From NCBI RefSeq assembly GCF_026410195.1, contig NZ_JAPMLM010000054.1:62001-126000 (forward strand): a stretch of DNA of 64,000 nt, in the 5' to 3' direction. Source of the stretch: Xanthomarina sp. F2636L (lineage in GTDB: Bacteria; Bacteroidota; Bacteroidia; Flavobacteriales; Flavobacteriaceae). A program made the translations under genes and the position numbers. A model generated the notes under the pieces. That model saw nothing but the letters and a program-made list of their open reading frames with translations, did no database searches and had not been told where the DNA came from. Shown here piece by piece: positions 1-64,000 of this stretch (positions are counted from its first letter, which is position 1; every line of letters starts with the position of its first letter).

Positions 1-1
1 C

Positions 2-508
2 TTAAGTGTTACAGCAATGATTCGTGTTGGAAACCAAAAAGGGTTGAAGAATTTCTCGGAGTTGAGACGAATTGCATTTTCCATATTTTTATTAGGAACC
101 ATTTTTGCTGTGTTTTTTGCATTCATCTTTTTTATTTTTCACAAGCATCTCCCAAAAATATATGTCGATTTTAACGATTTAGAAAATTTAGTAGATAATA
201 CCGAAGTGGTTGCTATAGCTTCCAAACTATTAATTGCAGCAGCATTTTTCCAGATAAGTGATAGTATTCAGGTAGTCATGCTCGGTGCTTTAAGAGGTTT
301 GCAGGATGTTAAAATTCCAACCATTATCACCTTTATATCTTATTGGATGATTGGCTTTCCTATTAGTTTTTTCTTAGGAAAAGAAGAACTATATGGCAGT
401 TTTGGGATTTGGCTCGGACTTTTAGCTGGATTAACAACAGCAGCCATTTTATTGTATATCCGATTTAACTATCTTACGAAGAAATTAATTCTTAAGAGTG
501 CTGCCTAA
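2..508 (+). CDS. MATE family efflux transporter, C-terminal part
   Basis: The reading frame is open from the first bases of the window, so the true start lies outside it. The visible part begins with LSVTAMIRVGNQ, which resembles the conserved loop of NorM-type MATE transporters, and continues with four to five hydrophobic membrane segments, including a stretch ending QVVMLGALRGLQD that is typical of the second MATE half. MATE proteins export cationic drugs or metabolites using a sodium or proton gradient in the inner membrane. The first internal ATG at 17 is probably not the start because upstream codons keep matching the family. The stop codon is followed within 20 bases by a short inverted repeat that flanks the next gene. 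Confidence 0.8.
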   Translation, partial: LSVTAMIRVGNQKGLKNFSELRRIAFSIFLLGTIFAVFFAFIFFIFHKHLPKIYVDFNDLENLVDNTEVVAIASKLLIAAAFFQISDSIQVVMLGALRGLQDVKIPTIITFISYWMIGFPISFFLGKEELYGSFGIWLGLLAGLTTAAILLYIRFNYLTKKLILKSAA

Positions 509-509
509 A

Positions 510-560
510 GTAAAAAGTGCTTTAAGTGTGCTAAAGTACTTGGAGGGCTTTAAGGTTTCT
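510..560. repeat. left flank repeat of four-helix-bundle copy 1
   Basis: This spacer holds AAGTGTGCTAAAGT at 524-537 and related words (AAAGTGCTTTAAG). It is close to the reverse complement of the ACTTTAGACACTT units found on the other side of the next gene (975-1006). The two sides therefore form an inverted pair around the four-helix-bundle gene. Confidence 0.5.
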
Positions 561-585
561 GAATAGTGATGAAAACTGATTGGAT

Positions 586-938
586 ATGACAAATAAGGAA
601 TTTGCCCAGCAATTGGAAAAAAGAACGCTTAGGTTTGCCATGGATGTGTTGATGTTTTCTAGGAGTTTACCTAACAGTCCTGAAGCTTTAGTATTAAGAA
701 ACCAGCTATCCAAATCAGGAACTAGTATTGGAGCTAATTATCGTGTAGCAAATAGATCTAGAAGTCCAAAAGACTTTAAAAATAAATTAAAATATGTGTT
801 GGGGAAGCCAGTGAAACAGATTATTGCTTAGAAATTATTGAAACTCTCCATTGGAGTAAAAATGATAATTTTAAACCTTTAAAAGCTGAATCTAAAGAAC
901 TATTGGCTATTTTTACATCCGTAGCAAACAAACTATAA
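586..938 (+). pseudogene. four-helix-bundle protein (S23/IVP family), frameshifted copy 1
   Basis: The first part reads as a normal N-terminal half of the four-helix-bundle family TIGR02436 (23S rRNA intervening-sequence protein type), with FAMDVLMFSRSLPNSPEALVLRNQ-like helices and the family motif SKSGTSIGANYRVANRSRS. The frame breaks at the G-run 801-804 and stops at 831. Restoring one base gives EASETDYCLEIIETLHWSK and runs to a stop at 936-938, which is the normal family C-terminus. It is thus a one-base deletion, either a real mutation or a homopolymer read error. ATG 586 is preferred to the TTG at 580. The function of free-standing members is unknown. Two further, intact copies lie at 22366 and 28428, and all three are flanked by short repeats in opposite orientation. 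Confidence 0.75.
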
Positions 939-974
939 ATAATTATAAACATAAAACTCTAGACAGTCTAGTGC

Positions 975-1022
975 ACTTTAGACACTTAAAATTTTAGACA
1001 CTAATAACTTTTAAACATGGAC
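975..1022. repeat. 16-base tandem repeats (ACTTTAGACACTTAAA type)
   Basis: Units ACTTTAGACACTTAAA at 975-990 and ATTTTAGACACTAATA at 991-1006 follow each other in phase, and a third, degenerate unit from 1007 runs into the ATG of the next gene at 1017. The same 16-base family recurs at 1268-1315 before another gene. It forms the right-hand flank of four-helix-bundle copy 1. Confidence 0.7.
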
Positions 1023-1244
1023 TTCCCAAAATTCTTACTAGGTGATAACACCGACTTTCCAACAGCAATTTTTGTAATACATACAGAGTTTCCAAGATTT
1101 ATTATTAATTTAGAAAACGACGATGTAGAATGGCTCGAGGATTTCGATCAGCACGATCAAAAAGAACTTGAAACTGAAGCTGAAGGCCTAATCCAGCAAG
1201 CTACAGATTTCTATGATAGAGAAATTTCTCGCTATGAAGATTAA
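1017..1244 (+). CDS. small acidic hypothetical protein, 75 aa
   Basis: I do not recognise a named family. The protein starts MDFPKFLLGDNTDFPTAIFV and is strongly acidic, with many Asp and Glu residues after position 32 (ENDDVEWLEDFDQHDQKELETEAEG). It has no membrane segment or signal peptide, so it is probably cytosolic. Its AT-rich codon use fits the surroundings and the start is an ATG. It is bracketed on both sides by the same 16-base repeat units, which also end in TTAAACATG or a close relative just before the start codon of the following gene. Similar short acidic proteins are common in flavobacteria, but no role can be given. Confidence 0.6.
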   Translation: MDFPKFLLGDNTDFPTAIFVIHTEFPRFIINLENDDVEWLEDFDQHDQKELETEAEGLIQQATDFYDREISRYED

Positions 1245-1267
1245 TTTAAATAATTGAAACAACAAGC

Positions 1268-1315
1268 ACTTTAGGCACTCATAACTTTAGACACTTATAA
1301 CCGAGACACGTTAAA
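1268..1315. repeat. 16-base tandem repeats, second block
   Basis: ACTTTAGGCACTCATA (1268-1283), ACTTTAGACACTTATA (1284-1299) and the degenerate ACCGAGACACGTTAAA (1300-1315) are in phase and end one base before the ATG of the phosphatase gene at 1317. This is the same family as 975-1022. Confidence 0.7.
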
Positions 1316-1316
1316 C

Positions 1317-1889
1317 ATGATAGAGCAATTAGTACAATTAGACACGGAACTTTTTTTATACCTGAATAATTTAGGAAGCACCACTTGGGATGCTTTTTGG
1401 ATGTTTTACACCACAAAGTTTTATTGGATTCCGTTTTATGCTGTTTTATTGTATGTTATTTTTAGACAACATTCTCCTAGGATGTTTTTAATTATTTTAG
1501 TTACTGTGGCCCTTATGGTAACCTTTACAGACCAAATAACGAATTTGTTTAAAGATGGCTTCCAACGTTTAAGACCTTGTCATCAGGAAGGTGTCAAAGA
1601 TGTCATGAGAATTGTAAAGAAAGGCTGTGGTGGACAATATGGCTATTTTTCTGGTCATGCTTCAAACTCTATGGCTGTAGCAGTTTTTGTAGGTTTATTG
1701 TTAAGGCAAAAATACCAATATCTTATATTTGGTTTACTTTTTTGGTCTGCTGCAATGGGTTACAGTAGAATTTATATTGGAGTTCATTATCCCTTAGATG
1801 TATTGTGTGGGTTTATTTTTGGGGCACTTTCTGGGTTCATGTTTTATAAACTAAGTCAGTATTTAAAACATAAATTCAAACTACACTAG
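1317..1889 (+). CDS. PAP2-family membrane phosphatase
   Basis: This is a 190-residue integral membrane protein with about five to six helices. All three PAP2 motifs are visible: KDGFQRLRP (K-x6-RP), FSGH (the PSGH box with Phe-Ser) and SRIYIGVHYPLD (SR-x5-H-x3-D), giving the catalytic histidine pair. PAP2 enzymes remove phosphate from lipid phosphates. In Bacteroidota, relatives act on undecaprenyl pyrophosphate (UppP/PgpB type) or on lipid A, so a role in recycling the lipid carrier for cell-wall or surface glycans is likely but not proven. The ATG start is preceded by the 16-base repeats. The stop is one base from the stop of the convergent GT39 gene. Confidence 0.85.
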   Translation: MIEQLVQLDTELFLYLNNLGSTTWDAFWMFYTTKFYWIPFYAVLLYVIFRQHSPRMFLIILVTVALMVTFTDQITNLFKDGFQRLRPCHQEGVKDVMRIVKKGCGGQYGYFSGHASNSMAVAVFVGLLLRQKYQYLIFGLLFWSAAMGYSRIYIGVHYPLDVLCGFIFGALSGFMFYKLSQYLKHKFKLH

Positions 1890-1890
1890 C

Positions 1891-3528
1891 TTACTTTTTC
1901 TCGAAAATATAATACACATTTAATAACCTATCGTTATACTGTTTGGAGGCTTTAGAAACACGATTTAAGTTGTAAGTTGTAATCTTTTCAATTTGGAAAT
2001 TTTCTTCTAGCTTGTTGAGCGTTACCTTATCAATAGGGTCTTTGGTCAATAAACCAAATGTCTTTTCCTTAGGAAATGACTCTAAACCTTCATGCAATGA
2101 TATAAATGGAATTTTCCCTCCATAATACCACAACATTTCTGGAGAAATATAATTGGTTCCATACATCTTAATGCCTTCACTTTTTACTTCGTCCTTAAGA
2201 GTTGAAATAGGGTGGTATGTCTCACTAGTAAATCCTTCCGAAAGAGGTAAAGCGGTTACAATAATACTGGCAAAAAACAGCACGGTCAGTCTAAAAACCA
2301 TCGTCATATTTTTTCGTTTTAAATATAGAAGGATAAAAACACCAATGGTAACTAATACTATGGAAGCTAAGATATATGAAAACCAATGACTGGAAATGTT
2401 CTCCTGTAAAAACACGTATGCCAATACTGGAAAAGCAAGTCCAATACATGCAATGAATCCGAAATTAAAATATACAGGAATCGTTTCACGTGCATCAGTC
2501 ATGATTTTAAAACGTCTGATGAGGTAATCTATATAAAATCCAATATTGATTGCCAGAGGAATTAAGACAGGCATTAAATACCTCGATTTCTTTTCAGGAA
2601 TAACCGATAATAATACCACAGCAAAAAGCGTCCAAAGCAAGCTAAATCGATAGGCTTTTAAATGATTGACTCTAGATTTTAAATAGGGATATAATAAGCT
2701 TATAAACGCAGGAATGGTCCACAAGCCACTCTGGACAAAAAAGCTCCAGTAATAATAAAATGGCCTGATATTATAGCTGGACCAGTTAGAGGTTTCTTTT
2801 TCAGTAATAGCAGTAAAGGTTGCAGGATCTTGAAACCTGACATATACATACCACCAACCTCCAACCACAAGGGCTAAAATAAGAACGCTTAGATAGGAAA
2901 AGGCTTTGGCTTTTAGGTGTTTAAATTTATAAGTAAACCCGTAAGCCAATAAAAATGGAAGCATTAACGCATACATGGAGATAGGACCTTTACTTAAAAA
3001 CGACAAGCCAATAAAGCAGCCGGCTATTAAGGTGTGTTTCCAATACTTTTTATCTTTTTCAAACAATAGAAATAGCTGATAGATGGCAAAGCACATAAAG
3101 CCATGAGTAAAAATATCCCAGGGTGCTTCAATAGTAATTCCAATAATATAGAAAGATGTTATGGCTATTCCTGCATGTTGTAAACTTTGTGTTTTGTCTT
3201 TTACTAGCAACATGGAGATTTTAAATACAGATACAGCTAACAGCATGATAAACAAAATAGCTGGAAGACGTAAGCCAAAAACACTTTTTAAGCCAAAAAC
3301 CATTCCGGAAACAGCCGTGAGCCAAGTAGGTAAAGGGGGTTTTTCATAACGTGCTTCACCGTTCATGGTGGTTAATAACCAATTGCCATCCTGTACCATT
3401 TCCCGGGCAGTAATAAAATTCCTGGCTTCCATAATGGACACGTTTATCACATCTAGATTTGGTAACAACATGATAGCTGTAAACAAACAAATACTTAAAA
3501 CAGGCTGCTTTTTAATAATTTTTATCAT
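1891..3528 (-). CDS. GT39-family (ArnT-like) membrane glycosyltransferase
   Basis: The 545-residue protein has about twelve hydrophobic helices and the N-terminal layout of ArnT/PMT-type enzymes: an acidic residue in the first periplasmic loop (SIMEARNF, around E34) and the YEKPPLPTWL motif near residue 65. These enzymes take a sugar from a polyprenyl-phosphate donor and attach it to lipid A or another acceptor on the outer face of the inner membrane. It is the last gene of a three-gene operon with 4-base overlaps: GT2 donor synthase, LAB_N protein, GT39. That arrangement resembles the arnC/arnT logic of lipid A or protein modification. The acceptor and sugar cannot be read from the sequence. 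Confidence 0.8.
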   Translation of the reverse strand: MIKIIKKQPVLSICLFTAIMLLPNLDVINVSIMEARNFITAREMVQDGNWLLTTMNGEARYEKPPLPTWLTAVSGMVFGLKSVFGLRLPAILFIMLLAVSVFKISMLLVKDKTQSLQHAGIAITSFYIIGITIEAPWDIFTHGFMCFAIYQLFLLFEKDKKYWKHTLIAGCFIGLSFLSKGPISMYALMLPFLLAYGFTYKFKHLKAKAFSYLSVLILALVVGGWWYVYVRFQDPATFTAITEKETSNWSSYNIRPFYYYWSFFVQSGLWTIPAFISLLYPYLKSRVNHLKAYRFSLLWTLFAVVLLSVIPEKKSRYLMPVLIPLAINIGFYIDYLIRRFKIMTDARETIPVYFNFGFIACIGLAFPVLAYVFLQENISSHWFSYILASIVLVTIGVFILLYLKRKNMTMVFRLTVLFFASIIVTALPLSEGFTSETYHPISTLKDEVKSEGIKMYGTNYISPEMLWYYGGKIPFISLHEGLESFPKEKTFGLLTKDPIDKVTLNKLEENFQIEKITTYNLNRVSKASKQYNDRLLNVYYIFEKK

Positions 3529-4145
3529 GTTGATTTATATAATAAAACAAGATTTCTAACGTAAATAACGGTCCCTAAAATATGACCTACAAAAAGCACA
3601 GGGTCTTCTCTAAAAATGGCATAAGTTAATATCAAGACCGAGCCAACCAAGCTTAAAACCCAAAAGCCTAAAGGGAGAGTAGATTCTTTGCGTCTTTCAG
3701 AATACATCCACTGATACACAAATCTCAATGTAAATATAACTTGAGACACAATGCCTAAAACCAATAACCATAAAGGAATAGCTTCATTTTTAAACAATAA
3801 CTCCACATCTATGGCATTGTTATTATAATAAAATATCACAATTAAAACAGGCATTAAAAATAAAAACACTTGAACAAGTTTGGGTAAACGCTGCCATTGA
3901 TTTTGTAACTGTAAATTTCTAATATATATAAAATAGGTGAGAGCTTGCCCTAACATTATGGCAAAATCGTTTCTTAAATATCCATAGATAAACAATAAAA
4001 AAGAAGCTATTAAACTCAATGACCAAAACAAGGTTGGCGTAGTAACTTTTTTTTGTTTTTCAGAAGTTAGCCATTGAACAAGGAGTCTGGAAGAGAATAA
4101 AATTTGAGCTAAAAACCCAATACTATATATAAGCCAACTACTCAT
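3525..4145 (-). CDS. LAB_N (lipid-A-disaccharide synthase N-terminal domain) membrane protein, duplicated domain
   Basis: The protein is 206 residues and is made of two similar halves, each with three short helices. The first half contains FSSRLLVQWLTSEKQKK, FWSLSLIASF and IYIRNLQL. The second contains FTLRFVYQWMYSERRKE, FWVLSLVGSV and VIYVRNLVLL. This is the LAB_N domain, normally found as a small membrane protein or at the N-terminus of some LpxB proteins; its biochemical role is unclear. It overlaps the genes on both sides by 4 bases and therefore belongs with a polyprenyl-phosphate sugar synthase and a GT39 transferase. A flippase-like or accessory role for the lipid-linked sugar is an inference only. 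Confidence 0.8.
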   Translation of the reverse strand: MSSWLIYSIGFLAQILFSSRLLVQWLTSEKQKKVTTPTLFWSLSLIASFLLFIYGYLRNDFAIMLGQALTYFIYIRNLQLQNQWQRLPKLVQVFLFLMPVLIVIFYYNNNAIDVELLFKNEAIPLWLLVLGIVSQVIFTLRFVYQWMYSERRKESTLPLGFWVLSLVGSVLILTYAIFREDPVLFVGHILGTVIYVRNLVLLYKST

Positions 4146-4858
4146 GAGCTCTTTTTAGCGACTGAATAATTAATGTATTTTTTCTTCATCCATAAATAGG
4201 CAAAGCAATCCATTAATGGGCCAAATAACCTATTCCATAATCCAAATTTGGCTGTTCCAGCAATTCTTGGAAAATGTTGTACTGGTATTTGAATCACTTT
4301 TCCTTCCTGCAATAAAATCATAGCGGGTAAAAACCTGTGTAACCCTTTAAACATGGGAATGCGTTTGGCGTAATCTGTTTTAATAACTTTTAACGGACAG
4401 CCAGTATCATCCATGCCATCATGTGTAAAAGCACGACGAATCCCGTTGGCTATAGTAGACGACATGTTTTTTACAAAACTATCTTTTCTATTGGCTCGAA
4501 CGCCGGTCACCAAATCGTAGGCTCCAATATGCTCTAAAAGTAAATTAAAATCTTCGGGAGCCGTTTGTAAATCCGAATCAATATAACCAACCAATTCGGT
4601 GTCAGCATAATCAAATCCAGCTTTTATAGCGGCACTTAAACCTCTGTTTTCTTTAAAACTGATATAGGTAAAATCAGGCTGTCTGTTGCAAATAGCTTCA
4701 ATAAGTTCCTGACTTTTATCTTTAGACCCATCATTAACAAACAAAATCTTTGTTTTTCTGCTTGCTATTTTGGTGTAGTCCAGTAAGGCCTGCTCAACTC
4801 GAATTAAATTATCTTCTTCATTATATACCGGAACTATAATGCTAAATTGGTAACTCAT
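4142..4858 (-). CDS. GT2 polyprenyl-phosphate glycosyltransferase (DPM1/ArnC-like)
   Basis: The 238-residue GT-A protein opens with SFIIVPVYNEEDN-like residues, has FVNDGSKD around residue 43 and the donor-binding DSDLQ motif near residue 95. It has no C-terminal membrane anchor, as in DPM1-like synthases. These enzymes transfer a sugar from a nucleotide donor to undecaprenyl or dolichyl phosphate on the cytosolic side. It is the first gene of the operon that continues with the LAB_N and GT39 genes, so it probably makes the donor used by the GT39 transferase. A promoter-like TACATTTG lies about 20 bases upstream on this strand. Confidence 0.85.
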   Translation of the reverse strand: MSYQFSIIVPVYNEEDNLIRVEQALLDYTKIASRKTKILFVNDGSKDKSQELIEAICNRQPDFTYISFKENRGLSAAIKAGFDYADTELVGYIDSDLQTAPEDFNLLLEHIGAYDLVTGVRANRKDSFVKNMSSTIANGIRRAFTHDGMDDTGCPLKVIKTDYAKRIPMFKGLHRFLPAMILLQEGKVIQIPVQHFPRIAGTAKFGLWNRLFGPLMDCFAYLWMKKKYINYSVAKKSS

Positions 4859-4877
4859 AAATAGATTCTTAGTTCTA

Positions 4878-4885
4878 CAAATGTA
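4878..4885 (-). promoter_or_regulatory. promoter -7 box, TACATTTG, for the GT2-LAB_N-GT39 operon
   Basis: Read on the minus strand this is TACATTTG, a perfect match to the Bacteroidota -7 pattern TAnnTTTG, about 20 bases before the ATG at 4858. I could not find a convincing TTG -33 element at the usual spacing, so the call rests on one box. Confidence 0.45.
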
Positions 4886-5013
4886 TTCTTTTTTAAAGAA
4901 TTCTAATCTTACAGAAAAAAAATGTTTCTTTGTAATAGTTTAAATGCTTCCCAAGTTAAAGTCTAACTGCGATTTTAATTTTTTCTGAAGTACATTAAAA
5001 TAGTGAAACAAAT

Positions 5014-5955
5014 ATGAAAATTTTAGTAACTGGAGCTGTCGGATTTATAGGGTCTCATACAGCAGAGCGTTTACAAAGCTTAGGACATGAGGTTATAGGG
5101 ATAGATAATTTCTCTCCTTATTATAGCGAGTCTCTTAAAAAGTTAAATGAAAAAGCGCTTTTAGAGAAAGGTGTTACTGTGATTAAAAAAGATTTGCGGG
5201 ATCAGGATTTGGCCACTTCATTGCCTCAGGATATTGATTATATCTTTCATTTTGCTGCCCAACCTGGAATTTCTAAAACATCAACCTTCGAAGATTATTT
5301 TTATAATAATTTAATAGCGACTAAAAACCTGATAGATTATGCTTTGCAGTTACCAGATTTAAAGATGTTTGTGAATATTGGAACCTCTTCTATTTACGGC
5401 TTGGAAGCCACTTTCCCTGAAAGTATGGCACCAAAACCAGCGTCGCATTATGGTGTTACCAAATTAGCTGCCGAACAATTGGTGCTTCAAAAATCCAGAG
5501 AAAAGCTGATGAAAAGCTGCTCTTTAAGATTGTATTCTGTCATTGGGCCACGCGAAAGACCCGAGAAAATGTACACCAAATTGATTGCTTGTGCATTTAA
5601 CCATGAGGCCTTTCCTTTGTATCAAGGAAGTGCGACTCATTTACGAAGCTTTACCTATGTTGGAGATATTGTGGATGGGGTAGTAAGTGTTATTGGGAAA
5701 GAAGATGTCGTGGATGGTGAAATCATCAATCTAGGCACAGAAGTAGAGCATACCACTCAGGAGGGTATTGAAGCTGTTGAAACCATTATAGGGAAATCTA
5801 TAACCATTAAGCATGTGGACGCGAGAGCTGGAGACCAGCTACGTACCAAAGCCAATATTGATAAAGCGAGAAAGTTGCTCAATTACAATCCACAAACCAC
5901 TTTATTGGAAGGCGTTAAACAACAGGTGGCATGGTATCAAGCTCATTTTTTATAG
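5014..5955 (+). CDS. NAD-dependent epimerase/dehydratase (extended SDR)
   Basis: The protein has 313 residues. The Rossmann motif is MKILVTGAVGFIGSH (GxxGxxG, with Val in place of the usual Ala before Gly-Phe). HFAAQPGIS follows near residue 80, and the catalytic pair is in SHYGVTKLAAEQ (YxxxK) near residue 145. The overall pattern, including DNFSPYY and the late RAGDQ-type region, is closest to UDP-glucuronate 4-epimerase or UDP-glucose 4-epimerase relatives. It probably interconverts nucleotide sugars in the cytosol for surface glycans. The gene stands alone on the plus strand between two minus-strand operons, and its 3' end faces a heptamer repeat element. The exact substrate is not determined. 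Confidence 0.8.
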   Translation: MKILVTGAVGFIGSHTAERLQSLGHEVIGIDNFSPYYSESLKKLNEKALLEKGVTVIKKDLRDQDLATSLPQDIDYIFHFAAQPGISKTSTFEDYFYNNLIATKNLIDYALQLPDLKMFVNIGTSSIYGLEATFPESMAPKPASHYGVTKLAAEQLVLQKSREKLMKSCSLRLYSVIGPRERPEKMYTKLIACAFNHEAFPLYQGSATHLRSFTYVGDIVDGVVSVIGKEDVVDGEIINLGTEVEHTTQEGIEAVETIIGKSITIKHVDARAGDQLRTKANIDKARKLLNYNPQTTLLEGVKQQVAWYQAHFL

Positions 5956-5975
5956 TTGTTAAAAAAAATATATAA

Positions 5976-6102
5976 AAAAGGGTTTTTAAAAAGAAAGAAT
6001 ATATAATTTCACTCACGTCTCACGTCTCACGTCTCACGTCTCACGTCTCACGTCTCACGTCTCACGTCTCACGTCTCACAACTCACAACTCACAACTCAC
6101 AA
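5976..6102. repeat. heptamer array: CTCACGT x9 then CTCACAA x4, with core remnant
   Basis: From 6012 to 6074 there are nine perfect CTCACGT units, followed in the same phase by four CTCACAA units to 6102. The last units contain the stop codon (TCA on this strand, 6097-6099) and the final Leu codon of the MeaB gene. The AT-rich lead-in from 5976, with GGGTTTTTAAAAAG and TATAATTTCACTCAC, looks like a decayed version of the core seen at 15478 and 63007. Read in the MeaB direction each unit carries TGA. The block fills the gap between two convergent genes. Confidence 0.85.
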
Positions 6103-7215
6103 CCCCAACAAATAATCAGCTGCAGCAAAGGGCGTTGTTTTATTTTCTTCAATCAACTTAAGTTGCTCTTCTAAGGCGATTTTTATCTCTTTATTATTGA
6201 AAAAATGGGACTTTAGATGGTCTTCTATGGTTTGAATCAGCCAGAACTTATTTTGTTCTTGACGCTTTTTATCAAAATAAGTGTTTTTTGAAGTGATGCC
6301 CACATAGGTTTGTATCTGTTCCCAAATAGCTTCAATTCCTTCGTTATTCAAGGCACTGCACAGCATGACTTTTGGTTGCCATTCCGAAGTCTTTTTAGGA
6401 TATAAATGCAAGGCTCTGTTAAATTCTACCTTGGCTATTTTAGCCGATTTTAAATTATCACCATCGGCTTTATTAATAGCAATAAGATCTGCCATTTCAA
6501 TAATGCCTCGTTTTATACCTTGTAGCTCGTCGCCAGCTCCAGCCAATTTAAGTAATAGGAAAAAATCGACCATACTATGAACAGCAGTTTCACTTTGTCC
6601 CACGCCCACCGTTTCAATAATTATGGAATCAAACCCAGCAGCTTCACATAGAATAATAGATTCTCTGGTTTTTCTGGCAACTCCTCCAAGGGAATCTCCA
6701 GAAGCCGAAGGTCTGATAAAGGCATTTTTTTCTTTTACCAGGGCTTCCATTCGGGTTTTATCTCCAAGAATACTTCCCTTGGTTAAAGAACTACTTGGGT
6801 CCACAGCTAAGACAGCCACTTTCTTTCTTAAACTGGTTAAATGGGTTCCAAAAGCTTCTATAAAGGTGCTTTTCCCAACTCCAGGAACACCGGTTATTCC
6901 AATCCTTACCGATTTGTTGGCATGTGGTAAACAGCCTGTAATAATGGTATGGGCTTTGTCAAAATGTAAGGGGTTCTTACTTTCAATAATAGTAATAGCA
7001 CGACTTAAAGCGGTCATGTCGCCCTTTAAAATTCCAGCAATTAAGTCCTCGGCAGAAGGTTGTTTTTGTCGCCTAGACCTCATTTTTTCTATATAAGAGG
7101 TATTGATAGTTGGAGGTTGAATCACCCCATCTTTTTCTTCTAATGCCGATGTTTTTTCTTTAGCCACGACGTCCTGTTTATTCAAAGTTTTAGGTTCAAA
7201 ATCTGAGAGAACCAA
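6097..7215 (-). CDS. meaB: methylmalonyl-CoA mutase-associated GTPase MeaB
   Basis: The 372-residue G3E-type GTPase has the P-loop GVPGVGKST near residue 110, DPSSSLTKGSILGDKTRM, IIETVGVGQSE (Walker B region) and the guanine-specificity motif NKADG, with a family-typical C-terminus (FAAADYLLGL). MeaB protects and reloads the adenosylcobalamin enzyme methylmalonyl-CoA mutase in propionate metabolism. The TTG at 7215 is the longest start. The N-terminal EEKDGVIQPP-like region seems conserved in relatives, so the start is probably close; a GTG near 7167 preceded by AGGA is an alternative. A TATCTTTA promoter-like box lies just before the TTG. The PduO-type cobalamin adenosyltransferase at 12642 makes the cofactor this system uses. 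Confidence 0.85.
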   Translation of the reverse strand: MVLSDFEPKTLNKQDVVAKEKTSALEEKDGVIQPPTINTSYIEKMRSRRQKQPSAEDLIAGILKGDMTALSRAITIIESKNPLHFDKAHTIITGCLPHANKSVRIGITGVPGVGKSTFIEAFGTHLTSLRKKVAVLAVDPSSSLTKGSILGDKTRMEALVKEKNAFIRPSASGDSLGGVARKTRESIILCEAAGFDSIIIETVGVGQSETAVHSMVDFFLLLKLAGAGDELQGIKRGIIEMADLIAINKADGDNLKSAKIAKVEFNRALHLYPKKTSEWQPKVMLCSALNNEGIEAIWEQIQTYVGITSKNTYFDKKRQEQNKFWLIQTIEDHLKSHFFNNKEIKIALEEQLKLIEENKTTPFAAADYLLGL

Positions 7216-7280
7216 TAAAAGATAAAGATATCATTTATTGTTTTGATGAAAAAACAAATTGAAAGTCAAATTCCATATGG

Positions 7281-7360
7281 AACTTTAAATCTCAAACTTT
7301 GAATTTGAAACTTTGAATCTTAAATCGTCCACTACCCACTACCTACTACCCACTACCCAC
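7281..7360. repeat. heptamer array, AACTTTG/AATCTTA units passing into CACTACC units
   Basis: Eleven consecutive 7-base units keep one phase: AACTTTA, AATCTCA, AACTTTG, AATTTGA and relatives up to 7322, then AATCGTC, then CACTACC and TACTACC units to 7357. The array touches the stop codon (7361-7363) of the minus-strand DUF2911 gene. In that gene's direction the CACTACC units each carry TAG. Confidence 0.8.
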
Positions 7361-7915
7361 TTATTTCAAAGGCACCACCACCTTCGTGTCATCCCATGCC
7401 ATAGTTAAAGACAGGTTATCTGTAGAATTGTCAAAACCTATCGTAAACTGTTCTACAGTGGTATCTATTTTTTGAGCAGGAACCTCCACATCTATCACAT
7501 CAAACTCTGGCTCTCGTAAGGGTTTCATTTCCATATCGACACCCCAAGGATATTGTTTTTTGTTAAACATGACGTGCCAGGTTGAATCACTTGGAATGGT
7601 CCATAAGGTATATTTCCCGGCAGGAAGAGAATCAGTCCCAACCTTTAAAGCTTTATTGGTTTCAAAGGTAGTGGCTTCGTTGGCTCCCGTTCGCCAAACT
7701 TGATTGAATGGAACCAAGGCTCCAAAAACGTCACGATTGCGTTTGGAGGGTCTGTTATAGAATACTTTTAATTCAATATCGTCTACTTTAAAGCTGACAA
7801 TTTTTTTCGGACTTAAAGGTTTTTTCAATAAGCCATCGTTTAAAACAGAGTATGTGAAAACACCAATAGCAACAAGTACTAAAAGCCCAATGATCCATTT
7901 TAAAAATCTATTCAT
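7361..7915 (-). CDS. DUF2911 domain protein, membrane-anchored
   Basis: The chosen ATG at 7915 gives 184 residues. A TTG 12 codons upstream would add a non-hydrophobic stretch before MNRFLKWI and is unlikely. Residues 1-25 form one membrane helix (LKWIIGLLVLVAIGVFTYSVL). The rest is the DUF2911 domain, with RPSKRNRDVFGALVP, WRTGANEATTFE and GKYTLWTIPSDSTWHVMFN, a beta-rich domain common in Bacteroidota. It is probably anchored in the inner membrane with the domain in the periplasm. No function is established for the family. A TATCTTTA box lies upstream on the same strand, and the stop abuts a heptamer array. Confidence 0.85.
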   Translation of the reverse strand: MNRFLKWIIGLLVLVAIGVFTYSVLNDGLLKKPLSPKKIVSFKVDDIELKVFYNRPSKRNRDVFGALVPFNQVWRTGANEATTFETNKALKVGTDSLPAGKYTLWTIPSDSTWHVMFNKKQYPWGVDMEMKPLREPEFDVIDVEVPAQKIDTTVEQFTIGFDNSTDNLSLTMAWDDTKVVVPLK

Positions 7916-8052
7916 AACTACTTGTTTTTTTGAGGGATAAAGATACTTCAAAACTTATATTAAGTAAAATTGAAACGCTCATTTCTTTTGAAATATTTTA
8001 TCCCATTATAATTTATATGAATTTAGTTGAAGATGATCAATTTCATAATTTT

Positions 8053-8101
8053 TACCAACTACCAACTACCAACTACCAACTACCAACTACCAACTACCAA
8101 C
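8053..8101. repeat. heptamer array TACCAAC x7
   Basis: Seven perfect TACCAAC units follow each other without interruption. They lie upstream of the DUF2911 gene and next to a minus-strand terminator. Confidence 0.9.
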
Positions 8102-8107
8102 TACTCC

Positions 8108-8138
8108 AAAAAAAATCCCAAAGCATAACACCTTGGGA
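8108..8138 (-). terminator. rho-independent terminator-like hairpin downstream of secA
   Basis: On the minus strand, TCCCAA (8133-8138) pairs with TTGGGA (8116-8121) across a loop of 11 bases and is followed by eight T residues (A-run 8108-8115 on the plus strand). It is the first terminator-like structure after the secA stop, about 490 bases away, so the long heptamer array in between would be part of the secA transcript. Confidence 0.55.
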
Positions 8139-8206
8139 CTCATTATATGTATTATAGTAAAACAGGTATGTGTCGTTCAAATATGGCTATAGGTTATTTA
8201 AGCACT

Positions 8207-8640
8207 AATCAAAAATCAAAAATCTCCAATCAAAAATCAACAATCCCCAATCTCCAATCAACAATCCCCAATCTCCAATCAACAATCCCCAATCAGCAAT
8301 CCTCAATCTCCAATCTCCAATCCCCAATCAACAATCAAAAATCCCCAATCCCCAATCAGCAATCAGCAATCAACAATCTCCAATCAACAATCAAAAATCC
8401 CCAATCAAAAATCAACAATCCCCAATCAACAATCCCCAATCAACAATCCCCAATCCCCAATCAGCAATCAGCAATCAACAATCTCCAATCAACAATCAAA
8501 AATCCCCAATCTCCAATCAACAATCCCCAATCAACAATCAAAAATCCCCAATCTCCAATCAAAAATCCCCAATCAAAAATCAACAATCAGCAATCTCCAA
8601 TCAACAATCATCAATCTCCAATCGTTAATCCTCAACCAAC
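8207..8640. repeat. heptamer array of 62 AATCNNN units
   Basis: From 8207 to 8640 there are 434 bases, exactly 62 units of seven, and AATC recurs at every seventh position wherever I checked (8207, 8284, 8403, 8522, 8620). The three variable bases are mostly AAC, CCC, AAA, TCC or AGC, and groups of units recur in the same order, suggesting block duplications. The last units hold the secA stop codon (8625-8627). The open frame that runs through this block on the plus strand is an artefact of the repeat. Confidence 0.95.
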
Positions 8641-11600
8641 ACCCAGTCTCCTTTAGCAATTAAAGGCTCGGCTTGTTTGTATTTTAAAGATTTGTTTTCT
8701 CCACTCATCACATGTTTGATAGTCACTTTATCGTTTCTTCCAATTTTCGGTCTGTCTCTAACAATAGTTTCCACAACATCTTGTTGTCTTTGTGTGTTTC
8801 CGGCAGCCCTACTTTGTGCTGAACGTTCATCCAGATTTGGAATCTCGTCTTTTTGTGTCTGCAGATTTTCCTTTTTTCTGGTTTGTTTGGCTTCTTGAAT
8901 AGCTGAATTTGCAGAATCTTCCGAAGGAAGTTCTCCTTTAAATAAGAAAGATATCACGTCTTTATTCACTAAGTCAATCATTTCCTTAAACAATTCAAAG
9001 GCTTCAAACTTGTAAATTAATAAAGGGTCTTTTTGTTCGTGTACGGCCAATTGCACAGATTGCTTCAACTCATCCATTTTACGTAAATGGGTTTTCCAGG
9101 CATCATCAATAATTGCAAGAGCAATGTTTTTTTCGAAATCTGTAATTAGTTGTTTTCCTTCAGTTTCATAAGCTTTTTCAAGATCTGTAACTACTTGTAA
9201 GGTTTTTACACCATCGGTAAATGGCACGACAATACGTTTAAATTTATCACGTTGGTTTTCGTATACATTTTTAATCACAGGAAAGGCCATTTCAGCATTT
9301 CTTGTCATTTTTTCTTTATAATAATTAAAAGAGGCTTTATATACTTTAGCTGTAATCTCTTGTACAGATAGCTTTCCAAAGTCGGCTTCAGTTATTGGCG
9401 AACTCATTGAGAAGAAACGAATCAATTCAAACTCAAAGTTCTTAAAGTCGTTTGCTGCTTTATTCGTTTCTGTAATCCCTTCAGCGGTATCGTAAAGCAT
9501 GTTGGCAAGATCCACACGCAAACGCTCTCCAAATAAGGCGTGGTGACGACGTTTGTAAACAACTTCACGCTGCGAGTTCATCACATCATCATATTCTAAT
9601 AGACGTTTTCTAACTCCAAATTGGTTTTCTTCTACTTTTTTCTGTGCGCGTTCAATAGATTTTGAAATCATGGAATGCTGAATCACTTCTCCTTCCTTTA
9701 ATCCCATCTTATCCATCATTTTGGCAATTCGTTCACTACCAAATAAACGCATCAGATTATCTTCTAAAGACACATAAAACTGCGAGCTTCCTGGATCTCC
9801 CTGACGTCCGGCACGACCACGTAACTGTCTGTCTACACGACGCGAATCGTGACGTTCGGTACCTATAATAGCTAAACCTCCGGCATTCTTAACGGTGTCA
9901 GATAATTTAATATCCGTACCACGTCCAGCCATATTGGTGGCAATGGTTACCTGTCCAGCATTCCCTGCTTCGGCAACAATTTCAGCTTCTTTTTTATGTT
10001 GTTTTGCGTTTAAGACATTATGAGATATTTTTCGAATACTCAACATCTTTCCTAAAAGCTCACTTATTTCTACCGATGTGGTACCAATCAAAACAGGTCG
10101 TCCTGCTTCTGAAAGTCTGGTCACTTCATCAATAACGGCATTGTATTTTTCACGTTTGGTTTTATATACCAAATCTTCTCTATCGTCTCTGGCAATAGGT
10201 CTGTTGGTTGGAATTTCAACCACATCCAATTTATAGATTTCCCAAAACTCTCCAGCTTCTGTAACAGCCGTTCCCGTCATCCCAGACAGTTTGTTGTACA
10301 TTCTAAAGTAATTTTGAAGGGTTACGGTGGCAAAGGTTTGGGTGGCCGCTTCAATTTTTACATTTTCTTTGGCTTCAATAGCTTGGTGTAAACCATCGCT
10401 ATAACGACGCCCATCCATAATACGCCCTGTTTGTTCATCAACAATCATCACCTTATTATCCATCACTACATACTGAATGTCTTTCTCGAATAAGGCATAA
10501 GCTTTCAGTAATTGGTTTAGGGTATGGATGCGTTCCGATTTGATTCCGAAATCTCTAAATAAATCTTCTTTTCTCTCAGCTTCTTCCTCTTTCGTCGCAC
10601 TTTCAGCTTCAATCTTAGCAATTTCGATACCTATTTCTGGCATCACAAAGAAATCTGGATTATCTGGACCAGAAAGATATTCAATACCTTTATCAGACAA
10701 TTCTATCTGATTGTTCTTTTCTTCAATCACATAGTACAACTCAGCATCCACCTTTGGCATCTCTCTGTTGTTGTCTGCCATGTATTGGTTCTCCGTTTTT
10801 TGAAGCAGTTGTTTGATTCCTTCTTCACTTAAAAACTTAATAAGTGCTTTGTTTTTAGGGATTCCTCTATAAACACGTAATAATTTAAAACCGCCTTCTT
10901 TGGTATCTCCTTCAGCAATTAATTTCTTAGCTTCAGCTAAAACACCTGTTAAGTATTTGCGTTGTACGGCTACAATATCATCCACTTTAGGTTTTAAAGC
11001 ATCAAACTCTTGAATATCTCCTTTCGGAATAGGTCCGGAAATAATTAAAGGGGTTCGTGCATCATCCACTAATACGGAATCGACCTCATCCACGATGGCG
11101 AAATGATGTGGACGTTGTACCAGATCGTCTGGAGAATGTGCCATATTATCACGTAGGTAGTCAAAACCAAATTCGTTATTTGTTCCGTAGGTAATATCTG
11201 CTAAATATGCCTTTTTTCTGGCAGCAGAGTTTGGCTGGTGGTAATCGATACAATCCACAGTTAAGCCATGAAATTGAAATATAGGAGCCATCCACGCGCT
11301 ATCACGTTTGGCCAGGTAGTCGTTTACTGTCACCAGGTGCACGCCTTTGCCTGCAAGGGCATTTAAGTACATAGGCAGGGTAGCCACTAAGGTTTTACCT
11401 TCTCCGGTTTGCATCTCGGCAATTTTACCTTGGTGCATAGCAATACCACCAATAAGTTGCACATCGTAATGCACCATATCCCAGGTGATGTCTTTTCCGG
11501 CAGCATCCCAGGAATTAGCCCAAATGGCCTTGTCATTATCTAAGGTGACATAGTCTTTGTCTCCAGAAAGCTCTCTGTCGTAGGTGCTGGCAGTAACGGT

Positions 11601-11987
11601 AATTTCAGGATTATTTACAAATCGTTTGGCTGTTTCTTTTACTACCGCAAAGGCTTCTGGTAAAATATCATTTAAAACATCTTCGGTAATGGTGTAGATG
11701 GTCTCTTTAATACCATCAATTTCCTGATAGATGTCCTCTCTTTTATCAATATCTTCTGTAGCTTCGGCATCAATCATGAGTTTCTCGATGCTGTCGTTAT
11801 ATGGTTTCCTGGCTTCATTAATTTTTTCTTTGAACTCAGCAGTTTTAGCACGAAGTTGGTCGTGAGACAATGCTTCTAAACTGGCCTCAAAGGTTTTAAT
11901 TTTTTCTACTAAAGGCTTAATAGCCTTCACATCTTGTTTCGACTTATCGCCGACAAATATTTTTAGTACAGAATCTAAAAGGGTCAT
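8625..11987 (-). CDS. secA: preprotein translocase ATPase SecA
   Basis: The 1120-residue motor drives Sec-dependent secretion through SecYEG. Visible are the Walker A region MQTGEGKTLVATLP, DEVDSVLVDDARTPLIISGP (DEAD box), GTAVTEAGEF and the helicase motif RQLRGRAGRQGDPGSSQF, followed by the helical scaffold and wing domains. It is longer than the roughly 900 residues of E. coli SecA because of insertions usual in Bacteroidota. The tail reads IGRND followed by KVTIKHVMSGENK, so the CxCxSGxxxxCH zinc motif that normally follows IGRND is absent. The gene stands alone behind a TACCTTTG promoter, and its stop lies in a 62-unit heptamer array. Confidence 0.97.
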   Translation of the reverse strand: MTLLDSVLKIFVGDKSKQDVKAIKPLVEKIKTFEASLEALSHDQLRAKTAEFKEKINEARKPYNDSIEKLMIDAEATEDIDKREDIYQEIDGIKETIYTITEDVLNDILPEAFAVVKETAKRFVNNPEITVTASTYDRELSGDKDYVTLDNDKAIWANSWDAAGKDITWDMVHYDVQLIGGIAMHQGKIAEMQTGEGKTLVATLPMYLNALAGKGVHLVTVNDYLAKRDSAWMAPIFQFHGLTVDCIDYHQPNSAARKKAYLADITYGTNNEFGFDYLRDNMAHSPDDLVQRPHHFAIVDEVDSVLVDDARTPLIISGPIPKGDIQEFDALKPKVDDIVAVQRKYLTGVLAEAKKLIAEGDTKEGGFKLLRVYRGIPKNKALIKFLSEEGIKQLLQKTENQYMADNNREMPKVDAELYYVIEEKNNQIELSDKGIEYLSGPDNPDFFVMPEIGIEIAKIEAESATKEEEAERKEDLFRDFGIKSERIHTLNQLLKAYALFEKDIQYVVMDNKVMIVDEQTGRIMDGRRYSDGLHQAIEAKENVKIEAATQTFATVTLQNYFRMYNKLSGMTGTAVTEAGEFWEIYKLDVVEIPTNRPIARDDREDLVYKTKREKYNAVIDEVTRLSEAGRPVLIGTTSVEISELLGKMLSIRKISHNVLNAKQHKKEAEIVAEAGNAGQVTIATNMAGRGTDIKLSDTVKNAGGLAIIGTERHDSRRVDRQLRGRAGRQGDPGSSQFYVSLEDNLMRLFGSERIAKMMDKMGLKEGEVIQHSMISKSIERAQKKVEENQFGVRKRLLEYDDVMNSQREVVYKRRHHALFGERLRVDLANMLYDTAEGITETNKAANDFKNFEFELIRFFSMSSPITEADFGKLSVQEITAKVYKASFNYYKEKMTRNAEMAFPVIKNVYENQRDKFKRIVVPFTDGVKTLQVVTDLEKAYETEGKQLITDFEKNIALAIIDDAWKTHLRKMDELKQSVQLAVHEQKDPLLIYKFEAFELFKEMIDLVNKDVISFLFKGELPSEDSANSAIQEAKQTRKKENLQTQKDEIPNLDERSAQSRAAGNTQRQQDVVETIVRDRPKIGRNDKVTIKHVMSGENKSLKYKQAEPLIAKGDWVLVED

Positions 11988-12063
11988 TTGTTTGTTATTT
12001 TTAGTTGTATCAGCTTAAAACTGATAAAATTTTGTTGTGTACTATTAAGGATTATACAACCCT

Positions 12064-12071
12064 CAAAGGTA
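12064..12071 (-). promoter_or_regulatory. promoter -7 box TACCTTTG for secA
   Basis: On the minus strand this reads TACCTTTG, a perfect TAnnTTTG box, 77 bases before the secA ATG. No TTG -33 element was found at normal spacing. Confidence 0.5.
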
Positions 12072-12106
12072 CGATTTGTAATTAATTTTCCCGAAAAATA
12101 AGGCAC

Positions 12107-12133
12107 AAAAAAAGTCTCTTAACGAGACTTTTA
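12107..12133 (-). terminator. rho-independent terminator after the DUF2795 gene
   Basis: AAAAGTCTC and GAGACTTTT form a nine-pair hairpin with a short TTAAC loop. On the minus strand it is followed by a seven-T run, 18 bases after the stop of the DUF2795 gene. The A/T tails on both sides would also allow plus-strand function. Confidence 0.8.
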
Positions 12134-12150
12134 ATAAAATAGTTTAATTA

Positions 12151-12372
12151 TTAATATTCATCCTCATTCCAGAGGTAATCTTCGTCAGTTGGATAATCAG
12201 GCCAAATCTCTTGGATTGATTCATATTGGTCTCCTTCGTCTTCAATAGACTGAAGATTTTCAACTACTTCCAATGGGGCACCTGTTCTAATTGAATAATC
12301 AATTAATTCATCTTTAGTTGCTGGCCAAGGCGCATCGCTTAAATAAGATGCTAATTCTAATGTCCAATACAT
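12151..12372 (-). CDS. DUF2795 domain small protein
   Basis: The 73-residue acidic protein MYWTLELASYLSDAPWPATK carries the DUF2795 pattern: an N-terminal leucine-rich helix, DAPWPATKDELIDYSIRTGAP, and an acidic tail with EIWPDYPTDEDYLWNEDEY-like residues. It is a single-gene unit with its own complete promoter (12396-12425) and terminator (12107-12133), which indicates independent and probably strong expression. The role of the family is unknown. It is likely cytosolic, as no signal peptide or membrane segment is present. Confidence 0.85.
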   Translation of the reverse strand: MYWTLELASYLSDAPWPATKDELIDYSIRTGAPLEVVENLQSIEDEGDQYESIQEIWPDYPTDEDYLWNEDEY

Positions 12373-12395
12373 GTTATAATTGTTTTAAATTTTTG

Positions 12396-12425
12396 CAAAA
12401 ATAAATTTTTAGTTCATATAAACAA
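12396..12425 (-). promoter_or_regulatory. complete Bacteroidota-type promoter for the DUF2795 gene
   Basis: On the minus strand, TTG (12423-12425) is followed after 19 bases by TATTTTTG (12396-12403), a perfect match to the TTG/TAnnTTTG pattern. The ATG lies 24 bases further on. Confidence 0.75.
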
Positions 12426-12641
12426 GAAAAAAAACAATTAATTACTCATTATTAAAAAGAACGTATAATCTCTGTGATGCTTACTGAAATTAAAATGGTT
12501 TTAACTAGTCATAGGATTCTCTATTTACAGTTTAAAACCTTGGTTGTTACATGAGGTGATGGCAGTAGTGCTTCTAATGTCTTCAATCATTTTCGCTACT
12601 TGAAAGATGTTATCATTCAATCAAATCAGCTCATCATCAAA

Positions 12642-13214
12642 TCAATACTTCTCAGGCAGCCATTTAATTTCGTCTGCTTCTAAGTCTGAGGACAACTTTC
12701 GTGCCAAGACAAAAAGGTAGTCAGATAGACGGTTTAAATACATCAGGGTATTGGGCTCCACAGGTTCCAAATCGTTTAAAGCAGTTGCTAAACGTTCTGC
12801 TCTACGACAGACACAGCGTGCTATGTGACAGAATGACACGGTTTGATGCCCTCCCGGAAGAATGAAGTTTGTCATAGGAGGCAGGCTATCATTCATCTGG
12901 TCCATTTCTTTTTCTAAACGGGTGATATTCTCGTCTGAAATCTTTGGAATGTTCAAGCGTTCTTTTCCGCTTTTAAGAATGGCCTTCTCTGGATCTGTCG
13001 CTAAAACGGCGCCCACAGTAAAAAGACGGTCTTGAATATGCGATAACACATCTTTGTAATGTTGGTCTATCTTCTGGTCTTTTAGTAAGCCAATATGGGC
13101 GTTGAGCTCATCGACGGTGCCATAACTTTCAATACGAATATGGTGCTTGGGAACGCGTGTACCTCCAAAAAGGGCTGTGGTGCCTTTATCTCCTGTTTTT
13201 GTGTATATTTTCAT
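12642..13214 (-). CDS. PduO-type cob(I)alamin adenosyltransferase
   Basis: ATG 13214 gives 190 residues; the TTG three codons earlier is not needed. The N-terminus MKIYTKTGDKGTTALFGGTR is the ATP-binding motif of PduO-type ATP:cob(I)alamin adenosyltransferases. Further on are the RIESYGTVDELN helix and CRRAERLATAL near residue 135, all family hallmarks. The enzyme moves the adenosyl group of ATP to cob(I)alamin and delivers adenosylcobalamin, often directly to methylmalonyl-CoA mutase. This fits the MeaB gene 5.5 kb away. A block of heptamer-like repeats lies immediately upstream of the start. Confidence 0.93.
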   Translation of the reverse strand: MKIYTKTGDKGTTALFGGTRVPKHHIRIESYGTVDELNAHIGLLKDQKIDQHYKDVLSHIQDRLFTVGAVLATDPEKAILKSGKERLNIPKISDENITRLEKEMDQMNDSLPPMTNFILPGGHQTVSFCHIARCVCRRAERLATALNDLEPVEPNTLMYLNRLSDYLFVLARKLSSDLEADEIKWLPEKY

Positions 13215-13215
13215 G

Positions 13216-13250
13216 GGTTTCAATTCAAAGTTTGAAATTCAAAGTTAATG
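13216..13250. repeat. heptamer repeats upstream of the adenosyltransferase gene
   Basis: Five in-phase units (GGTTTCA, ATTCAAA, GTTTGAA, ATTCAAA, GTTAATG) lie directly before the ATG at 13214. The words match those of the array at 7281-7322 in reverse complement (AACTTTG, AATTTGA). Confidence 0.6.
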
Positions 13251-13371
13251 GATAAGGGGGATAAGGCAAAAGATTTGCTTTTATATTTTTAGGAGAAATA
13301 AGTTACAGATTATTCACGCATTAATATTTAAAACAATGGAGTTCATGGATGTATTAGTCGTGTCGTTCCTA

Positions 13372-13700
13372 AGTCTCTGCCTGTCTGCCGGTCCACCTGC
13401 CGTAGGCATGGCAGGCAGGGGTTTGTTTTAAAATTGTAGATTTATATTCTTCAAACGCCCCTTTCTTTACCTCCGTTGCCCTTCGGTAAATTCATTCCCC
13501 TCTTCATCTGAAGAGGGGAGCCTTGCGCAGTTAGTGTTTATTAGTACTTGTAATATAATTAATAATATTTTTTTTAAGTAAACTTGAAAACAAGATTTGT
13601 TCTAAATATTTGAAATAAATAATAACAATCTAGGCTCCTCCCTTCAGTTGAAGGGAGGTGGCTAATCCGACCTTGGAGGATTAGACGGAGGGTTTGTTTA
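13372..13700. repeat. type C dispersed repeat without nuclease gene (copy C1)
   Basis: The block contains the left arm CCCCTTTCTTTACCTCCGTT near 13456 and AGAGGGGAGCC near 13520. After an AT-rich middle come the right arm GGCTCCTCCCTTCAGTTGAA from about 13634 and GACGGAGGGTTTG near 13690. AGGGGAGCC and GGCTCCTCCC are inverted copies of each other, so the unit is a large imperfect palindrome. A GC-rich GGCAGGCAGGGGTTTG tail precedes it. The same arms recur at 60283-60560 and around the DUF559 gene at 60583-61335. This copy fills most of the gap before the next gene and has no coding content. Confidence 0.75.
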
Positions 13701-13770
13701 GTCCATTTCCCAACATATCTGGTAAGTCTATATTAAGAAGTTTCTGGGAATTTGTTCTCAACTTCCTATT

Positions 13771-14529
13771 TCACAATCGAATCCTAAAATGCTCCTTCAC
13801 CTGTTCTTTTCTAAAAAACACCAAGCCCCAAAAAAAGGTATCCACAGTCACTTTTACTTCGGGGTGGTTTTTAATGGTTTCCCAGGCGGCTGTCATGCCT
13901 TCAGACCAATAGATATCATCAAAAATAAAAAGAGTGTCGTTATGGGCTTTTGGGAGTAGCTTTTCAAAGTATCTCAACGTGGCTTCCTGACTGTGATTCC
14001 CATCAAAAAACACCAAATCAAAGGAATCTTGCTCAAGCTGATCGATATGCCTGTCGAAGTCGCCAATTAAAAGTTGGAGGTTTTTGATGTCTCCCAAATG
14101 GGCTTTGGCTGTGTTGGAAATATTGGGACAGCCTTCTATGGAAGTCATCATCGCATCCGGATTCCCAAGATGTAAAGCCTGAGTCGCAATCCCTACAGAA
14201 GTGCCTAGTTCTAAGATGTTTTTAGCCTGAAAATATCTAGTCAGCCTAAATAATAGTTTCGATCTTTTAAAACTGCTTCCAGAATGTTTGGCTAGAGAGG
14301 AAACCGCTCTTGTTTTGTTAGCCGATACTTTAGACCCGGCTCCTAAATCGCTAATCTCCAATACCTGCTTATTGGCGACTAAGGTTTTCCTATAAGCCTT
14401 TAGCTGTTTGTATTCTGGATAGTTTTTAGAGTCGTAAAAACATTGGGTCACCAAATCATACACAAAAGGGGAGTGCACCCCGTGTTGGTTGGTGGATTTT
14501 AAGAGGAACTTGATGTACTGTTTTACCAT
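13771..14529 (-). CDS. class I SAM-dependent methyltransferase
   Basis: The 252-residue protein has ILELGTSVGIATQALHLG (motif I) near residue 108, a glutamate-ending strand in MTSIEGCPNIS, and FDLVFFDGNHSQEATLRYFE, a pattern typical of O-methyltransferases of the catechol or caffeoyl-CoA type and of class I enzymes of unknown substrate. It has no signal peptide and no membrane helix. It stands alone, with a type C repeat just after its stop and REP-like repeats upstream of its start, so its neighbours give no hint of substrate. The start is an ATG. Confidence 0.75.
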   Translation of the reverse strand: MVKQYIKFLLKSTNQHGVHSPFVYDLVTQCFYDSKNYPEYKQLKAYRKTLVANKQVLEISDLGAGSKVSANKTRAVSSLAKHSGSSFKRSKLLFRLTRYFQAKNILELGTSVGIATQALHLGNPDAMMTSIEGCPNISNTAKAHLGDIKNLQLLIGDFDRHIDQLEQDSFDLVFFDGNHSQEATLRYFEKLLPKAHNDTLFIFDDIYWSEGMTAAWETIKNHPEVKVTVDTFFWGLVFFRKEQVKEHFRIRL

Positions 14530-14595
14530 TATTAGAACTTCGGTTTTGTTAGCACTTTGATGTTAAGATATCACTTTGATGTTTCAATCTTCCAA

Positions 14596-14870
14596 TGTCA
14601 GTCTGAGCTTGTCGAAGACCCTTCCAAGTGAGACAACAAGTTTCCAATGTCAGTCTGAGCCTGTCGAAGACCTTTACTAAATTAATGTTTTTTTTGAAAG
14701 CACTTCGACAAGCTCAGTGTGACAACAATCTTCCAATGTCAGTCTGAGCCTGTCGAAGACCCTTCCAAGTGAGACAACAGGCTTCCAATGTCAGTCTGAG
14801 CCTGTCGAAGACCTTTACTAAATTAATGTTTTTTTTGAAAGCACTTCGACCCTTCCGAAGACCCTTCCAA
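14596..14870. repeat. type B REP-like repeats, left block
   Basis: Forward arms TGTCAGTCTGAGCCTGTCG start at 14596 (variant with TT), 14648, 14737 and 14789. An inverted arm, CACTTCGACAAGCTCAGTG, lies at 14701-14719, and a partial one at 14842. Arms pair head to head across an AT spacer (ACTAAATTAATG plus a T-run), like a REPIN. The block surrounds the GIY-YIG gene together with 15195-15394 and reaches into its C-terminal codons. Confidence 0.85.
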
Positions 14871-15176
14871 ATCTCCGTATTTACCAAACTGAGTATAATT
14901 TTTAGAGTATTCAATCAATTTGTCCCAATCTTCATTTATGAGAGCTATCTTTTTTCTTCTACTCCATCCTTTTAATTGTTTTTCTATAGTTATCGCTTCT
15001 TCTGGACTTGTAAACATTTCTAGCCATTTAAGAGTTACTGGTCTTCTGGAATAAGTATATGAATTTTTATCTAAACCACTATTGTGTTGATATAATCGCT
15101 TTTCAATGTTAGAACTTACACCAATATAAAATGATGCGTCAGAACATTCTAATATGTAAACGTAGTAGAATTTCAT
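14823..15176 (-). CDS. GIY-YIG nuclease family protein, copy 1
   Basis: Residues 3-80 form a GIY-YIG domain: YYVYILECSDASFYIGVSS (the two short motifs VYI and YIG), the catalytic Arg in IEKRLYQHN, and a glutamate in ITIEKQLKGWSRRKK. Such single-domain proteins (YhbQ/UvrC-like) are about 85-100 residues. Here the last 14 or so codons, after KNYTQFGKYGDLEG, are supplied by the surrounding REP-like repeat, so the natural end may have been overwritten. The gene is isolated and bordered on both sides by type B repeats. A role of the nuclease in moving or maintaining these repeats is inferred from position only. Confidence 0.8.
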   Translation of the reverse strand: MKFYYVYILECSDASFYIGVSSNIEKRLYQHNSGLDKNSYTYSRRPVTLKWLEMFTSPEEAITIEKQLKGWSRRKKIALINEDWDKLIEYSKNYTQFGKYGDLEGSSEGSKCFQKKH

Positions 15177-15194
15177 TATTAATTTATTTGTTCA

Positions 15195-15394
15195 TGTCAG
15201 TCTGAGCCTGTCGAAGACCTTTACTAAATTAATATTTTTTTGATAGCACTTCGACAAGCTCAGTGTGACAACAGGCCTCCAATGTCAGTCTGAGCCTGTC
15301 GAAGACCTATACTAAATTAATATTTTTTTTGAAAGCACTTCGATACTTCACTTCGTCAAGATCAGTGTAGCACTTCGATAGGCTCAGTGTGACA
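15195..15394. repeat. type B REP-like repeats, right block
   Basis: Forward arms of TGTCAGTCTGAGCCTGTCG begin at 15195 and 15283. Inverted arms with CACTTCGACAAGCTCAGTG or the close variant CACTTCGATAGGCTCAGTG lie at 15247-15270 and 15371-15394. Each forward/inverted pair is separated by about 35 bases of AT-rich DNA, as in the left block. Confidence 0.85.
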
Positions 15395-15477
15395 AAAAAA
15401 AGCTAAGCTAACAGTAACAAGAATTCAATGCTTCGACTACTCAACAGCAACCAACTCCACAACAAAACAGACAGATA

Positions 15478-15598
15478 GGTTAACAGTTTTCGGTTTTTAA
15501 AAAAGAAACTTTTTATTATCAATAAATAATTTTTAAATGTCACTCACAACTCACAACTCACAACTCACAACTCACAACTCACAACTCACAACTCACAA
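15478..15598. repeat. heptamer element with core plus CTCACAA x8
   Basis: A core of about 65 bases (from GGTTAACAGTTTTCGG to TTTTTAAATGTCA) is nearly identical to the core at 63007-63070. It is followed by eight perfect CTCACAA units (15543-15598). The next bases of the same phase contain the stop codon (TCA, 15600-15602) of the minus-strand ABC-F gene. In that gene's direction each unit carries TGA. Confidence 0.9.
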
Positions 15599-15599
15599 C

Positions 15600-17462
15600 T
15601 CACTCCTCCAGCTTCGCACTCAACTCAAACCACCTCATTTCCTTCTCATCAATCTCGTCCATAATGCTTTGTAGTTTTTGCGAGAGGTCTTGAATCTGCT
15701 CCGGGCTTAGACTTTCGTCATGAAACTTGGCTTCCAAGGCTTTTTTATCGTAATCAAGAGCACTTAATTTGCTTTCAATATTTTTATATTCTTTCTGCTC
15801 ATTATAAGACAGCTTGGTATTGCTGTCCTTTTTCCATTCTTTTTTGTCTTTCTTCAATTCGCTGTTGCTAGGCTCTTGTGGCTGACTGTCTTCGTAGGTT
15901 CTAAAATCGGAATAATTTCCAGGGAAATCTTCAACAACCCCTTCGCCTCTAAACACAAATAGATGATCAATCACCTTATCCATAAAATACCGGTCGTGAG
16001 ACACAACAATCAAGCAGCCAGGAAAATCCAGTAAGAAACTCTCCAGGACGTTTAGGGTGACAATATCTAAATCGTTGGTAGGTTCATCCAGAATTAAAAA
16101 GTTTGGGTTCTGAATTAAAACCGTACATAAATACAGACGCTTGCGTTCGCCACCACTTAGTTTTTCAACAAAATCATATTGCTTTTTACGGTCAAATAAA
16201 AAGCGCTCTAACAGTTGCTGTGCACTAATTTGTCGGCCTTTTTTTAAAGGAATATAATCGCCAAATTCTTTAATCACATCAATGACCTTTTGCTCTGGTT
16301 TTACTTGAATCCCGGCTTGAGTATAATACCCAAATTTCACGGTTTCTCCGGCCACTATTTTTCCGGAGTCGGGTTGCTGGGTTTGGGTAAGCAGGTTGAG
16401 AAAGGTCGATTTCCCAGTGCCGTTTTTTCCAATAATCCCCAGGCGTTCACCTCTTTGAAAGGTATAATCAAAACCGTCTAAGATGATTTTATCTTTATAT
16501 GCTTTAGATACTTTATGGAGTTCCAGAATCTTGCTACCCAAACGTTCCATGTTCAATTCCAGTTCCATGGTATGGTCGTTTCGGCGTTGTTGGGCTTTGT
16601 GTTTGATGTCGTGAAAATCGTCTATTCGCGACTTAGATTTGGTGGTTCTCGCTTTGGGTTGTTTACGCATCCAATCCAGTTCTTTTTTAAAGAGTTGCTT
16701 GGTTTTGCCTAGTTCTACCGCTTCATTTTCTATGCGCGCTTCCTTTTTTTCTAAGTAATACGAATAATTCCCTTTATAGGTATACAGTTGTCCTTGATCG
16801 AGTTCGATAATTTCATTGCACACACGTTCTAGAAAATACCGGTCGTGCGTTACCATAAACAAGGTCATTTGCTCCTTGGCAAAAAAGTCTTCCAGCCATT
16901 CAATCATTTCCAAATCCAAGTGGTTGGTAGGTTCATCTAATATCAGAAGGTCTGGTTTTTGAAGCAGGGCAATGGCTAAAGCCAGTCTTTTTTTCTGTCC
17001 TCCAGACAGGGTGCTCACTTTTTGGTTGAGGTCTTCCAGCTTCAATTGAAACAAAATCTGTTTGTATTGGGTTTCAAAATCCCAGGCCTGATGACTGTCC
17101 ATTTGCTCAAAGGCTTTCTGGTAAGCTTCAGCATCTTCAGGTGTTTCTAAGGCCTTTTCATAGGCTTTAATCACATCTAAAATGGGATTCTTGGTATCGA
17201 AGATGGCGGCTTCCACCGTTAAGGTATTATTGAGATCCGGTTCCTGAGATAAAAAGGCGACTTGGATGTCTTTTCTGTAAATGATGTTCCCGGAATCTGG
17301 ACTGTCTTTCCCAGCAAGCATGTTTAAAATGGAGGTTTTTCCCGTCCCGTTTTTAGCCACAAAGGCTATTTTCTGATTCTTATGGATGCTAAAAGAAAGA
17401 TCCTGGAAGAGGCTTAGCTCTCCGTAGGATTTCGAAATATTTTCAACTGTAAGATAATTCAA
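15600..17462 (-). CDS. ABC-F family ATPase (Uup-like)
   Basis: The 620-residue soluble protein has two ABC domains in tandem: Walker A AKNGTGKTS near residue 40 and GKNGTGKSTFLN near 345, with signatures LSGGQKKRLAL and LSGGERKRLYL, Walker B motifs followed by DEPTNHLDL and DEPTNDLDI, and an inter-domain linker rich in basic residues. A charged coiled-coil tail from about residue 530 resembles the Uup C-terminal domain. ABC-F proteins act on the ribosome or, for Uup, in DNA repair. No membrane segments are present. The start is a TTG, and no in-frame ATG lies just upstream. The next gene diverges across a promoter region. Confidence 0.9.
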   Translation of the reverse strand: MNYLTVENISKSYGELSLFQDLSFSIHKNQKIAFVAKNGTGKTSILNMLAGKDSPDSGNIIYRKDIQVAFLSQEPDLNNTLTVEAAIFDTKNPILDVIKAYEKALETPEDAEAYQKAFEQMDSHQAWDFETQYKQILFQLKLEDLNQKVSTLSGGQKKRLALAIALLQKPDLLILDEPTNHLDLEMIEWLEDFFAKEQMTLFMVTHDRYFLERVCNEIIELDQGQLYTYKGNYSYYLEKKEARIENEAVELGKTKQLFKKELDWMRKQPKARTTKSKSRIDDFHDIKHKAQQRRNDHTMELELNMERLGSKILELHKVSKAYKDKIILDGFDYTFQRGERLGIIGKNGTGKSTFLNLLTQTQQPDSGKIVAGETVKFGYYTQAGIQVKPEQKVIDVIKEFGDYIPLKKGRQISAQQLLERFLFDRKKQYDFVEKLSGGERKRLYLCTVLIQNPNFLILDEPTNDLDIVTLNVLESFLLDFPGCLIVVSHDRYFMDKVIDHLFVFRGEGVVEDFPGNYSDFRTYEDSQPQEPSNSELKKDKKEWKKDSNTKLSYNEQKEYKNIESKLSALDYDKKALEAKFHDESLSPEQIQDLSQKLQSIMDEIDEKEMRWFELSAKLEE

Positions 17463-17518
17463 AAGAGCTATGTTTTATGCAAATAAACGACTAAAAACCA
17501 AAATTAACTACATTAGTT

Positions 17519-17547
17519 TTGATATTCCTATCGAAAAGTTATATTTG
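17519..17547 (+). promoter_or_regulatory. promoter of the polysaccharide locus (TTG-18-TATATTTG)
   Basis: TTG at 17519-17521 is followed after 18 bases by TATATTTG at 17540-17547, a full match to the Bacteroidota promoter pattern. The Wza-like gene starts 23 bases downstream. This is the clearest promoter seen for the locus. Confidence 0.75.
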
Positions 17548-17569
17548 TGAATAAACTATAAAATACCTC

Positions 17570-18364
17570 ATGAAGAAGCCCTTCGTTCTTGTCTGCCTAA
17601 TTCTTAGTATGGCATTCATGTCCTGCATTCCAAATAAAGATTTGGTGTATCTACAAAATCTGGAAACGGCTACGGATAGTACCCAGGTCATTACAGAAAA
17701 GCAGACACCTTATCGGGTTCAGATTAACGATATTTTAAACATTCGTGTCAAGGCCTTAGATCAGGATAATGTACAGATATTTAACCCGGTTGGCGAAGAA
17801 AATTTAAATGCCGATGGTGAAGAACGTGCGTATTTCGATGGTTTTACGGTGGACTTACATGGAAATATTCGGATTCCTGTGCTGGGAGACATCAATGTCT
17901 TAGGCTACACTACGGAAGAGATTGAACAGCTTTTAGAAAAAAAATTATTAGAGGAAGAGTTTAAAGAAACTGCCAATATTTTTGTCTCTGTAAAATTAAC
18001 AGGGATTCGCTTTACCGTGAATGGGGAAGTAGGAGGTACAGGAACCCAAGTCTTATACCAGGCTCGGGTGAATATTTTTGAGGCCATAGCCAATGCTGGA
18101 GATATAAAAATGACTGGCAATAGAAAAGATGTGCTCATTATCAGGCAGTATCCCCAGGGCCAGCAAATTCATCATGTCAATTTATTGGATGCTCAGGTCA
18201 TGCAGTCGCCTTATTATTATATCCAACCCAACGACATCATTTATGTGAAGCCTTTAAAACAAAAATCTTGGGGGACCGGAACCACCACCATGCAAACAGT
18301 GGGAACCGTTATTACGGCTTTGTCTTTGGTCACCACCACCCTTTTATTAATCGATAGAATTTAA
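17570..18364 (+). CDS. Wza-like polysaccharide export lipoprotein
   Basis: The 264-residue protein has a lipoprotein signal with the acceptor Cys at residue 19 (AFMSC). It is followed by the polysaccharide biosynthesis/export domain (QTPYRVQINDILNIRV, near residue 45) and a SLBB-type domain (GIRFTVNGEVGGTGTQ). A C-terminal hydrophobic segment (TVITALSLVTTTLLLI) may cross the membrane. Wza-type proteins form the outer-membrane or periplasmic channel for capsule or exopolysaccharide and pair with a Wzc kinase, which follows here after 3 bases. It is the first gene of the locus, directly behind the promoter. Confidence 0.92.
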   Translation: MKKPFVLVCLILSMAFMSCIPNKDLVYLQNLETATDSTQVITEKQTPYRVQINDILNIRVKALDQDNVQIFNPVGEENLNADGEERAYFDGFTVDLHGNIRIPVLGDINVLGYTTEEIEQLLEKKLLEEEFKETANIFVSVKLTGIRFTVNGEVGGTGTQVLYQARVNIFEAIANAGDIKMTGNRKDVLIIRQYPQGQQIHHVNLLDAQVMQSPYYYIQPNDIIYVKPLKQKSWGTGTTTMQTVGTVITALSLVTTTLLLIDRI

Positions 18365-18367
18365 GTC

Positions 18368-20839
18368 ATGGCAGAATACGAATATGAAGATATAGACCAT
18401 GAAAGCGGCAGTATCAACTTCGACTTTAAAGGCTATTTATTTAAAGTCTTAAACCTCTGGAAGTTTGTGTTGGTTTGCATTGGGGTGGCACTTATTATTG
18501 CTTATTTTATCAATGTTAGAAAACAAAATGTCTATAAATTAGATTCTTTAATTTCGGTAGAGAACGACCAAAACCCGTTTTTTACAGCCAATACCAGTAT
18601 TTCCTTTAACTGGGGCGGGGTCTCTGGAAAGATGGGGAAAACCATTACCACCTTACAAACCCGGACCCATAACGAAAAAGTGGTGGACTCTCTTAAGTCT
18701 TATATGAATTACTTTCGGGAAGGCAAGTATCATAAAATAGATATCTATACCGATGCTCCTTTTGTCTTTGAACTGGATAAATCCAAGCCTCAGGTATTGG
18801 GCCATTTTATAGGGATTCGTTTTTTAACCAATAGCACTTTTGAAGTTTTTACAGCCTTTGAATCTGAAAGAGGCTCGGGGCAGTTATACGATTCTAAGGA
18901 CCGCATTCCAGTAGCATTACCTGTGGGAGCTTTTACAAAGGAATTTCAAATAGGAGCCCCTATCAACCTCCCATTTTTACATGGCATGCTTAATTTGCGT
19001 ACGGCGCGTACCATCAAGCCTGGGGCCGAATTCTTTCTACAGTTTAGCAATTTTGATGGGGTGGTACATGGCTACAAAAACGGGATTGGGGTCAGGCCTT
19101 ATAGCAACTCTTCGGCGTCTGTTCTGGTTCTGTCCTTAGCTGGAAATAATAAAGATAAAATTGTAGATTATTTAAATACCACAGCGGTTATTTTAAGTGA
19201 AACGGAGCTGGAACGCAAAAATCTCTATGCCACCAATACTATTAAGTTTATTGACAGCAGCTTGGCGGCCGTGAATGCCAATCTAAAAGATTTTGGAGAG
19301 GAGATGAACAGCTTTAGAAAAGAAAATAAGGTCTTCGATGTCTCTACAGAAATGGCAGATGTGTCCAATAAGTTAAAAGAATTCGAATCCCTCAAGGAAG
19401 CCGAACAAACCAAACTGAATTATTTAGAGGCCTTAGACACGTATTTACGTACTAAAACAGATTATACCCGCATTGCAGCGCCTAGTTCGGTAGGGATCCA
19501 GGAAAGTAATATCCAGACTTCGGTGTCCAAAATTACAGCCTTATCTATAGAACGCCAAAGCATGGAGTATTCTATGAGAGAGGATTCAGATATTTTTAAG
19601 GATATTGACCGACGCATTGATGCAGAAAAAAATGTCCTGTTAGAGACTATCGATGCCACCAAAAGTACCATTCGTGTATTAATGAACTCTTTACAGCGTC
19701 AAATGGCTGCTTTGGAAGCCAAACTAAGTGGCTTGCCAGAAAACCAGCAGGAGTTTTTAAAAATTCAGAGAAAACTGGATATCAGTCAGGAGGCCTATAA
19801 TGTCTATATGGATAAGCGTAGTGAGGCTGCCATTGTCAAAGCGGCCAATATTTCAGATATTTCTATCATAGACGAAGCCAAGGATATTGGGGGAGGTTTA
19901 ATCGGTCCTAATAAGTCTCTGAATTATATGATGGGCTTGATGCTGGGCTTCTTTATTCCCATGTTTCTCATCTTTGTTATTTTCCTTCTGGATCATACCA
20001 TTCATGGGTCGGATGAGGTAGAGCGTTTATCTAAAATTCCTATCATTGGTTTGATTGGAAAATACCGATACCATAACAATCTGGTGGTTTTCGAAAAACC
20101 AAAGTCGGCTGTAGCTGAGTCCTTTCGTTCCATCCGTTCCTCCTTGCAGTTTACCTTAAACAAGAACCCCAAAGAAGGGGGTAGAACCATCATGATAACC
20201 TCCTCCGTTTCGGGAGAAGGAAAAACCTTTTGTTCTATTAATATTGCTACGGTTTACGCTTTAAGTGGAAAGAAAACCATCTTATTAGGACTGGATTTAC
20301 GAAAGCCTAAAATATTTGATGATTTTAATCTAAGTAACGACAATGGGATGGTTAATTATCTGATTGGTGAAAAGCCTTTTGATGAGGTGAAATATCAAAC
20401 CCATATAGACAATTTAGATGTGGCTGCTGCAGGGCCTATTCCTCCAAACCCTTCCGAGCTATTAATGAGTCCGAAATTGAAGGAACTGATTGCAGAGCTT
20501 CGGGAGACCTACGATATCATTATTTTAGATACCCCGCCCTTAGGTTTGGTGACAGATGCCTTTGAGTTGGTGAAATATGCAGACACCTCGTTGTTTATGG
20601 TACGTTTGGATTATACCAAAAAAGGCATGTTACAATTAATCAATGCCAAGTATCGGGCTGGAGAAATTAAGAACATTCATTTTATCCTGAATTTCTATAA
20701 GCATAAAACCAATCATAATTACGGGTATGGCTATGGCTACGGTTATGGCTATGGCTATGGTGTATATGGGAATGCCTATCATGAATCGGATAATAAGGGA
20801 ATCTTTGGGAAGATGAAGGCTTTTTTGAAGCGGATTTAA
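18368..20839 (+). CDS. Wzc-like polysaccharide co-polymerase / tyrosine autokinase
   Basis: The 823-residue protein has a Wzz domain with a first helix near residues 33-50 and a second near 520-540. A long periplasmic coiled region lies between them. The cytosolic BY-kinase domain follows, with Walker A SSVSGEGKTF, Walker A' GLDLRKPK and Walker B IIILDTPPLG. The tail holds a run of alternating Gly and Tyr (20719-20769), the autophosphorylation cluster. Wzc controls chain length and export with Wza. The gene begins 3 bases after wza, so both are co-transcribed. The tyrosine tail is encoded by hexanucleotide repeats and could vary in length. Confidence 0.93.
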   Translation: MAEYEYEDIDHESGSINFDFKGYLFKVLNLWKFVLVCIGVALIIAYFINVRKQNVYKLDSLISVENDQNPFFTANTSISFNWGGVSGKMGKTITTLQTRTHNEKVVDSLKSYMNYFREGKYHKIDIYTDAPFVFELDKSKPQVLGHFIGIRFLTNSTFEVFTAFESERGSGQLYDSKDRIPVALPVGAFTKEFQIGAPINLPFLHGMLNLRTARTIKPGAEFFLQFSNFDGVVHGYKNGIGVRPYSNSSASVLVLSLAGNNKDKIVDYLNTTAVILSETELERKNLYATNTIKFIDSSLAAVNANLKDFGEEMNSFRKENKVFDVSTEMADVSNKLKEFESLKEAEQTKLNYLEALDTYLRTKTDYTRIAAPSSVGIQESNIQTSVSKITALSIERQSMEYSMREDSDIFKDIDRRIDAEKNVLLETIDATKSTIRVLMNSLQRQMAALEAKLSGLPENQQEFLKIQRKLDISQEAYNVYMDKRSEAAIVKAANISDISIIDEAKDIGGGLIGPNKSLNYMMGLMLGFFIPMFLIFVIFLLDHTIHGSDEVERLSKIPIIGLIGKYRYHNNLVVFEKPKSAVAESFRSIRSSLQFTLNKNPKEGGRTIMITSSVSGEGKTFCSINIATVYALSGKKTILLGLDLRKPKIFDDFNLSNDNGMVNYLIGEKPFDEVKYQTHIDNLDVAAAGPIPPNPSELLMSPKLKELIAELRETYDIIILDTPPLGLVTDAFELVKYADTSLFMVRLDYTKKGMLQLINAKYRAGEIKNIHFILNFYKHKTNHNYGYGYGYGYGYGYGVYGNAYHESDNKGIFGKMKAFLKRI

Positions 20840-20846
20840 GCACAGA

Positions 20847-20870
20847 TGTCAGTCTGAGCATGTCGAAGAC
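20847..20870 (+). repeat. single type B REP-like arm
   Basis: TGTCAGTCTGAGCATGTCG followed by AAGAC is one forward arm of the type B repeat, with one base changed (GCC to GCA). It stands alone after the Wzc gene, with no inverted partner. Confidence 0.8.
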
Positions 20871-20999
20871 GCTTTTTAAGAAGTAATAGGCCCAATTTAA
20901 CAAATGCTTGAGTCATGGAAATATAAGACATAAGGACATAGAGTTATTAACTCATTAACTCATTGAAAAAACGAAGCTATTAATTAATTATATATAAGT

Positions 21000-22289
21000 A
21001 TGAATACAGATAAAATTGCCATCATTGGTTTAGGCTACGTAGGTTTGCCCTTAGCGGTGGAGTTTGCCAAAAAATATCCCGTGTTGGGTTTTGATATCAA
21101 TACCAGACGGGTGACAGAATTACAAGGAGGAACAGATAGAACCTTAGAAGTGGAAGATGCTCAGTTAAAAGCCGTATTACGTCCCGATTTTACCGATAAA
21201 ACCGGCCTTCATGTCACCAATCAACTAGAGGTTCTGGAAGACGCAAATATATACATCATCACCGTTCCTACGCCTACCGATGCCCTAAACAAACCTGTTT
21301 TTACACCTTTAATTAAAGCCAGTGAAACGGTGGGCAAGGTCTTAAAAAAAGGAGATATTGTTATTTATGAATCTACGGTTTATCCCGGAGCCACCGAAGA
21401 TATTTGTATCCCAATTTTAGAACAGGTTTCAGGACTTCACTTTAACAGCGATTTTTATGCCGGCTATTCCCCAGAGCGAATCAATCCAGGGGATAAAAAA
21501 CACACCGTAACTAAAATATTAAAGGTGACCTCTGGTTCCACACCCGAAGTGGCTAAAGTAGTAGATGATTTGTATAAATCCATCATCACTGCTGGGACGC
21601 ATATGGCACCTTCTATTAAAGTGGCCGAAGCGGCCAAAGTGATTGAAAATTCCCAACGGGATATCAACATTGCTTTTGTCAATGAGCTGTCTAAAATCTT
21701 TAGACTGTTGGATATCGATACCAAAGCTGTTTTAGAAGCAGCTGGTACCAAATGGAATTTCATCAATTTTACGCCAGGATTGGTAGGAGGACATTGTATT
21801 GGGGTCGATCCGTATTACCTGGCACAGAAAGCCATTGAATCTGGGTATAACCCGGAGATTATTTTGGCTGGAAGAAAGATGAACGATAGTATGGGATCCT
21901 ACGTCGCTACCGAAACGGTGAAAATGATGATTAAAAAAGGAGCCACCATCAAAGGTGCGAAAGTGCTCGTGCTGGGCATCACCTTTAAGGAAAACTGTCC
22001 GGATATTAGAAACTCTCGGGTGATTGATATTATAAGAGAGTTTGAAAGCTATGAGATACAAGTAGATGTCTTTGATCCCTGGGCCTCCTCGGAAGAAGTG
22101 AAGGAAGAATATGGTTTCGATTTGTTATGCGATAAGAAAGACGTCAATCATAATTATGATGCCATTATTTTAGCTGTCAGTCATAATGAATTTGTTAAAA
22201 TCGATATTGAAAGATTAAAATCTCCTATAGGTGTTATTTTTGATGTAAAGTCTTTATTGCCTAAGGGGATGGTTGATGGGAGGTTGTAA
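21000..22289 (+). CDS. UDP-N-acetylhexosamine dehydrogenase (TviB/WbpO type)
   Basis: The 429-residue protein has the NAD-binding motif IAIIGLGYVGLPLAVEFAKK at the N-terminus, VPTPTDALNKPVFTPL and the catalytic cysteine in LVGGHCIGVDPYYL near residue 265. The NDSMGSYVA motif follows. These features fit the TviB/WbpO branch, which oxidises UDP-GalNAc (or UDP-GlcNAc) at C6 to the uronic acid. The UDP-N-acetylhexosamine 4-epimerase that usually accompanies it is the gene after next. The cytosolic product would be a donor for the glycosyltransferases of this locus. The stop is followed at once by a heptamer array. Confidence 0.88.
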   Translation: MNTDKIAIIGLGYVGLPLAVEFAKKYPVLGFDINTRRVTELQGGTDRTLEVEDAQLKAVLRPDFTDKTGLHVTNQLEVLEDANIYIITVPTPTDALNKPVFTPLIKASETVGKVLKKGDIVIYESTVYPGATEDICIPILEQVSGLHFNSDFYAGYSPERINPGDKKHTVTKILKVTSGSTPEVAKVVDDLYKSIITAGTHMAPSIKVAEAAKVIENSQRDINIAFVNELSKIFRLLDIDTKAVLEAAGTKWNFINFTPGLVGGHCIGVDPYYLAQKAIESGYNPEIILAGRKMNDSMGSYVATETVKMMIKKGATIKGAKVLVLGITFKENCPDIRNSRVIDIIREFESYEIQVDVFDPWASSEEVKEEYGFDLLCDKKDVNHNYDAIILAVSHNEFVKIDIERLKSPIGVIFDVKSLLPKGMVDGRL

Positions 22290-22293
22290 ATGC

Positions 22294-22356
22294 GTGAGAC
22301 GTGAGATGTGAGACGTGAGGTGTGAAAAGTGAAACGTGAGGCTTGAAACGTGAAAT
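22294..22356 (+). repeat. heptamer array GTGANNN x9, left flank of four-helix-bundle copy 2
   Basis: Nine units in strict phase, mainly GTGAGAC, GTGAGAT, GTGAAAC and GTGAGGC, begin five bases after the stop of the dehydrogenase gene and end ten bases before the ATG of the four-helix-bundle gene. Eight contain TGA after GTG; the ninth starts TTGA. GTTTCAC-type units, their reverse complement, lie on the other side of that gene. Confidence 0.9.
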
Positions 22357-22365
22357 TTTAATGAT

Positions 22366-22716
22366 ATGGATCATAAAGAATTAGATGTTTGGAAAACTGC
22401 TATGGATTTGGTTGAGGAGATTTATAGCTTGACCTCAAATTTTCCAAGTGAAGAGCGCTTCGGTTTAACTGCTCAAATACGAAGAGCAGCAGTTTCAATA
22501 CCATCAAATATTGCTGAAGGGGCTGGAAGAAAAGGAGATAAAGAACTTGTACAGTTTGTTAGCATTGCTATTGGTTCACTAGCAGAACTCGAAACACAAT
22601 ATTTAATAGCTGTACGACTTAGTTATATAAAAAAGAATGAAGAAACCTTAGATTTAATTTTAAAGCAAAAGCAACTACTTTTAGGTTTTAGAAATTATTT
22701 ATTAAGTAAAAAATGA
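22366..22716 (+). CDS. four-helix-bundle protein (S23/IVP family), copy 2
   Basis: This intact 116-residue protein starts MDHKELDVWKTAMDLVEEIY and carries the family core FGLTAQIRRAAVSIPSNIAEG (about residues 42-62), followed by two helices rich in Glu and Leu ending LLLGFRNYLLSKK. It belongs to TIGR02436, related to proteins found in 23S rRNA intervening sequences and distantly to the Avd accessory protein of retroelements. No reverse transcriptase or template repeat is nearby. The gene interrupts the dehydrogenase/epimerase pair and is bounded by inverted heptamer arrays (22294-22356 and 22763-22797), which suggests insertion as a unit. It is about 65-70 % identical by eye to copy 3. Confidence 0.88.
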   Translation: MDHKELDVWKTAMDLVEEIYSLTSNFPSEERFGLTAQIRRAAVSIPSNIAEGAGRKGDKELVQFVSIAIGSLAELETQYLIAVRLSYIKKNEETLDLILKQKQLLLGFRNYLLSKK

Positions 22717-22762
22717 GATACTAACAGGGAATTGTAAGTTATTTAACGAATATGCATTTGAA

Positions 22763-22797
22763 AACTTACGTTTCACGTTTCACATCTCACGTTTCAC
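22763..22797 (+). repeat. heptamer array GTTTCAC, right flank of four-helix-bundle copy 2
   Basis: Five in-phase units (AACTTAC, GTTTCAC twice, ATCTCAC, GTTTCAC) end 15 bases before the start of the epimerase gene. They are the reverse complement of the GTGAAAC and GTGAGAT units left of the four-helix-bundle gene. Confidence 0.85.
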
Positions 22798-22812
22798 AAA
22801 CAAAAAATAAAG

Positions 22813-23775
22813 ATGGAAAATAAAATTAAAGACTACAAATATTTAATAACCGGAGGAGCTGGATTTATTGGTTCTAATTTAGTAGAATACCTCCTAAAAC
22901 ACGGTGCCAAAAAAGTTCGTGTATTAGACGATTTCTCTAATGGCTATCGCGAAAACCTCACCGAATTTGAATCGAATCCGGCTTTTGAATTACTGGAAGG
23001 CGATATTAGAGACTTAGCAACCTGTAAGCAGGCTATGGAAGGCATCGATTATGTGTCACATCAGGCAGCTTTAGGTTCGGTACCACGATCTATAAACGAT
23101 CCTGCCACCACCAATGGGGTTAACATTTCTGGCTTTTTAAACATGATGATTGCTTTAAAAGAAAGCAAAACCGTAAAACGTATGGTCTATGCAGCTTCTA
23201 GTTCTACCTATGGAGATAGTAAAAGCCTGCCTAAAGTAGAGGCTCATATAGGCAAACCTTTATCCCCTTATGCGGTAACAAAATATGTGAATGAGCTCTA
23301 TGCGGATGTCTTTGGAAAAACATACAATACAGATGTTATTGGTCTGCGTTATTTTAATGTCTTTGGTCCCAAGCAAAGTCCCAATGGAGCTTATGCAGCC
23401 GTAATTCCCTTGTTTATGCAGGCGCTTAAAGACCAAAAGTCACCTACCATCAATGGGGATGGCGAGCAAACTCGGGATTTTACCTTTGTGGATAATGCGG
23501 TACAAGCCAACGTCAAAGGCTTTTTTGCTTCAAAAGAAGCTTCCAATGAAGTGTTTAATGTGGCCTGTGGCGAACGTATTTCGGTCAATTATTTATGGGA
23601 GGCTTTACAACAGGCAGCAGATTCAGATTTAAAAGCGCATCACGGCCCAGACCGTCAGGGTGATGTCCGAGATTCTTTGGCAGATATTTCTAAAGCAGAA
23701 CGCTTATTGGGGTATCAACCAGAGTATTCTGTGAGGGAAGGCTTGAAGGTGACTTGGGATTATTTTAATAAGTAA
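22813..23775 (+). CDS. UDP-N-acetylhexosamine 4-epimerase (TviC/WbpP type)
   Basis: The 320-residue extended SDR has the motif YLITGGAGFIGSNLVEYLL, HQAALGSVPRSINDP near residue 90, the catalytic pair in SPYAVTKYVNE (YxxxK), and GLRYFNVFGPKQSPNGAYAA, which is characteristic of WbpP/TviC. It interconverts UDP-GlcNAc and UDP-GalNAc in the cytosol. Together with the TviB/WbpO-type dehydrogenase it would supply UDP-GalNAcA. The two genes are split by four-helix-bundle copy 2, but the order matches known tviB-tviC and wbpO-wbpP pairs. Downstream the operon is interrupted by repeats and a GIY-YIG gene on the other strand. Confidence 0.9.
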   Translation: MENKIKDYKYLITGGAGFIGSNLVEYLLKHGAKKVRVLDDFSNGYRENLTEFESNPAFELLEGDIRDLATCKQAMEGIDYVSHQAALGSVPRSINDPATTNGVNISGFLNMMIALKESKTVKRMVYAASSSTYGDSKSLPKVEAHIGKPLSPYAVTKYVNELYADVFGKTYNTDVIGLRYFNVFGPKQSPNGAYAAVIPLFMQALKDQKSPTINGDGEQTRDFTFVDNAVQANVKGFFASKEASNEVFNVACGERISVNYLWEALQQAADSDLKAHHGPDRQGDVRDSLADISKAERLLGYQPEYSVREGLKVTWDYFNK

Positions 23776-23794
23776 TTGTCATTGACTCCGTTGA

Positions 23795-24070
23795 ATTCTG
23801 TCATTCAGAAGGAGCTCCTCTATCATTCAGAAGGAGCTTTACTGTCATTCAGAGGGAGGAACGACCGAAGAATCTCTAGTGTAGACAGTCAGAGATGCTT
23901 CGCTTTGCTCTGCATGACAAAGCCCATGTCATTAAAAAGGAGCTCCTCTGTCATTCAGAAGGAGCTTTTTAGCGACTGAAGAATCTCTAGAAAAAGAAGC
24001 AGAGATTCTTCGCTTCACTGCGTTACACTCTGAATGACATTGGGCTCTGAATGACATGAGATACGACGTA
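23795..24070. repeat. type B' dispersed repeats, left block
   Basis: The block consists of repeated words such as TGTCATTCAGAAGGAGC, GAAGAATCTCTAG, GCAGAGATTCTTCGC and CTCTGAATGACA. TGTCATTCAGA and TCTGAATGACA are reverse complements, so the units are imperfect palindromes. Several copies are in tandem. A second block at 24430-24620 lies beyond the GIY-YIG gene. The plus-strand open frame at 23776-23979 is only a reading of this repeat. Confidence 0.85.
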
Positions 24071-24090
24071 GTCTAAGAGGGTGTTTTGAA

Positions 24091-24396
24091 TTAGATAAAA
24101 TCATTTAAAAACTTACGAGTTGGATTAAACGCATTAATTAAAGTTTCTTTTTTTGCTCTGCTGTAGCCTTTAATTTGTTTTTCTCTTTTGATTGCATCGT
24201 TTACTTCTAGAAAGTGTTCATAATATATCAGGTAAAAGCAATTGTATTTTGTAGTAAAAGCTTTAGAAAAAGGTAAAGGATTATTATGATAATATAGGCG
24301 TTCTTTTAGGTTGTTAGTAACACCTGTATAAAGTACCGTTTTTGTTTTGTTGGTTACAATGTAAACATAGTAATTATGAGTCCCTATTGTTTTCAT
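24091..24396 (-). CDS. GIY-YIG nuclease family protein, copy 2
   Basis: The start is placed at ATG 24396 (MKTIGTHNYYVYIVTNKTKT), giving 101 residues. A longer reading from 24474 adds codons that are repeat sequence, not protein. The domain shows YYVYI and LYTGVTNN (GIY and YIG motifs, the latter with Thr), the catalytic Arg in LKERLYYHNN, and a glutamate in IKREKQIKGYSRAKK. It is only moderately similar to copy 1 at 14823. It is set between two blocks of type B' repeats, the same arrangement as copy 1 with its type B repeats. No host-gene context is visible. Confidence 0.82.
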   Translation of the reverse strand: MKTIGTHNYYVYIVTNKTKTVLYTGVTNNLKERLYYHNNPLPFSKAFTTKYNCFYLIYYEHFLEVNDAIKREKQIKGYSRAKKETLINAFNPTRKFLNDFI

Positions 24397-24429
24397 CAAA
24401 TTAAGATAGTGAAAAAGAATGAGAGTTAG

Positions 24430-24620
24430 AGTAAGAGATTCTTCGCTACGCTCTGAATGACAAGGTTGTGTCATTCAGAAGGAGCTTTTTAGCGACTGAA
24501 GAATCTCTAGAAAAAGAGCAGAGATTCTTCGTTTCACTGCGTTACACTCTGAATGACATGAGATTAGCTACGCTGAACCTTGCGGTTTCTTCGCTTTACT
24601 GTGTTTGCTCTGAATGACAA
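24430..24620. repeat. type B' dispersed repeats, right block
   Basis: The words of the left block return: GAGATTCTTCGC, CTCTGAATGACA, TGTCATTCAGAAGGAGC and GACTGAAGAATCTCTAG. They continue almost to the terminator at 24622. With the left block they enclose the GIY-YIG gene. Confidence 0.85.
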
Positions 24621-24621
24621 T

Positions 24622-24651
24622 AAAAAAGCGAACAGGTTCCTGTTCGCTTTT
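24622..24651 (-). terminator. rho-independent terminator after the 249-aa gene
   Basis: GCGAACAG and CTGTTCGC form an eight-pair stem with loop GTTC. It is preceded by six A and followed by four T residues on the plus strand, so on the minus strand it ends in a six-T run. It lies about 20 bases after the stop of the gene at 24671. Confidence 0.85.
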
Positions 24652-24670
24652 AACTACGACACCCTTTGGG

Positions 24671-25420
24671 TTATAAGACCTCAATTAATTGAAGCGCATT
24701 GTAGGCTCCATTATTAAGAGGGTATTGCACGGCATTGACTTCCTGGAAAAAGGCTACTTTTAGAAAGAAGAGCTCATTTCCAGTTCCTGCAGGTACTCCA
24801 GCTGGTGTTAATATGATGTTTGATGTTGTAGCATTAATCATCATATTTTGCACAGGACTTAATTGTAAGTCCTTGTCGCCAGTAACAAAATCTAAATTTA
24901 AAAACCCAGAGATAAAGCTTACATGTGTTGCTCCACCTGGAATTCCTAAATTATGATTTGGAGTAAAATCTGAAATGGTGATTTCTCCTGTTGCTGGATT
25001 TAAACTGAAATCGCTTAGCAAGACAGCACTTAAAAGGGCATTGCTATTAAAGTCAAAACCTTTTAATACGTCACGACCCGGATTGGTTGTCAAACCGACT
25101 GGAACTTGTCTTTGCCCACGAGCAGATGTCAGATCTTGGTTTTTAACTAAAGTCATCACTTTTGTTAAACGCGAGGTTACTCGCCCATCTTTAGCATCTG
25201 ATAATAGGTTTAGAATGGCTCGTCTTAGTATTTTACCACTGGTTGCGCAATGTCCAAACTCCGTACCGTTTTCACGAGTTCTTGCAAATGCTGGATCGTT
25301 TTTAATTCGATTGGCACTTACACCACTTTTCGTTTTCACTAAAAACCCATCTTTGCCCTTATAAAAGGTCAGATCGTCTAGGGTTCCTTCGATCTTTATT
25401 AAGCTTTTTAATTTTGCCAT
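24671..25420 (-). CDS. conserved-looking hypothetical protein, 249 aa
   Basis: I do not recognise a characterised family. The N-terminal 80 residues are basic (MAKLKSLIKIEGTLDDLTFY, then KDGFLVKTKSGVSANRIK, FARTRENGTEFG). The rest is richer in beta-type sequence (ATGEITISDFTPNHNLGIPG, SNIILTPAGVPAGTGNELFF). There is no signal peptide or membrane helix. It is a single-gene unit on the minus strand with a strong terminator, inside the otherwise plus-strand glycan locus. It may belong with the two following genes to an inserted island. The start is an ATG. Confidence 0.6.
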   Translation of the reverse strand: MAKLKSLIKIEGTLDDLTFYKGKDGFLVKTKSGVSANRIKNDPAFARTRENGTEFGHCATSGKILRRAILNLLSDAKDGRVTSRLTKVMTLVKNQDLTSARGQRQVPVGLTTNPGRDVLKGFDFNSNALLSAVLLSDFSLNPATGEITISDFTPNHNLGIPGGATHVSFISGFLNLDFVTGDKDLQLSPVQNMMINATTSNIILTPAGVPAGTGNELFFLKVAFFQEVNAVQYPLNNGAYNALQLIEVL

Positions 25421-26019
25421 CTTATTATGGTATTAAAATGTTAAACAATAATTTTAACAGATGGTCATTTTGATCTCCTTACGTCACGGGCTCCTAAGTG
25501 TTGTTTGGATGCTAGCAAATGATTTTCTGATAGGATAAAATTATAGAAGTGTTTCGTGTCAATTTTTCCAGATTTCCGTTTAGGTATATAGCAAACCATC
25601 TTTTCCGTTTATGTCCTAAATTTTTTTGTCAGACCTGTTTTAAGACGTGTTTTGATATTTTGTTTTCATACACTCCTCATACATTAGCTATACTTGAGCC
25701 ATACATGAGCTATACTTAAGCTGTTGGGAAGCTATTTTTGACAGCACCAAAAGTGAATGTTCCCTATTTTAAAAAGTCAAGATCTATTGGTGGGTTATTT
25801 TCGTATTGTAGTCTGATTCTTGATTAATTTACCGTTTATCGATCTTCAAATCGTTTAAAAGTCAATTTATTCCGACAAATTAGATATTATGTAAAATAAA
25901 GACTACACTTTTTATGTATTTTATCGAAAATATAAGAATTTTGTATTATGCCATAGTTTATCTTACTTATCTTGTATTCAATTAGTTATTAGTTTTTTAA
26001 TCCTTTAAATAGTAGTATT
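25421..26019. other. 600-base intergenic region between divergent genes
   Basis: This is the longest spacer of the locus without a dispersed repeat. It separates a minus-strand gene from a plus-strand gene and should hold both promoters. I could not identify a confident TTG/TAnnTTTG pair in it. The only clear structure is a set of 11-base direct repeats at 25676-25741. The part nearest 26020 is very AT-rich. Confidence 0.6.
25676..25741. promoter_or_regulatory. six 11-base helically phased direct repeats
   Basis: CTCATACATTA, GCTATACTTGA, GCCATACATGA, GCTATACTTAA, GCTGTTGGGAA and GCTATTTTTGA follow one another in phase. The second to fourth units are nearly identical. An 11-base period places each copy on the same DNA face, as in repeated binding sites for a regulator. 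The block lies about 280 bases before the gene at 26020 and 255 bases before the one at 25420. Confidence 0.55.
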
Positions 26020-26397
26020 ATGAGTAAGAAAAAATTATTTTTAAGTTCTACAGACATCCATCAGATGACGGGTTTATGTATGCGTTCCGCCAGAAACATG
26101 ATGGCTTATATACGCGATGAAAGACAGTTGGGAAAACAACAGGTCATTAGTATTTATGATTTTTGTAGTTGTTTTCACTTTCCGATTCATGTGGTGTTTA
26201 TTTATATTAACACCGATTTATTTGACAAAAATCCATTAGATGAAGATCAAATACGTCGCGAGTATCAAAAGTACGTTTTGGAAACAGGGGATATGAGTTA
26301 TTTGTATCACAAAGATTTTGATATCTTCATGACTCCAAAGGATTTAAAATTACGACGTGATTTGGAAGATCTTGACGGAGAAGAGTTGATAGCTTAA
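26020..26397 (+). CDS. small hypothetical protein, possibly DNA-binding, 125 aa
   Basis: The N-terminal 55 residues (SSTDIHQMTGLCMRSARNMM, then AYIRDERQLGKQQVISIYDFC) resemble the helix-turn-helix of excisionase or MerR-like proteins: a short helix, a turn with Gly, a second helix with Arg residues, and a strand. The C-terminal half is acidic (DEDQIRREYQKYVLETGDM). No membrane segment is present. The start is an ATG behind an AT-rich region. A DNA-binding role is inferred from this pattern only. It lies between two other unrecognised genes and could regulate them through the 11-base repeats upstream. Confidence 0.5.
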   Translation: MSKKKLFLSSTDIHQMTGLCMRSARNMMAYIRDERQLGKQQVISIYDFCSCFHFPIHVVFIYINTDLFDKNPLDEDQIRREYQKYVLETGDMSYLYHKDFDIFMTPKDLKLRRDLEDLDGEELIA

Positions 26398-26547
26398 TTG
26401 TTAGTGTTTGTTGTTAAGTTGTTTGCAGGCTGTAAATTACAGGTTTAAAAAAGTATTTATGCCTGCCTGACCGAAAGAGGGAACACCTATTTTTAAAAAT
26501 ACTAATGCATGAGTAATCTGTTTAAAACAATCACATGTTCCATTGAT

Positions 26548-26588
26548 GAGATTGCCACGTCTCACCTACGTCGTTCCTCGCAATGACA
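26548..26588. repeat. single palindromic dispersed repeat of another type
   Basis: GAGATTGCCACGTC and GTCGTTCCTCGCAATGACAG frame a short palindrome-like unit, a form commonly seen as dispersed repeats in Bacteroidota genomes. GATTGC and GCAATG-type ends pair imperfectly. Only one copy occurs in this window, so the call is tentative. Confidence 0.4.
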
Positions 26589-26637
26589 GCGTAATATAGT
26601 GGGCACAAAGATAAGCTTGCAAAAAAACTTTTATATT

Positions 26638-27276
26638 ATGGCATCTTTAAACGCTTTTTGGGAATGGTTTTATGAGTATCATGAAGCCTTCTACTATTTG
26701 AAAGAATTTAGCCTAGAGGAACAAGCCTATTATCTCAATGAGCTTAACGCGAGATTAAGCAGCTACCACCCAGACTTGACCTATGTGATTGGCTTTCCAA
26801 AAAAGGATCAGAAAGCCACCTTAACACTTACGGCCAATGGACGTAAAGATGCCATGTTATTTGTAACACAGTTGGCGGGTTTAGCACCTAAAATTCCAAA
26901 ATGGAAGGTAACTAAATTTTTGCAAGCTAGGTTGGATATTAAGGCTATAAGCAAGGGCAAGGATGCCTCTTATGAATTCGAAGAATTCCCCATAAAACCA
27001 AGCGATTTAAGATGGATTCCTATGGATAGAGAGGGCAAACAGGGATCTTTTGATTTGATATTTCATCTCACTAACTTTCCACAGATCAATCCACCCATGG
27101 ATGAAGATAAATTATTAGTGTACATTCATTACATTCTATTGGATTTATTGGGGGAACTTGTAGTAAGTAAAGCCATTGGCGATGGTTTTTATATGGAAAC
27201 CTTAGAGCCAGATAACGAATGGTTTCACTTAGATTTTTTACCTGTGTTCTTGCAAGCTGAAGGTTTTGATGTTTAG
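26638..27276 (+). CDS. hypothetical protein, 212 aa
   Basis: ATG 26638 is chosen (MASLNAFWEWFYEYHEAFYY); the upstream GTG at 26599 adds 13 unlikely codons. The protein is rich in aromatic and acidic residues, with a basic patch (FPKKDQKATLTLTANGRKD) and DLIFHLTNFPQINPPMDEDK in the middle. It ends in a hydrophobic and acidic stretch (EWFHLDFLPVFLQAEGFDV). No signal peptide, membrane helix or known motif is visible. I do not recognise the family. It closes the three-gene island between the epimerase and the ABC exporter genes. Confidence 0.55.
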   Translation: MASLNAFWEWFYEYHEAFYYLKEFSLEEQAYYLNELNARLSSYHPDLTYVIGFPKKDQKATLTLTANGRKDAMLFVTQLAGLAPKIPKWKVTKFLQARLDIKAISKGKDASYEFEEFPIKPSDLRWIPMDREGKQGSFDLIFHLTNFPQINPPMDEDKLLVYIHYILLDLLGELVVSKAIGDGFYMETLEPDNEWFHLDFLPVFLQAEGFDV

Positions 27277-27464
27277 ATTATTCTTGGATGACATTTCGAC
27301 CTTTAGATTCATTTCGTCTAGGTTCAATGACTATCATTATCCGTTTGACAAAATCAAAAATTGGAATTTGGAATTTACCAATAGCCTTATCCCTAATTTA
27401 TTTTCTCTTTAGACTCTAAAACATTTTTCAATTCTTAATTCCTAATGTTTCATTATTTACAAGG

Positions 27465-27480
27465 CTTTGTTTATATTAGC
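27465..27480 (+). promoter_or_regulatory. TATATTAG promoter-like box before the Wzm gene
   Basis: CTTTGTTTATATTAGC contains TATATTAG at 27472-27479, one base from the TAnnTTTG pattern, 44 bases before the ABC permease gene. The same words occur before the gene at 42865. A matching TTG at normal spacing is missing. Confidence 0.35.
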
Positions 27481-27523
27481 CCTAACCAAAAAAGATATCT
27501 TCTTTAATACTTAGAAACCCATC

Positions 27524-28369
27524 ATGGCTTTAGAAACCCGAGTTTATCAAAAAGAACGTACTATAAAATTTGGAGCACTTTTAAAAGCGAGTTTAAAGGA
27601 TATGTATCAGTCTCGATTTTTAGCGCGACAATTGGCGGAACGAGATATTAAAGCCTTATATAGGCAGTCTTATTTAGGGATTATATGGGCTTTTGTTACC
27701 CCTTTAGCTACAGCTTTTGTGTGGATTATCTTAAATAGCAGTGGTACTGTAAAATTATCAGATACTGGTGTCCCTTATCCGGTTTATGCTTTTACAGGTA
27801 CGCTTATTTGGTCTATTATTGTGGCTTCTATCAATTCACCCATGCAAAGCACACAAGCTGCAAAGGGCATTCTAACTAAAATTAATTTTCCTAAAGAAGC
27901 TTTATTGCTTTCAGGAATTTATAAATTACTATTTGATAGCTCCATAAAAGTTATTCTATTATTGCTCTTTGTGTTTTTTTATGGTGTAGGATACCATTGG
28001 AGTTTGCTATTATTTCCTGTTGCAATAATGGGGGCCATTCTTTTTGGAACCACCTTAGGCTTGTTTGTGACACCTATTGGACTCCTTTATAAAGATATTG
28101 GAAAAATTATAGCATTCGGCATGCAGTTTATAATGTATGTCACGCCGGTGGTTTACGCAATACCAGAGACTGGACTTATGAAAACCATTATGACCTGGAA
28201 TCCCATTACGCCCATTGTTTTAACCGCTCGTGATTTGGTAGTTGGTTTTAGTCCAGACTATTTGCCATTTTTTTTTGGTGTGGTTGCGGTCTGTATTCCA
28301 TTGTTATTTTTAGGACTTATTGTGTATCGGATTGCAATTCCTATTATTGTAGAACGTTTGAGTGCTTAG
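27524..28369 (+). CDS. wzm: ABC-2 type polysaccharide exporter permease (Wzm-like)
   Basis: The 281-residue protein has six predicted helices and the features of Wzm/RfbA permeases: the amphipathic N-terminal RFLARQLAERDIKALYRQSY, LGIIWAFVTPLATAFVW, and FITPVVYAIPE-like residues near 210 (MYVTPVVYAIPETGLMK). With the ATPase at 28869 it moves a complete lipid-linked glycan across the inner membrane. The two genes are separated only by four-helix-bundle copy 3 and its repeats. The stop codon TAG is the first part of a heptamer array. Confidence 0.92.
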   Translation: MALETRVYQKERTIKFGALLKASLKDMYQSRFLARQLAERDIKALYRQSYLGIIWAFVTPLATAFVWIILNSSGTVKLSDTGVPYPVYAFTGTLIWSIIVASINSPMQSTQAAKGILTKINFPKEALLLSGIYKLLFDSSIKVILLLLFVFFYGVGYHWSLLLFPVAIMGAILFGTTLGLFVTPIGLLYKDIGKIIAFGMQFIMYVTPVVYAIPETGLMKTIMTWNPITPIVLTARDLVVGFSPDYLPFFFGVVAVCIPLLFLGLIVYRIAIPIIVERLSA

Positions 28370-28429
28370 TGGCGAATGGTGAGTAGTGATACGTGAGTGG
28401 TGATTAGTGAATTGTTAGTAGTTAGTTAT
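28367..28429 (+). repeat. heptamer array from stop to start codon, left flank of four-helix-bundle copy 3
   Basis: Nine 7-base units run in strict phase from the TAG of the permease gene to the AT of the next ATG. Typical units are GAGTAGT, GATACGT, GAGTGGT, GATTAGT. The junctions give TGA in successive frames. The whole spacer between the two genes is array. Confidence 0.8.
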
Positions 28430-28775
28430 GGATCATAAAGATTTGGATGTTTGGAAATATGCTATGGATTTAGTTGAAGTGATTTATGCATGGACACATA
28501 ATTTGCCTGATAGCGAAAAATTTGGTCTGATGTCTCAAATGAGAAGGGCAGCAATTTCTATACCTTCAAATATTGCAGAAGGTAGCGCAAGAAAGAGTGA
28601 TAAAGAATTGTTACAATTTATAAGCATTGCTTTAGGGTCGCTGGCAGAATTGGAGACGCAGGTTATTATAGCAGAACGGCTACAATTATTAAATAAAAAT
28701 GATAAGATTAACACCTATTTAATAAAAGTTAAGAAACTCTTATTAGGGTATCGTAACTATATTAAAAAGAAGTGA
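28428..28775 (+). CDS. four-helix-bundle protein (S23/IVP family), copy 3
   Basis: This intact 115-residue protein starts MDHKDLDVWKYAMDLVEVIY and has the same core as copy 2 (FGLMSQMRRAAISIPSNIAEG), then GSARKSDKELLQFISIALGSL. The end is LLLGYRNYIKKK. It separates the Wzm and Wzt genes, which normally adjoin, so it is an insertion in the exporter operon. Heptamer arrays in opposite orientation lie on both sides. It should be transcribed with the exporter genes. The biochemical role is unknown, and the protein has no catalytic motif. Confidence 0.88.
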   Translation: MDHKDLDVWKYAMDLVEVIYAWTHNLPDSEKFGLMSQMRRAAISIPSNIAEGSARKSDKELLQFISIALGSLAELETQVIIAERLQLLNKNDKINTYLIKVKKLLLGYRNYIKKK

Positions 28776-28820
28776 CATGATAAGTGGAGATTAATTAATG
28801 AGATATAGTGAGAGATGAAA

Positions 28821-28862
28821 CGATTCACGATTTCCGATTCACGAATTACAAATCCGTTTCAC
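28821..28862 (+). repeat. heptamer array, right flank of four-helix-bundle copy 3
   Basis: Six in-phase units (CGATTCA, CGATTTC, CGAATTA, CAAATCC, GTTTCAC and a repeat of the first) end six bases before the ATG of the Wzt gene. The same phase can be followed back to 28772 at the stop of the four-helix-bundle gene with weaker units. TCAC words oppose the GTGA words on the left side. Confidence 0.75.
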
Positions 28863-28868
28863 AAAAAA

Positions 28869-30101
28869 ATGACAGAAAATAAAGACATACAAATAGATTC
28901 TAAGGAAGTCCTTGTAAAAGTAGAAGGCTTGAGCAAAAAGTTTTGCAAGGACCTAAAAACAAGTCTTTGGTATGGGGTGAAGGATTTGATAAGTGGGGTG
29001 CGTGGTTCTAATCTTGAACGGGTCTTGCGTCCGAAAGAATTTTGGGCAGTCAACGACATAAATTTCGAGCTTCGTCGAGGAGAGTGTTTAGGATTAATAG
29101 GGCATAATGGGGCTGGAAAATCTACCTTGCTTAAAATACTTAACGGACTTATTAATCCAGATGCAGGAAAAGTAACCATAAAAGGAAGAGTTGGAGCGCT
29201 AATAGAGCTTGGAGCTGGGTTTAACCCCATTCTTAGCGGACGTGAAAATATATATAATAATGGAGCTATTTTAGGCTTTAGCCGTAAAGAAATAGACACC
29301 AAGCTAGAAGATATTATTGCTTTTTCCGAGTTAGAAGAGTTTATTGATATGCCGGTACAGCATTATAGTTCTGGTATGAAAGTGCGTCTTGGTTTTGCAG
29401 TCGCGGCTCAAATGGAACCGGATGTCTTGATTATAGATGAGGTGTTGGCTGTAGGAGATTTGGGTTTTATTCTAAAGTGTTTTAAAACTATAGATACTAT
29501 TTTACCACATACAGCTATTATTTTTGTATCTCATAACATGCCCATGATAAGCCGAATCTGTAACCAAGTAATATTAATGGAGAAAGGAGAGGTTAAATTT
29601 CAAGGAGAGAATGTGTCTAAAGGAATCGATTATTATTATAATAAATTTATGACTGGTGAAGATTCTAGTGAAGTTTACTCTGATAGTAGTTTGAAGCTAG
29701 AGACATCATCCATTGAAGGCTTGGTGCCAATCGACAATGTTTATCATGTACAATGGGGAGATACGATACAGTTAAATTTTAAAATTAAAAATATATCATT
29801 AACAAAAACACCTTATATCTCATTGGTGCTTTATGATAAAGAACAAAGAGGTGTTGCTGAAATATACCCAAAAGGTCAAAAATTAAATGCAATTGAAAAT
29901 TCAGAATACATCCATTTTTCAGTTTTATTAAAAAACATCTATTTATCAAAAGGAATCTACAATATTACATTTACTGCTTCAGAAACAGAATCTTTAAATA
30001 TATATTATAAAGTTCATAAAACAATTACCATACAAATAGTACATGATAAACAAATGTGGACCCCTTTTTTATTAGATTCAGAGTTAATTAGTATAAATTA
30101 A
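28869..30101 (+). CDS. wzt: ABC transporter ATPase for polysaccharide export (Wzt-like)
   Basis: ATG 28869 gives 410 residues. An open frame from 28815 adds only codons read from the heptamer array. Residues 45-250 are the ATPase, with Walker A GHNGAGKSTLLK, signature YSSGMKVRLGFAVA and Walker B VLIIDEVLAVGD. From about residue 265 a separate beta-sandwich domain follows (WGDTIQLNFKIKNISLT, YISLVLYDKEQRGV), as in Wzt proteins that bind the end of the glycan and fix its specificity. It is the partner of the permease at 27524. The C-terminal domain is more AT-rich than the ATPase domain, as the following genes are. Confidence 0.93.
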   Translation: MTENKDIQIDSKEVLVKVEGLSKKFCKDLKTSLWYGVKDLISGVRGSNLERVLRPKEFWAVNDINFELRRGECLGLIGHNGAGKSTLLKILNGLINPDAGKVTIKGRVGALIELGAGFNPILSGRENIYNNGAILGFSRKEIDTKLEDIIAFSELEEFIDMPVQHYSSGMKVRLGFAVAAQMEPDVLIIDEVLAVGDLGFILKCFKTIDTILPHTAIIFVSHNMPMISRICNQVILMEKGEVKFQGENVSKGIDYYYNKFMTGEDSSEVYSDSSLKLETSSIEGLVPIDNVYHVQWGDTIQLNFKIKNISLTKTPYISLVLYDKEQRGVAEIYPKGQKLNAIENSEYIHFSVLLKNIYLSKGIYNITFTASETESLNIYYKVHKTITIQIVHDKQMWTPFLLDSELISIN

Positions 30102-30115
30102 ATATCGTGTTATAA

Positions 30116-30913
30116 GTGACTATATTAAAAAAAATAGTGCCTAAAGCTTTAAAGAAAAAGCTTAAAAGTCCAATAGATTCGTTAATGAATAAACTAGGAT
30201 ATAGTAAAGCAGAAACTCAAAGTTTAAATTCGCATAAAGTTAGTTTATTGGAGACATTGTTTGTTAATGTAAAAAAAATGGGTTTTTCTCCCAAACACAT
30301 TATAGATGTTGGTGCTAATCATGGAGTATGGACAAGAGAAACTTTAAAACACTTTCCTGATGCTTATTATTCCTTATTAGAACCCCAAGAGTGGTTGCAA
30401 GCTTCTTTTCAAGATTTACTGAATTCTAATTCTAAAATAAAAGTACATGCAGTAGGAGCTGGTGCAAAAACAGGAAATTTTTTATTTACAGTAACCAACC
30501 GAGATGATAGTAGCTCGTTTAGATATACAAAAGAAGAAGCCGAAACTGAAGGTTTTAAGCAAATAGAAATACCGGTTATTACCTTAAATGAATTAGTTAA
30601 AAAAACACCAAATTTACCACTTCCAGATTTAATTAAAATTGATGCAGAAGGTCTGGATATAGACGTATTAAAAGGAGCAGATTCTCTATTTGGAAAAACA
30701 GAAATTTTTATGGTAGAAGCAAGTGTTAACTGTAAAATGTTTGAAAATAGTGTCTTGAATATGATTAATTTTATGGACGAAAGTGGGTATACACTTTTTG
30801 ATATTACAGATTTAAATAGACCTTTTCATCCTAATGTTCTATGGTTGGTTGAATTAGCTTTTATAAAAAAAGGAGGTGTCTTGGACTACTATAAGATGAA
30901 AATTAAAATATGA
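30116..30913 (+). CDS. FkbM family methyltransferase
   Basis: The 265-residue protein has a GTG start. It shows HIIDVGANHGVWTRETLKHF (motif I) near residue 60, YSLLEPQEWL, and LIKIDAEGLDIDVLKGADSL, the FkbM hallmark. FkbM-type enzymes O-methylate sugars or secondary metabolites. In this locus methylation of a glycan residue, possibly a chain end, is likely. It follows the Wzt gene by 14 bases and overlaps the next gene by 4 bases (ATGA). Placing a methyltransferase beside the ABC exporter recalls O-antigens whose export depends on a methylated chain end, but this is an inference. Confidence 0.85.
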   Translation: MTILKKIVPKALKKKLKSPIDSLMNKLGYSKAETQSLNSHKVSLLETLFVNVKKMGFSPKHIIDVGANHGVWTRETLKHFPDAYYSLLEPQEWLQASFQDLLNSNSKIKVHAVGAGAKTGNFLFTVTNRDDSSSFRYTKEEAETEGFKQIEIPVITLNELVKKTPNLPLPDLIKIDAEGLDIDVLKGADSLFGKTEIFMVEASVNCKMFENSVLNMINFMDESGYTLFDITDLNRPFHPNVLWLVELAFIKKGGVLDYYKMKIKI

Positions 30914-31980
30914 TTACGGTTACCAAAACATTTTTACCACCTCAAGAGGAATATCAGGCTATTTTAAAAAAAGCATGGGAAACTGGGTGGATGACCAATC
31001 GAGGCGTTTTGGTACAAGAGTTGGAGTCTAAATTGAAAACGTATTTAGATGTGCCAAATGTGTTAGCCATGACTAATGGTACGTTGCCCTTACAAATAGC
31101 AATTAAAGCATTAGACTTAAAAGGCGAAATCATTACCACCCCATTTAGCTATATAGCAACTACCTCCGGTATTGTTTGGGAGGGTTGCACGCCTGTTTTT
31201 GTGGATATTCATCCAGAATATTTAACCATAGATGAAACCAAAATTGAAGCTGCTATTACATCAAAAACTTCAGCTATCTTAGCAACTCATGTCTTTGGAA
31301 ATCCATGTGAGATAGAAGCTATTGAAGTTATTGCAAAAAAACATGGTTTAAAAGTTATTTATGATGCCGCACATAGTTTTGGTGTGACATATATAGGTAA
31401 AAGTATTTTTGAGTATGGCGATGTAAGTACCTGTAGCTTTCATGCTACCAAATTATTTCATACCGGAGAAGGAGGGGCTTTGTTTTGTAAACAAGATTAT
31501 TTTGACACCATGTTTCATCATCATAATTTTGGGCATGATGGCCCAGAAAATTTTCATGGTTTAGGCATTAATGCAAAAATGAGTGAGCCGCAAGCAGCCA
31601 TGGGGTTAGCGGTATTTCCATATTTGGAAACTATAATAGCACAACGTAAAGTAATTGTAGATCAATACTATCATGCTTTAAAAAACACCAATTTAAAGTT
31701 TTTAAAATTACGAGAAGATTTACAATGGAATTATATTTATTTTCCAGTTATTTTTAAATCTGAAGAGCAACTTTTAAGAGTAAAGAAAGTTTTAGAGAAT
31801 AACCACATTTTTCCAAGACGGTATTTTTATCCCTCTTTAAATACTATTAAATATGTTAAAGGAAATACAATGCCTATTTCAGAAAGTATTGCTGCTCGTA
31901 TTTTATGTCTGCCTTTATATATGGGTTTAACATCTGCTGAGATTGATAAAATAATTGAGATTATAAAAGAGAATTTATGA
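30910..31980 (+). CDS. DegT/DnrJ/EryC1 family sugar aminotransferase
   Basis: The 356-residue PLP enzyme has TNGTLPLQIAIKAL near residue 55, VFVDIHPEYLTID, YDAAHSFGV (Asp binding the pyridine ring) and the Schiff-base lysine in SFHATKLFHTGEGG near residue 180. DegT-type enzymes aminate keto-sugars bound to UDP or dTDP. The next gene, a PglD/NeuD-type acetyltransferase overlapping by 4 bases, would acetylate the new amino group, giving an N-acetylated amino-deoxy sugar. No 4,6-dehydratase for the keto-sugar is in this window, so the precursor enzyme must lie elsewhere. Confidence 0.88.
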   Translation: MITVTKTFLPPQEEYQAILKKAWETGWMTNRGVLVQELESKLKTYLDVPNVLAMTNGTLPLQIAIKALDLKGEIITTPFSYIATTSGIVWEGCTPVFVDIHPEYLTIDETKIEAAITSKTSAILATHVFGNPCEIEAIEVIAKKHGLKVIYDAAHSFGVTYIGKSIFEYGDVSTCSFHATKLFHTGEGGALFCKQDYFDTMFHHHNFGHDGPENFHGLGINAKMSEPQAAMGLAVFPYLETIIAQRKVIVDQYYHALKNTNLKFLKLREDLQWNYIYFPVIFKSEEQLLRVKKVLENNHIFPRRYFYPSLNTIKYVKGNTMPISESIAARILCLPLYMGLTSAEIDKIIEIIKENL

Positions 31981-32627
31981 TAATAGTTGGAGCAAAAGGT
32001 TTTGCAAAAGAAGTTTTAGAAATAATTTATCAACAGGAACAGGATGAAACCCAACAACTTGTATTTTATGATGATGTAACCGTTAATGGACCTACATTAT
32101 TATACGATTCTTATACTATATTAAATAATGTTGAAGCGGCTAAAACTTATTTAAATAAGGAAGACAAACGTTTTGTTCTAGGAATAGGTAATCCATATAT
32201 ACGGTTTAAACTATCAAATAAATTTAAAGAAATGGGAGGCAGGCTTGTTTCTACAATAAGTAACCGTGCTTCCATTGGTAAACATGAGGTTTGTATTGAT
32301 CCTGGCTGTAATATCTTTGAACATACAGTTATTTCAAATGATGTCACTATTGGAGAAGGCGTTATTGTTTATTATAATTCACTTGTAACACATGATGTTA
32401 CAATTGGAAATTATGTAGAACTTTCTCCTGGTGCCGTACTTCTTGGTAGATGTCAAATTGGAGACTTTACACATATTGGAAGTGGTGCAACCATATTGCA
32501 GGATATTAAAGTAGGGAAGGGTGTAGTAGTTGCTGCTGGTGCTGTTGTAACAAAAGATGTTCCGGACTTTTGTATGGTTGCCGGTGTTCCAGCAACTATA
32601 AAAAAAAAGTATAAGCCTTTTGAATAA
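31977..32627 (+). CDS. left-handed beta-helix acetyltransferase (PglD/NeuD type)
   Basis: The protein has 216 residues. The N-terminal part is a small nucleotide-sugar binding domain (MIIVGAKGFAKEVLEIIYQQ). From about residue 95 hexapeptide repeats form a left-handed helix (VTIGEGVIVYYNSLVTHDVT, ELSPGAVLLGRCQIGDFTHI), ending VVTKDVPDFCMVAGVPATIK. Such trimers acetylate the amino group of UDP-linked 4-amino sugars or sialic-acid-type sugars. The catalytic His is in SLVTHDV. It overlaps the DegT gene by 4 bases, so the two act together. Confidence 0.87.
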   Translation: MIIVGAKGFAKEVLEIIYQQEQDETQQLVFYDDVTVNGPTLLYDSYTILNNVEAAKTYLNKEDKRFVLGIGNPYIRFKLSNKFKEMGGRLVSTISNRASIGKHEVCIDPGCNIFEHTVISNDVTIGEGVIVYYNSLVTHDVTIGNYVELSPGAVLLGRCQIGDFTHIGSGATILQDIKVGKGVVVAAGAVVTKDVPDFCMVAGVPATIKKKYKPFE

Positions 32628-32628
32628 T

Positions 32629-33537
32629 ATGATAAAAAAGCCTCATACAAGTATTTGCTTAATTACCTACAATCAAGAAGTATATATAAAACAAACTATT
32701 GAAAGTATTTTAATGCAAACAACTAGTTTTAGTATAGAACTTATTATATCTAATGATTGTTCAACAGATGGAACTCATGAAATCATACAATCTGTTATAG
32801 ATACACATGCTAAAGGGCATTTAATAACGTATTTCAATCAAGAGCATAATTTGGGTATGATGCCCAATTTTATTTTTGCATTAGAAAAATGTCATGGAAC
32901 ATATATTGCTATTTGTGAAGGAGATGATAATTGGACAGACCCTTTAAAACTGGAAAAACAAGTGGCGTTTTTAGAAAACAACCCAGAATATGGTATTTGT
33001 TTTCATAATACAGAACAACAAAATTTATTAACACAAACGGCTCATACAGGTATTCCGGGTGTTATAAAAGATACAGATTATACCATTCAGGATTATATTC
33101 TTGCAAATAGAACTGCTACCTGCTCAATAGTTTATAAACGTGCTCTATTTGATAAGGTGCCAGATTGGTTTGTTACGGTGCCCTTTGGTGATTTAGCTTT
33201 GATATTAAGTGTACTTTATAATTCAAAAAATAAAAAAGGAAGAATCTTAAAAGATACTATGGCTGTTTATAGAATACATCATGCCGGCGTACATGGAAGT
33301 TTGCATACCAATAATAAAAGTTTAATTTTAGCCTATAAACAACATATAGAGTTTACTAAAATTATAGAAAAAGAATTATTAATAGAATCTATTTATAAAG
33401 TAACCTTACGTAACAAGAAAATAAATACCTATGCCATATTAGCTAGCTTAGCTAAACGCGGTCAGGATATATTGGCATACGCTAAATATAAACTATACGA
33501 ATACTTTAATAGAATAAGTTTAAAACTACATCTTTGA
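32629..33537 (+). CDS. GT2 glycosyltransferase
   Basis: ATG 32629 follows the previous stop by one base; a TTG at 32620 is not needed. The 302-residue GT-A protein has ICLITYNQEVYIKQTIESIL, LIISNDCSTDGTHEII near residue 42 and the metal-binding motif in CEGDDNWTDPLKLEKQ (EGDD in place of DxD) near residue 100. No membrane helix is present. It would add one sugar of the repeat unit on the cytosolic face. The acceptor and donor cannot be read. Confidence 0.87.
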   Translation: MIKKPHTSICLITYNQEVYIKQTIESILMQTTSFSIELIISNDCSTDGTHEIIQSVIDTHAKGHLITYFNQEHNLGMMPNFIFALEKCHGTYIAICEGDDNWTDPLKLEKQVAFLENNPEYGICFHNTEQQNLLTQTAHTGIPGVIKDTDYTIQDYILANRTATCSIVYKRALFDKVPDWFVTVPFGDLALILSVLYNSKNKKGRILKDTMAVYRIHHAGVHGSLHTNNKSLILAYKQHIEFTKIIEKELLIESIYKVTLRNKKINTYAILASLAKRGQDILAYAKYKLYEYFNRISLKLHL

Positions 33538-34676
33538 AAAATCTCTTATTTATTTCTCATGATACTACTCGCACAGGTGCTCCTATGGTGTTATTGTATT
33601 TATTACGTTGGATACAAGTACACCAGCCCCAAGTTAAAGCAGATGTTATAGCAATAAGAGGTGGTAATATGGAAGGAGATTTTAAAAACGTTTGCCATAA
33701 TTTTTATAATTATCAGGAGTGTATAAAAACACAACCATTAACTATTACACAGCGTATATTAAAAAAACTAAAATTGTTTAAACTTAAGGATAAAAAAGCA
33801 GTTTTTATTAACCTGATGGCAGCCAACAATTATGAAGTTATTTATACCAATACAGTATTATCAGTCCCTTTAGGCGTTGAAATAAGCAAAAACAGTTCTA
33901 ATAGCAAGTTAATCGCTCATATACATGAGTTACAGGTTATAATAAAGACTTTACTACCTAATCTTTCAAATTATTTGCCAAACATTGATATTCTTATTGT
34001 CCCTTCTAAATTGGTGAAGCAAAATTTAATTGCACGTTGGAATATTCAAAAGGAAAAAGTAAAAGTTGTTTATGAATGTGCTAAAGTATCAGAAAAGGAC
34101 ACCGTGTTTAATACACAAAAAAATAAAAAAAAATTTGTGGTAGGTGCTTCTGGAATGGTACATTGGAGAAAAGGATATGATATCTTTTTGTTAGTAGCTA
34201 ATCATATAAATAAGCATTATCCTAAAGCAGATATTACATTTCAATGGATTGGGAAATTACCTAAATCTATTGCACCTATAATAGACGAAGATATTAGAAA
34301 ATTACAACTAGAAAATAATGTTACTTTTGTTGGTGAAGTAAACAATACAGCACCTTATTTTAATGCTTTTGATGTGTTTTTAATGACCTCAAGAGAAGAC
34401 CCATTCCCATTAGTGTGTATTGAAGTTGGATTAATAGGTAAGCCTATCATAAGTTTCGATCAAGCTGTAGGTACTAATGAAATCTTAAAAGAAGGAGGTG
34501 GTTTTATAGTGCCTTATCTAGATATTGTGGCTATGGCAGAACATGTTATGGTTTATTATAATGAAAGTGAAATAAAAGATTCTCATGGAGCACAAAATAA
34601 AAAATCTTTTTCAAAATTTACTCCAGAACTTATTTGCCCTCAATTATATGAAATAATTGAAAAACATTTAAAATAA
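33534..34676 (+). CDS. GT4 glycosyltransferase
   Basis: The 380-residue GT-B protein starts with TTG, overlapping the previous stop (TTGA). The N-terminal acceptor domain has FISHDTTRTGAPMVLLYLLR. The C-terminal donor domain has GASGMVHWRKGYDIFLLVAN, FVGEVNNTAPYFNAFDVFL and the E-x7-E region SREDPFPLVCIEVGLIGKP near residue 300. It is cytosolic and probably membrane-associated. Translational coupling to the GT2 genes on both sides suggests they act on the same glycan in turn. Confidence 0.87.
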   Translation: MKNLLFISHDTTRTGAPMVLLYLLRWIQVHQPQVKADVIAIRGGNMEGDFKNVCHNFYNYQECIKTQPLTITQRILKKLKLFKLKDKKAVFINLMAANNYEVIYTNTVLSVPLGVEISKNSSNSKLIAHIHELQVIIKTLLPNLSNYLPNIDILIVPSKLVKQNLIARWNIQKEKVKVVYECAKVSEKDTVFNTQKNKKKFVVGASGMVHWRKGYDIFLLVANHINKHYPKADITFQWIGKLPKSIAPIIDEDIRKLQLENNVTFVGEVNNTAPYFNAFDVFLMTSREDPFPLVCIEVGLIGKPIISFDQAVGTNEILKEGGGFIVPYLDIVAMAEHVMVYYNESEIKDSHGAQNKKSFSKFTPELICPQLYEIIEKHLK

Positions 34677-35602
34677 TGAAGCCTGTAGTTTCCGTTATTA
34701 TACCTAACTATAATCATAAGTCTTATTTAAAGCAGAGACTGGATTCTGTGTTTAATCAAACGTTTCAAGATTACGAAGTTATTTTATTAGACGATGCTTC
34801 AACCGATGGGAGTATAGAACTATTAAAATCCTATCAAAATCACCCTAAAGTGAGCCATGTTGTATTAAATGAAGCCAATTATGGCAGTCCTTTTAAGCAA
34901 TGGCAAAAAGGTATTGCTTTGGCAAAAGGTGCGTTTATATGGATTGCTGAAAGCGATGACTACTGCGAAACTGACTTTTTAGAAATACTTATAAATAGTA
35001 TGGATAAGAATTGTGGTTTGTGTTACGCACAAAGTATTGATGTAGATTATAAAGGGACAGTAATTTCTAATAGAATTAATTATACAAATAACTTTATACC
35101 TAATATTTGGAAAGATAATTTTACAATGAAAGGTGCTGACTTTATAGAAAATTACCTTATGGTTAAAAATGTCATACCCAACGCAAGCGCTGTAGTTTTT
35201 AAAAAAGAATTAGTAGACCCCAATTATTTTAATCAGTCGTTGTTAGAAATGAAAATGTGTGGCGATTGGTTTTTTTGGTTGCAGTTTTTAGAGCATACAA
35301 AGGTTAGGTTTGTTAATCTTAATTTAAACAATTTTCGCAATCATAATTTAACCAGTAGAAACCATAATAATACTACTAAAAAAAAAGAACGACTTTTAGA
35401 AGAAAAAATAATAAGAAGCCATATGTTTACACAAATGGGCTTAGATAATGCAGTTGCTGAAAAAAAAATGATGCAGGAATGGTTTAAACTGCATAGTATT
35501 AAAGAGATTTTTAGAATCTCATTTTATAAGATAAAGTGCTCTAAATTTAGCTATTTTAGCTTTCTTAAAAATTATTTTAACTCTAAACTGCAAATCAATT
35601 AA
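34676..35602 (+). CDS. GT2 glycosyltransferase
   Basis: The 308-residue GT-A protein has VSVIIPNYNHKSYLKQRLDS, VILLDDASTDGS and IWIAESDDYCETDFLEI, where ESDD stands at the DxD position near residue 95. The ATG overlaps the previous stop by one base (TAATG). The C-terminal third is basic and AT-rich with no clear membrane helix. It should transfer one sugar to the lipid-linked chain. The specificity is unknown. Confidence 0.86.
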   Translation: MKPVVSVIIPNYNHKSYLKQRLDSVFNQTFQDYEVILLDDASTDGSIELLKSYQNHPKVSHVVLNEANYGSPFKQWQKGIALAKGAFIWIAESDDYCETDFLEILINSMDKNCGLCYAQSIDVDYKGTVISNRINYTNNFIPNIWKDNFTMKGADFIENYLMVKNVIPNASAVVFKKELVDPNYFNQSLLEMKMCGDWFFWLQFLEHTKVRFVNLNLNNFRNHNLTSRNHNNTTKKKERLLEEKIIRSHMFTQMGLDNAVAEKKMMQEWFKLHSIKEIFRISFYKIKCSKFSYFSFLKNYFNSKLQIN

Positions 35603-35610
35603 TTTTAATT

Positions 35611-36300
35611 ATGGTTATAGGCAATGGTTTAATGGCTCAGGCTTTTAAAGAGTATTATTTAAATGATGAGGTTGTTATTTTTGCCTCTGGTGTATCAAAC
35701 TCAACCGAGACTAATGAAAAAGCATTTATACGTGAATTAAACTTATTAGAAAAAATCATTTTAGATTATCCAAAATCTAAATTGGTGTATTTTAGTACCT
35801 GTAGTATAGAAGATGAATCTGTTAAAAAAAATCTATATGTAAAACATAAAATTAAAGTTGAAGAATACATTGCTGAAAACTGTGATAGTTATATTATTTT
35901 TAGAGTATCAAATGTTGTTGGGAAACGTGGCAATGCAAATACCTTAATAAATTATTTAGTTCAAGCTATACAAGAGAATAAAGAAATAACACTTTGGCAA
36001 AAAGCAGAACGTAATATTATAGATATTGAAGATGTTATTTTTATAGCAAACTATGTTTTAAATAATGATTTTAATAATGAAACGATTAATATTGCTTTTA
36101 GGAAAAGTTTTTTGGTTACAGACATTGTAAAATTGATAGAACAATTCTTGTCTAAGAAAGCTACAATAAATTTAATAGATAAAGGAAATAGGTTAAGAAT
36201 AGATACCTCAAAAATAGCACCTGCCTTAGATACTATTGAAACAGAGAAGCGTGCTAATTTGCAATATATTAGTAGTCTTCTAAAAAAATACTACGCTTAA
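35611..36300 (+). CDS. short SDR-like NAD-dependent epimerase/reductase
   Basis: The 229-residue protein begins MVIGNGLMAQAFKEYYL, a degenerate Rossmann start (GNGLMA in place of GxxGxxG). KLVYFSTCSIEDE follows near residue 60, then LYVKHKIKVEEYI, which gives the YxxxK pair near residue 75, and IIFRVSNVVGKRGNANTLIN. It is about 80 residues shorter than normal extended SDRs, mainly in the N-terminal fold. Relatives act as nucleotide-sugar 4-reductases or epimerases in glycan loci. It could serve the same sugar as the DegT and acetyltransferase genes. The exact reaction is not determined. Confidence 0.65.
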   Translation: MVIGNGLMAQAFKEYYLNDEVVIFASGVSNSTETNEKAFIRELNLLEKIILDYPKSKLVYFSTCSIEDESVKKNLYVKHKIKVEEYIAENCDSYIIFRVSNVVGKRGNANTLINYLVQAIQENKEITLWQKAERNIIDIEDVIFIANYVLNNDFNNETINIAFRKSFLVTDIVKLIEQFLSKKATINLIDKGNRLRIDTSKIAPALDTIETEKRANLQYISSLLKKYYA

Positions 36301-36302
36301 AG

Positions 36303-37415
36303 ATGAAAATAGCAATTTTAACACCTAATAAATCTACAGCAACTGAGACTTTTATTAAAAATCATATAGACTTTTTGCCTTTTGAAAAGATTGTTGTTTT
36401 TGGTGACAAACTACCATATTTAACACATAAAGATAAACCATCTTTAATTTCACGATTATATATAAAATACGTTAATGTTTTAAGAAAAATCTTAGGTAAA
36501 AAACCAAAATCTTTAAAAGCCTTTCAATTAAAAAAGCTTTTAAAAAGTCATGAAGTAGATTTGGTATTTGCAGAGTATTTAATAACAGGAGCTGAGGTGT
36601 TAGATGTGTGTAAAGACTTGAAAATGCCTATAATACCTATTGCTTTAGGCTATGACATCTCCTTATATTCAGTTTTAGAAAAATATCAAGAAAAGTATAA
36701 GCAGTTATTTCAATATGCAAGTTCTGTTATTGTTGTTTCAAAGCATATGAAAACTAATTTATTAGCATTAAACTGTCCAGAATCTAAAATTATCTATTCT
36801 CCTGCAGGACCGGATAGTTCTTTCTTCGAGCTCCAGCCTAAATTAGAATCAAAACAAGTATTAGCCGTAGGACGCTTCGTTGAGAAGAAAGCACCACATC
36901 TTACCATCCTTGCCTTTAAAGAAGTCCTTAATAAATTTCCAGACGCAACTTTAGTTATGGCTGGTGACGGTGTATTATTAAATGTTTGTAAAGACTTAGT
37001 AAGAGCTCTTAAAATAAACAATTCGGTAAGGTTTTTAGGCGTTATTAATCAAGAACAACAAAGGGAATTGTTAGAAGAGTCTCTAATCTTCGTACAACAT
37101 TCAGTAATAGCAAAAAACGGAGATAGTGAAGGCACTCCTGTTGCAATTTTAGAAGCCATGGCAACAGGTATACCAGTTGTGTCTACAGAACATGCAGGTA
37201 TCCCAGACATAATTGAACATGATAAAACAGGATTATTAGTTCCAGAACATAATATTCAATTAATGGCCGAGATGATAAGTAGTTTATTAAGCAATAATAT
37301 AAGAGCTAAAGAATTAGGTATGCATGCTCGTTTGCATGTTAAACAGCACTTTACATTAAAAACACATATAGATACCATTGCAAAAGTTGTTAATAAGAGT
37401 GCGAAAGCTAAATAA
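36303..37415 (+). CDS. GT4 glycosyltransferase
   Basis: The 370-residue GT-B protein has MKIAILTPNKSTATETFIKN at the start, LAVGRFVEKKAPHLTILAFK (donor-domain motif) near residue 195, VMAGDGVLLN, and SVIAKNGDSEGTPVAILEAM (E-x7-E) near residue 275, followed by STEHAGIPDIIEH. This resembles WcaL/AmsK-like transferases of colanic-acid type clusters. It begins 2 bases after the SDR gene. The donor is likely UDP- or GDP-linked, but specificity cannot be assigned. Confidence 0.88.
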   Translation: MKIAILTPNKSTATETFIKNHIDFLPFEKIVVFGDKLPYLTHKDKPSLISRLYIKYVNVLRKILGKKPKSLKAFQLKKLLKSHEVDLVFAEYLITGAEVLDVCKDLKMPIIPIALGYDISLYSVLEKYQEKYKQLFQYASSVIVVSKHMKTNLLALNCPESKIIYSPAGPDSSFFELQPKLESKQVLAVGRFVEKKAPHLTILAFKEVLNKFPDATLVMAGDGVLLNVCKDLVRALKINNSVRFLGVINQEQQRELLEESLIFVQHSVIAKNGDSEGTPVAILEAMATGIPVVSTEHAGIPDIIEHDKTGLLVPEHNIQLMAEMISSLLSNNIRAKELGMHARLHVKQHFTLKTHIDTIAKVVNKSAKAK

Positions 37416-37452
37416 GCTTTTAATCCTTAATCGATAATCTTTGTTTATAATT

Positions 37453-38304
37453 ATGAAAAAACTAATTAAAAAAATAGTACGACGTATAGGGGTTTGGGAT
37501 CCTGTTCAAAAATGGTATTCTAAAGGCCTCTTTTTACCTTATGCCAAACGCCAGACATGGGCGTTGCATATTTCAGGAACCCATGTCGTATATGATACCT
37601 CAGACGCTTATTCCAGGCATTGGTTTTATCCGCGGTATGGCGGGAAACGTTTGCACGAACCCATAGCCACTAAAATTTTTACGGATTATATTCAACCGCA
37701 AGATGTGGTTTTGGATATTGGCGCGCATTTAGGGTATTTTACATGTTTAGCCGCTGCATTAGCACCACATGGCCAAGTCTATGCTTTTGATACCGATTTA
37801 AAATCGTGCCAGCTCATTGAAAAAAATGCTAAAAAAAACGCCCTCCAAAATATACACATTTGTCATGCTGCTGTTTCCGACCAAGCTGGTGTTATAAAAA
37901 TTAAAAACTTAAAAGATCCTAATCCCGGTTTGGTTATTAATTCTGGTGTACATGCCAATAGTATTGAAGTACCGTGTATGCGCATTGATGATTTTATAGA
38001 CGCAGAGCAACTCAAACCCAATTTTATTAAAATTGATATTGAAGGCGCTGAAGCTTTAGCGCTTTCTGGGATGGAAAAGACGCTCCAAATAGAAAATTTG
38101 ACGCTCTTGGTTGAAATACATGTAAATCATTTAAAAAAATATTTTAATACAGATTATAAAGAGATTATAGAATTATTGTTGAAAAATAATTTTAAAATAG
38201 AAAATATAGATCATCGTTTGCAAGGCAGTACGTTTGAAACGGTTCATGCCAATACCCTTTTAGTAGGTAATACCATGTTGTTATGTACAAAAAACGCTCC
38301 TTAA
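37453..38304 (+). CDS. FkbM family methyltransferase, second copy
   Basis: ATG 37453 gives 283 residues (MKKLIKKIVRRIGVWDPVQK); the TTG 12 bases earlier is disregarded. Motif I is VLDIGAHLGYFTCLAAAL near residue 92, then VYAFDTDLKSCQLIEKNAKK and FIKIDIEGAEALALSGMEKT, the FkbM signature. It differs clearly from the FkbM protein at 30116 in N-terminus and spacing, so it is not a recent duplicate. Its base composition looks less AT-rich than its neighbours, which hints at separate origin. Sugar O-methylation is the probable role. Confidence 0.84.
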   Translation: MKKLIKKIVRRIGVWDPVQKWYSKGLFLPYAKRQTWALHISGTHVVYDTSDAYSRHWFYPRYGGKRLHEPIATKIFTDYIQPQDVVLDIGAHLGYFTCLAAALAPHGQVYAFDTDLKSCQLIEKNAKKNALQNIHICHAAVSDQAGVIKIKNLKDPNPGLVINSGVHANSIEVPCMRIDDFIDAEQLKPNFIKIDIEGAEALALSGMEKTLQIENLTLLVEIHVNHLKKYFNTDYKEIIELLLKNNFKIENIDHRLQGSTFETVHANTLLVGNTMLLCTKNAP

Positions 38305-38514
38305 ATTTCTTTTAAACATATAGAATTTATTTATGCTTTTTAACTCGTTAGACTTTATTTAAAACCTTATAAACTTGGATGGACGACTTTAAAATTGATT
38401 TGAATTCGTAATTTGATTGAGAAATAGTTGAATCTATTTTGTTTTGAGAGACTTGTGTGGATATTCTAAATTAAAGTTTAAATATTTTCTTACTATTGTA
38501 ACCAATAACCTAAT

Positions 38515-39486
38515 TTGAGCTTGATACAACCACATATTTCCATTATAATTCCTACCTATAACCGGGCGCATTGTATAGGCGTGGCCTTACAATCTGTATT
38601 GGACCAAAGCTATGTGCATTGGGAATGTTTGATTGTAGATGATGGCTCAACAGATGCTAGTAAAGCTGTTATAAACAGTTGGGTGAATAAAGATTCTAGG
38701 TTTCAGTATCACACTAGAACGCGTTTGCCCAAAGGTGCGCCTACCTGTAGAAATATAGGGTTAGCGATGGCACAAGGTAGCTATGTTATTTTTTTAGATT
38801 CTGATGATTATTTGTTACCCCATTGTTTAGAGCAACGGGTAGCCGAAATAGAAAAAAATCCCGGTTATGATTTTTTGGTGTTTCCTATGGCTATTGTTAG
38901 AACCGGTGTTATCCGTAAGCAAGAGATTCCGGTATGTGAAGATTATTTAATTCCGTTTTTATCAGCAAACCTACTTTGGCAAACTATGTGTCCTATTTGG
39001 AAAACGTCTTTCTTAAAGACTTTAAACGGATTTACGGAGGGCTATCCTAGATTTAATGATCCTGAATTAATGATTAGAGCATTACTGACAGTTGTTAATT
39101 CCGATTTTAAAGTATTTGCTGATTTTGAGTATGATACCGTTCATATTCGAGAGACTAACTTGGATGTAAAATTTATAAATAAAGTGTACAACAGTTTATT
39201 ATTGTTTATTCCCGATATAACTATGGCTTTGAAGCAAAGCCATAAAATAAATTACAAGAAATATCTGGCAGGCTATTTACACCTCTGGTTTAGATATATT
39301 TTTACGCCTACAAAAAGTAAAAACCCGAAACAATCTGTTCAACTTTTAGTCTTATTTTATAGGCAAGATATTATTTCATTTCGTAAAATGTTCAATCTGA
39401 TGCTGCGATTATTTATTTATGTTAGTACGAGTTTGCTTATGAAACAACCCATTAATAAATTGAATTATAAATACTTATATTTATGA
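38515..39486 (+). CDS. GT2 glycosyltransferase
   Basis: A TTG start at 38515 (or the TTG two codons later) gives up to 323 residues; no ATG fits. The GT-A domain has ISIIIPTYNRAHCIGVALQS, LIVDDGSTDAS and the metal-binding SDDY motif in VIFLDSDDYLLP near residue 95. The C-terminal part is basic with a hydrophobic stretch (LRLFIYVSTSLLM) that may bind the membrane. A 210-base AT-rich spacer with no visible element separates it from the gene before. Confidence 0.86.
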   Translation: MSLIQPHISIIIPTYNRAHCIGVALQSVLDQSYVHWECLIVDDGSTDASKAVINSWVNKDSRFQYHTRTRLPKGAPTCRNIGLAMAQGSYVIFLDSDDYLLPHCLEQRVAEIEKNPGYDFLVFPMAIVRTGVIRKQEIPVCEDYLIPFLSANLLWQTMCPIWKTSFLKTLNGFTEGYPRFNDPELMIRALLTVVNSDFKVFADFEYDTVHIRETNLDVKFINKVYNSLLLFIPDITMALKQSHKINYKKYLAGYLHLWFRYIFTPTKSKNPKQSVQLLVLFYRQDIISFRKMFNLMLRLFIYVSTSLLMKQPINKLNYKYLYL

Positions 39487-39550
39487 TTTTGCAATTCGAT
39501 TTCAATGTTTTAATGCAGATTGCAGAAAGACTAAATTTAAAACCTTTTAA

Positions 39551-40543
39551 ATGATTAACTGTAAATTATTTTATATTAAAAGTCCTCATTTATCTCAAAT
39601 TTATGACGGGTTTGAAAAACTACAAAGAAAGGGACTCATAAATTTAGTTTATGAAAATAGTAAAGGGGATGTTGGCTACCCTTTACTTAAAGTTCTAATT
39701 AATGAAAAAACGACTCTTGTATACGACTTATTGGACACTAATAAAATTGATGAAGCTTATTTAAAAAGTTTAAAAACTGATTATTACTTTAAAAGAAGCT
39801 TTCCGTTAAATATGATAGGTGGTACCGAGTACGAAGGCGCTAAAATTTTTCCATTAGGCTTTAACTACCCTATCTCAAAAGAAGGCAAATATAAGTATGT
39901 AAAACAAGTTCTAAATGACTTTGGTTTAGTTAAAGGAGAAATTAGAAAAAACACCTATCCAAGTGAAATTTTTGAAGCATTTCCCACTAGGAATAAGGTG
40001 AATAAAGTATTGTTTTATTGTAATTTATGGAATCCATATATTGATATTAGTGATAAAAGTAAAATGGATCGACAGGAAATTAATGAAAACAGAATAGCAA
40101 TTATTCAGACTTTAAAAAAGGAATTTGGAACTTTTTTTAAGGGAGGGTTAATTTCAACAAAATTCTCTTTAAAAACCTGTAAGGAATTAGTAGTTCCAAG
40201 GAGTTTAACGAATAAAAATAACTATTTAAAAGAAATTAAATCTTCTAATATTTGTATTAGTACAACAGGCTTGCATGGTTCTGTAGGGTGGAATTTTGGT
40301 GAGTATATGGCTGCTTCAAGAGCTATCATAACGATGCCTTTAAATTCTAAATTTCCAGGAAACCTAGTTGAAAATGGAAATTATTTGGTTTTTAATAATC
40401 AAGATGAGCTTGTCCAAAAGGTAGAGTTTTTATTAAATAATAGCGATGCTCAACAATCTATGATGATTAAAAACTTTAGATATTATAATAATTATTTGAA
40501 ACCAGAAAATCTGGTGCTTAATACGCTTTTGGAAGTCTTATAA
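39551..40543 (+). CDS. putative GT-B glycosyltransferase, 330 aa
   Basis: The family is not certain. The C-terminal 120 residues look like a GT-B donor domain: ICISTTGLHGSVGWNFGEYM, AASRAIITMPLNSKFPGNLV and NNQDELVQKVEFLLNN, similar to the end of CgeB/GT1-like proteins. The N-terminal half (MINCKLFYIKSPHLSQIYDG) carries no clear motif. There is no signal peptide or membrane helix. Its place between a GT2 gene and a methyltransferase gene supports a role in the glycan pathway. It could also be a non-catalytic relative. Confidence 0.55.
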   Translation: MINCKLFYIKSPHLSQIYDGFEKLQRKGLINLVYENSKGDVGYPLLKVLINEKTTLVYDLLDTNKIDEAYLKSLKTDYYFKRSFPLNMIGGTEYEGAKIFPLGFNYPISKEGKYKYVKQVLNDFGLVKGEIRKNTYPSEIFEAFPTRNKVNKVLFYCNLWNPYIDISDKSKMDRQEINENRIAIIQTLKKEFGTFFKGGLISTKFSLKTCKELVVPRSLTNKNNYLKEIKSSNICISTTGLHGSVGWNFGEYMAASRAIITMPLNSKFPGNLVENGNYLVFNNQDELVQKVEFLLNNSDAQQSMMIKNFRYYNNYLKPENLVLNTLLEVL

Positions 40544-40586
40544 CAAATTAAATTTAATTTGACATTTTTATCAAAATTTAAACTCA

Positions 40587-41369
40587 ATGAAAACCAAATA
40601 TAAACATACAGAAGTTATTCATAATCTGGAATCACCTAAAGAGATAGTTCCTATTGTAATGGATTTAATTAAACCTAAAAGTGTAGTAGATATTGGCTGT
40701 GGTTTAGGAACTTTTTTATACTGTTTTAAACTAGAGGGTGTTAAAAAAGTATTGGGAATTGATGGGCCATGGATAAATAAGGAATTATTAAATAAGTATT
40801 TGTCTGATAATGAGTTCCAGATTAAAGATTTAGAAAAAAGTTTTACTTTAGAAGATAAATATGATTTAGTAATAAGTTTAGAAGTTGCTGAACATATATC
40901 AGAAGAAGCGTCAGAGATTTTTGTTATGAATTTAATATCGTCAGGAAAAACGATACTTTTTAGTGCAGCAACTCCATTTCAAGGCGGGCAAAATCATATA
41001 AACGAACAATGGCCTACTTATTGGGAAAAGAAGTTTCTCAAACATGGTTATATTATGCATGACATCATTAGGCCATTAATTTGGGATAATACTAAAATAT
41101 TTACATGGTACAAGCAAAATACTTTTATAATAACCCCAGAAAATCATCAATTTAATTTTAATCAACCAGTTAATTCGATTAAGAATATTGTTCATTATGA
41201 TTTATTTATTGATAGACATAATATGCTAAATCGTACTATACTTGAAAAAAATGAAAGATTAAAAATGATTGAAAGTGGTCAGTTAAAAAGTATTTCTTAT
41301 TTAAAATACTTTTTAAAATCTATCATAGGTCAAAATAAAATTAATTATATAAAAGGTTGTCTTAAATAA
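40587..41369 (+). CDS. class I SAM-dependent methyltransferase
   Basis: The 260-residue protein has SVVDIGCGLGTFLYCFKLEG (motif I) near residue 33, VLGIDGPW and YDLVISLEVAEHISEEASEI, the typical UbiE/methyltransferase-12 pattern, with the acidic residue binding SAM ribose. Related proteins in glycan clusters methylate sugars or act on glycan-linked groups. It lies between two glycosyltransferase genes and shares their AT-rich codon use. The substrate is unknown. Confidence 0.8.
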   Translation: MKTKYKHTEVIHNLESPKEIVPIVMDLIKPKSVVDIGCGLGTFLYCFKLEGVKKVLGIDGPWINKELLNKYLSDNEFQIKDLEKSFTLEDKYDLVISLEVAEHISEEASEIFVMNLISSGKTILFSAATPFQGGQNHINEQWPTYWEKKFLKHGYIMHDIIRPLIWDNTKIFTWYKQNTFIITPENHQFNFNQPVNSIKNIVHYDLFIDRHNMLNRTILEKNERLKMIESGQLKSISYLKYFLKSIIGQNKINYIKGCLK

Positions 41370-41385
41370 TACCTATTATTATTCA

Positions 41386-42579
41386 ATGAAACCAATCCAA
41401 ATCTGCTATTTCACAAGAGAATACGCTCATAAACGCATGGGTAGTACGGGGGGTATTGGTGTATTTGTAAAACAGCTAACCACCGAATTGAAAACACATG
41501 ATTTTCAAATTACTGTATTTTCTTTTGGGAATGAGGCTGTTAGCTTTGATGATGGCGGTGTGCGCGTTGTAAAAATAAAAGACTTGAGTCATTTTAATGC
41601 ACAGGTTAGAAGGGTTTTACAAAAGTACCAGGTACCGGGTTACCATAAACTGAAATTGTTTTTGGCCTTTTTAAACCGGGTGTATATTTCTTTATATTTA
41701 TCGGTTTTTGTTTTTAAACATAGGTTTGATATGGTGGAGTTTCATGACTATGGTGGTGATGCACCTTATTTTTTGGGGCGCTTAAAAAAAGTTATTCGCT
41801 GTCATGGAAGTGCAGTTGCTTTACATCAATTCATGGGTTATGGTAAACGCCAGACCGATACGGTTTTTGAATACCAAATGTTTAAGCGTTTTAAAAAACA
41901 TGTAATTGCCGTTTCTGATTATTCGGCCCAGATGGCGCAAGAAGCGTTTCAGCTTAAAGTCCGACCGCAAACTATTTATAATGGGGTGGTTTTGGATCGC
42001 TCTGTAATTCAGTCGTCGTATTTACATGCCCCAACCATCCCTTTTTCTGTTTTTTATTTTGGCTCTTTGCGAGAGCGCAAAGGAATTGATATAGCTTGTG
42101 AAACTTTTAATAAGGTGGTTATTGATTTTCCAAATGCCCAATTTCATATTATGGGTGCTAATAATAATGATTATTGGAATAATAAAGTGGTGCATGTATT
42201 ATCAGAGGTAGCATTAGCGCAAACCAGGTATCATGGCATGGTGCCAAACGCGGAAATTGTGCCCTATTTACAGCAGGCACATGTGGTTTTATTTCCGTCT
42301 TATGGTGAAAATTTTTCAGTAGCACTATTGGAAGTTATGGCGTTGAAGAAATTGGTTATTTGTTCTGACATTCCCGCCTTTGCAGAGATTATTAAGCATG
42401 GTGAAAATGGCTTAATAGCTAATTCTAATTTAGATTATCCCAATCTGATAAAAAGCATTTTTGAAAATGATATAGATATAGAAAAAATATCTAGTAATGC
42501 TGTTGATACAATAAAAAATAACTTTGAGATGCAGATCATTATAAATCAGAATATAAATTATTATAAATCTTTATTATAA
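41386..42579 (+). CDS. GT4 glycosyltransferase
   Basis: The 397-residue GT-B protein has an N-terminal GSTGGIGVFVKQLTTEL glycine-rich loop, FHDYGGDAPYFLG, and in the donor domain VFYFGSLRERKGIDIACETF near residue 225, FHIMGANNND and VLFPSYGENFSVALLEVMAL (E-x7-E) near residue 310. No membrane segment is present. It is followed by 285 AT-rich bases with a promoter-like box, so it may end one transcription unit of the locus. Confidence 0.87.
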   Translation: MKPIQICYFTREYAHKRMGSTGGIGVFVKQLTTELKTHDFQITVFSFGNEAVSFDDGGVRVVKIKDLSHFNAQVRRVLQKYQVPGYHKLKLFLAFLNRVYISLYLSVFVFKHRFDMVEFHDYGGDAPYFLGRLKKVIRCHGSAVALHQFMGYGKRQTDTVFEYQMFKRFKKHVIAVSDYSAQMAQEAFQLKVRPQTIYNGVVLDRSVIQSSYLHAPTIPFSVFYFGSLRERKGIDIACETFNKVVIDFPNAQFHIMGANNNDYWNNKVVHVLSEVALAQTRYHGMVPNAEIVPYLQQAHVVLFPSYGENFSVALLEVMALKKLVICSDIPAFAEIIKHGENGLIANSNLDYPNLIKSIFENDIDIEKISSNAVDTIKNNFEMQIIINQNINYYKSLL

Positions 42580-42833
42580 TCTAACTAGCCTAATAGACTT
42601 ACTACTTGATATTGCTTGATGTCATTTATATTCATGAATTATAAAAATAATTTTTTTTATACCATCTAATCTTATTTAATAATTTTCATCCTCACTTTTA
42701 TTATAGAATTTGTGCTTTACATCTATAAAAGAGAAACTTAAATTCTCTTATATAAATGTCATTTATTTCCTAAATGTATTCGTATTAAAAGGATTAAAGT
42801 AAAAAGATTTTTTTGCATTCTTAATCACTCACT

Positions 42834-42850
42834 CTTTTTGTTATATTAGC
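42834..42850 (+). promoter_or_regulatory. TATATTAG promoter-like box before the Asn-synthase-like gene
   Basis: CTTTTTGTTATATTAGC contains TATATTAG at 42842-42849, and a TTG lies 26 bases upstream at 42813. The ATG follows 15 bases after the box. It repeats the words found before the gene at 27524. The spacing is longer than usual, so this is a weak call. Confidence 0.35.
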
Positions 42851-42864
42851 TGATAATTATCATT

Positions 42865-44244
42865 ATGACTATAACAACACCTATTATACCAAGCAAACTA
42901 ACATTTGCTAAAAAAACTAATAAACCCCATGAGCTAGATTTAGAAGCTATTTGCGTGTTTGTTGCTACTGGTTTTTTTATGGGAGACGATACCTATTGGA
43001 AAGATCAGGTTTGTTTAAAGCCTGGCCATACGCATAACCTTAACGAAGCAGGTGAACTCATAAAAAGCACCCCTTATTTTACTTGGCACTATACACCTAA
43101 AGACATTTCTTTTGAAGGGGCTTTAAAGGAATATATACATTTACTAAAGACTATTACTAAAGAGCAAGTGGGCGATAAGCCAGTTATCTTGGCGCTTTCT
43201 GGGGGTCTAGACAGTAGAAGTCAGGCCCTTATTTTAAAAGATTTTGATAATCCGGTACATGGCTACAGTTATGCTTTTGATGGTGGGTATCCAGAGCATA
43301 AAATTAGTGAACAAATTGCAAAAGTTTGTCATTTTACCTTTGATGGTTTTAAAATCCCGGAGGGCTATTTATGGAATTGTATCGATGAGTTAGCCGATAT
43401 TAATGGTTGTTATTCGGAATTTACCCACCCAAGACAAATGGCTATTTTACCAGAATTAAAAGCCATGGAAGGGGTTTTTTCTCTAGGACATTGGGGCGAT
43501 GTGCTGTTTGATAGAGGTGCACCTGAAGGAACTACAGAAAAAGATATCATTCCCTTGCTTTTTAAAAAGATGGTGAAGCCGAAAGGTGTGGAGCTTGCCG
43601 AAAAATTATGGCAGCACTGGAATTTGGAAGACGACTTTAAAAGTTATTTAATAACCCGCATTGAAACAGATTTAGCTGAAATAAAAATTGGCAATATTAG
43701 TGCCAAAGTACGTGCCTACAAAACGAGTCAATGGGCACACCGTTGGACCACCACAAACTTGTCTGTGTTTGAGGAAGCGCATCCTATAACACTACCGTTT
43801 TATGACAATAGAATGTGTGAGTTTATCTGCAGCATACCAGAAGCCTATTTAGCAGATAGACGTTTGCAACTTGCCCATTTAAAACAACATAAAAAGTTAG
43901 CAAATATTACTTGGCATGCCCAAAGACCTTATACTATTAATAATTACCAATATAATAAAGCACCATATAATCTTCCTTTTCGTATTATGAATAAACTGCA
44001 AAGAGAAGCAAAGACGCTACTAGGAAAAAAATATGTGCAACGTAATTGGGAATTACAGTTTATAGGTACTGCAAATGAAGAAGCATTAAAAAGCAGGATT
44101 TTTAATGCAGACTTTAATAGTTTTATACCTAAATACATGGTAGAAGATATATATAATCAGTTTAAAACAAACGACCCTATTAATTATGCACATGCTGTAA
44201 GTATGCTCTTAACCTTGTCTTTATGGCACCAAAAATATCATTAA
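42865..44244 (+). CDS. asparagine-synthase-like amidotransferase without glutaminase domain
   Basis: The 459-residue protein has the ATP-pyrophosphatase P-loop VILALSGGLDSRSQAL near residue 108, followed by HGYSYAFDGGYPEHKISEQI and SLGHWGDVLFDRG, as in the synthase half of asparagine synthase. The N-terminal part lacks the initial catalytic Cys of the glutaminase domain and is shortened. In glycan loci such proteins (for example WbpS) are thought to convert uronic acids to uronamides. That fits the UDP-GalNAcA enzymes at 21000 and 22813. Whether it uses ammonia or glutamine from another protein is unknown. Confidence 0.75.
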   Translation: MTITTPIIPSKLTFAKKTNKPHELDLEAICVFVATGFFMGDDTYWKDQVCLKPGHTHNLNEAGELIKSTPYFTWHYTPKDISFEGALKEYIHLLKTITKEQVGDKPVILALSGGLDSRSQALILKDFDNPVHGYSYAFDGGYPEHKISEQIAKVCHFTFDGFKIPEGYLWNCIDELADINGCYSEFTHPRQMAILPELKAMEGVFSLGHWGDVLFDRGAPEGTTEKDIIPLLFKKMVKPKGVELAEKLWQHWNLEDDFKSYLITRIETDLAEIKIGNISAKVRAYKTSQWAHRWTTTNLSVFEEAHPITLPFYDNRMCEFICSIPEAYLADRRLQLAHLKQHKKLANITWHAQRPYTINNYQYNKAPYNLPFRIMNKLQREAKTLLGKKYVQRNWELQFIGTANEEALKSRIFNADFNSFIPKYMVEDIYNQFKTNDPINYAHAVSMLLTLSLWHQKYH

Positions 44245-44253
44245 AACTTAGAC

Positions 44254-45270
44254 ATGAAATTATCTATTCTTATTCCCGTTTTTAATGGAGAACCTTTTAT
44301 AAGAAAGTCCTATCAATCTATTTTAAATCAAAACCTACAAGCTATAGATTATGAGATTGTTTATATTAATAATAACTCTACAGACCAAACGGTTGCTATA
44401 ATTAAAGAATTAATGACCCAAGACCCAAGGGTTAAAATATATCACCAAACTAATCAGGGGGAGGCTTATGCAAGAAATATGGGTATTGAGAAAGCAATGG
44501 GTACATATATATACCAATTAGATGTAGACGATGAAATATACTCTGGTGCACTTAAACGCCTCATATATGTGTTAGATACCCATCCTGAAATTGAAGCCGT
44601 TTTTGGGAAAACACTGAAGTCTAATCATACGATTGCCAATACCGTAAAACCAACAGATGAAACGCATGAGGTTCTTTTAAAAAAACCGCCATATTGGGGT
44701 ATTCATTGGCTTAAAAGTTTGAGTAAAGTTGCAGGGGTGCCTTGTTTTCTTTATAGAAAAGAAGTTTTTAAAAAAGTAGGTAAATACCACGAAGAATTGA
44801 AAGTTGGAACCGATACAGGCTTTGATGTTCGTTTAGGGATGACCTGCAACTTAGCATTTATTGATACCTATATTTTTTTATATTATATTCACCCCAACTC
44901 TGTCATGAGTCAAGTGAAGAAAAAGAACGAAATGATATTTCATACCTGGAAACGTTTTGTTAAAGATCATTTAGTTTTTTATTTAAGTCATGAGGTGCCT
45001 TTTGAATTTAAAAAAAGATTATTCAGACAATTATTTGCCATGATGGGGAAGCAAATTGTCTATTCGGAAGATTTTAATACTAGGAAAGCTATAAAGAAAC
45101 AGCTAATTCAAGAAATAAAACCTGTTAGGGTTCCTTGGTTTTTAAAAACATATCTTACTATCTTAGTTTACCTGCCGTTTAAACCATTTTTAAAATTTTA
45201 TGTTTATTATTTATCGCGTTGGTATGTAGATAGAAATTTAAATACTGGTTTTATATATAACAACATATAA
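44254..45270 (+). CDS. GT2 glycosyltransferase
   Basis: The 338-residue GT-A protein starts MKLSILIPVFNGEPFIRKSY and has IVYINNNSTDQTV near residue 42 and YQLDVDDEIYSGAL (DVDD, metal binding) near residue 95. The C-terminal half is basic with a hydrophobic stretch (FLKTYLTILVYLPFKPFL) that probably binds the membrane. It begins 9 bases after the amidotransferase gene. One sugar transfer to the lipid-linked glycan is the expected role. Confidence 0.87.
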   Translation: MKLSILIPVFNGEPFIRKSYQSILNQNLQAIDYEIVYINNNSTDQTVAIIKELMTQDPRVKIYHQTNQGEAYARNMGIEKAMGTYIYQLDVDDEIYSGALKRLIYVLDTHPEIEAVFGKTLKSNHTIANTVKPTDETHEVLLKKPPYWGIHWLKSLSKVAGVPCFLYRKEVFKKVGKYHEELKVGTDTGFDVRLGMTCNLAFIDTYIFLYYIHPNSVMSQVKKKNEMIFHTWKRFVKDHLVFYLSHEVPFEFKKRLFRQLFAMMGKQIVYSEDFNTRKAIKKQLIQEIKPVRVPWFLKTYLTILVYLPFKPFLKFYVYYLSRWYVDRNLNTGFIYNNI

Positions 45271-45324
45271 AATAATTTGATTCATTGTATTTAGGATCTT
45301 CGATTATAAAAACATTAAAAATTT

Positions 45325-46410
45325 ATGAATAAAGAACGTATAAAGGTTTTATATACTATATCTAATTTTAATACAGCAGGAAGTGGTAAAGTGGTTTACG
45401 ATTTAGTGCGTGGTCTTGACACATCAAAGTTTGATGTAGAGATAGCTTGTGAGGATAACAAGGGGGCTTTTTTTAAAACAGTAGAGGCATTAGGCCGGCC
45501 TATCCATATATTTACAACTAAAACACCTTATAAACCCTATTATAATTTATTATTTCGAGTTTGGAAAACCTCTAAATTTTATAAAAAAAACAAGTATGAT
45601 GTTATTCATTCTTGGCAATGGAGCAGCGATTGGACCGAAGCTTTAGCGGCACGGTTAGTTGGTGTGAAATGGTTATACACTAAAAAGGCTATGGGTTTTC
45701 ATAATAAACACTGGCATATAAAAAGCTATTTAGCCCATTTTATAATTACCATTAATGACCAAATGAAAGATTATTTTCCAAATAAAAAACAACAAGCTTT
45801 AATTCCTTTGGGTGTAGATACTAATTATTATAATCCTGAAAATTTTAAAAATAGTAGACAGGTAGATAGCTTGGACTTTAATATAATTACAGTTGCTAAT
45901 TTGGCACCTGTAAAAGAAATTCAACTTTTAATAAAGGCTATACATCAACTAAATAATTCAACAATAAAACTGACTATTGTCGGTGATTGTAATAATGAAT
46001 ATGGACGAGAAATGATAAGTTTAAAAGAGGAGTTAGCTCTTGATAATCAAGTTTGTTTTTTAGGTAAACATTTAGATGTTAGACCTTATATAGCAAAGTC
46101 TGATTTATTTGTGATAACCAGTAAGCAAGAGGGGATGCCTATGGCGCTAGTGGAAGCTATGAGTATGGGTATTCCCGTTATTGGTTCAAACGTACCAGGT
46201 GTAAATTACGTATTAAAAGATTTTAAAAACCTGTTATTTAAAGCAGGAGAGGTGGATGCTATAGCTACAAAAATTAAAGAAGTAAGAGCTTTAGAGGAAA
46301 AAACACGTATAAAGTTGGGTGAAGATTTACGTCAATATTGTGTGGATTATTTTGGCATGGATACTTTTATTAAAGCCCATGAAAATCTTTATACAGATTT
46401 AGTAAAGTAG
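45325..46410 (+). CDS. GT4 glycosyltransferase
   Basis: The 361-residue GT-B protein shows VLYTISNFNTAGSGKVVYDL (acceptor-domain glycine loop), DVIHSWQWSSDWTEAL, and in the donor domain VANLAPVKEIQLLIKAIHQL, FLGKHLDVRPYIAKSDLFVI and SKQEGMPMALVEAMSMGIPV (E-x7-E) near residue 270. No membrane helix is seen. A 240-base spacer without recognisable element follows. Confidence 0.87.
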   Translation: MNKERIKVLYTISNFNTAGSGKVVYDLVRGLDTSKFDVEIACEDNKGAFFKTVEALGRPIHIFTTKTPYKPYYNLLFRVWKTSKFYKKNKYDVIHSWQWSSDWTEALAARLVGVKWLYTKKAMGFHNKHWHIKSYLAHFIITINDQMKDYFPNKKQQALIPLGVDTNYYNPENFKNSRQVDSLDFNIITVANLAPVKEIQLLIKAIHQLNNSTIKLTIVGDCNNEYGREMISLKEELALDNQVCFLGKHLDVRPYIAKSDLFVITSKQEGMPMALVEAMSMGIPVIGSNVPGVNYVLKDFKNLLFKAGEVDAIATKIKEVRALEEKTRIKLGEDLRQYCVDYFGMDTFIKAHENLYTDLVK

Positions 46411-46650
46411 TTCTATTATAGGGCTATTGAGCAGCTTAAAGGGAGAATACATGTAACCTTAGGCATATTAATTTTTTTATTTGGTTGCATGATGAGCATC
46501 CAACTCTTAATCTCTATTCTAAAAGTTCCATTGTTGATAAACAAAAAACTAAACTTATATTTACCTCGGAAGACATAGATTGAATTGATATTATATTGAA
46601 TATTTTTGATACACAACTATTTTTAAGAACCTATACAAAGGCAAGGACTT

Positions 46651-47562
46651 ATGATTCATTTTATATATAACTACTTTTTAACAAGACAACCCACAAAAAA
46701 AAGTAATAAATTAAACCTTTGGATACAGTGGCAGGTTTATAAATTCTTAAAGGTAAATTTGATTAGGTTTTATAAAAATGTATCCAAAGATTCGTTAGGT
46801 ATTGATGATACTAGCAATATTATTGTGAGCTTAACCTCTTTTCCTGCAAGAATAGATGTGATTTATTTGTCTATAAGAAGCGTGTTAAATCAAACCCAAA
46901 GACCAAAAAAAATAGTGCTATGGTTGGGAGAAGAACAGTTTCCGCTAGGTGAAGAAGGTTTACCAAATACCTTATTAGAATTAAAGCCTTTAGGTTTAGA
47001 AATTGCCTTTTGTGAAGATATTAAAGCGCACAAAAAGTACTTTTTTGCTTTTCAAAAATATCCAGAGAATTTAATTGTTACTGTTGATGATGATGTGATA
47101 TACCCTAGAAGTCTTCTGTCTACATTATGGGAAACTCATCTTAAACATCCTAATAGTGTTGTTGCCAATCGCGTTCGCCTTATGGAAACGGAAAACGACC
47201 ATTTTAAACCGTATAGAGGATGGAAAATTAATGAGGTTGGAGCTATGAATCCGTCTAAAAAAATATTTTCTACTGGGGTTGGAGGCGTGCTATATCAACC
47301 TAGCCTTTTTCCTGAAGCCATGTTTGATATAGAAGGAATTCAAAAAGTAAACTGCATGAATGATGACATTTGGTTAAAAGCCAGTCAAATAACAAACAAC
47401 ATACCTGTGGCGTTTACAAATTATTATTTGAAACAATTTATTGAAATACCAGATTCTCAAAAGGAAAGTTTATACGCATTGAATGTTTTTGAAAACGATA
47501 ATGACAGACAAATTAAAGAAGTATTTGATTACTTTGGAATTACCAAAAAATATTTTGACTGA
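46651..47562 (+). CDS. putative glycosyltransferase with DDD motif, 303 aa
   Basis: The centre of the protein has IIVSLTSFPARIDVIYLSIR, SVLNQTQRPKKIVLWLGEEQ and NLIVTVDDDVIYPRSLLSTL near residue 145, giving a GT-A-like fold with the metal-binding DDD. The later NCMNDDIWLKASQI contains a possible catalytic acidic pair. This group is annotated as glycosyltransferases of unknown family. The first 30 residues are basic and amphipathic. It is the last plus-strand gene before a sulfotransferase on the opposite strand. Confidence 0.65.
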   Translation: MIHFIYNYFLTRQPTKKSNKLNLWIQWQVYKFLKVNLIRFYKNVSKDSLGIDDTSNIIVSLTSFPARIDVIYLSIRSVLNQTQRPKKIVLWLGEEQFPLGEEGLPNTLLELKPLGLEIAFCEDIKAHKKYFFAFQKYPENLIVTVDDDVIYPRSLLSTLWETHLKHPNSVVANRVRLMETENDHFKPYRGWKINEVGAMNPSKKIFSTGVGGVLYQPSLFPEAMFDIEGIQKVNCMNDDIWLKASQITNNIPVAFTNYYLKQFIEIPDSQKESLYALNVFENDNDRQIKEVFDYFGITKKYFD

Positions 47563-47600
47563 TTCAAACCAAATATCTCACTTTAAATATTAAATGAGAT

Positions 47601-48671
47601 TTACCTTAACCTGGATTTTATTCTTTGAATTATTGAGGGCGTTTTTTTGGTGTTGACATTTTTGTTATTACGTTTAATCATGGTAAAAATGAAATCATTT
47701 TGAATGGCAATTAAATTCTTTAGTTGTTCAATCTCAATTTCAAAAATTTCTTTATCCGATTTTATTTTGTATTTATTTTTATCAAACAATAAATTAAAAT
47801 CATAGTTAGGGAAATAGGTGTTGTGAATTTCTATGTTATCTTTTTCATAAAAACTCATTATTTCATTTGAATAAGAATAAAAAATAACTGGCTTTTCTTT
47901 AGAGTAAATTATGTCAGATGAATTAGTTATATTTTTATTTATGAGTTTTTTAATTTCATTGTCTACAGGGCTTTCAAAGACTTTGGAAGTTCGTCTTAAA
48001 ATATCACTATACCCTGCATGTATACCTTTATTAGCGTCGGACACCAGACTAAAGTCCTTATCTTCGAACCCTAATTTGCTTATGAAATCGGATAATAGAT
48101 TTTCATTAAATAATGTAATTTTATTTATAAAACCAACTTTTAACGCGTGCTCTCCAAAAATACTTTTAAAACCTTCAATACTTAACTTATAATCAGGTTC
48201 TTTTAGCCTATATGAATCTATCATGTATTCTTGAAACGATTTGCCTTGTTTTATTCCCCATTGTTGCCAAGCGGATAAACAATATTCATCTTGCCTCCTA
48301 ATATAGTATATAACTTCTATATTATTAAAAACAGAACTTATATCTTCAAGTAAATTTTTATCATTATTAAAGCATGAACGACTAGACAATCTTTCATCTG
48401 ACAAGATGATTGAATTAAGATTTTTTATTTCAGCTTCTTCTTTTAATAGAATTAAATCACGCTTTATATCAATTTTATTTTCTGTAAAAAGGATTTTATG
48501 AAAATACATACCAGGTTGAACCCAGTTCTTATCATCCGAATCACTTATTTTCATGAACTGGTTTACAATACCGATTCTTTGATTATTAAACTTGCTTATG
48601 TTTGCTTTTAAAAAACTTTGTATTGTACTTGAACCACATTTATTGTGACCTACATGTAAAATCAACTTCAT
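47601..48671 (-). CDS. putative sulfotransferase, 356 aa
   Basis: The N-terminus LILHVGHNKCGSSTIQSFL matches the 5'-phosphosulfate loop of sulfotransferases (KxGTT/S type, here KCGSST). VIYYIRRQDEYCLSAWQQWG near residue 120 resembles the 3'-phosphate motif, with Arg and Ser. These enzymes move sulfate from PAPS to hydroxyls of sugars. The C-terminus is basic. It is the only gene on the minus strand inside the glycosyltransferase array, and the truncated glycosyltransferase next to it suggests a rearrangement. PAPS-forming genes are not in this window. Confidence 0.68.
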   Translation of the reverse strand: MKLILHVGHNKCGSSTIQSFLKANISKFNNQRIGIVNQFMKISDSDDKNWVQPGMYFHKILFTENKIDIKRDLILLKEEAEIKNLNSIILSDERLSSRSCFNNDKNLLEDISSVFNNIEVIYYIRRQDEYCLSAWQQWGIKQGKSFQEYMIDSYRLKEPDYKLSIEGFKSIFGEHALKVGFINKITLFNENLLSDFISKLGFEDKDFSLVSDANKGIHAGYSDILRRTSKVFESPVDNEIKKLINKNITNSSDIIYSKEKPVIFYSYSNEIMSFYEKDNIEIHNTYFPNYDFNLLFDKNKYKIKSDKEIFEIEIEQLKNLIAIQNDFIFTMIKRNNKNVNTKKTPSIIQRIKSRLR

Positions 48672-48911
48672 TTGTAAATCATGTTTGAGCTTTTAGGAAG
48701 TGAAGATAGTTGAAAACTATTATTTTACAAATTAAGATTTTGTTTAAATTTGATTTATTTAATAATAATATCCAGAATAAATTTTTTAGCATTGATTAAT
48801 TTTAATAGGATATAATTTATATTATAATTTTAAGCGAGGATATTTTAGTGTAAACTTATTATAGGTACTTTGTGAAAGATTATTACATTTATATTTTTAA
48901 ACTATAATTTA

Positions 48912-49490
48912 TTGAAAAAATCTCTAATCAAGAAAGGGAATAATGGCTTTCAAATTATTTCTATAGGACAACAACACTGGAAAAAAGGTTATACTTATGC
49001 TCTAGATGCTTGTAGGACTCTTAAAGACCAAGATTTTGACTTTCATTACACCCTAATTGGAGGCACCAAGGATATTGAATTGGATTATCATATACATGAT
49101 TTGCAGCTTACAGATTTGGTAACACTTTTAGAATATCCGCCTAATACACAAGTGCAGACACTTTTACAGAACGCGGACTTACTGCTGTTATCCAGTGTGG
49201 CAGACGAAATAACACCTGTTGTTCCTAATGCTATGCTGAAAAACATATTGGTATTAAGTACCGATTGGGTTGGGGTGCAAGATGTGATTTTAGATGGTGA
49301 AACTGGTTTTATTGTACCTAAACGAAACTCGGAACGTTTGGCTGAAAAAGTCAAAGAAATTGCTAATTTACCAGAGGCTGAAAAAGACAAGATTCGTAAC
49401 AAGGCTTTACAAATCGTAAGTAATGCCTATAGTGACACACAAATAGCTGCTGACCTGTTTGATTTTTGCCAAGGTTTAAAAAATGATTAA
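48912..49490 (+). pseudogene. truncated GT4 glycosyltransferase (donor domain only)
   Basis: The 192 residues from a TTG start correspond to the C-terminal donor half of a GT4 enzyme: IISIGQQHWKKGYTYALDAC, ADLLLLSSVADEITPVVPNA (E-x7 region with Pro in place of the usual Glu-Ala) and TDWVGVQDVILDGETGFIVP. The N-terminal acceptor domain is missing, and the 240 bases upstream are AT-rich and open only for a few codons. It is probably a remnant, perhaps cut by the insertion of the sulfotransferase gene. The end overlaps the start of the next, complete GT4 gene by 8 bases, so the fragment may still serve as a leader cistron. Confidence 0.6.
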
Positions 49491-50685
49491 AGCGCAAACA
49501 CATACCGTAACTGTTGGATTGGTGCTTTCTACGGTGCCCGGATATTCCGAGACTTTTTTCAGAAATAAAATAAAAGGCCTTCAGAATGCTGGATTTGAGG
49601 TGGTGCTGTTTGTTGATTATACTCAAAAAACGGATGTCGATTTTCCTTGCCGCATTGTTGCCAGTCCCCAATTTGTCGGGCCTAGGATAAATAAAGTGTT
49701 TACGGTTTTAGGGGTGCTTTTTAAAGCCCTTTTTTTACAGCCTAAACGCAGCTTTGCCTTATATCAGTTGGATAAAAAAGACGGAATTATTTTTAAAAAC
49801 AGATTTAGAAATATTATTCTTAATCAATTTTTGTTGGGAGAAACTTTGGATTGGTTGCATTTTGGTTACGGTAAGTTAGCACATGGTCGCGAAAATGTAG
49901 CTGAAGCTATTGGTGCAAAAATGGCTGTTAGTTTTAGAGGTTTTGATTTGTATTTATCTCCTTTAAAGCATCCAGGATGCTACGATTTATTATTTAAAAA
50001 AGAGGTGCGTTACCACGTATTGTCACATGGCATGAAGCAAAGGCTAAAAGATAATCTAATTTCAGATCAAAAAATTCATGTAATTACACCTGCTATAAAT
50101 ACAGCTTTTTTTAGCCATCAAAAACCTATTGCCACAATGGACGATAATGTTATTAATATTGTTACCATTGCTCGTTTACATTGGATCAAGGGATTAGAGT
50201 ATACTTTAGAAGCCTTGGCTAAAGTGAAACAAAAACAAATCAAATTTAAATATACCATCATTGGGGATGGAGAAGAAAAGGAGCGTTTGGTTTATGCAAC
50301 CCATGAATTAGGAATTGCTGAAGACGTATTTTTTCCTGGGAAATTATCACACAATAAGGTGAAAGAGATATTAAAAACGACTAGTATTTATTTGCAATAT
50401 AGTATTCAAGAGGGATTTTGTAACGCTGTTTTGGAGGCCCAAGCTATGGGTTTACTTTGTATAGTATCTGACGCCGAAGGTTTAAAAGAAAATGTTTTAG
50501 ATACGCAAACAGGTTGGGTGGTTCCTAAAAGACAACCAGAAGTTTTGGCTAGAAAAATAATCGAAGTATCTAAGATGTCGAAAAGTGAACAACAGGAGAT
50601 AACAACGCAGGCCGTTTCTCGAGTAAATAAATTATTTAATTTGGAGCGCCAAAACCTATTGTTTAGAGAGTTTTATGAATGTTAA
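49483..50685 (+). CDS. GT4 glycosyltransferase
   Basis: The 400-residue GT-B protein has TVGLVLSTVPGYSETFFRNK near the N-terminus, AVSFRGFDLYLSPLKHPGC around residue 145, IVTIARLHWIKGLEYTLEAL near residue 225 and QYSIQEGFCNAVLEAQAMGL (E-x7-E) near residue 310. This pattern resembles WcaL/AmsK-type colanic acid transferases. It overlaps the truncated gene before it. A 247-base spacer with no clear signal follows. Confidence 0.87.
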   Translation: MIKAQTHTVTVGLVLSTVPGYSETFFRNKIKGLQNAGFEVVLFVDYTQKTDVDFPCRIVASPQFVGPRINKVFTVLGVLFKALFLQPKRSFALYQLDKKDGIIFKNRFRNIILNQFLLGETLDWLHFGYGKLAHGRENVAEAIGAKMAVSFRGFDLYLSPLKHPGCYDLLFKKEVRYHVLSHGMKQRLKDNLISDQKIHVITPAINTAFFSHQKPIATMDDNVINIVTIARLHWIKGLEYTLEALAKVKQKQIKFKYTIIGDGEEKERLVYATHELGIAEDVFFPGKLSHNKVKEILKTTSIYLQYSIQEGFCNAVLEAQAMGLLCIVSDAEGLKENVLDTQTGWVVPKRQPEVLARKIIEVSKMSKSEQQEITTQAVSRVNKLFNLERQNLLFREFYEC

Positions 50686-50932
50686 GTAGGGTTTAACAGT
50701 GGTAACTTTTTTCAAAACTTAAGAAATATGTGACAGTCTTCTGTTTTATAGTCAATTTTAATATTTAAGCAACTACTTAGGTTTTTTATAATTTTGATTG
50801 CAAATGTATATTTTTGAGATTCCTATAGACTTAATTGCTATTTAAGTTTTATAATTGTAATATGATTAGTTACGGCACGTGTTAAGGGCATGGACTTGTA
50901 ACCCGAACAGTTAAGAATTTTATTTTAAATAT

Positions 50933-51670
50933 ATGACGCATTACGAGTGGTTTCGATGGATTACTTTTCCTATAATGCCAGCACATTTGCAAACCGTACG
51001 ACGAGATATTAGAAAGCTCATTAATACCAGAGGGAAAAAAGAAGGTGTTTTATCCATTTTGGACGTAGGTGGAAGGAAGTCTCCTTACACAATAGGACTT
51101 AAAACTGACATTACTCTTTTAGATGTACCACAAGAAGAAGGAACTCGGGAAGCTTTAAATCTAGGGTTTACAAAGGATATTTTATCAACTATTCAACAAA
51201 AGCGTTCCAACATAAAAGATTTAATAATTCAAGACATGACTAATTCCACCTTGAATGATAACTCTTATGATGCTGTGGTTTGTATTGAAGTTATAGAGCA
51301 TGTGTTTGAAGATGCACTATTTGTTGAGAATATTTCTAAGGTTATCAATAAAGGTGGCTGGGCCTATTTTACAACACCCAATGGAGACTATATAAAAAAT
51401 GAAGGAGCCGATAAAAATCCTGACCATATTAGACACTATACAAAAGTGCAGTTACAAACATTATTAGAAAAGTATTTTGATAGAGTAGATGTGCATTATG
51501 GTGTAAAGACTGGAAAATATAGAGTACAAGGTTTAAAAAGTTATAGCCTTAAAAACCCAATACGAACTTTACTATCTATTTTTTCAAATATTATCAACAA
51601 TTTTCAGTCAAAAGGAGTCGAAAATAATTCTCAAAAAACAGCACATTTAATTGCGATTGGGTATAAATAA
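50933..51670 (+). CDS. class I SAM-dependent methyltransferase
   Basis: The 245-residue protein shows LSILDVGGRKSPYTIGLK (motif I) near residue 43, VVCIEVIEHVFEDALFVENI and GGWAYFTTPNGDYIKNEG, matching methyltransferase-11 type proteins of glycan loci. The substrate may be a sugar of the repeat unit. A sulfotransferase gene begins three bases after its stop, so both should be co-transcribed. Confidence 0.8.
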   Translation: MTHYEWFRWITFPIMPAHLQTVRRDIRKLINTRGKKEGVLSILDVGGRKSPYTIGLKTDITLLDVPQEEGTREALNLGFTKDILSTIQQKRSNIKDLIIQDMTNSTLNDNSYDAVVCIEVIEHVFEDALFVENISKVINKGGWAYFTTPNGDYIKNEGADKNPDHIRHYTKVQLQTLLEKYFDRVDVHYGVKTGKYRVQGLKSYSLKNPIRTLLSIFSNIINNFQSKGVENNSQKTAHLIAIGYK

Positions 51671-51673
51671 AAA

Positions 51674-52282
51674 ATGAAACAAAAAGTATTTATTTTAGGT
51701 TTTCAAAAAACAGGAACCACCTCTTTAGAACACGCTTTGCAAAATTTAGGCTATCGTGTTTATGGTGGAGACAAGAATTTAATGAAGTTTACTAATAGTG
51801 AAGACTTAAAAGCGTATATTAAAGAAACTTTAGTCAATTGGGATGCCGTACAAGATATGCCCTGGCCTTTATTCTATAGAGAGTTATTTGAGTTGTACCC
51901 AGACGCTAAATATATTTTAACTATTAGAGATACGGATAAATGGATACGAAGTGTGGTGACTTATTTTGCGAGTATTAGAATACCATTACATAAAAAAATA
52001 TATGGAGTACCTTGTGCCGAAGGGTTTGAAAATAGATATATAGAATTGTATGAACAAAGCAATAAAGAAATTTTAGATTTTTTTAAAAATAAGCCAAACT
52101 TTTTAGTTATGGAGATGGGTAAGAATTTTAATTTTAAAACTCTTTGTGAGTTTTTAGAAATTTTAGAAGTGCCAGATGAAGATTTTCCTCATGCTAGAAA
52201 TAACAAAAAACGAAAATTACCTAATTATAAACTATATCGAGATTTAAGATCGATGTACTGGAATTTAAAAAAGAAATATTAA
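51674..52282 (+). CDS. sulfotransferase family protein, 202 aa
   Basis: The N-terminal VFILGFQKTGTTSLEHALQN is the 5'-phosphosulfate binding loop (KTGTTS). ILTIRDTDKWIRSVVTYFAS near residue 95 is the 3'-phosphate binding region with Arg and Ser, as in eukaryote-like sulfotransferases found in marine bacteria. The product would sulfate a sugar using PAPS in the cytosol. With the gene at 47601 it points to a sulfated glycan. No membrane segment is seen. It lies between a methyltransferase and a GT4 gene. Confidence 0.83.
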   Translation: MKQKVFILGFQKTGTTSLEHALQNLGYRVYGGDKNLMKFTNSEDLKAYIKETLVNWDAVQDMPWPLFYRELFELYPDAKYILTIRDTDKWIRSVVTYFASIRIPLHKKIYGVPCAEGFENRYIELYEQSNKEILDFFKNKPNFLVMEMGKNFNFKTLCEFLEILEVPDEDFPHARNNKKRKLPNYKLYRDLRSMYWNLKKKY

Positions 52283-52293
52283 ACACGAAACGT

Positions 52294-53352
52294 TTGAAAA
52301 TCCTCTTATTTCACACCTATAATCAAGGGTATCTTTCTAGTTTCTTTCATGAAATGGCTATAAGGCTAAATCAAGAAGGACATGAGGTTGTGACTTTTTC
52401 GTGGAAAGCATCAGTAAGTGAACAAAAAATAGATAATATAAAAATAATTATTAAAAAGAAACAAGGCTATATAACTAATTATCTTAATGTATTTAAGGTA
52501 ATTAAAAAAGAAAAACCAGATGTCATTCTATCTAACTTTAGTTATGTAAATCCTGCTTTACTATTTGGTAAACTATTTCATGTTCAAAAAAATATTGTTT
52601 GGTTTCACTCTCTAAATGAACAAACAGGGGCTACTCCAGCTAATATTTTTACTAAACATCTTTTTTTAAAGATGGCAGATGTCATTATAGCTAATTCGCA
52701 TCATACAAAAAATGAATTACATTCCGTGTTCCAAGTATTAGAATCTAAGATTAAAACCATCCCATTTTGGTCTCATATTTATAATCAAGAAGATAAACTG
52801 AAAAAAACGGGTAATCAATCTCATTTACTTAAAATAGGATGTCCTGGAAGATTGGTAAAGCACAAGAATCAAATAGTTGTTTTAGAGGCTTTAGCTCATT
52901 TTGAAAACAAAAATTTTCAATTGCATATCGCTGGTAATGGTCCGGATAAAGAAAATCTTCAGCAACAAGCAAAACAGTTAGGCATTGTTAATCAGATTCT
53001 GTTTCGAGGACATTTATCTGCTAAAGAGATGATGCAGTTCTACAAAGATATGGATGTTGTTGTTTTACCAAGTTTGGCAGAGGCTTTTGGCTTGGTCTTT
53101 ATAGAAGCAATATCCATGGGGACTCCCGTGATTGTGTCGTCTAAATTTGGTGCCTTAACATTTATTGATAATAAAGAATTGTTAGAAGAAATAACATTTG
53201 ATCCACTTTCTATGGAATCCTTAATTGAGCGACTAAAACCCTATTTCGATACGAATGACTTACCTTCATCTTATTTTAAAAATTTATATTTAGAAAACTT
53301 TGACAAAGATTTAATTTATGAACGCTTGAAAAACATCATTCTGAACGATTAA
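52294..53352 (+). CDS. GT4 glycosyltransferase
   Basis: The 352-residue GT-B protein starts with TTG (MKILLFHTYNQGYLSSFFHE). The donor domain has GCPGRLVKHKNQIVVLEALA near residue 190, LHIAGNGPDKENLQQQAKQL, FRGHLSAKEMMQFYKDMDVV and SLAEAFGLVFIEAISMGTPV (E-x7-E) near residue 265. It begins 11 bases after the sulfotransferase gene. It is the last of the strongly AT-rich genes; the following genes have higher GC. Confidence 0.87.
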   Translation: MKILLFHTYNQGYLSSFFHEMAIRLNQEGHEVVTFSWKASVSEQKIDNIKIIIKKKQGYITNYLNVFKVIKKEKPDVILSNFSYVNPALLFGKLFHVQKNIVWFHSLNEQTGATPANIFTKHLFLKMADVIIANSHHTKNELHSVFQVLESKIKTIPFWSHIYNQEDKLKKTGNQSHLLKIGCPGRLVKHKNQIVVLEALAHFENKNFQLHIAGNGPDKENLQQQAKQLGIVNQILFRGHLSAKEMMQFYKDMDVVVLPSLAEAFGLVFIEAISMGTPVIVSSKFGALTFIDNKELLEEITFDPLSMESLIERLKPYFDTNDLPSSYFKNLYLENFDKDLIYERLKNIILND

Positions 53353-53361
53353 ATACATGCT

Positions 53362-54705
53362 ATGCCATTTAGTTTTTTAACATATCTACAACCCACCCAT
53401 TATTTTCGCTTAGTTATAAACACAGGAAAGACGGTCTTTCCTATTGCAAAAGAATTACCAGATAGGATTTTAGAGCAACTCATGGTAGATACAGACTACA
53501 AGTCGAAGGAGGCTCAGGATTATGATCTGTCTTGGCAGGCTGTGCAACAAGGCTATATAGGGGCTGCTGAAACCTATAGTAGCTTTAAAAAGCTTCCCAT
53601 TAAAGACGAATACCATTTTATTAGAAAACAATTTCATCCGGCCTGGGTGTTTTATGTGTTATTCATGCGTTTGGTGACCTTTCATAACCCGATACAAGAA
53701 ATTCAAGGCTGGTTGTCAACCACGCATATCAAAAAGCAAGCGAATGATTTAACGCCCATAGCTTACCCGAAATGGGACGCCTATCCTTCTGAACTAATTG
53801 CACAAAAACCTCTGGTAACTGTGGTGATTCCCACCTTAAATCGCTATACCTATTTAAGGAATGTCCTAAAAGATTTTGAAAAACAGGAGTATCCCCATTT
53901 TGAAATCCTTGTGGTTGATCAATCGGAACCCTTTCAACCTGAGTTTTATAAAGAATTTAATTTAAACCTTCGTGTGATTCGTCAGGAAGAAAAAGCCTTA
54001 TGGCTGGCACGAAATACAGCTATTAAAGAAGCCAAAGGGACTTTAATAGCCTTATCAGAAGACGATGTACGTATTCAACCCGATTGGTTATCTACCCATC
54101 TAAAATGTTTAGATTTTTTTGATGCGCAGGTGTCTGCAGGCGTCTTTTACCCCGAAGGACAAAGCATCCCAAAAGACCGGTCATTTTTTGCTTTGGGGTC
54201 TCAATTTGCTACAGGAAACGCCATGCTTTATAAAGATGTTTTTAAGCAGGTAGGCTTGTTCGATAGACAGTTTGAAAAACAACGTATGGGCGATGGGGAA
54301 TTTGGATTGCGCGTGTATTTAGAAGGAATGAAATCGGTGTCTAATCCGTTTGCCTCCTGTATAGATGTCAAGGCAGGCACAGGAGGCTTGCGAGAGATGG
54401 GGTCCTGGGATGCTTTTAGACCTTCTACATTTTTTGCACCTAGACCCATTCCAAGTGTTCTGTATTATTTTAGAACCTATTATGGCAAGGCAGCAGCCCG
54501 ATGGGCCTTATGGCGCACCATTCCCATCTCTATCTTGCCTTATCAGTTTAAAAAAAATAAACCCATGTTGCTGCTTGGTGTATTCCTGAGTATCTTGCTG
54601 ACGCCAGTAATCCTGTTTCAGGTGTTTAAGAGTTGGAGATTGGCTGGTAAAAAATTAAAGCAAGGCCCATTAATTGAAAAGTTAGAAGTGAGAGGTGAGA
54701 AGTGA
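53362..54705 (+). CDS. GT2 glycosyltransferase with N-terminal extension and membrane anchor
   Basis: The 447-residue protein has about 150 residues before the GT-A domain, which shows VTVVIPTLNRYTYLRNVLKD near residue 152, ILVVDQSEPFQP and LIALSEDDVRIQPDW (EDD motif). DGEFGLRVYLEG follows as the catalytic region. A C-terminal membrane helix (MLLLGVFLSILLTPVILFQV) anchors it. The role of the extension is unknown. The last codons and the TGA stop are part of a heptamer array that runs on to the start of the next gene, so the C-terminal ELEVRGEK-like residues are repeat-encoded. Confidence 0.85.
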   Translation: MPFSFLTYLQPTHYFRLVINTGKTVFPIAKELPDRILEQLMVDTDYKSKEAQDYDLSWQAVQQGYIGAAETYSSFKKLPIKDEYHFIRKQFHPAWVFYVLFMRLVTFHNPIQEIQGWLSTTHIKKQANDLTPIAYPKWDAYPSELIAQKPLVTVVIPTLNRYTYLRNVLKDFEKQEYPHFEILVVDQSEPFQPEFYKEFNLNLRVIRQEEKALWLARNTAIKEAKGTLIALSEDDVRIQPDWLSTHLKCLDFFDAQVSAGVFYPEGQSIPKDRSFFALGSQFATGNAMLYKDVFKQVGLFDRQFEKQRMGDGEFGLRVYLEGMKSVSNPFASCIDVKAGTGGLREMGSWDAFRPSTFFAPRPIPSVLYYFRTYYGKAAARWALWRTIPISILPYQFKKNKPMLLLGVFLSILLTPVILFQVFKSWRLAGKKLKQGPLIEKLEVRGEK

Positions 54706-54736
54706 AAAGTGAATAGTGAAAAGTGAGAAGTGAAAA
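54681..54736 (+). repeat. heptamer array bridging two glycosyltransferase genes
   Basis: Eight units in strict phase (GTTAGAA, GTGAGAG, GTGAGAA, GTGAAAA, GTGAATA and repeats of these) cover the last codons and stop of the GT2 gene and the GTG start of the GT4 gene. The stop TGA lies in one unit (54702-54708) and the start GTG is the first codon of the last unit (54730-54736). Confidence 0.9.
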
Positions 54737-55827
54737 ATAAACGTATTTTAATAGTGACTTCTGAATTTCCGCCACAACCTGGGGGCATAGGAAACCATGC
54801 CTATTATTTAAGCTTGTATTTGGCTAAGAATGGCTTTGAGGTCTCAGTGATTGCCGATCAGCGCGATGTAGATAATGAGGAAGAAAAACGCTTTGATAAG
54901 GCTTTGCCTTTTAAAGTCACACGTATTGCTTTAAAACGTTTTAGACCCTTTATGTATCTAAATCGCATCATTAAAACCTTGAAAGCCTTTAAACAAGCCG
55001 ATTTTGTGATTGCTACGGGGAAGTTTTCTCTTTGGAATGTGGCCTTTTGTTCCTTGTTTTTTAAGCCCAAGACTTTGGCAGTGATTCACGGTTCAGAAGT
55101 GAATTTTAAATCGGCTGGCTTAAAAAAAGCTGTTGAACTTTCTTTAAAACGTTTTGATACGCTTGTGGCCGTATCGGAATATACCGCTCAGTTAGTGGCT
55201 CATTTAGATCGGGATATCCATGTCATCCCCAATGGGATTGAGCTAAAAGCATGGGATCAAACCCATATAAAATCCAGCTCTTTAGAAGGCAGTCCGGTCT
55301 TAACCACAGTGGGTCGGGTTAGCAGCCGTAAAGGGCAGTTACAAGTGATTAAACTTCTGCCTGAATTATTAAAAAGCTTTCCCAAGGCACACTACCATTG
55401 TATTGGGATTCCTACCGAAGCTCCTGCTTTTATTGAAGAAGCTAAAGCATTAGGCATTGATAATCGGGTGACTTTTCATGGAGCCCTTCCCGATGCAGAT
55501 TTAAAAGCGATGTTATTAGCAACCGATATCTTTGTCATGTTAAGTACCGAAAGTATGTCTGGAGATGTAGAGGGCTTTGGGATTGCTATTTTAGAAGCCA
55601 ATGCTCTGGGTGTTCCAGCCATAGGCAGTACAGGTTGTGGGATAGAGGATGCGATTAACCATGGGGTTTCTGGTTTTTTAATGGAGTCGCATAACGGACA
55701 GCTGTTTACGGAACATATTAGGCATATTTTAACGGATAAAGAAACCTTTAAATTACAAGCCAGAACCTGGGCCCAACAGCACGATTGGAACCACATTATT
55801 AAACAATATATTTGTCATATCTCATGA
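54730..55827 (+). CDS. GT4 glycosyltransferase
   Basis: The 365-residue GT-B protein has the N-terminal motif ILIVTSEFPPQPGGIGNHAY. The donor domain shows LTTVGRVSSRKGQLQVIKLL near residue 195, FHGALPDADLKAMLLATDIF and GDVEGFGIAILEANALGVPA (E-x7-E) near residue 275. This is a typical PimB/WcaI-like arrangement. The GTG start is supplied by the last unit of the heptamer array before it, so there is no ordinary ribosome-binding spacer. It overlaps the next gene by 4 bases. Confidence 0.88.
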   Translation: MKNKRILIVTSEFPPQPGGIGNHAYYLSLYLAKNGFEVSVIADQRDVDNEEEKRFDKALPFKVTRIALKRFRPFMYLNRIIKTLKAFKQADFVIATGKFSLWNVAFCSLFFKPKTLAVIHGSEVNFKSAGLKKAVELSLKRFDTLVAVSEYTAQLVAHLDRDIHVIPNGIELKAWDQTHIKSSSLEGSPVLTTVGRVSSRKGQLQVIKLLPELLKSFPKAHYHCIGIPTEAPAFIEEAKALGIDNRVTFHGALPDADLKAMLLATDIFVMLSTESMSGDVEGFGIAILEANALGVPAIGSTGCGIEDAINHGVSGFLMESHNGQLFTEHIRHILTDKETFKLQARTWAQQHDWNHIIKQYICHIS

Positions 55828-56948
55828 GACGTCTCTGCATCATTTCGCATACCGAGCATTATTTATTACCCGATGGGAGCGTGGTGGGCTTAGGGTCTAC
55901 GGTCACAGAAATCAATGAGCTTCTGGCTGTTTTTGATAGCATTATTCATGTGGGCATGTTGCATAAAACCGAAGCACCACCAGGTGCCTTAGCCTATGTT
56001 TCAGATACTATTAGCTTTGTGGGCTTGCCGGCTGTTGGCGGCTCTGGTTTAGCAGATAAAATGACCATCGTTTTTAAAGCCCCTAAAATTATCAGAATTA
56101 TAAAAAAGGCTCTTGAGCAAACAGATTATTTTCAATTTCGAGCGCCTACTGGCATCGGTGTTTTTGTGATGCCTTTTTTAATGCTGTCCAAGTCTAAAAA
56201 AGGCTGGTTTAAATATGCAGGGAATTGGAAACAGGAGCATGCGCCATTAGCCTATAGTTTTCAAAAATGGCTCTTACTAAAGCAAGCCCGACCAGTTACT
56301 ATGAACGGCTTTTGGGCAGATCTACCCAAACACTGTCTCCCTTTTGAAAACCCCTGTTTAACCGATCAGGAAATTCAAATCGGACAGCAAGTAATTGCCG
56401 CTAAAACCTTTCATTTGCCCCTAGAAATTTGTTTTGTAGGACGCTTGGAAGCTGCTAAAGGGCTGGATTTAATTTTGGACGTTTTGGCAAGTTTAGAACC
56501 TAAGATGCTTGAAAAAATAGGAGCTGTACATATAGTAGGGTCAGGAAGTCACTTAGAAAGGTATCAAAAACAAGTAGCAACCATAGGGTTACCCGTAGTA
56601 TTTCACGGATACTTGTCTAGAACTTCTGTACACGATATGTATAAAAAATCTCATGCCATCTTATTGCCATCGGCTTCTGAAGGCTTTCCTAAGGTGATTG
56701 CTGAAGCCATGAATTATGGTTGTCTGCCTATAGTATCTCAGGTGTCCTCTATAGGTCATTATATAAAAAATGATGAGAATGGGATTTTAATACCCTCCCT
56801 AACGGCCTTATCCTTGGAAACATGTCTTAGCAAAGTTTTGGAGATGGATGAGGCAAACTATAAAGAAATGATTTCGACTCCTTTGCCATTTATTCAACGC
56901 TTTTCTTATAGGTATTATAACGAGCGAATTGAGCAGGACATCTTATAA
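55824..56948 (+). CDS. GT4 glycosyltransferase
   Basis: ATG 55824 overlaps the preceding stop (ATGA) and gives 374 residues; the TTG at 55812 is an unlikely start. The acceptor domain begins MRRLCIISHTEHYLLPDGSV. The donor domain has EICFVGRLEAAKGLDLILDV near residue 210, VVFHGYLSRTSVHDMYKKSH and LLPSASEGFPKVIAEAMNYG (E-x7-E) near residue 290. It is translationally coupled to the GT4 gene before it. No membrane segment is seen. Confidence 0.87.
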   Translation: MRRLCIISHTEHYLLPDGSVVGLGSTVTEINELLAVFDSIIHVGMLHKTEAPPGALAYVSDTISFVGLPAVGGSGLADKMTIVFKAPKIIRIIKKALEQTDYFQFRAPTGIGVFVMPFLMLSKSKKGWFKYAGNWKQEHAPLAYSFQKWLLLKQARPVTMNGFWADLPKHCLPFENPCLTDQEIQIGQQVIAAKTFHLPLEICFVGRLEAAKGLDLILDVLASLEPKMLEKIGAVHIVGSGSHLERYQKQVATIGLPVVFHGYLSRTSVHDMYKKSHAILLPSASEGFPKVIAEAMNYGCLPIVSQVSSIGHYIKNDENGILIPSLTALSLETCLSKVLEMDEANYKEMISTPLPFIQRFSYRYYNERIEQDIL

Positions 56949-57031
56949 ATAGGTTTTTTTTAGAATATGTATCTCCCATTAAAAAAAAAAATGATATTTT
57001 TAAACCAAACAAATTCATTCTGACGTCTTTA

Positions 57032-57838
57032 ATGCTACTTAAAAAATTACGCTGGACCTTCAAGCGACACCCTTTCTTGTATATGACCCGCTTTCGGTTG
57101 TTGTCTAAAAACTCCAGTGTGGACGCCATTAATGCCATGTCTTATAATACCTGGAATAAAAAAGAAGAGATACCCGGTTATTTTCAGGAGATGAATGCTA
57201 AAATCTTTAAAGATGGGCAGCCAGATTCAGATTTAGAACTTGTAAAACATTTAGTATCCTGGTTGTATGCGCACACAAGAGTAGGTCCGGGTTTAAGTGA
57301 GCCCTCAGATATAGCTTTAAAAACCATGGTCTATGGGAAAGGAGGGGTCTGTTCGGATATGGTACAGATTTTTAATAATTTCTGTGTGATTAACGATATT
57401 CAAGTGCGGGAATGGGGTACCACCAGCGCGCCCTTTAATCGAGAAAATGGTGGACATTCCTTTAATGAGGTCTATATCACTGAATTGCAAAAATGGTTGT
57501 TGATAGATCCCTCTTGGGGCATGTTGTTTTACGATGAACAGGAAACCCCGTTATCGGTTGTTGAGCTATACCAGAGGCTTCGTGCCGGAAAAAAAATCCA
57601 GTACCGGTCTTTTATTAAAGACAAACAGATTGATGCTTACCAGGTAGATAAAAATTATTTAAATGCCGATATCATCCCTTTTTTAATTTGCGACTATCGG
57701 AATAAAACCTATGATGCCTATTTAAAACTGGCAAGACCTCATGTGCCGGTTTTTATCATCCATTTTGTGGTGTATGTCTTTGGTAGAAGTTATCATTATA
57801 AGTTTCCCTTAGACAATTATAAAAAAATATTTTCCTAA
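57032..57838 (+). CDS. transglutaminase-like cysteine protein in the glycan locus
   Basis: The 268-residue protein carries a transglutaminase-like core with a complete candidate triad: Cys107 in GKGGVCSDMVQIF, His142 in GGHSFNEVYI and Asp159 in LLIDPSWGML. There is no signal peptide; the first 20 residues are basic (MLLKKLRWTFKRHPFLYMTR) and the end is hydrophobic (VPVFIIHFVVYVFGRSYHY). Such enzymes cleave or form amide bonds. In polysaccharide loci they are seen now and then and might link or release amino acids or amines on sugars. It sits between GT4 and ligase genes, so it belongs to the locus. The substrate is unknown. Confidence 0.72.
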   Translation: MLLKKLRWTFKRHPFLYMTRFRLLSKNSSVDAINAMSYNTWNKKEEIPGYFQEMNAKIFKDGQPDSDLELVKHLVSWLYAHTRVGPGLSEPSDIALKTMVYGKGGVCSDMVQIFNNFCVINDIQVREWGTTSAPFNRENGGHSFNEVYITELQKWLLIDPSWGMLFYDEQETPLSVVELYQRLRAGKKIQYRSFIKDKQIDAYQVDKNYLNADIIPFLICDYRNKTYDAYLKLARPHVPVFIIHFVVYVFGRSYHYKFPLDNYKKIFS

Positions 57839-57858
57839 GAATTTAGTTGTTATTTTTT

Positions 57859-57891
57859 TTGCAACTGAATGATTAATTTTATACTACCTTG
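57859..57891 (+). promoter_or_regulatory. possible promoter TTG-23-TACCTTG before the ligase gene
   Basis: TTG at 57859-57861 and TACCTTG at 57885-57891 resemble the Bacteroidota pattern, with one base missing in the second box and a spacer of 23 bases. It lies about 40 bases before the ligase start. Confidence 0.35.
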
Positions 57892-57929
57892 CAACCTCAT
57901 ATGAACTTTAAACTTCAATACATTCTAGT

Positions 57930-59294
57930 TTGAAAACCAATATCACCTACATCTCTGCTGTTGGCTTCCATATGGCTTTGGGGTTTTTGATTTATTTAAA
58001 TGAAAGTCTGGCAAAGGTCTATTTTTTTATTGCGGTCTTTTATTTTATGTACCGGATTATTTCGGTAGCAGACTCCAAAAAAACCTATGAGGTTTTAACA
58101 GCCTGTGCCTATTTTGTAGGGGCAGAAGTGTTTTTTAGAACCACCAAAGGCGCCATTTCCTATGAGGCAGGAAAGTATATGGTGATTGTGTTTGTTTTGA
58201 TGGGGATGTTCTATAGGGGGTTATCCGGGAAGGGCTATCCCTATTTTATTTATCTGATGCTGTTAGTGCCTTCTATCTTTGTGGCTTCTACCACCTTGAG
58301 TTTTGATGCCAATTTCAGAACCAATATTGCCTTTGTACTAAGTGGTCCCGTATGTTTGGGCTTATCCGCCTTATTTTGTTATGACAAAAAAGTGACATTT
58401 AATCAGATGTCCCAGATTTTATTATTTATGCTACTTCCTATCATAAGCCACGCTGTTTATATTTACTTTTATGTTCCTGAATTAAAAGATATTTTAACTA
58501 GTGCTGCTTCTAATAGGTCAGCGGCAGGAGGCTGGGGTGCCAATCAAGTGGCGGCAGCATTAGGTTTAGGAATGTTTATTATGACTATTAGATTGTTCAC
58601 AAAATCTCCAAGTGCAGCTCTTAAAATATTTAATGCAATTATATTAGGTTTTATTTCTTTTAGGGCTGTTACCACCATGAGCCGAGGAGGTGTTTTAGCT
58701 GCAATTCTAGCAATTTTGATATTTTTGTTTTATTATTATAATAAAGTTAATTACTCAAAAAAGAATGAAGTAATTATGGTTTTGGCTCTAGTGTTTTCAA
58801 GTTTGGCTATTACTTGGGTAATAGGAGTCAATAAAACCGATGGGTTAATTAATTTGCGTTATGCTAATAAAGACCATTTAGGACGTGAAAAACAAAGTTT
58901 GACAACCGGGCGAGCAGAACTTTTTGAAGAAGAATTGGAAGGGTTTATTGCAAACCCATTTTTAGGAATCGGCTCGAGTAGGGCTAAAGATCAACGTATT
59001 GAAGTTGATGGGCAGGGCGTTACCTCCCATAGTGAATTTAGTCGCACTTTAGCAGAGCATGGTTTACTTGGAGTGGTTATTTTATTAATTCTTATTTTTA
59101 AACCCTTAGAGATACGTTCTGGGAATAAAGGGAATTACTACTTTTATGCCTTTTTGGCCTTCTGGTTTTTAACCATCAATCACATGTCCATGCGTATTGC
59201 CATGCCAGCTTTTATATATGGACTCGCTTTATTAAATGTCACACATGAAAAACCTCCTCTACATAGGAAACCACTTAAAGCAACAGACAGCTAA
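57930..59294 (+). CDS. O-antigen ligase / Wzy-type polymerase family protein
   Basis: The 454-residue protein has about ten to eleven membrane helices and starts with TTG (MKTNITYISAVGFHMALGFL). In the second half are FRAVTTMSRGGVLAAILAIL and LTTGRAELFEEELEGFIANP, FLGIGSSR, then SHSEFSRTLAEHGLLGVVIL, the conserved periplasmic loop of the Wzy_C/WaaL family, with a His-Ser-Glu before the last helices. It either polymerises lipid-linked repeats or ligates glycan to lipid A. With the Wzm/Wzt exporter and no Wzx flippase visible here, a ligase role is favoured, but the family alone cannot decide. Confidence 0.82.
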   Translation: MKTNITYISAVGFHMALGFLIYLNESLAKVYFFIAVFYFMYRIISVADSKKTYEVLTACAYFVGAEVFFRTTKGAISYEAGKYMVIVFVLMGMFYRGLSGKGYPYFIYLMLLVPSIFVASTTLSFDANFRTNIAFVLSGPVCLGLSALFCYDKKVTFNQMSQILLFMLLPIISHAVYIYFYVPELKDILTSAASNRSAAGGWGANQVAAALGLGMFIMTIRLFTKSPSAALKIFNAIILGFISFRAVTTMSRGGVLAAILAILIFLFYYYNKVNYSKKNEVIMVLALVFSSLAITWVIGVNKTDGLINLRYANKDHLGREKQSLTTGRAELFEEELEGFIANPFLGIGSSRAKDQRIEVDGQGVTSHSEFSRTLAEHGLLGVVILLILIFKPLEIRSGNKGNYYFYAFLAFWFLTINHMSMRIAMPAFIYGLALLNVTHEKPPLHRKPLKATDS

Positions 59295-60255
59295 TATCTC
59301 GGCCATTGGCATCCTTGGTCCCAAGTTGGAGCAGGAAAGCTATATACTAAGGTATGCGTCTTCCAAACCCCATAAAGTGGCTAGACTGCTGGACATGCTT
59401 TGGTCATGCTTTAAACATAGAAAGTTAACAGATTTGGTGTTGATAGATACTTACAGCACTCAGAACTTTTATTATGCTCTTTTGGTGACTCAGCTATGTC
59501 GGTTTTTAAATTTAAAATACATTCCCATACTTCATGGCGGGAACTTGCCCCAACGCTTAAAAACCCACCCCAGGTTTTCCAAAGCTATTTTTAAGCATGC
59601 CTACAAACTCGTGTCGCCTTCCATCTATTTAAAAGAAGCCTTTGAATCTTTTGGCTATAAAAATGTGGTATATATCCCTAATAGTTTAGAGATGTCGCAG
59701 TATCCCTTTCATGAGAAACAATTAGATGAGGTAAACCTATTATGGGTACGGTCGTTTTCGAAGATTTATAATCCCCTGTTGGCTGTAAACCTTTTGAAGG
59801 CATTACAAGATCAGGGCATAAAATCTAGTCTGTGTATGGTGGGCCCAGATGCAGATGGCTCTTTAGAAGATGTAAAACAATTGGCTAAGAACTTAAATGT
59901 TTCTGTAACCATTACCGGAAAACTCCCTAAACAAGACTGGTTGGCTTTATCCAAAGACTATAACATCTTTATCAATACCACCAATTACGATAACATGCCC
60001 GTAAGCGTGATAGAAGCCATGGCCTTAGGCCTGTCTATTGTTTCTACCAATGTGGGTGGCTTACCATACTTATTAAAACATGAAAAAGATAGTCTCTTGG
60101 TGCCACCAGATAACACAGAAGCTTTTGTGGCAGCCATTAAGAAGCTTCTTGATAACCCCGAAGCCACCTGTGAAATGGCAGTTCAGGCTAGAAAAAAAGT
60201 AGAACTATTTGATTGGGAGCTGGTCAAGCATCAATGGTTTGAGCTGCTTTCTTAA
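59245..60255 (+). CDS. GT4 glycosyltransferase
   Basis: The start is ATG 59245 (MKNLLYIGNHLKQQTANISA) or the ATG three codons upstream. Both overlap the end of the ligase gene by about 50 bases. The donor domain has LLWVRSFSKIYNPLLAVNLL near residue 165, CMVGPDADGS, and NTTNYDNMPVSVIEAMALGL near residue 245, with only one Glu of the E-x7-E visible. The family would be GT4. No membrane helix is present. It is the last glycosyltransferase before a large repeat region. Confidence 0.83.
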   Translation: MKNLLYIGNHLKQQTANISAIGILGPKLEQESYILRYASSKPHKVARLLDMLWSCFKHRKLTDLVLIDTYSTQNFYYALLVTQLCRFLNLKYIPILHGGNLPQRLKTHPRFSKAIFKHAYKLVSPSIYLKEAFESFGYKNVVYIPNSLEMSQYPFHEKQLDEVNLLWVRSFSKIYNPLLAVNLLKALQDQGIKSSLCMVGPDADGSLEDVKQLAKNLNVSVTITGKLPKQDWLALSKDYNIFINTTNYDNMPVSVIEAMALGLSIVSTNVGGLPYLLKHEKDSLLVPPDNTEAFVAAIKKLLDNPEATCEMAVQARKKVELFDWELVKHQWFELLS

Positions 60256-60282
60256 TTTTTGTTTTTAAGTATATTTGAAGCA

Positions 60283-60560
60283 AATACCCCTTTCTTTACC
60301 TTCGTTGATACTTTATAAATGGAATAGCAGATTTCATTGCTATTCTTCAAACTCCGTCTGTCCACGCCTTCGCGCCAACTCGCACCTTCGCTAAAATAGT
60401 CCACAGGACTATTTTTATATGCTCGGTCGTAACTAAAGAGGGGAGCCGTGTAGTTATTATTCATTTCTATATGTATATTAATATTAACAATCTAAGGCTC
60501 CTCCCTTCAGATGAAGGGAGGTGGCTAGACTGACGCAGGAAGTCTAGACGGAGGGTTTGA
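60283..60560. repeat. type C dispersed repeat without nuclease gene (copy C2)
   Basis: Left arm CCCCTTTCTTTACCTTCGTT (60289), middle words with AATAGTCCACAGGACTATT (itself a perfect hairpin) and AAGAGGGGAGCC near 60436. The right arm is GGCTCCTCCCTTCAGATGAA near 60495, ending GACGGAGGGTTTG near 60555. The layout is the same as at 13372-13700. No gene lies inside; the short open frames through it are repeat readings. Confidence 0.85.
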
Positions 60561-60582
60561 AAGTAGTCCAGACATAAAAACA

Positions 60583-60720
60583 AACTCCCCTTTCTTTACC
60601 TTCGTTTCTCTTCGGTAAATTTTGCCAACGCGCCAGCTCGCACCTTCGCTAAAATAGTCCACAGGACTATTTTTATACGCTCGGTCGTAACTAAAGAAGG
60701 GAGCTTGGTGTAGTTATTAT
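60583..60720. repeat. type C repeat, left arm beside the DUF559 gene (copy C3)
   Basis: CAAACTCCCCTTTCTTTACC opens the arm, followed by the AATAGTCCACAGGACTATT hairpin and GAAGGGAGCTTGG. It is the left half of a third type C unit whose right half lies at 61150-61335 and which carries the nuclease gene between the arms. Confidence 0.85.
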
Positions 60721-60751
60721 TAATTGAAGTTTGGAATTTGTTTTAAAGTGT

Positions 60752-61117
60752 TCAAGAATTAAAATTATCCCGTATTTCTTTTAAAACAGAAGATAGGAAA
60801 TCAAAAACCATGTTATTTTCAAACCGGATGACTTTATAGCCCTGATTTTCTAGATAGCTACTTCGTTTTCTATCATATTCTTGAGCTTCAGGCTTGTTAT
60901 GTACCTCTCCATCCAATTCAATAATTAATTTTTCAGAAGCACAATAGAAGTCTACTATAAAATGTCCAATGCTATGTTGTTTAGTAAATCGTCTGTTGTC
61001 TAGTTGCCTAGATTTTAATTGTGTCCATAAATAGGCTTCTGCAGGAGTTAAATTTTTGCGAAGTTGTTTTCTACGTTCCTGAAATTCTTTTTTGTTATGT
61101 AAGTTTTGTTTGGACAT
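60752..61117 (-). CDS. DUF559 / Vsr-like endonuclease domain protein
   Basis: The 121-residue protein has the DUF559 pattern: LRKNLTPAEAYLWTQLKSRQ near residue 20, FTKQHSIGHFIVDFYCASEK and LIIELDGEVHN near residue 65, giving the PD-(D/E)XK catalytic residues (Asp in IVDFYC, Glu and Asp in IELDG), then GYKVIRFENNMVFDF. The start is ATG 61117. Such small nucleases are frequent in Bacteroidota with no known role. It stands alone between the two arms of a type C dispersed repeat, and the same repeat occurs twice in this window without a gene. A part in repeat mobility or repair is conceivable. Confidence 0.85.
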   Translation of the reverse strand: MSKQNLHNKKEFQERRKQLRKNLTPAEAYLWTQLKSRQLDNRRFTKQHSIGHFIVDFYCASEKLIIELDGEVHNKPEAQEYDRKRSSYLENQGYKVIRFENNMVFDFLSSVLKEIRDNFNS

Positions 61118-61149
61118 GTATTAAAAATAGGCAATATTTTAATACATAT

Positions 61150-61335
61150 AAAAAACAATAACAATCTAAAGCTACTCCCTTCAGTTGAAGGGCGACCAAG
61201 CGTAAAGAAATAGTCCTGTGGACTATTTTAGCGCAGGGGCGAGCTGGCGCGTGGGCATTTAAGCGAAACGCAGAGAAGATGAGACGGAGCCTGCCCGAAT
61301 GCCGAACAGAATGTGGAGGCAGGCAGGGGTTTGTC
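61150..61335. repeat. type C repeat, right arm beside the DUF559 gene (copy C3)
   Basis: AGCTACTCCCTTCAGTTGAA, the AATAGTCCTGTGGACTATT hairpin, GAGACGGAGCCTGCCCGAAT and GGAGGCAGGCAGGGGTTTG form a longer and more diverged right arm. The GGCAGGCAGGGGTTTG end is shared with the tail before copy C1 near 13410-13425. Confidence 0.8.
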
Positions 61336-61477
61336 TTGTTATAATAAGATTGTTTATTACTTCTTCAAATAAAAATTACCCCGTACGTCTTTTAAAACAA
61401 AAGTCAGATAGCATTTGCGAAGGCGGAACCGAAAACTGACAACCGCCCATGCCCGTCCGTAGCAATAGCGAAGGCAG

Positions 61478-61540
61478 AACTGATAACTGAGAACTGATAA
61501 CTGAGAACCGACAACGGATAACCCACCCCTCACAACCAAT
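61478..61540 (+). repeat. heptamer array AACTGAT/AACTGAG x9
   Basis: Nine in-phase units (AACTGAT, AACTGAG, AACCGAC, AACGGAT, AACCCAC and others) end 15 bases before the TTG of the next promoter. The first four units contain TGA on the plus strand. Here the array lies upstream of a promoter and not at a gene end. Confidence 0.8.
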
Positions 61541-61554
61541 TAAACCAAAAATAC

Positions 61555-61584
61555 TTGCATAAATTACTTAACTTATTATCTTTA
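61555..61584 (+). promoter_or_regulatory. promoter of the initiating transferase gene (TTG-19-TATCTTTA)
   Basis: TTG at 61555-61557 is followed after 19 bases by TATCTTTA at 61577-61584, one base from the TAnnTTTG pattern. The ATG lies 17 bases downstream. Confidence 0.6.
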
Positions 61585-61601
61585 TCACATAATTAAAAGA
61601 A

Positions 61602-62993
61602 ATGCCCAAATACGATATTCATTTTAATATTTCTGAGCGTAAGATTTTATTAAGACTGGTAGATATCTTAGCTATTCTGGGCATGCTATACCTGGTAAGT
61701 TCCACCTTTGCATTCGATTATTTTAGCGTGACTCATGAAAACTGGACCTGGGTATTGGTGCTTATTATTTATGTGACTGTTTTTGGAACCGTATTTGAAC
61801 TCTACGATTTGCAAAAAGCCTCCCTGCAATATAAGGTGCTCAGTAATATTGTGTTAACAGCCTCTATAACGGTGCTGTTCTATTTATTAACCCCGTTTTT
61901 TACTCCTTTGCTTCCTAATAACAGGATGCAGATTGTCTATTTTTATTTGGCTATTATTACGGCTCTTGTAATCTGGAGATTGATTTATATTCAGTTTATT
62001 GCGTCTCCTAGGTTTTATAAAAAAGCGCTTATTATTGGGGAAACATCCAATATCGAAACCATTGTAGATGCTTTTAAACAGGCAGATCCTAACTATAAGA
62101 TTATCGGGTTTATTAACTGCGAAACCCCTCTTCATGAAACGGTAAAATACCAGGGGATTCCAGAATATGATTGTAAGGATTTACACCATCTCATTGCTAA
62201 AGAAAATGTATCCGAAATAATTGTGGCAAGTTATAATGCTGAAACCATTACTGCAGAGATTTATAACAATTTAATCCAGCTTTTAGAACGCGGATTCCCT
62301 ATTAAGGAGTACACCCAAGCTTTTGAAGACATGACCTATCGGGTACCTGTCCAGTTTGTAGGAAAAGATTTTTATAAGTACTTCCCTTTTAGCCGAAGCA
62401 ATCACAACAAACTCTATCTGTTTTTTCATCGCTTATTCGATCTTCTGTTTTCTTTTGTCGGACTTATAATAGGATGTGTTTTTGTCCCGTTTGTACTCTT
62501 AGGCAATCTCATAGCCAATAAGGGCCCCTTGTTTTATTATCAGGATCGGGTGGGAAAGAATGGCAAGCTGTTCTCTATTGTAAAATTTCGAACCATGGTG
62601 GTCGATGCCGAACAAAATGGTGCTGTATGGGCACAAAAGAATGATGTGCGTGTTACACCGTTTGGAAGGTTTTTAAGAGGCTCTAGAATCGATGAGTTTC
62701 CTCAGTTTCTAAACATTTTAAAAGGGGATATGAGTTTGATAGGTCCCAGACCCGAACGTCCACATTTTGTAAACGAACTCTCGCAGGTAATACCCTTCTA
62801 TGAAACCAGACATATTATCAGACCAGGCTTAACAGGATGGGCTCAGGTAAAAGTGCGTTACGGCTCGACAGTTGAAGATAGTCTGCTAAAACTACAATAT
62901 GATTTGTATTATATCAAACACCGAAGTTTCTTTTTAGATGCCAATGTGATTGTAAAGACCTTAAGTACCATGTTGTTTTTTAGGGGGCAGTAG
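61602..62993 (+). CDS. WcaJ-like polyprenyl-phosphate sugar-1-phosphate transferase
   Basis: The 463-residue protein has four N-terminal helices (residues about 15-120), a CoA-binding-like Rossmann domain (KALIIGETSNIETIVDAFK) and a further helix near residue 280. The C-terminal catalytic domain follows, with GPLFYYQDRVGKNGKLFSIV, KFRTMVVDAEQNG, SRIDEFPQFLNILKGDMSLI and GPRPERPHFVNELS. This is the full layout of the initiating enzymes that put the first sugar phosphate on undecaprenyl phosphate. It starts the glycan that the locus builds. It has its own promoter, separate from the main operon. Its TAG stop is the edge of a heptamer element. Confidence 0.93.
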   Translation: MPKYDIHFNISERKILLRLVDILAILGMLYLVSSTFAFDYFSVTHENWTWVLVLIIYVTVFGTVFELYDLQKASLQYKVLSNIVLTASITVLFYLLTPFFTPLLPNNRMQIVYFYLAIITALVIWRLIYIQFIASPRFYKKALIIGETSNIETIVDAFKQADPNYKIIGFINCETPLHETVKYQGIPEYDCKDLHHLIAKENVSEIIVASYNAETITAEIYNNLIQLLERGFPIKEYTQAFEDMTYRVPVQFVGKDFYKYFPFSRSNHNKLYLFFHRLFDLLFSFVGLIIGCVFVPFVLLGNLIANKGPLFYYQDRVGKNGKLFSIVKFRTMVVDAEQNGAVWAQKNDVRVTPFGRFLRGSRIDEFPQFLNILKGDMSLIGPRPERPHFVNELSQVIPFYETRHIIRPGLTGWAQVKVRYGSTVEDSLLKLQYDLYYIKHRSFFLDANVIVKTLSTMLFFRGQ

Positions 62994-63203
62994 GTTGTCG
63001 GTTGTCGGTTAACGGTTTTCGGTTTTTAAAAAAGAAACTTTTTATTATCAAATATAATTTTTAAATTTCACTCACAACTCACAACTCACAACTCACAACT
63101 CACAACTCACAACTCACAACTCACAACTCACAACTCACAACTCACAACTCACAACTCACAACTCACAACTCACAACTCACAACTCACAACTCACAACTCA
63201 CAA
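62993..63203. repeat. heptamer element: GGTTNNN x5, core, CTCACAA x19
   Basis: Five units GGTTGTC, GGTTGTC, GGTTAAC, GGTTTTC, GGTTTTT begin in the last base of the WcaJ-like stop codon (62993-63027). They are followed by the AT-rich core shared with 15478-15542, including the weak AAAAAG/CTTTTT hairpin, and by exactly 19 perfect CTCACAA units (63071-63203). The next unit holds the stop codon (63205-63207) of the minus-strand gene. The whole gap between two convergent genes is thus repeat. Confidence 0.95.
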
Positions 63204-63204
63204 C

Positions 63205-64000
63205 TCACCTAGAATAATACCAAATCAAAAACACATACCTCAATCCCAAGGCAAGAAGTAGTGGGAGTAGGGCGGTGGCAAACACTTGAATGCCTACAAG
63301 CCAATGGAAGCTCATGAGACACAACATAATCACTAAGAATTTCAGGTATTTAATAAACCACAACTTAGGAGTTGGTTTAATAAGCTGTCCAATAACAAAA
63401 AGGTTTAAAACAAAGGCCCAAAGCAGGTTGTAATTTTGCGCTGTTGCGTCGTGGTCTGTGGCAAACCAAAGCAGTAAGATAAGCACTCCAATAAGTCCGG
63501 TGATTGAAAATATAAGGATATCTAGAAGCCTGGTTCTACGTTGGTTTTTATAATCTAAATAGGTGATACTAACGATGATAAGGCCCAGAATACTAAATAT
63601 CACATAGGGACTAAACAAAAACTGGTTAGAAACGGGCATCTCTCTTTTTTCAAATACCACACGATTTTGTTGTACCAGACTCTGGTTGCTATTAGCTAAT
63701 GTGGCTTCTCCAAAGAAGGTGTGAATATATTCAGGTAGGAACATATGTTCTTCTGGAGTTGCCGGTCTGTCTATCACAGAGCCTAAGGCCAAATCGATAC
63801 CAACCCCACCCCAGGAGTTTGTAGGAACTTTTTCGCGAATCAGGCGCCTAAAGGTTTGTGGTTTAAAGTCTTTAGGAATATTAAAGACAACTTCAGAGTT
63901 ACTGTTTTTTACTAAAACGTCTTTGATTCTCGTGGCACAATTGTCATAGAAAAAATCGTAGAGATAGGCTCTGTTTTCTGGCTTGATATTGTTTAATAAA
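63205..64000 (-). CDS. DUF4105 (Lnb-like) membrane protein, C-terminal part
   Basis: The frame is open to the window end (about 265 codons visible), so the start lies outside; the TTG at 63792 is internal. The soluble part contains YDFFYDNCATRIKDVL, with a conserved Cys as in DUF4105 proteins, FRRLIREKVPTNSWGGVGID and LALGSVIDRPATPEEHMFLP. Four to five membrane helices follow. DUF4105 includes the lipoprotein N-acyltransferase-like (Lnb) enzymes; in Bacteroidota the role is not settled. The stop lies in the last partial unit of a 19-unit heptamer array. Confidence 0.8.
   Translation of the reverse strand, partial: LLNNIKPENRAYLYDFFYDNCATRIKDVLVKNSNSEVVFNIPKDFKPQTFRRLIREKVPTNSWGGVGIDLALGSVIDRPATPEEHMFLPEYIHTFFGEATLANSNQSLVQQNRVVFEKREMPVSNQFLFSPYVIFSILGLIIVSITYLDYKNQRRTRLLDILIFSITGLIGVLILLLWFATDHDATAQNYNLLWAFVLNLFVIGQLIKPTPKLWFIKYLKFLVIMLCLMSFHWLVGIQVFATALLPLLLALGLRYVFLIWYYSR

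Follow-up and report, generated by a model that had tools for sequence, protein, structure and literature searches.

Tandem heptad arrays and IVP genes in the window

The stretch of DNA analysed here (the window) covers 64,000 nucleotides of a contig of Xanthomarina sp. F2636L (NZ_JAPMLM010000054.1, positions 62,001 to 126,000). Its spacers carry tandem arrays of 7-base units, two pairs of which flank both complete genes of the window for a 23S intervening-sequence protein (IVP; Pfam: PF05635). The two IVP cassettes, the nine solo arrays and one partial IVP match are:

619..798, plus strand: partial match to the IVP profile (E 8.5e-8, covering its positions 7-65), with no detected array alongside
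6012..6103, minus strand: solo array of nine CTCACGT and then four CTCACAA units; adjoins the meaB stop codon (gene 6097-7215, minus strand)
7329..7361, minus strand: solo array of CCACTAC units; adjoins the stop codon of 7361-7951
8053..8104, no strand assigned: solo array, TACCAAC x7.4; no stop codon adjoining
8199..8645, minus strand: solo array, AATCNNN, about 62 units; overlaps the stop of 8625-11987
15542..15608, minus strand: solo array of about 9 ACTCACA units, located at the stop codon of the ABC-F gene (15600-17462)
22293..22355, plus strand: left arm of cassette 1, GTGARNN heptads; begins 3 nt past the upstream gene's stop codon (gene 21000-22289)
22366..22716, plus strand: IVP gene 1, 116 aa, PF05635 (E 9.7e-37), TIGR02436
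22768..22797, plus strand: right arm of cassette 1, ACGTTTC / NNYTCAC heptads
28361..28426, plus strand: left arm of cassette 2, degenerate AGTGGTG/ATTAGTG heptads; overlaps the end of gene 27524-28369
28428..28775, plus strand: IVP gene 2, 115 aa, PF05635 (E 3.9e-35)
28821..28862, plus strand: right arm of cassette 2, CGATTCA ... GTTTCAC, degenerate
54672..54741, plus strand: solo array of GTGARAA units; covers the stop codon of ORF 53362-54705 as well as the start of the next ORF, 54730-55827
61478..61522, no strand assigned: solo array, AACTGAT/AACTGAG (a rotation of TAACTGA)
62990..63026, plus strand: solo array of GGTTNNN units, located at the stop codon of 61602-62993
63070..63208, minus strand: solo array of about 20 ACTCACA units, located at the stop codon of 63205-63792

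In the spacers of the window, identity at lag 7 is 0.343 (lags 6 and 8: 0.295), extra peaks stand at 14, 21 and 28, and the genes have no lag-7 peak. A period-specific detector returns 10 arrays of period 7 (starting at 6012, 7329, 8053, 8199, 15542, 22293, 54672, 61478, 62990 and 63070) and no more than one for each of the remaining periods between 4 and 15; no period-7 array arose when the window was resampled 40 times under an order-1 Markov model. The first-pass annotation, made from the window alone, had listed 13 arrays, and these 10 clear ones are what remains of that list once it is revised: 13216-13250 was rejected (lag 7 at 0.46, lag 6 at 0.52), 62993-63203 is two arrays (62990-63026 and 63070-63208) with non-array sequence separating them, and 22763-22797, 28367-28429 and 28821-28862 are degenerate and lie outside the 10 at the strict threshold, being credible only because they were identified as IVP arms. 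In the array at 6012, the units of CTCACAA, a sequence listed there, are preceded by nine of CTCACGT. A weaker heptad stretch (7281-7328) lies beside the array at 7329. Seven of the nine solo arrays abut or overlap a stop codon.

The view that such arrays fill many spacers holds in the window and fails in contigs C65/C66 of the same genome, where the detector found no array in 400 kb (20 stretches) and 28.4 kb of spacers gave no lag-7 peak. The annotation had named the lack of a genome-wide lag-7 excess as one finding that would refute its reading, and that lack is thus half borne out. At a slightly looser threshold, 5 arrays occur in 220 kb of contig C70, and none in 100 further kb of C50 or 80 kb of C51/C54; as far as sampled, heptad arrays are regional within the genome. 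They are no pure assembly artefact, since sister species have arrays in the same spacers (that of the array at 15542 in 3 of 7 congeners). The units there differ between species, and the proposal of a process that conserves length 7 and not sequence is upheld.

Both window IVPs pass the cut-offs of PF05635 (125.9 and 120.7 bits against 33.8; Pfam) and TIGR02436 (118.3 and 114.9 bits against 24; NCBIfam). PF05635 is a widespread family, described in the literature as functionally uncharacterised, and its one solved relative is a ring of five four-helix bundles. We know of no enzyme activity in IVP and found none able to move a cassette; the two window proteins have no Y1 transposase match, the PF01797 profile has no match in the genome, whose one RVT_1 (reverse transcriptase) match lies on another contig (C54), and no Rfam family reaches its gathering score in the window.

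Inverted arms at IVP loci

That some arrays form inverted pairs around an IVP gene is a point absent from the first-pass annotation. In cassette 1, 22307-22348 and 22757-22798 form an inverted repeat of 42 nt with 83% complementarity. The pairing is weak in cassette 2, whose own right flank is merely the 17th best partner for its left flank. The right arm of cassette 2 would be the N-terminal extension of ORF 28815-30101, should its first ATG be used.

For comparison, IVP loci were collected from 43 genomes, 26 in a flavobacterial-order set and 17 in another. The former gave 74 ORFs from 81 of 148 profile-match places, mostly the best-scoring ones, and 73 were analysed; the latter gave 70 loci from 117 places and 66 ORFs, of which 63 passed full-flank and duplicate filters. 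The genome of the window itself contributed 8 of 12 IVP places with a readable ORF. In the 73 flavobacterial-order loci, identity at lag 7 reaches 0.368 in the left and 0.355 in the right flanks, while no lag in the ranges 3-6 and 8-13 exceeds 0.307 (left) or 0.313 (right). Accepted arrays occur in 26 left and 24 right flanks (47 and 49 have none), compared with 0 of 264 on either side in a control drawn from gene flanks of the own genome only. Flanks of the same locus pair at -42.5 kcal/mol, foreign ones at -30.6 (permutation z -16.3). Among the 63 loci of other genomes, mostly cyanobacteria, the inverted score is 28.2 for matched and 11.7 for mismatched flanks (z 23.3), while the direct orientation gives 14.6 and 10.5, weaker yet above chance. 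A good arm pair is present at 39 of the 73 flavobacterial-order loci (34 lack one) and at 44 of the 63 others. Thirty further loci, 28 of them new, were located by IVP sequence alone, and 27 of the 29 readable ones have an array (19 on both sides); the array threshold applied (13, 300 bp) is looser than that of the flank control and has no matching control, the nearest one tested having a threshold of 12, a different mismatch cost and 160 bp. Judged from sequence, the arms at IVP loci are shown to be locus-specific inverted complements.

Co-directional neighbours flank 68 of the 73 flavobacterial IVPs, as against 327 of 537 genes (p 7e-10), which shows the flavobacterial cassettes to sit nearly always between two genes of the same direction; outside the order, 34 of 63 IVPs are co-directional with both neighbours.

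Arms and IVP lineage

Arm similarity at non-shared sites climbs with IVP identity, from 0.18 below 30% to 0.51 above 70%, and the reversed control is flat. As arms are alike when IVP proteins are alike, even at unrelated host sites, they travel and evolve with the IVP gene. At the sdhA-sdhB junction, the IVPs of five congeners do not group as a single clade (AU p 0.0003) and have three kinds of arms; the phylogeny shows that this one junction received cassettes in several independent events. At the metH junction, an IVP is found in 4 of 29 genomes, and three congeners have a plain (empty) junction, which in one of them already holds AAACACC, the right-arm unit. Arms that track the IVP lineage and not the host site, independent entries and empty sites together point to a mobile cassette whose ends travel along.

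Solo arrays and TAACTGA repeats

The solo arrays of the window match the IVP arms of their own genome (p 0.0002; p 0.0003 with more foreign loci). The link did not reach significance in three sister genomes taken singly, G003 (p 0.62), G004 (0.17) and G005 (0.10, with 7 of 8 IVPs), nor in a first run on partial IVP sets (p 0.26 with 6 of 12, 0.13 with 7 of 14 and 0.97 with 3 of 8, respectively). In G005, two of the three arrays matched best by the locus L480 are probably two ends of one contig-split array. These comparisons support, and do not settle, a reading in which the window solo arrays would be kin of own-genome cassette arms, whether they are relics or stem from arms spreading in trans. 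Arms-only relics at two own-genome operon junctions (L183) were dropped and collapsed arms are not claimed there, because the hairpin z-scores are only -1.55 and -0.69.

Within one IVP subfamily, TAACTGA units, already known as repeats in cyanobacteria, form the arms of certain members. Over 194 cyanobacterial genomes, IVPs of this type are associated with TAACTGA arrays (Fisher p 0.0037, or 0.019 minus G049, the source of one query row; at a looser cut of 125 bits, 0.020 and 0.070). A strong TAACTGA-type IVP is absent from 15 of the 19 genomes with TAACTGA arrays, the arrays are absent from 4 of the 8 with such an IVP, and only 1 of 80 TAACTGA loci, each up to 8 kb, has an IVP inside. Random stretches contain 3 arrays in 400 kb of IVP-rich and none in 389 kb of IVP-free genomes, a small difference on too few arrays to tell. 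Across eight congeners, array content of the 6-16 kb region correlates with IVP count (Spearman 0.80, p 0.017), with unequal region lengths and kinship ignored.

A mirrored order of variant units in the two arms was not upheld as a general feature (pooled z 3.66 over 19 loci, driven by L345, L339 and L300, with z at or below 0 in 7) and gives no more than a hint of block copying. A general unit design of four constant and three variable positions, suggested by AATCNNN and GTGANNN, was rejected (phase-contiguity p 0.19 in 71 imperfect arrays).

Origin of the arrays

We take the arrays, with a probability of roughly 0.6, to derive from a mobile cassette composed of a left array, an IVP gene and an inverted right array, either as its two ends or as stray relatives of those ends. 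The IVP may hold or recognise the heptad arms, and host replication on a fold-back of the two arms would lengthen, shorten and recopy them 7 bases at a time; length 7 would then persist while the sequence drifts, because recopying proceeds by 7 bases. The net charge of IVPs, with a median of only +2.5 in 132 proteins, counts against this reading. A far broader extension is tentative and, on balance, doubtful: IVPs would supply a so far missing factor that acts in trans on many heptamer repeats of bacteria, each lineage with its own unit, the five-fold ring gathering arrays with one unit per protomer, and cassette and loose arrays being spread and recopied across phyla. If true, it would explain why cyanobacteria, Beggiatoaceae and Bacteroidota have STRR and TAACTGA repeats.

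Plain replication slippage, in which short tandems in spacers would all be prone to expansion and the polymerase would favour 7, is an explanation that Mrazek et al. (2007) proposed, according to PMC4679880, which also reports from them that in most genomes heptanucleotides outnumber every other class of long simple repeat. The IVP would then be uninvolved in solo arrays. Slippage agrees with the excess of solo arrays over cassettes in the window (9 to 2), with different units in the same spacer across sister species and with the failed solo-to-arm link in the sister genomes. Slippage alone, however, yields neither inverted, locus-specific matched arms around one gene family nor arms tracking a gene lineage, and the lag-7 signal is missing in 400 kb of the same genome; we consider it unlikely. 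We judge it similarly improbable that the arms are complementary for the sake of an RNase III-cut RNA stem, as in 23S rRNA intervening sequences (IVSs), that spares the operon polar effects. The shared gene family, the inverted arms and the sense orientation between co-directional genes in flavobacteria would fit, as would the Coxiella IVS, with its 28-bp terminal stem and its in vitro cleavage by RNase III (PMC4990558). Selection for RNA pairing should favour G.U pairs, yet G.U and A.C in the arms stand at 42 to 72 in 33 of the 73 loci (p 0.006 in the opposite direction) and at 122 to 152 in 66 loci (p 0.08), and co-direction is far from general outside the order.

Least credible to us, and very unlikely, is that IVP genes merely insert into spacers already bearing heptad arrays. 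Cassettes do closely trail the upstream gene, most solo arrays lie at stop codons, and the congener's plain metH junction already bears the arm unit; insertion into an array would, however, give direct arms, whereas the direct match is far weaker than the inverted one, and arms track the IVP lineage.

Relation to known systems

Heptamer arrays in bacteria include the short tandemly repeated repetitive (STRR) sequences of cyanobacteria, and flavobacteria that have them include Gramella forsetii and A. sublithincola, the latter presumably of the genus Aequorivita. The arrays of these two flavobacteria were described by MacGregor (2015; PMC4679880), so the earlier belief that flavobacteria had no described equivalent was wrong; the cyanobacterial comparison itself was apt, as IVPs with mirrored arms are also found in cyanobacteria. 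The abstract of the same paper finds no transfer mechanism evident for TAACTGA repeats, and the terms 'four helix' and 'IVP' have no occurrence in its available text. Bacterial heptamer arrays, flavobacterial ones included, are thus already published, and literature searches did not find the link to IVP. The window arrays, being tandem 7-bp units in spacers, belong with STRR, the long simple repeats of Mrazek et al. and TAACTGA repeats, with which they share a period of exactly 7, tandem arrangement and a mostly intergenic location. As intergenic heptamer repeats have so far lacked an agreed explanation, the ends of IVP cassettes may help to explain them.

The Avd protein of diversity-generating retroelements belongs to a four-helix-bundle family related to IVP (available parts of PMC10053308), and both window IVPs have weak matches to the Avd model. 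Unlike Avd, they score far under its cut-off (24.2 and 23.1 bits against 80) and have no adjacent reverse transcriptase.

The 23S rRNA IVSs of Leptospira and Coxiella share with the cassettes a PF05635 ORF in inverted terminal repeats forming a stem, and a sporadic distribution read as horizontal transfer. They differ in that both window cassettes lie between protein ORFs and not in a 23S rRNA helix, and in that cassette arms are arrays of a 7-bp unit varying between lineages. PMC4990558 credits Ralph and McClelland (1993) with the idea that the ORF of the IVS has a role in mobility. Our cassette results back this older suggestion, with many naturally occurring insertions and vacant sites open to study; IVP lineages tied to their own 7-base arms give a testable role to the PF05635 family and to heptamer repeats.

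In REPIN/RAYT systems, a gene has copies of its own repeat, in inverted orientation, on either side, kin repeats lie loose in the genome, and repeat and gene co-vary. IVP differs from RAYT in not being a Y1/HUH transposase and in having no known catalytic motif, and its repeats are tandem arrays and not single palindromes. The logic is alike: the cassette IVP is flanked by its own repeat, the arms co-vary with the gene, and kin of the arms would lie loose in the genome, the solo-to-arm link being significant in the own genome only.

Period-7 arrays in the window and across the genome

Exact 7-base arrays with varying units had been described in the first-pass annotation in many spacers of the window, and most of these positions were recovered with Tandem Repeats Finder and unit print-outs; at 13216 there is no array, and 62993-63203 consists of two. 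Over the 35 spacer pieces of the window (7,989 bases), lag 7 has an identity of 0.343 and lags 6 and 8 one of 0.295; further peaks stand at lags 14, 21 and 28, and the same autocorrelation gives no lag-7 peak in genes. A period-specific detector finds 10 arrays of period 7, no other period between 4 and 15 gives more than one, and 40 Markov resamples of the window yield none. The AATCNNN array contains most of a 169-aa ORF (8147-8656, +), whose coiled-coil Pfam matches are probably spurious.

The arrays, for which a genome-wide check had been suggested, are not genome-wide in the parts sampled of this 3.37 Mb, 75-contig assembly. Spacers of contigs C65 and C66 (20 stretches, 400 kb) have 0.319 at lag 7 versus 0.321 and 0.318, and the detector finds no arrays in the same stretches. 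At a threshold slightly looser than that used for the window and for C65/C66, there are none in 100 further kb of C50, the contig whose positions 62001-126000 form the window, none in 80 kb of C51 and C54, and five in 220 kb of C70, two of which (near 185.5 and 198.7 kb) directly adjoin genes for the 23S rRNA intervening-sequence protein (IVP, PF05635). Comparison between relatives showed that congeners carry arrays in the same spacers, at times built of a different unit. In the spacer that follows the ABC-F gene, our genome has ACTCACA units, G003 CAACTCA and G004 AATCNNN, an AACTCAC/AACAGAT array lies at two contig ends in G005, and no array is found in G001, G002, G006 and G007. The G005 assembly is apparently split by this long array (L162, end of C16; L163, start of C12), and long heptad arrays are probably under-represented in draft assemblies.

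Heptad arrays flank IVP genes

Two pairs of arrays in the window enclose IVP genes, forming cassettes of a left arm, the gene and a right arm; the last line gives a partial match outside both cassettes:

22293, array, left arm of cassette 1
22366-22716 (+), PF05635 gene, 116 aa
22768, array, right arm of cassette 1
28361, array, left arm of cassette 2
28428-28775 (+), PF05635 gene, 115 aa
28821, array, right arm of cassette 2
619-798 (+), partial IVP match, no array detected there

PF05635 occurs at 12 places in this genome and at least once in 28 of the 40 genomes searched, our own included. From 148 places in the flavobacterial order, 81 loci were read, giving 74 IVP ORFs from 26 genomes, 73 of them with full flanks. 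Within 160 bp of these 73 genes, lag-7 identity is 0.368 on the left and 0.355 on the right, with peaks also at lags 14 and 21, none of which appear in 264 control gene flanks from our own genome. Accepted arrays occur in 26/73 left and 24/73 right flanks, versus 0/264 on either side in the controls, and periods 5, 6, 8 and 9 give at most three arrays around the 73 IVPs. The left flank of one cassette, L028, holds an N run, a place where a repeat array would assemble poorly.

A second set was reached from the repeat, through 20 records with MacGregor's TAACTGA unit picked from 80 loci; IVPs are present in 18 of the resulting 19 genomes, and lag-7 identity in the flanks of 65 IVPs reaches 0.409 and 0.385. 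The arms may be AGGCAAC x15 and GTTGCCT x18 (L300), TAGTCCA and ACTATGG (L339), or inverted TAACTGA arrays on both sides (L326). A search by an alignment of five TAACTGA-type IVPs, with arrays disregarded, returned 30 loci (2 already seen), of which 27 of the 29 readable ones have arrays, 19 on both sides; the unit in the right arm of the three top-scoring loci is TAACTGA, and the remaining loci have different units. Five cyanobacterial genomes have IVPs with GTAATTC/AATTACG-type arms (L405, L406, L408, L409, L410), left and right being exchanged in L405. No paper linking IVPs to heptamer arrays was found among openly licensed PMC papers.

The arms mirror each other and travel with the gene

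Flanks of the same locus pair at -42.5 kcal/mol versus -30.6 with other loci (73 loci, z -16.3), the own partner ranking first in 18. Counting Watson-Crick matches alone (63 loci), the scores are 28.2 and 11.7 (z 23.3), with the own partner first in 27; same-orientation matches (14.6 versus 10.5) are far weaker than inverted ones, yet above chance. Because arm sequences vary from locus to locus, the match is locus-specific. In cassette 1 the arms form a 42-nt inverted repeat, 83% complementary, and are mutually best partners among the 73 loci; cassette 2 pairs more weakly, its left flank being second of 73 for the right, and its right flank 17th of 73 for the left. Arm mismatches show no G.U excess (G.U to A.C 42 to 72 and 122 to 152 in two sets), and there is therefore no sign of an RNA stem as the thing under selection.

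Good arms are present in 83 of 136 IVPs, which form 3,403 pairs; 23 of these were set aside because the two IVPs share a host site. In the rest, the similarity of the arms is 0.18 where protein identity is below 30%, and 0.24 (90 pairs), 0.33 (43 pairs) and 0.51 (39 pairs) at 50-60, 60-70 and >70% identity, with a flat reversed control (0.12-0.18). Judged from the list, units follow IVP subfamilies, TAACTGA-like in one, TTAGTCA and AGAGAAA in others.

Four of 29 genomes have an IVP upstream of a methionine synthase gene (metH part), a junction that is plain, at 26 to 31 nt, in three congeners of two occupied genomes; the gene on its upstream side was named by inspection. An ATG directly after the IVP stop, present in at least two of the occupied genomes, would bring the right arm into the reading frame of the gene that follows, and such an arm (L097 1680-1740; also L025) is a predicted N-terminal extension of the methionine synthase part. 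The sdhA-sdhB junction (names from 3/5 loci) holds IVPs in five congeners, with three kinds of arms; a single clade for the five is rejected (AU p 0.0003, from a quick tree with few columns), and that of G004 clusters with IVPs of other sites, being 82% identical to the one at L115, which adjoins a thiolase gene. Both neighbours run in the direction of the cassette in 68/73 flavobacterial cases and in 34/63 of the non-flavobacterial set. For the flavobacterial cases the baseline is 327/537 genes from the stretches sampled (p 7e-10), where the counting rule differed somewhat. From sequence comparison, we regard the association of IVPs with arrays, the mirror symmetry and the joint travel of arms and gene as established.

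Other small genes in the window also adjoin repeats, a DUF559 ORF being a second type enclosed by a repeat pair:

60752-61117 (-), DUF559 (endonuclease-like) ORF, between a 65-nt inverted repeat (91%) at 60623-60687 and 61193-61257
14823-15176 (-), GIY-YIG ORF, adjoining a 141-bp tandem at 14585-14850
24091-24474 (-), GIY-YIG ORF, adjoining a 22-bp tandem at 23797-23858

Solo arrays

Nine window arrays have no adjoining IVP gene, and seven of them overlap or abut a stop codon. Eight (63070 was omitted, its unit being that of 15542) were scored against the flanks of 74 IVPs. Per array, 0 to 4 foreign loci outscore the best own-genome IVP, a mean rank of 1.75 versus 7.7 for random sets of 8 IVPs (p 0.0002) and 21.6 for random own gene flanks (0 of 5000); with 17 foreign loci added, it is 2.1 (p 0.0003). 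The same test gives p 0.62, 0.17 and 0.10 in the sister genomes G003, G004 and G005, so that the kinship of solo arrays with own-genome arms is well supported in this genome and unproven as a rule. We infer that the IVP may act on its arms and that solo arrays would derive from cassettes; any reason for a 7-long unit would be of the same conjectural kind.

Comparison with known systems

TAACTGA arrays have been described in Beggiatoaceae, cyanobacteria and five Bacteroidetes (MacGregor 2015, PMC4679880), where their transfer mechanism is termed not evident and a slippage proposal by Mrazek is reported. PF05635 is related to Avd (PMC10053308); the sole PDB relative found by sequence is 2gsc (Xcc0516, 5 chains), a protein of five four-helix bundles according to the title of reference 25 in PMC10053308. 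The rRNA intervening sequence has a 28-bp stem and is cut by RNase III, its ORF having been thought in an older idea to serve mobility (PMC4990558), and in CPR bacteria IVPs lie within rRNA insertions (PMC11270868).
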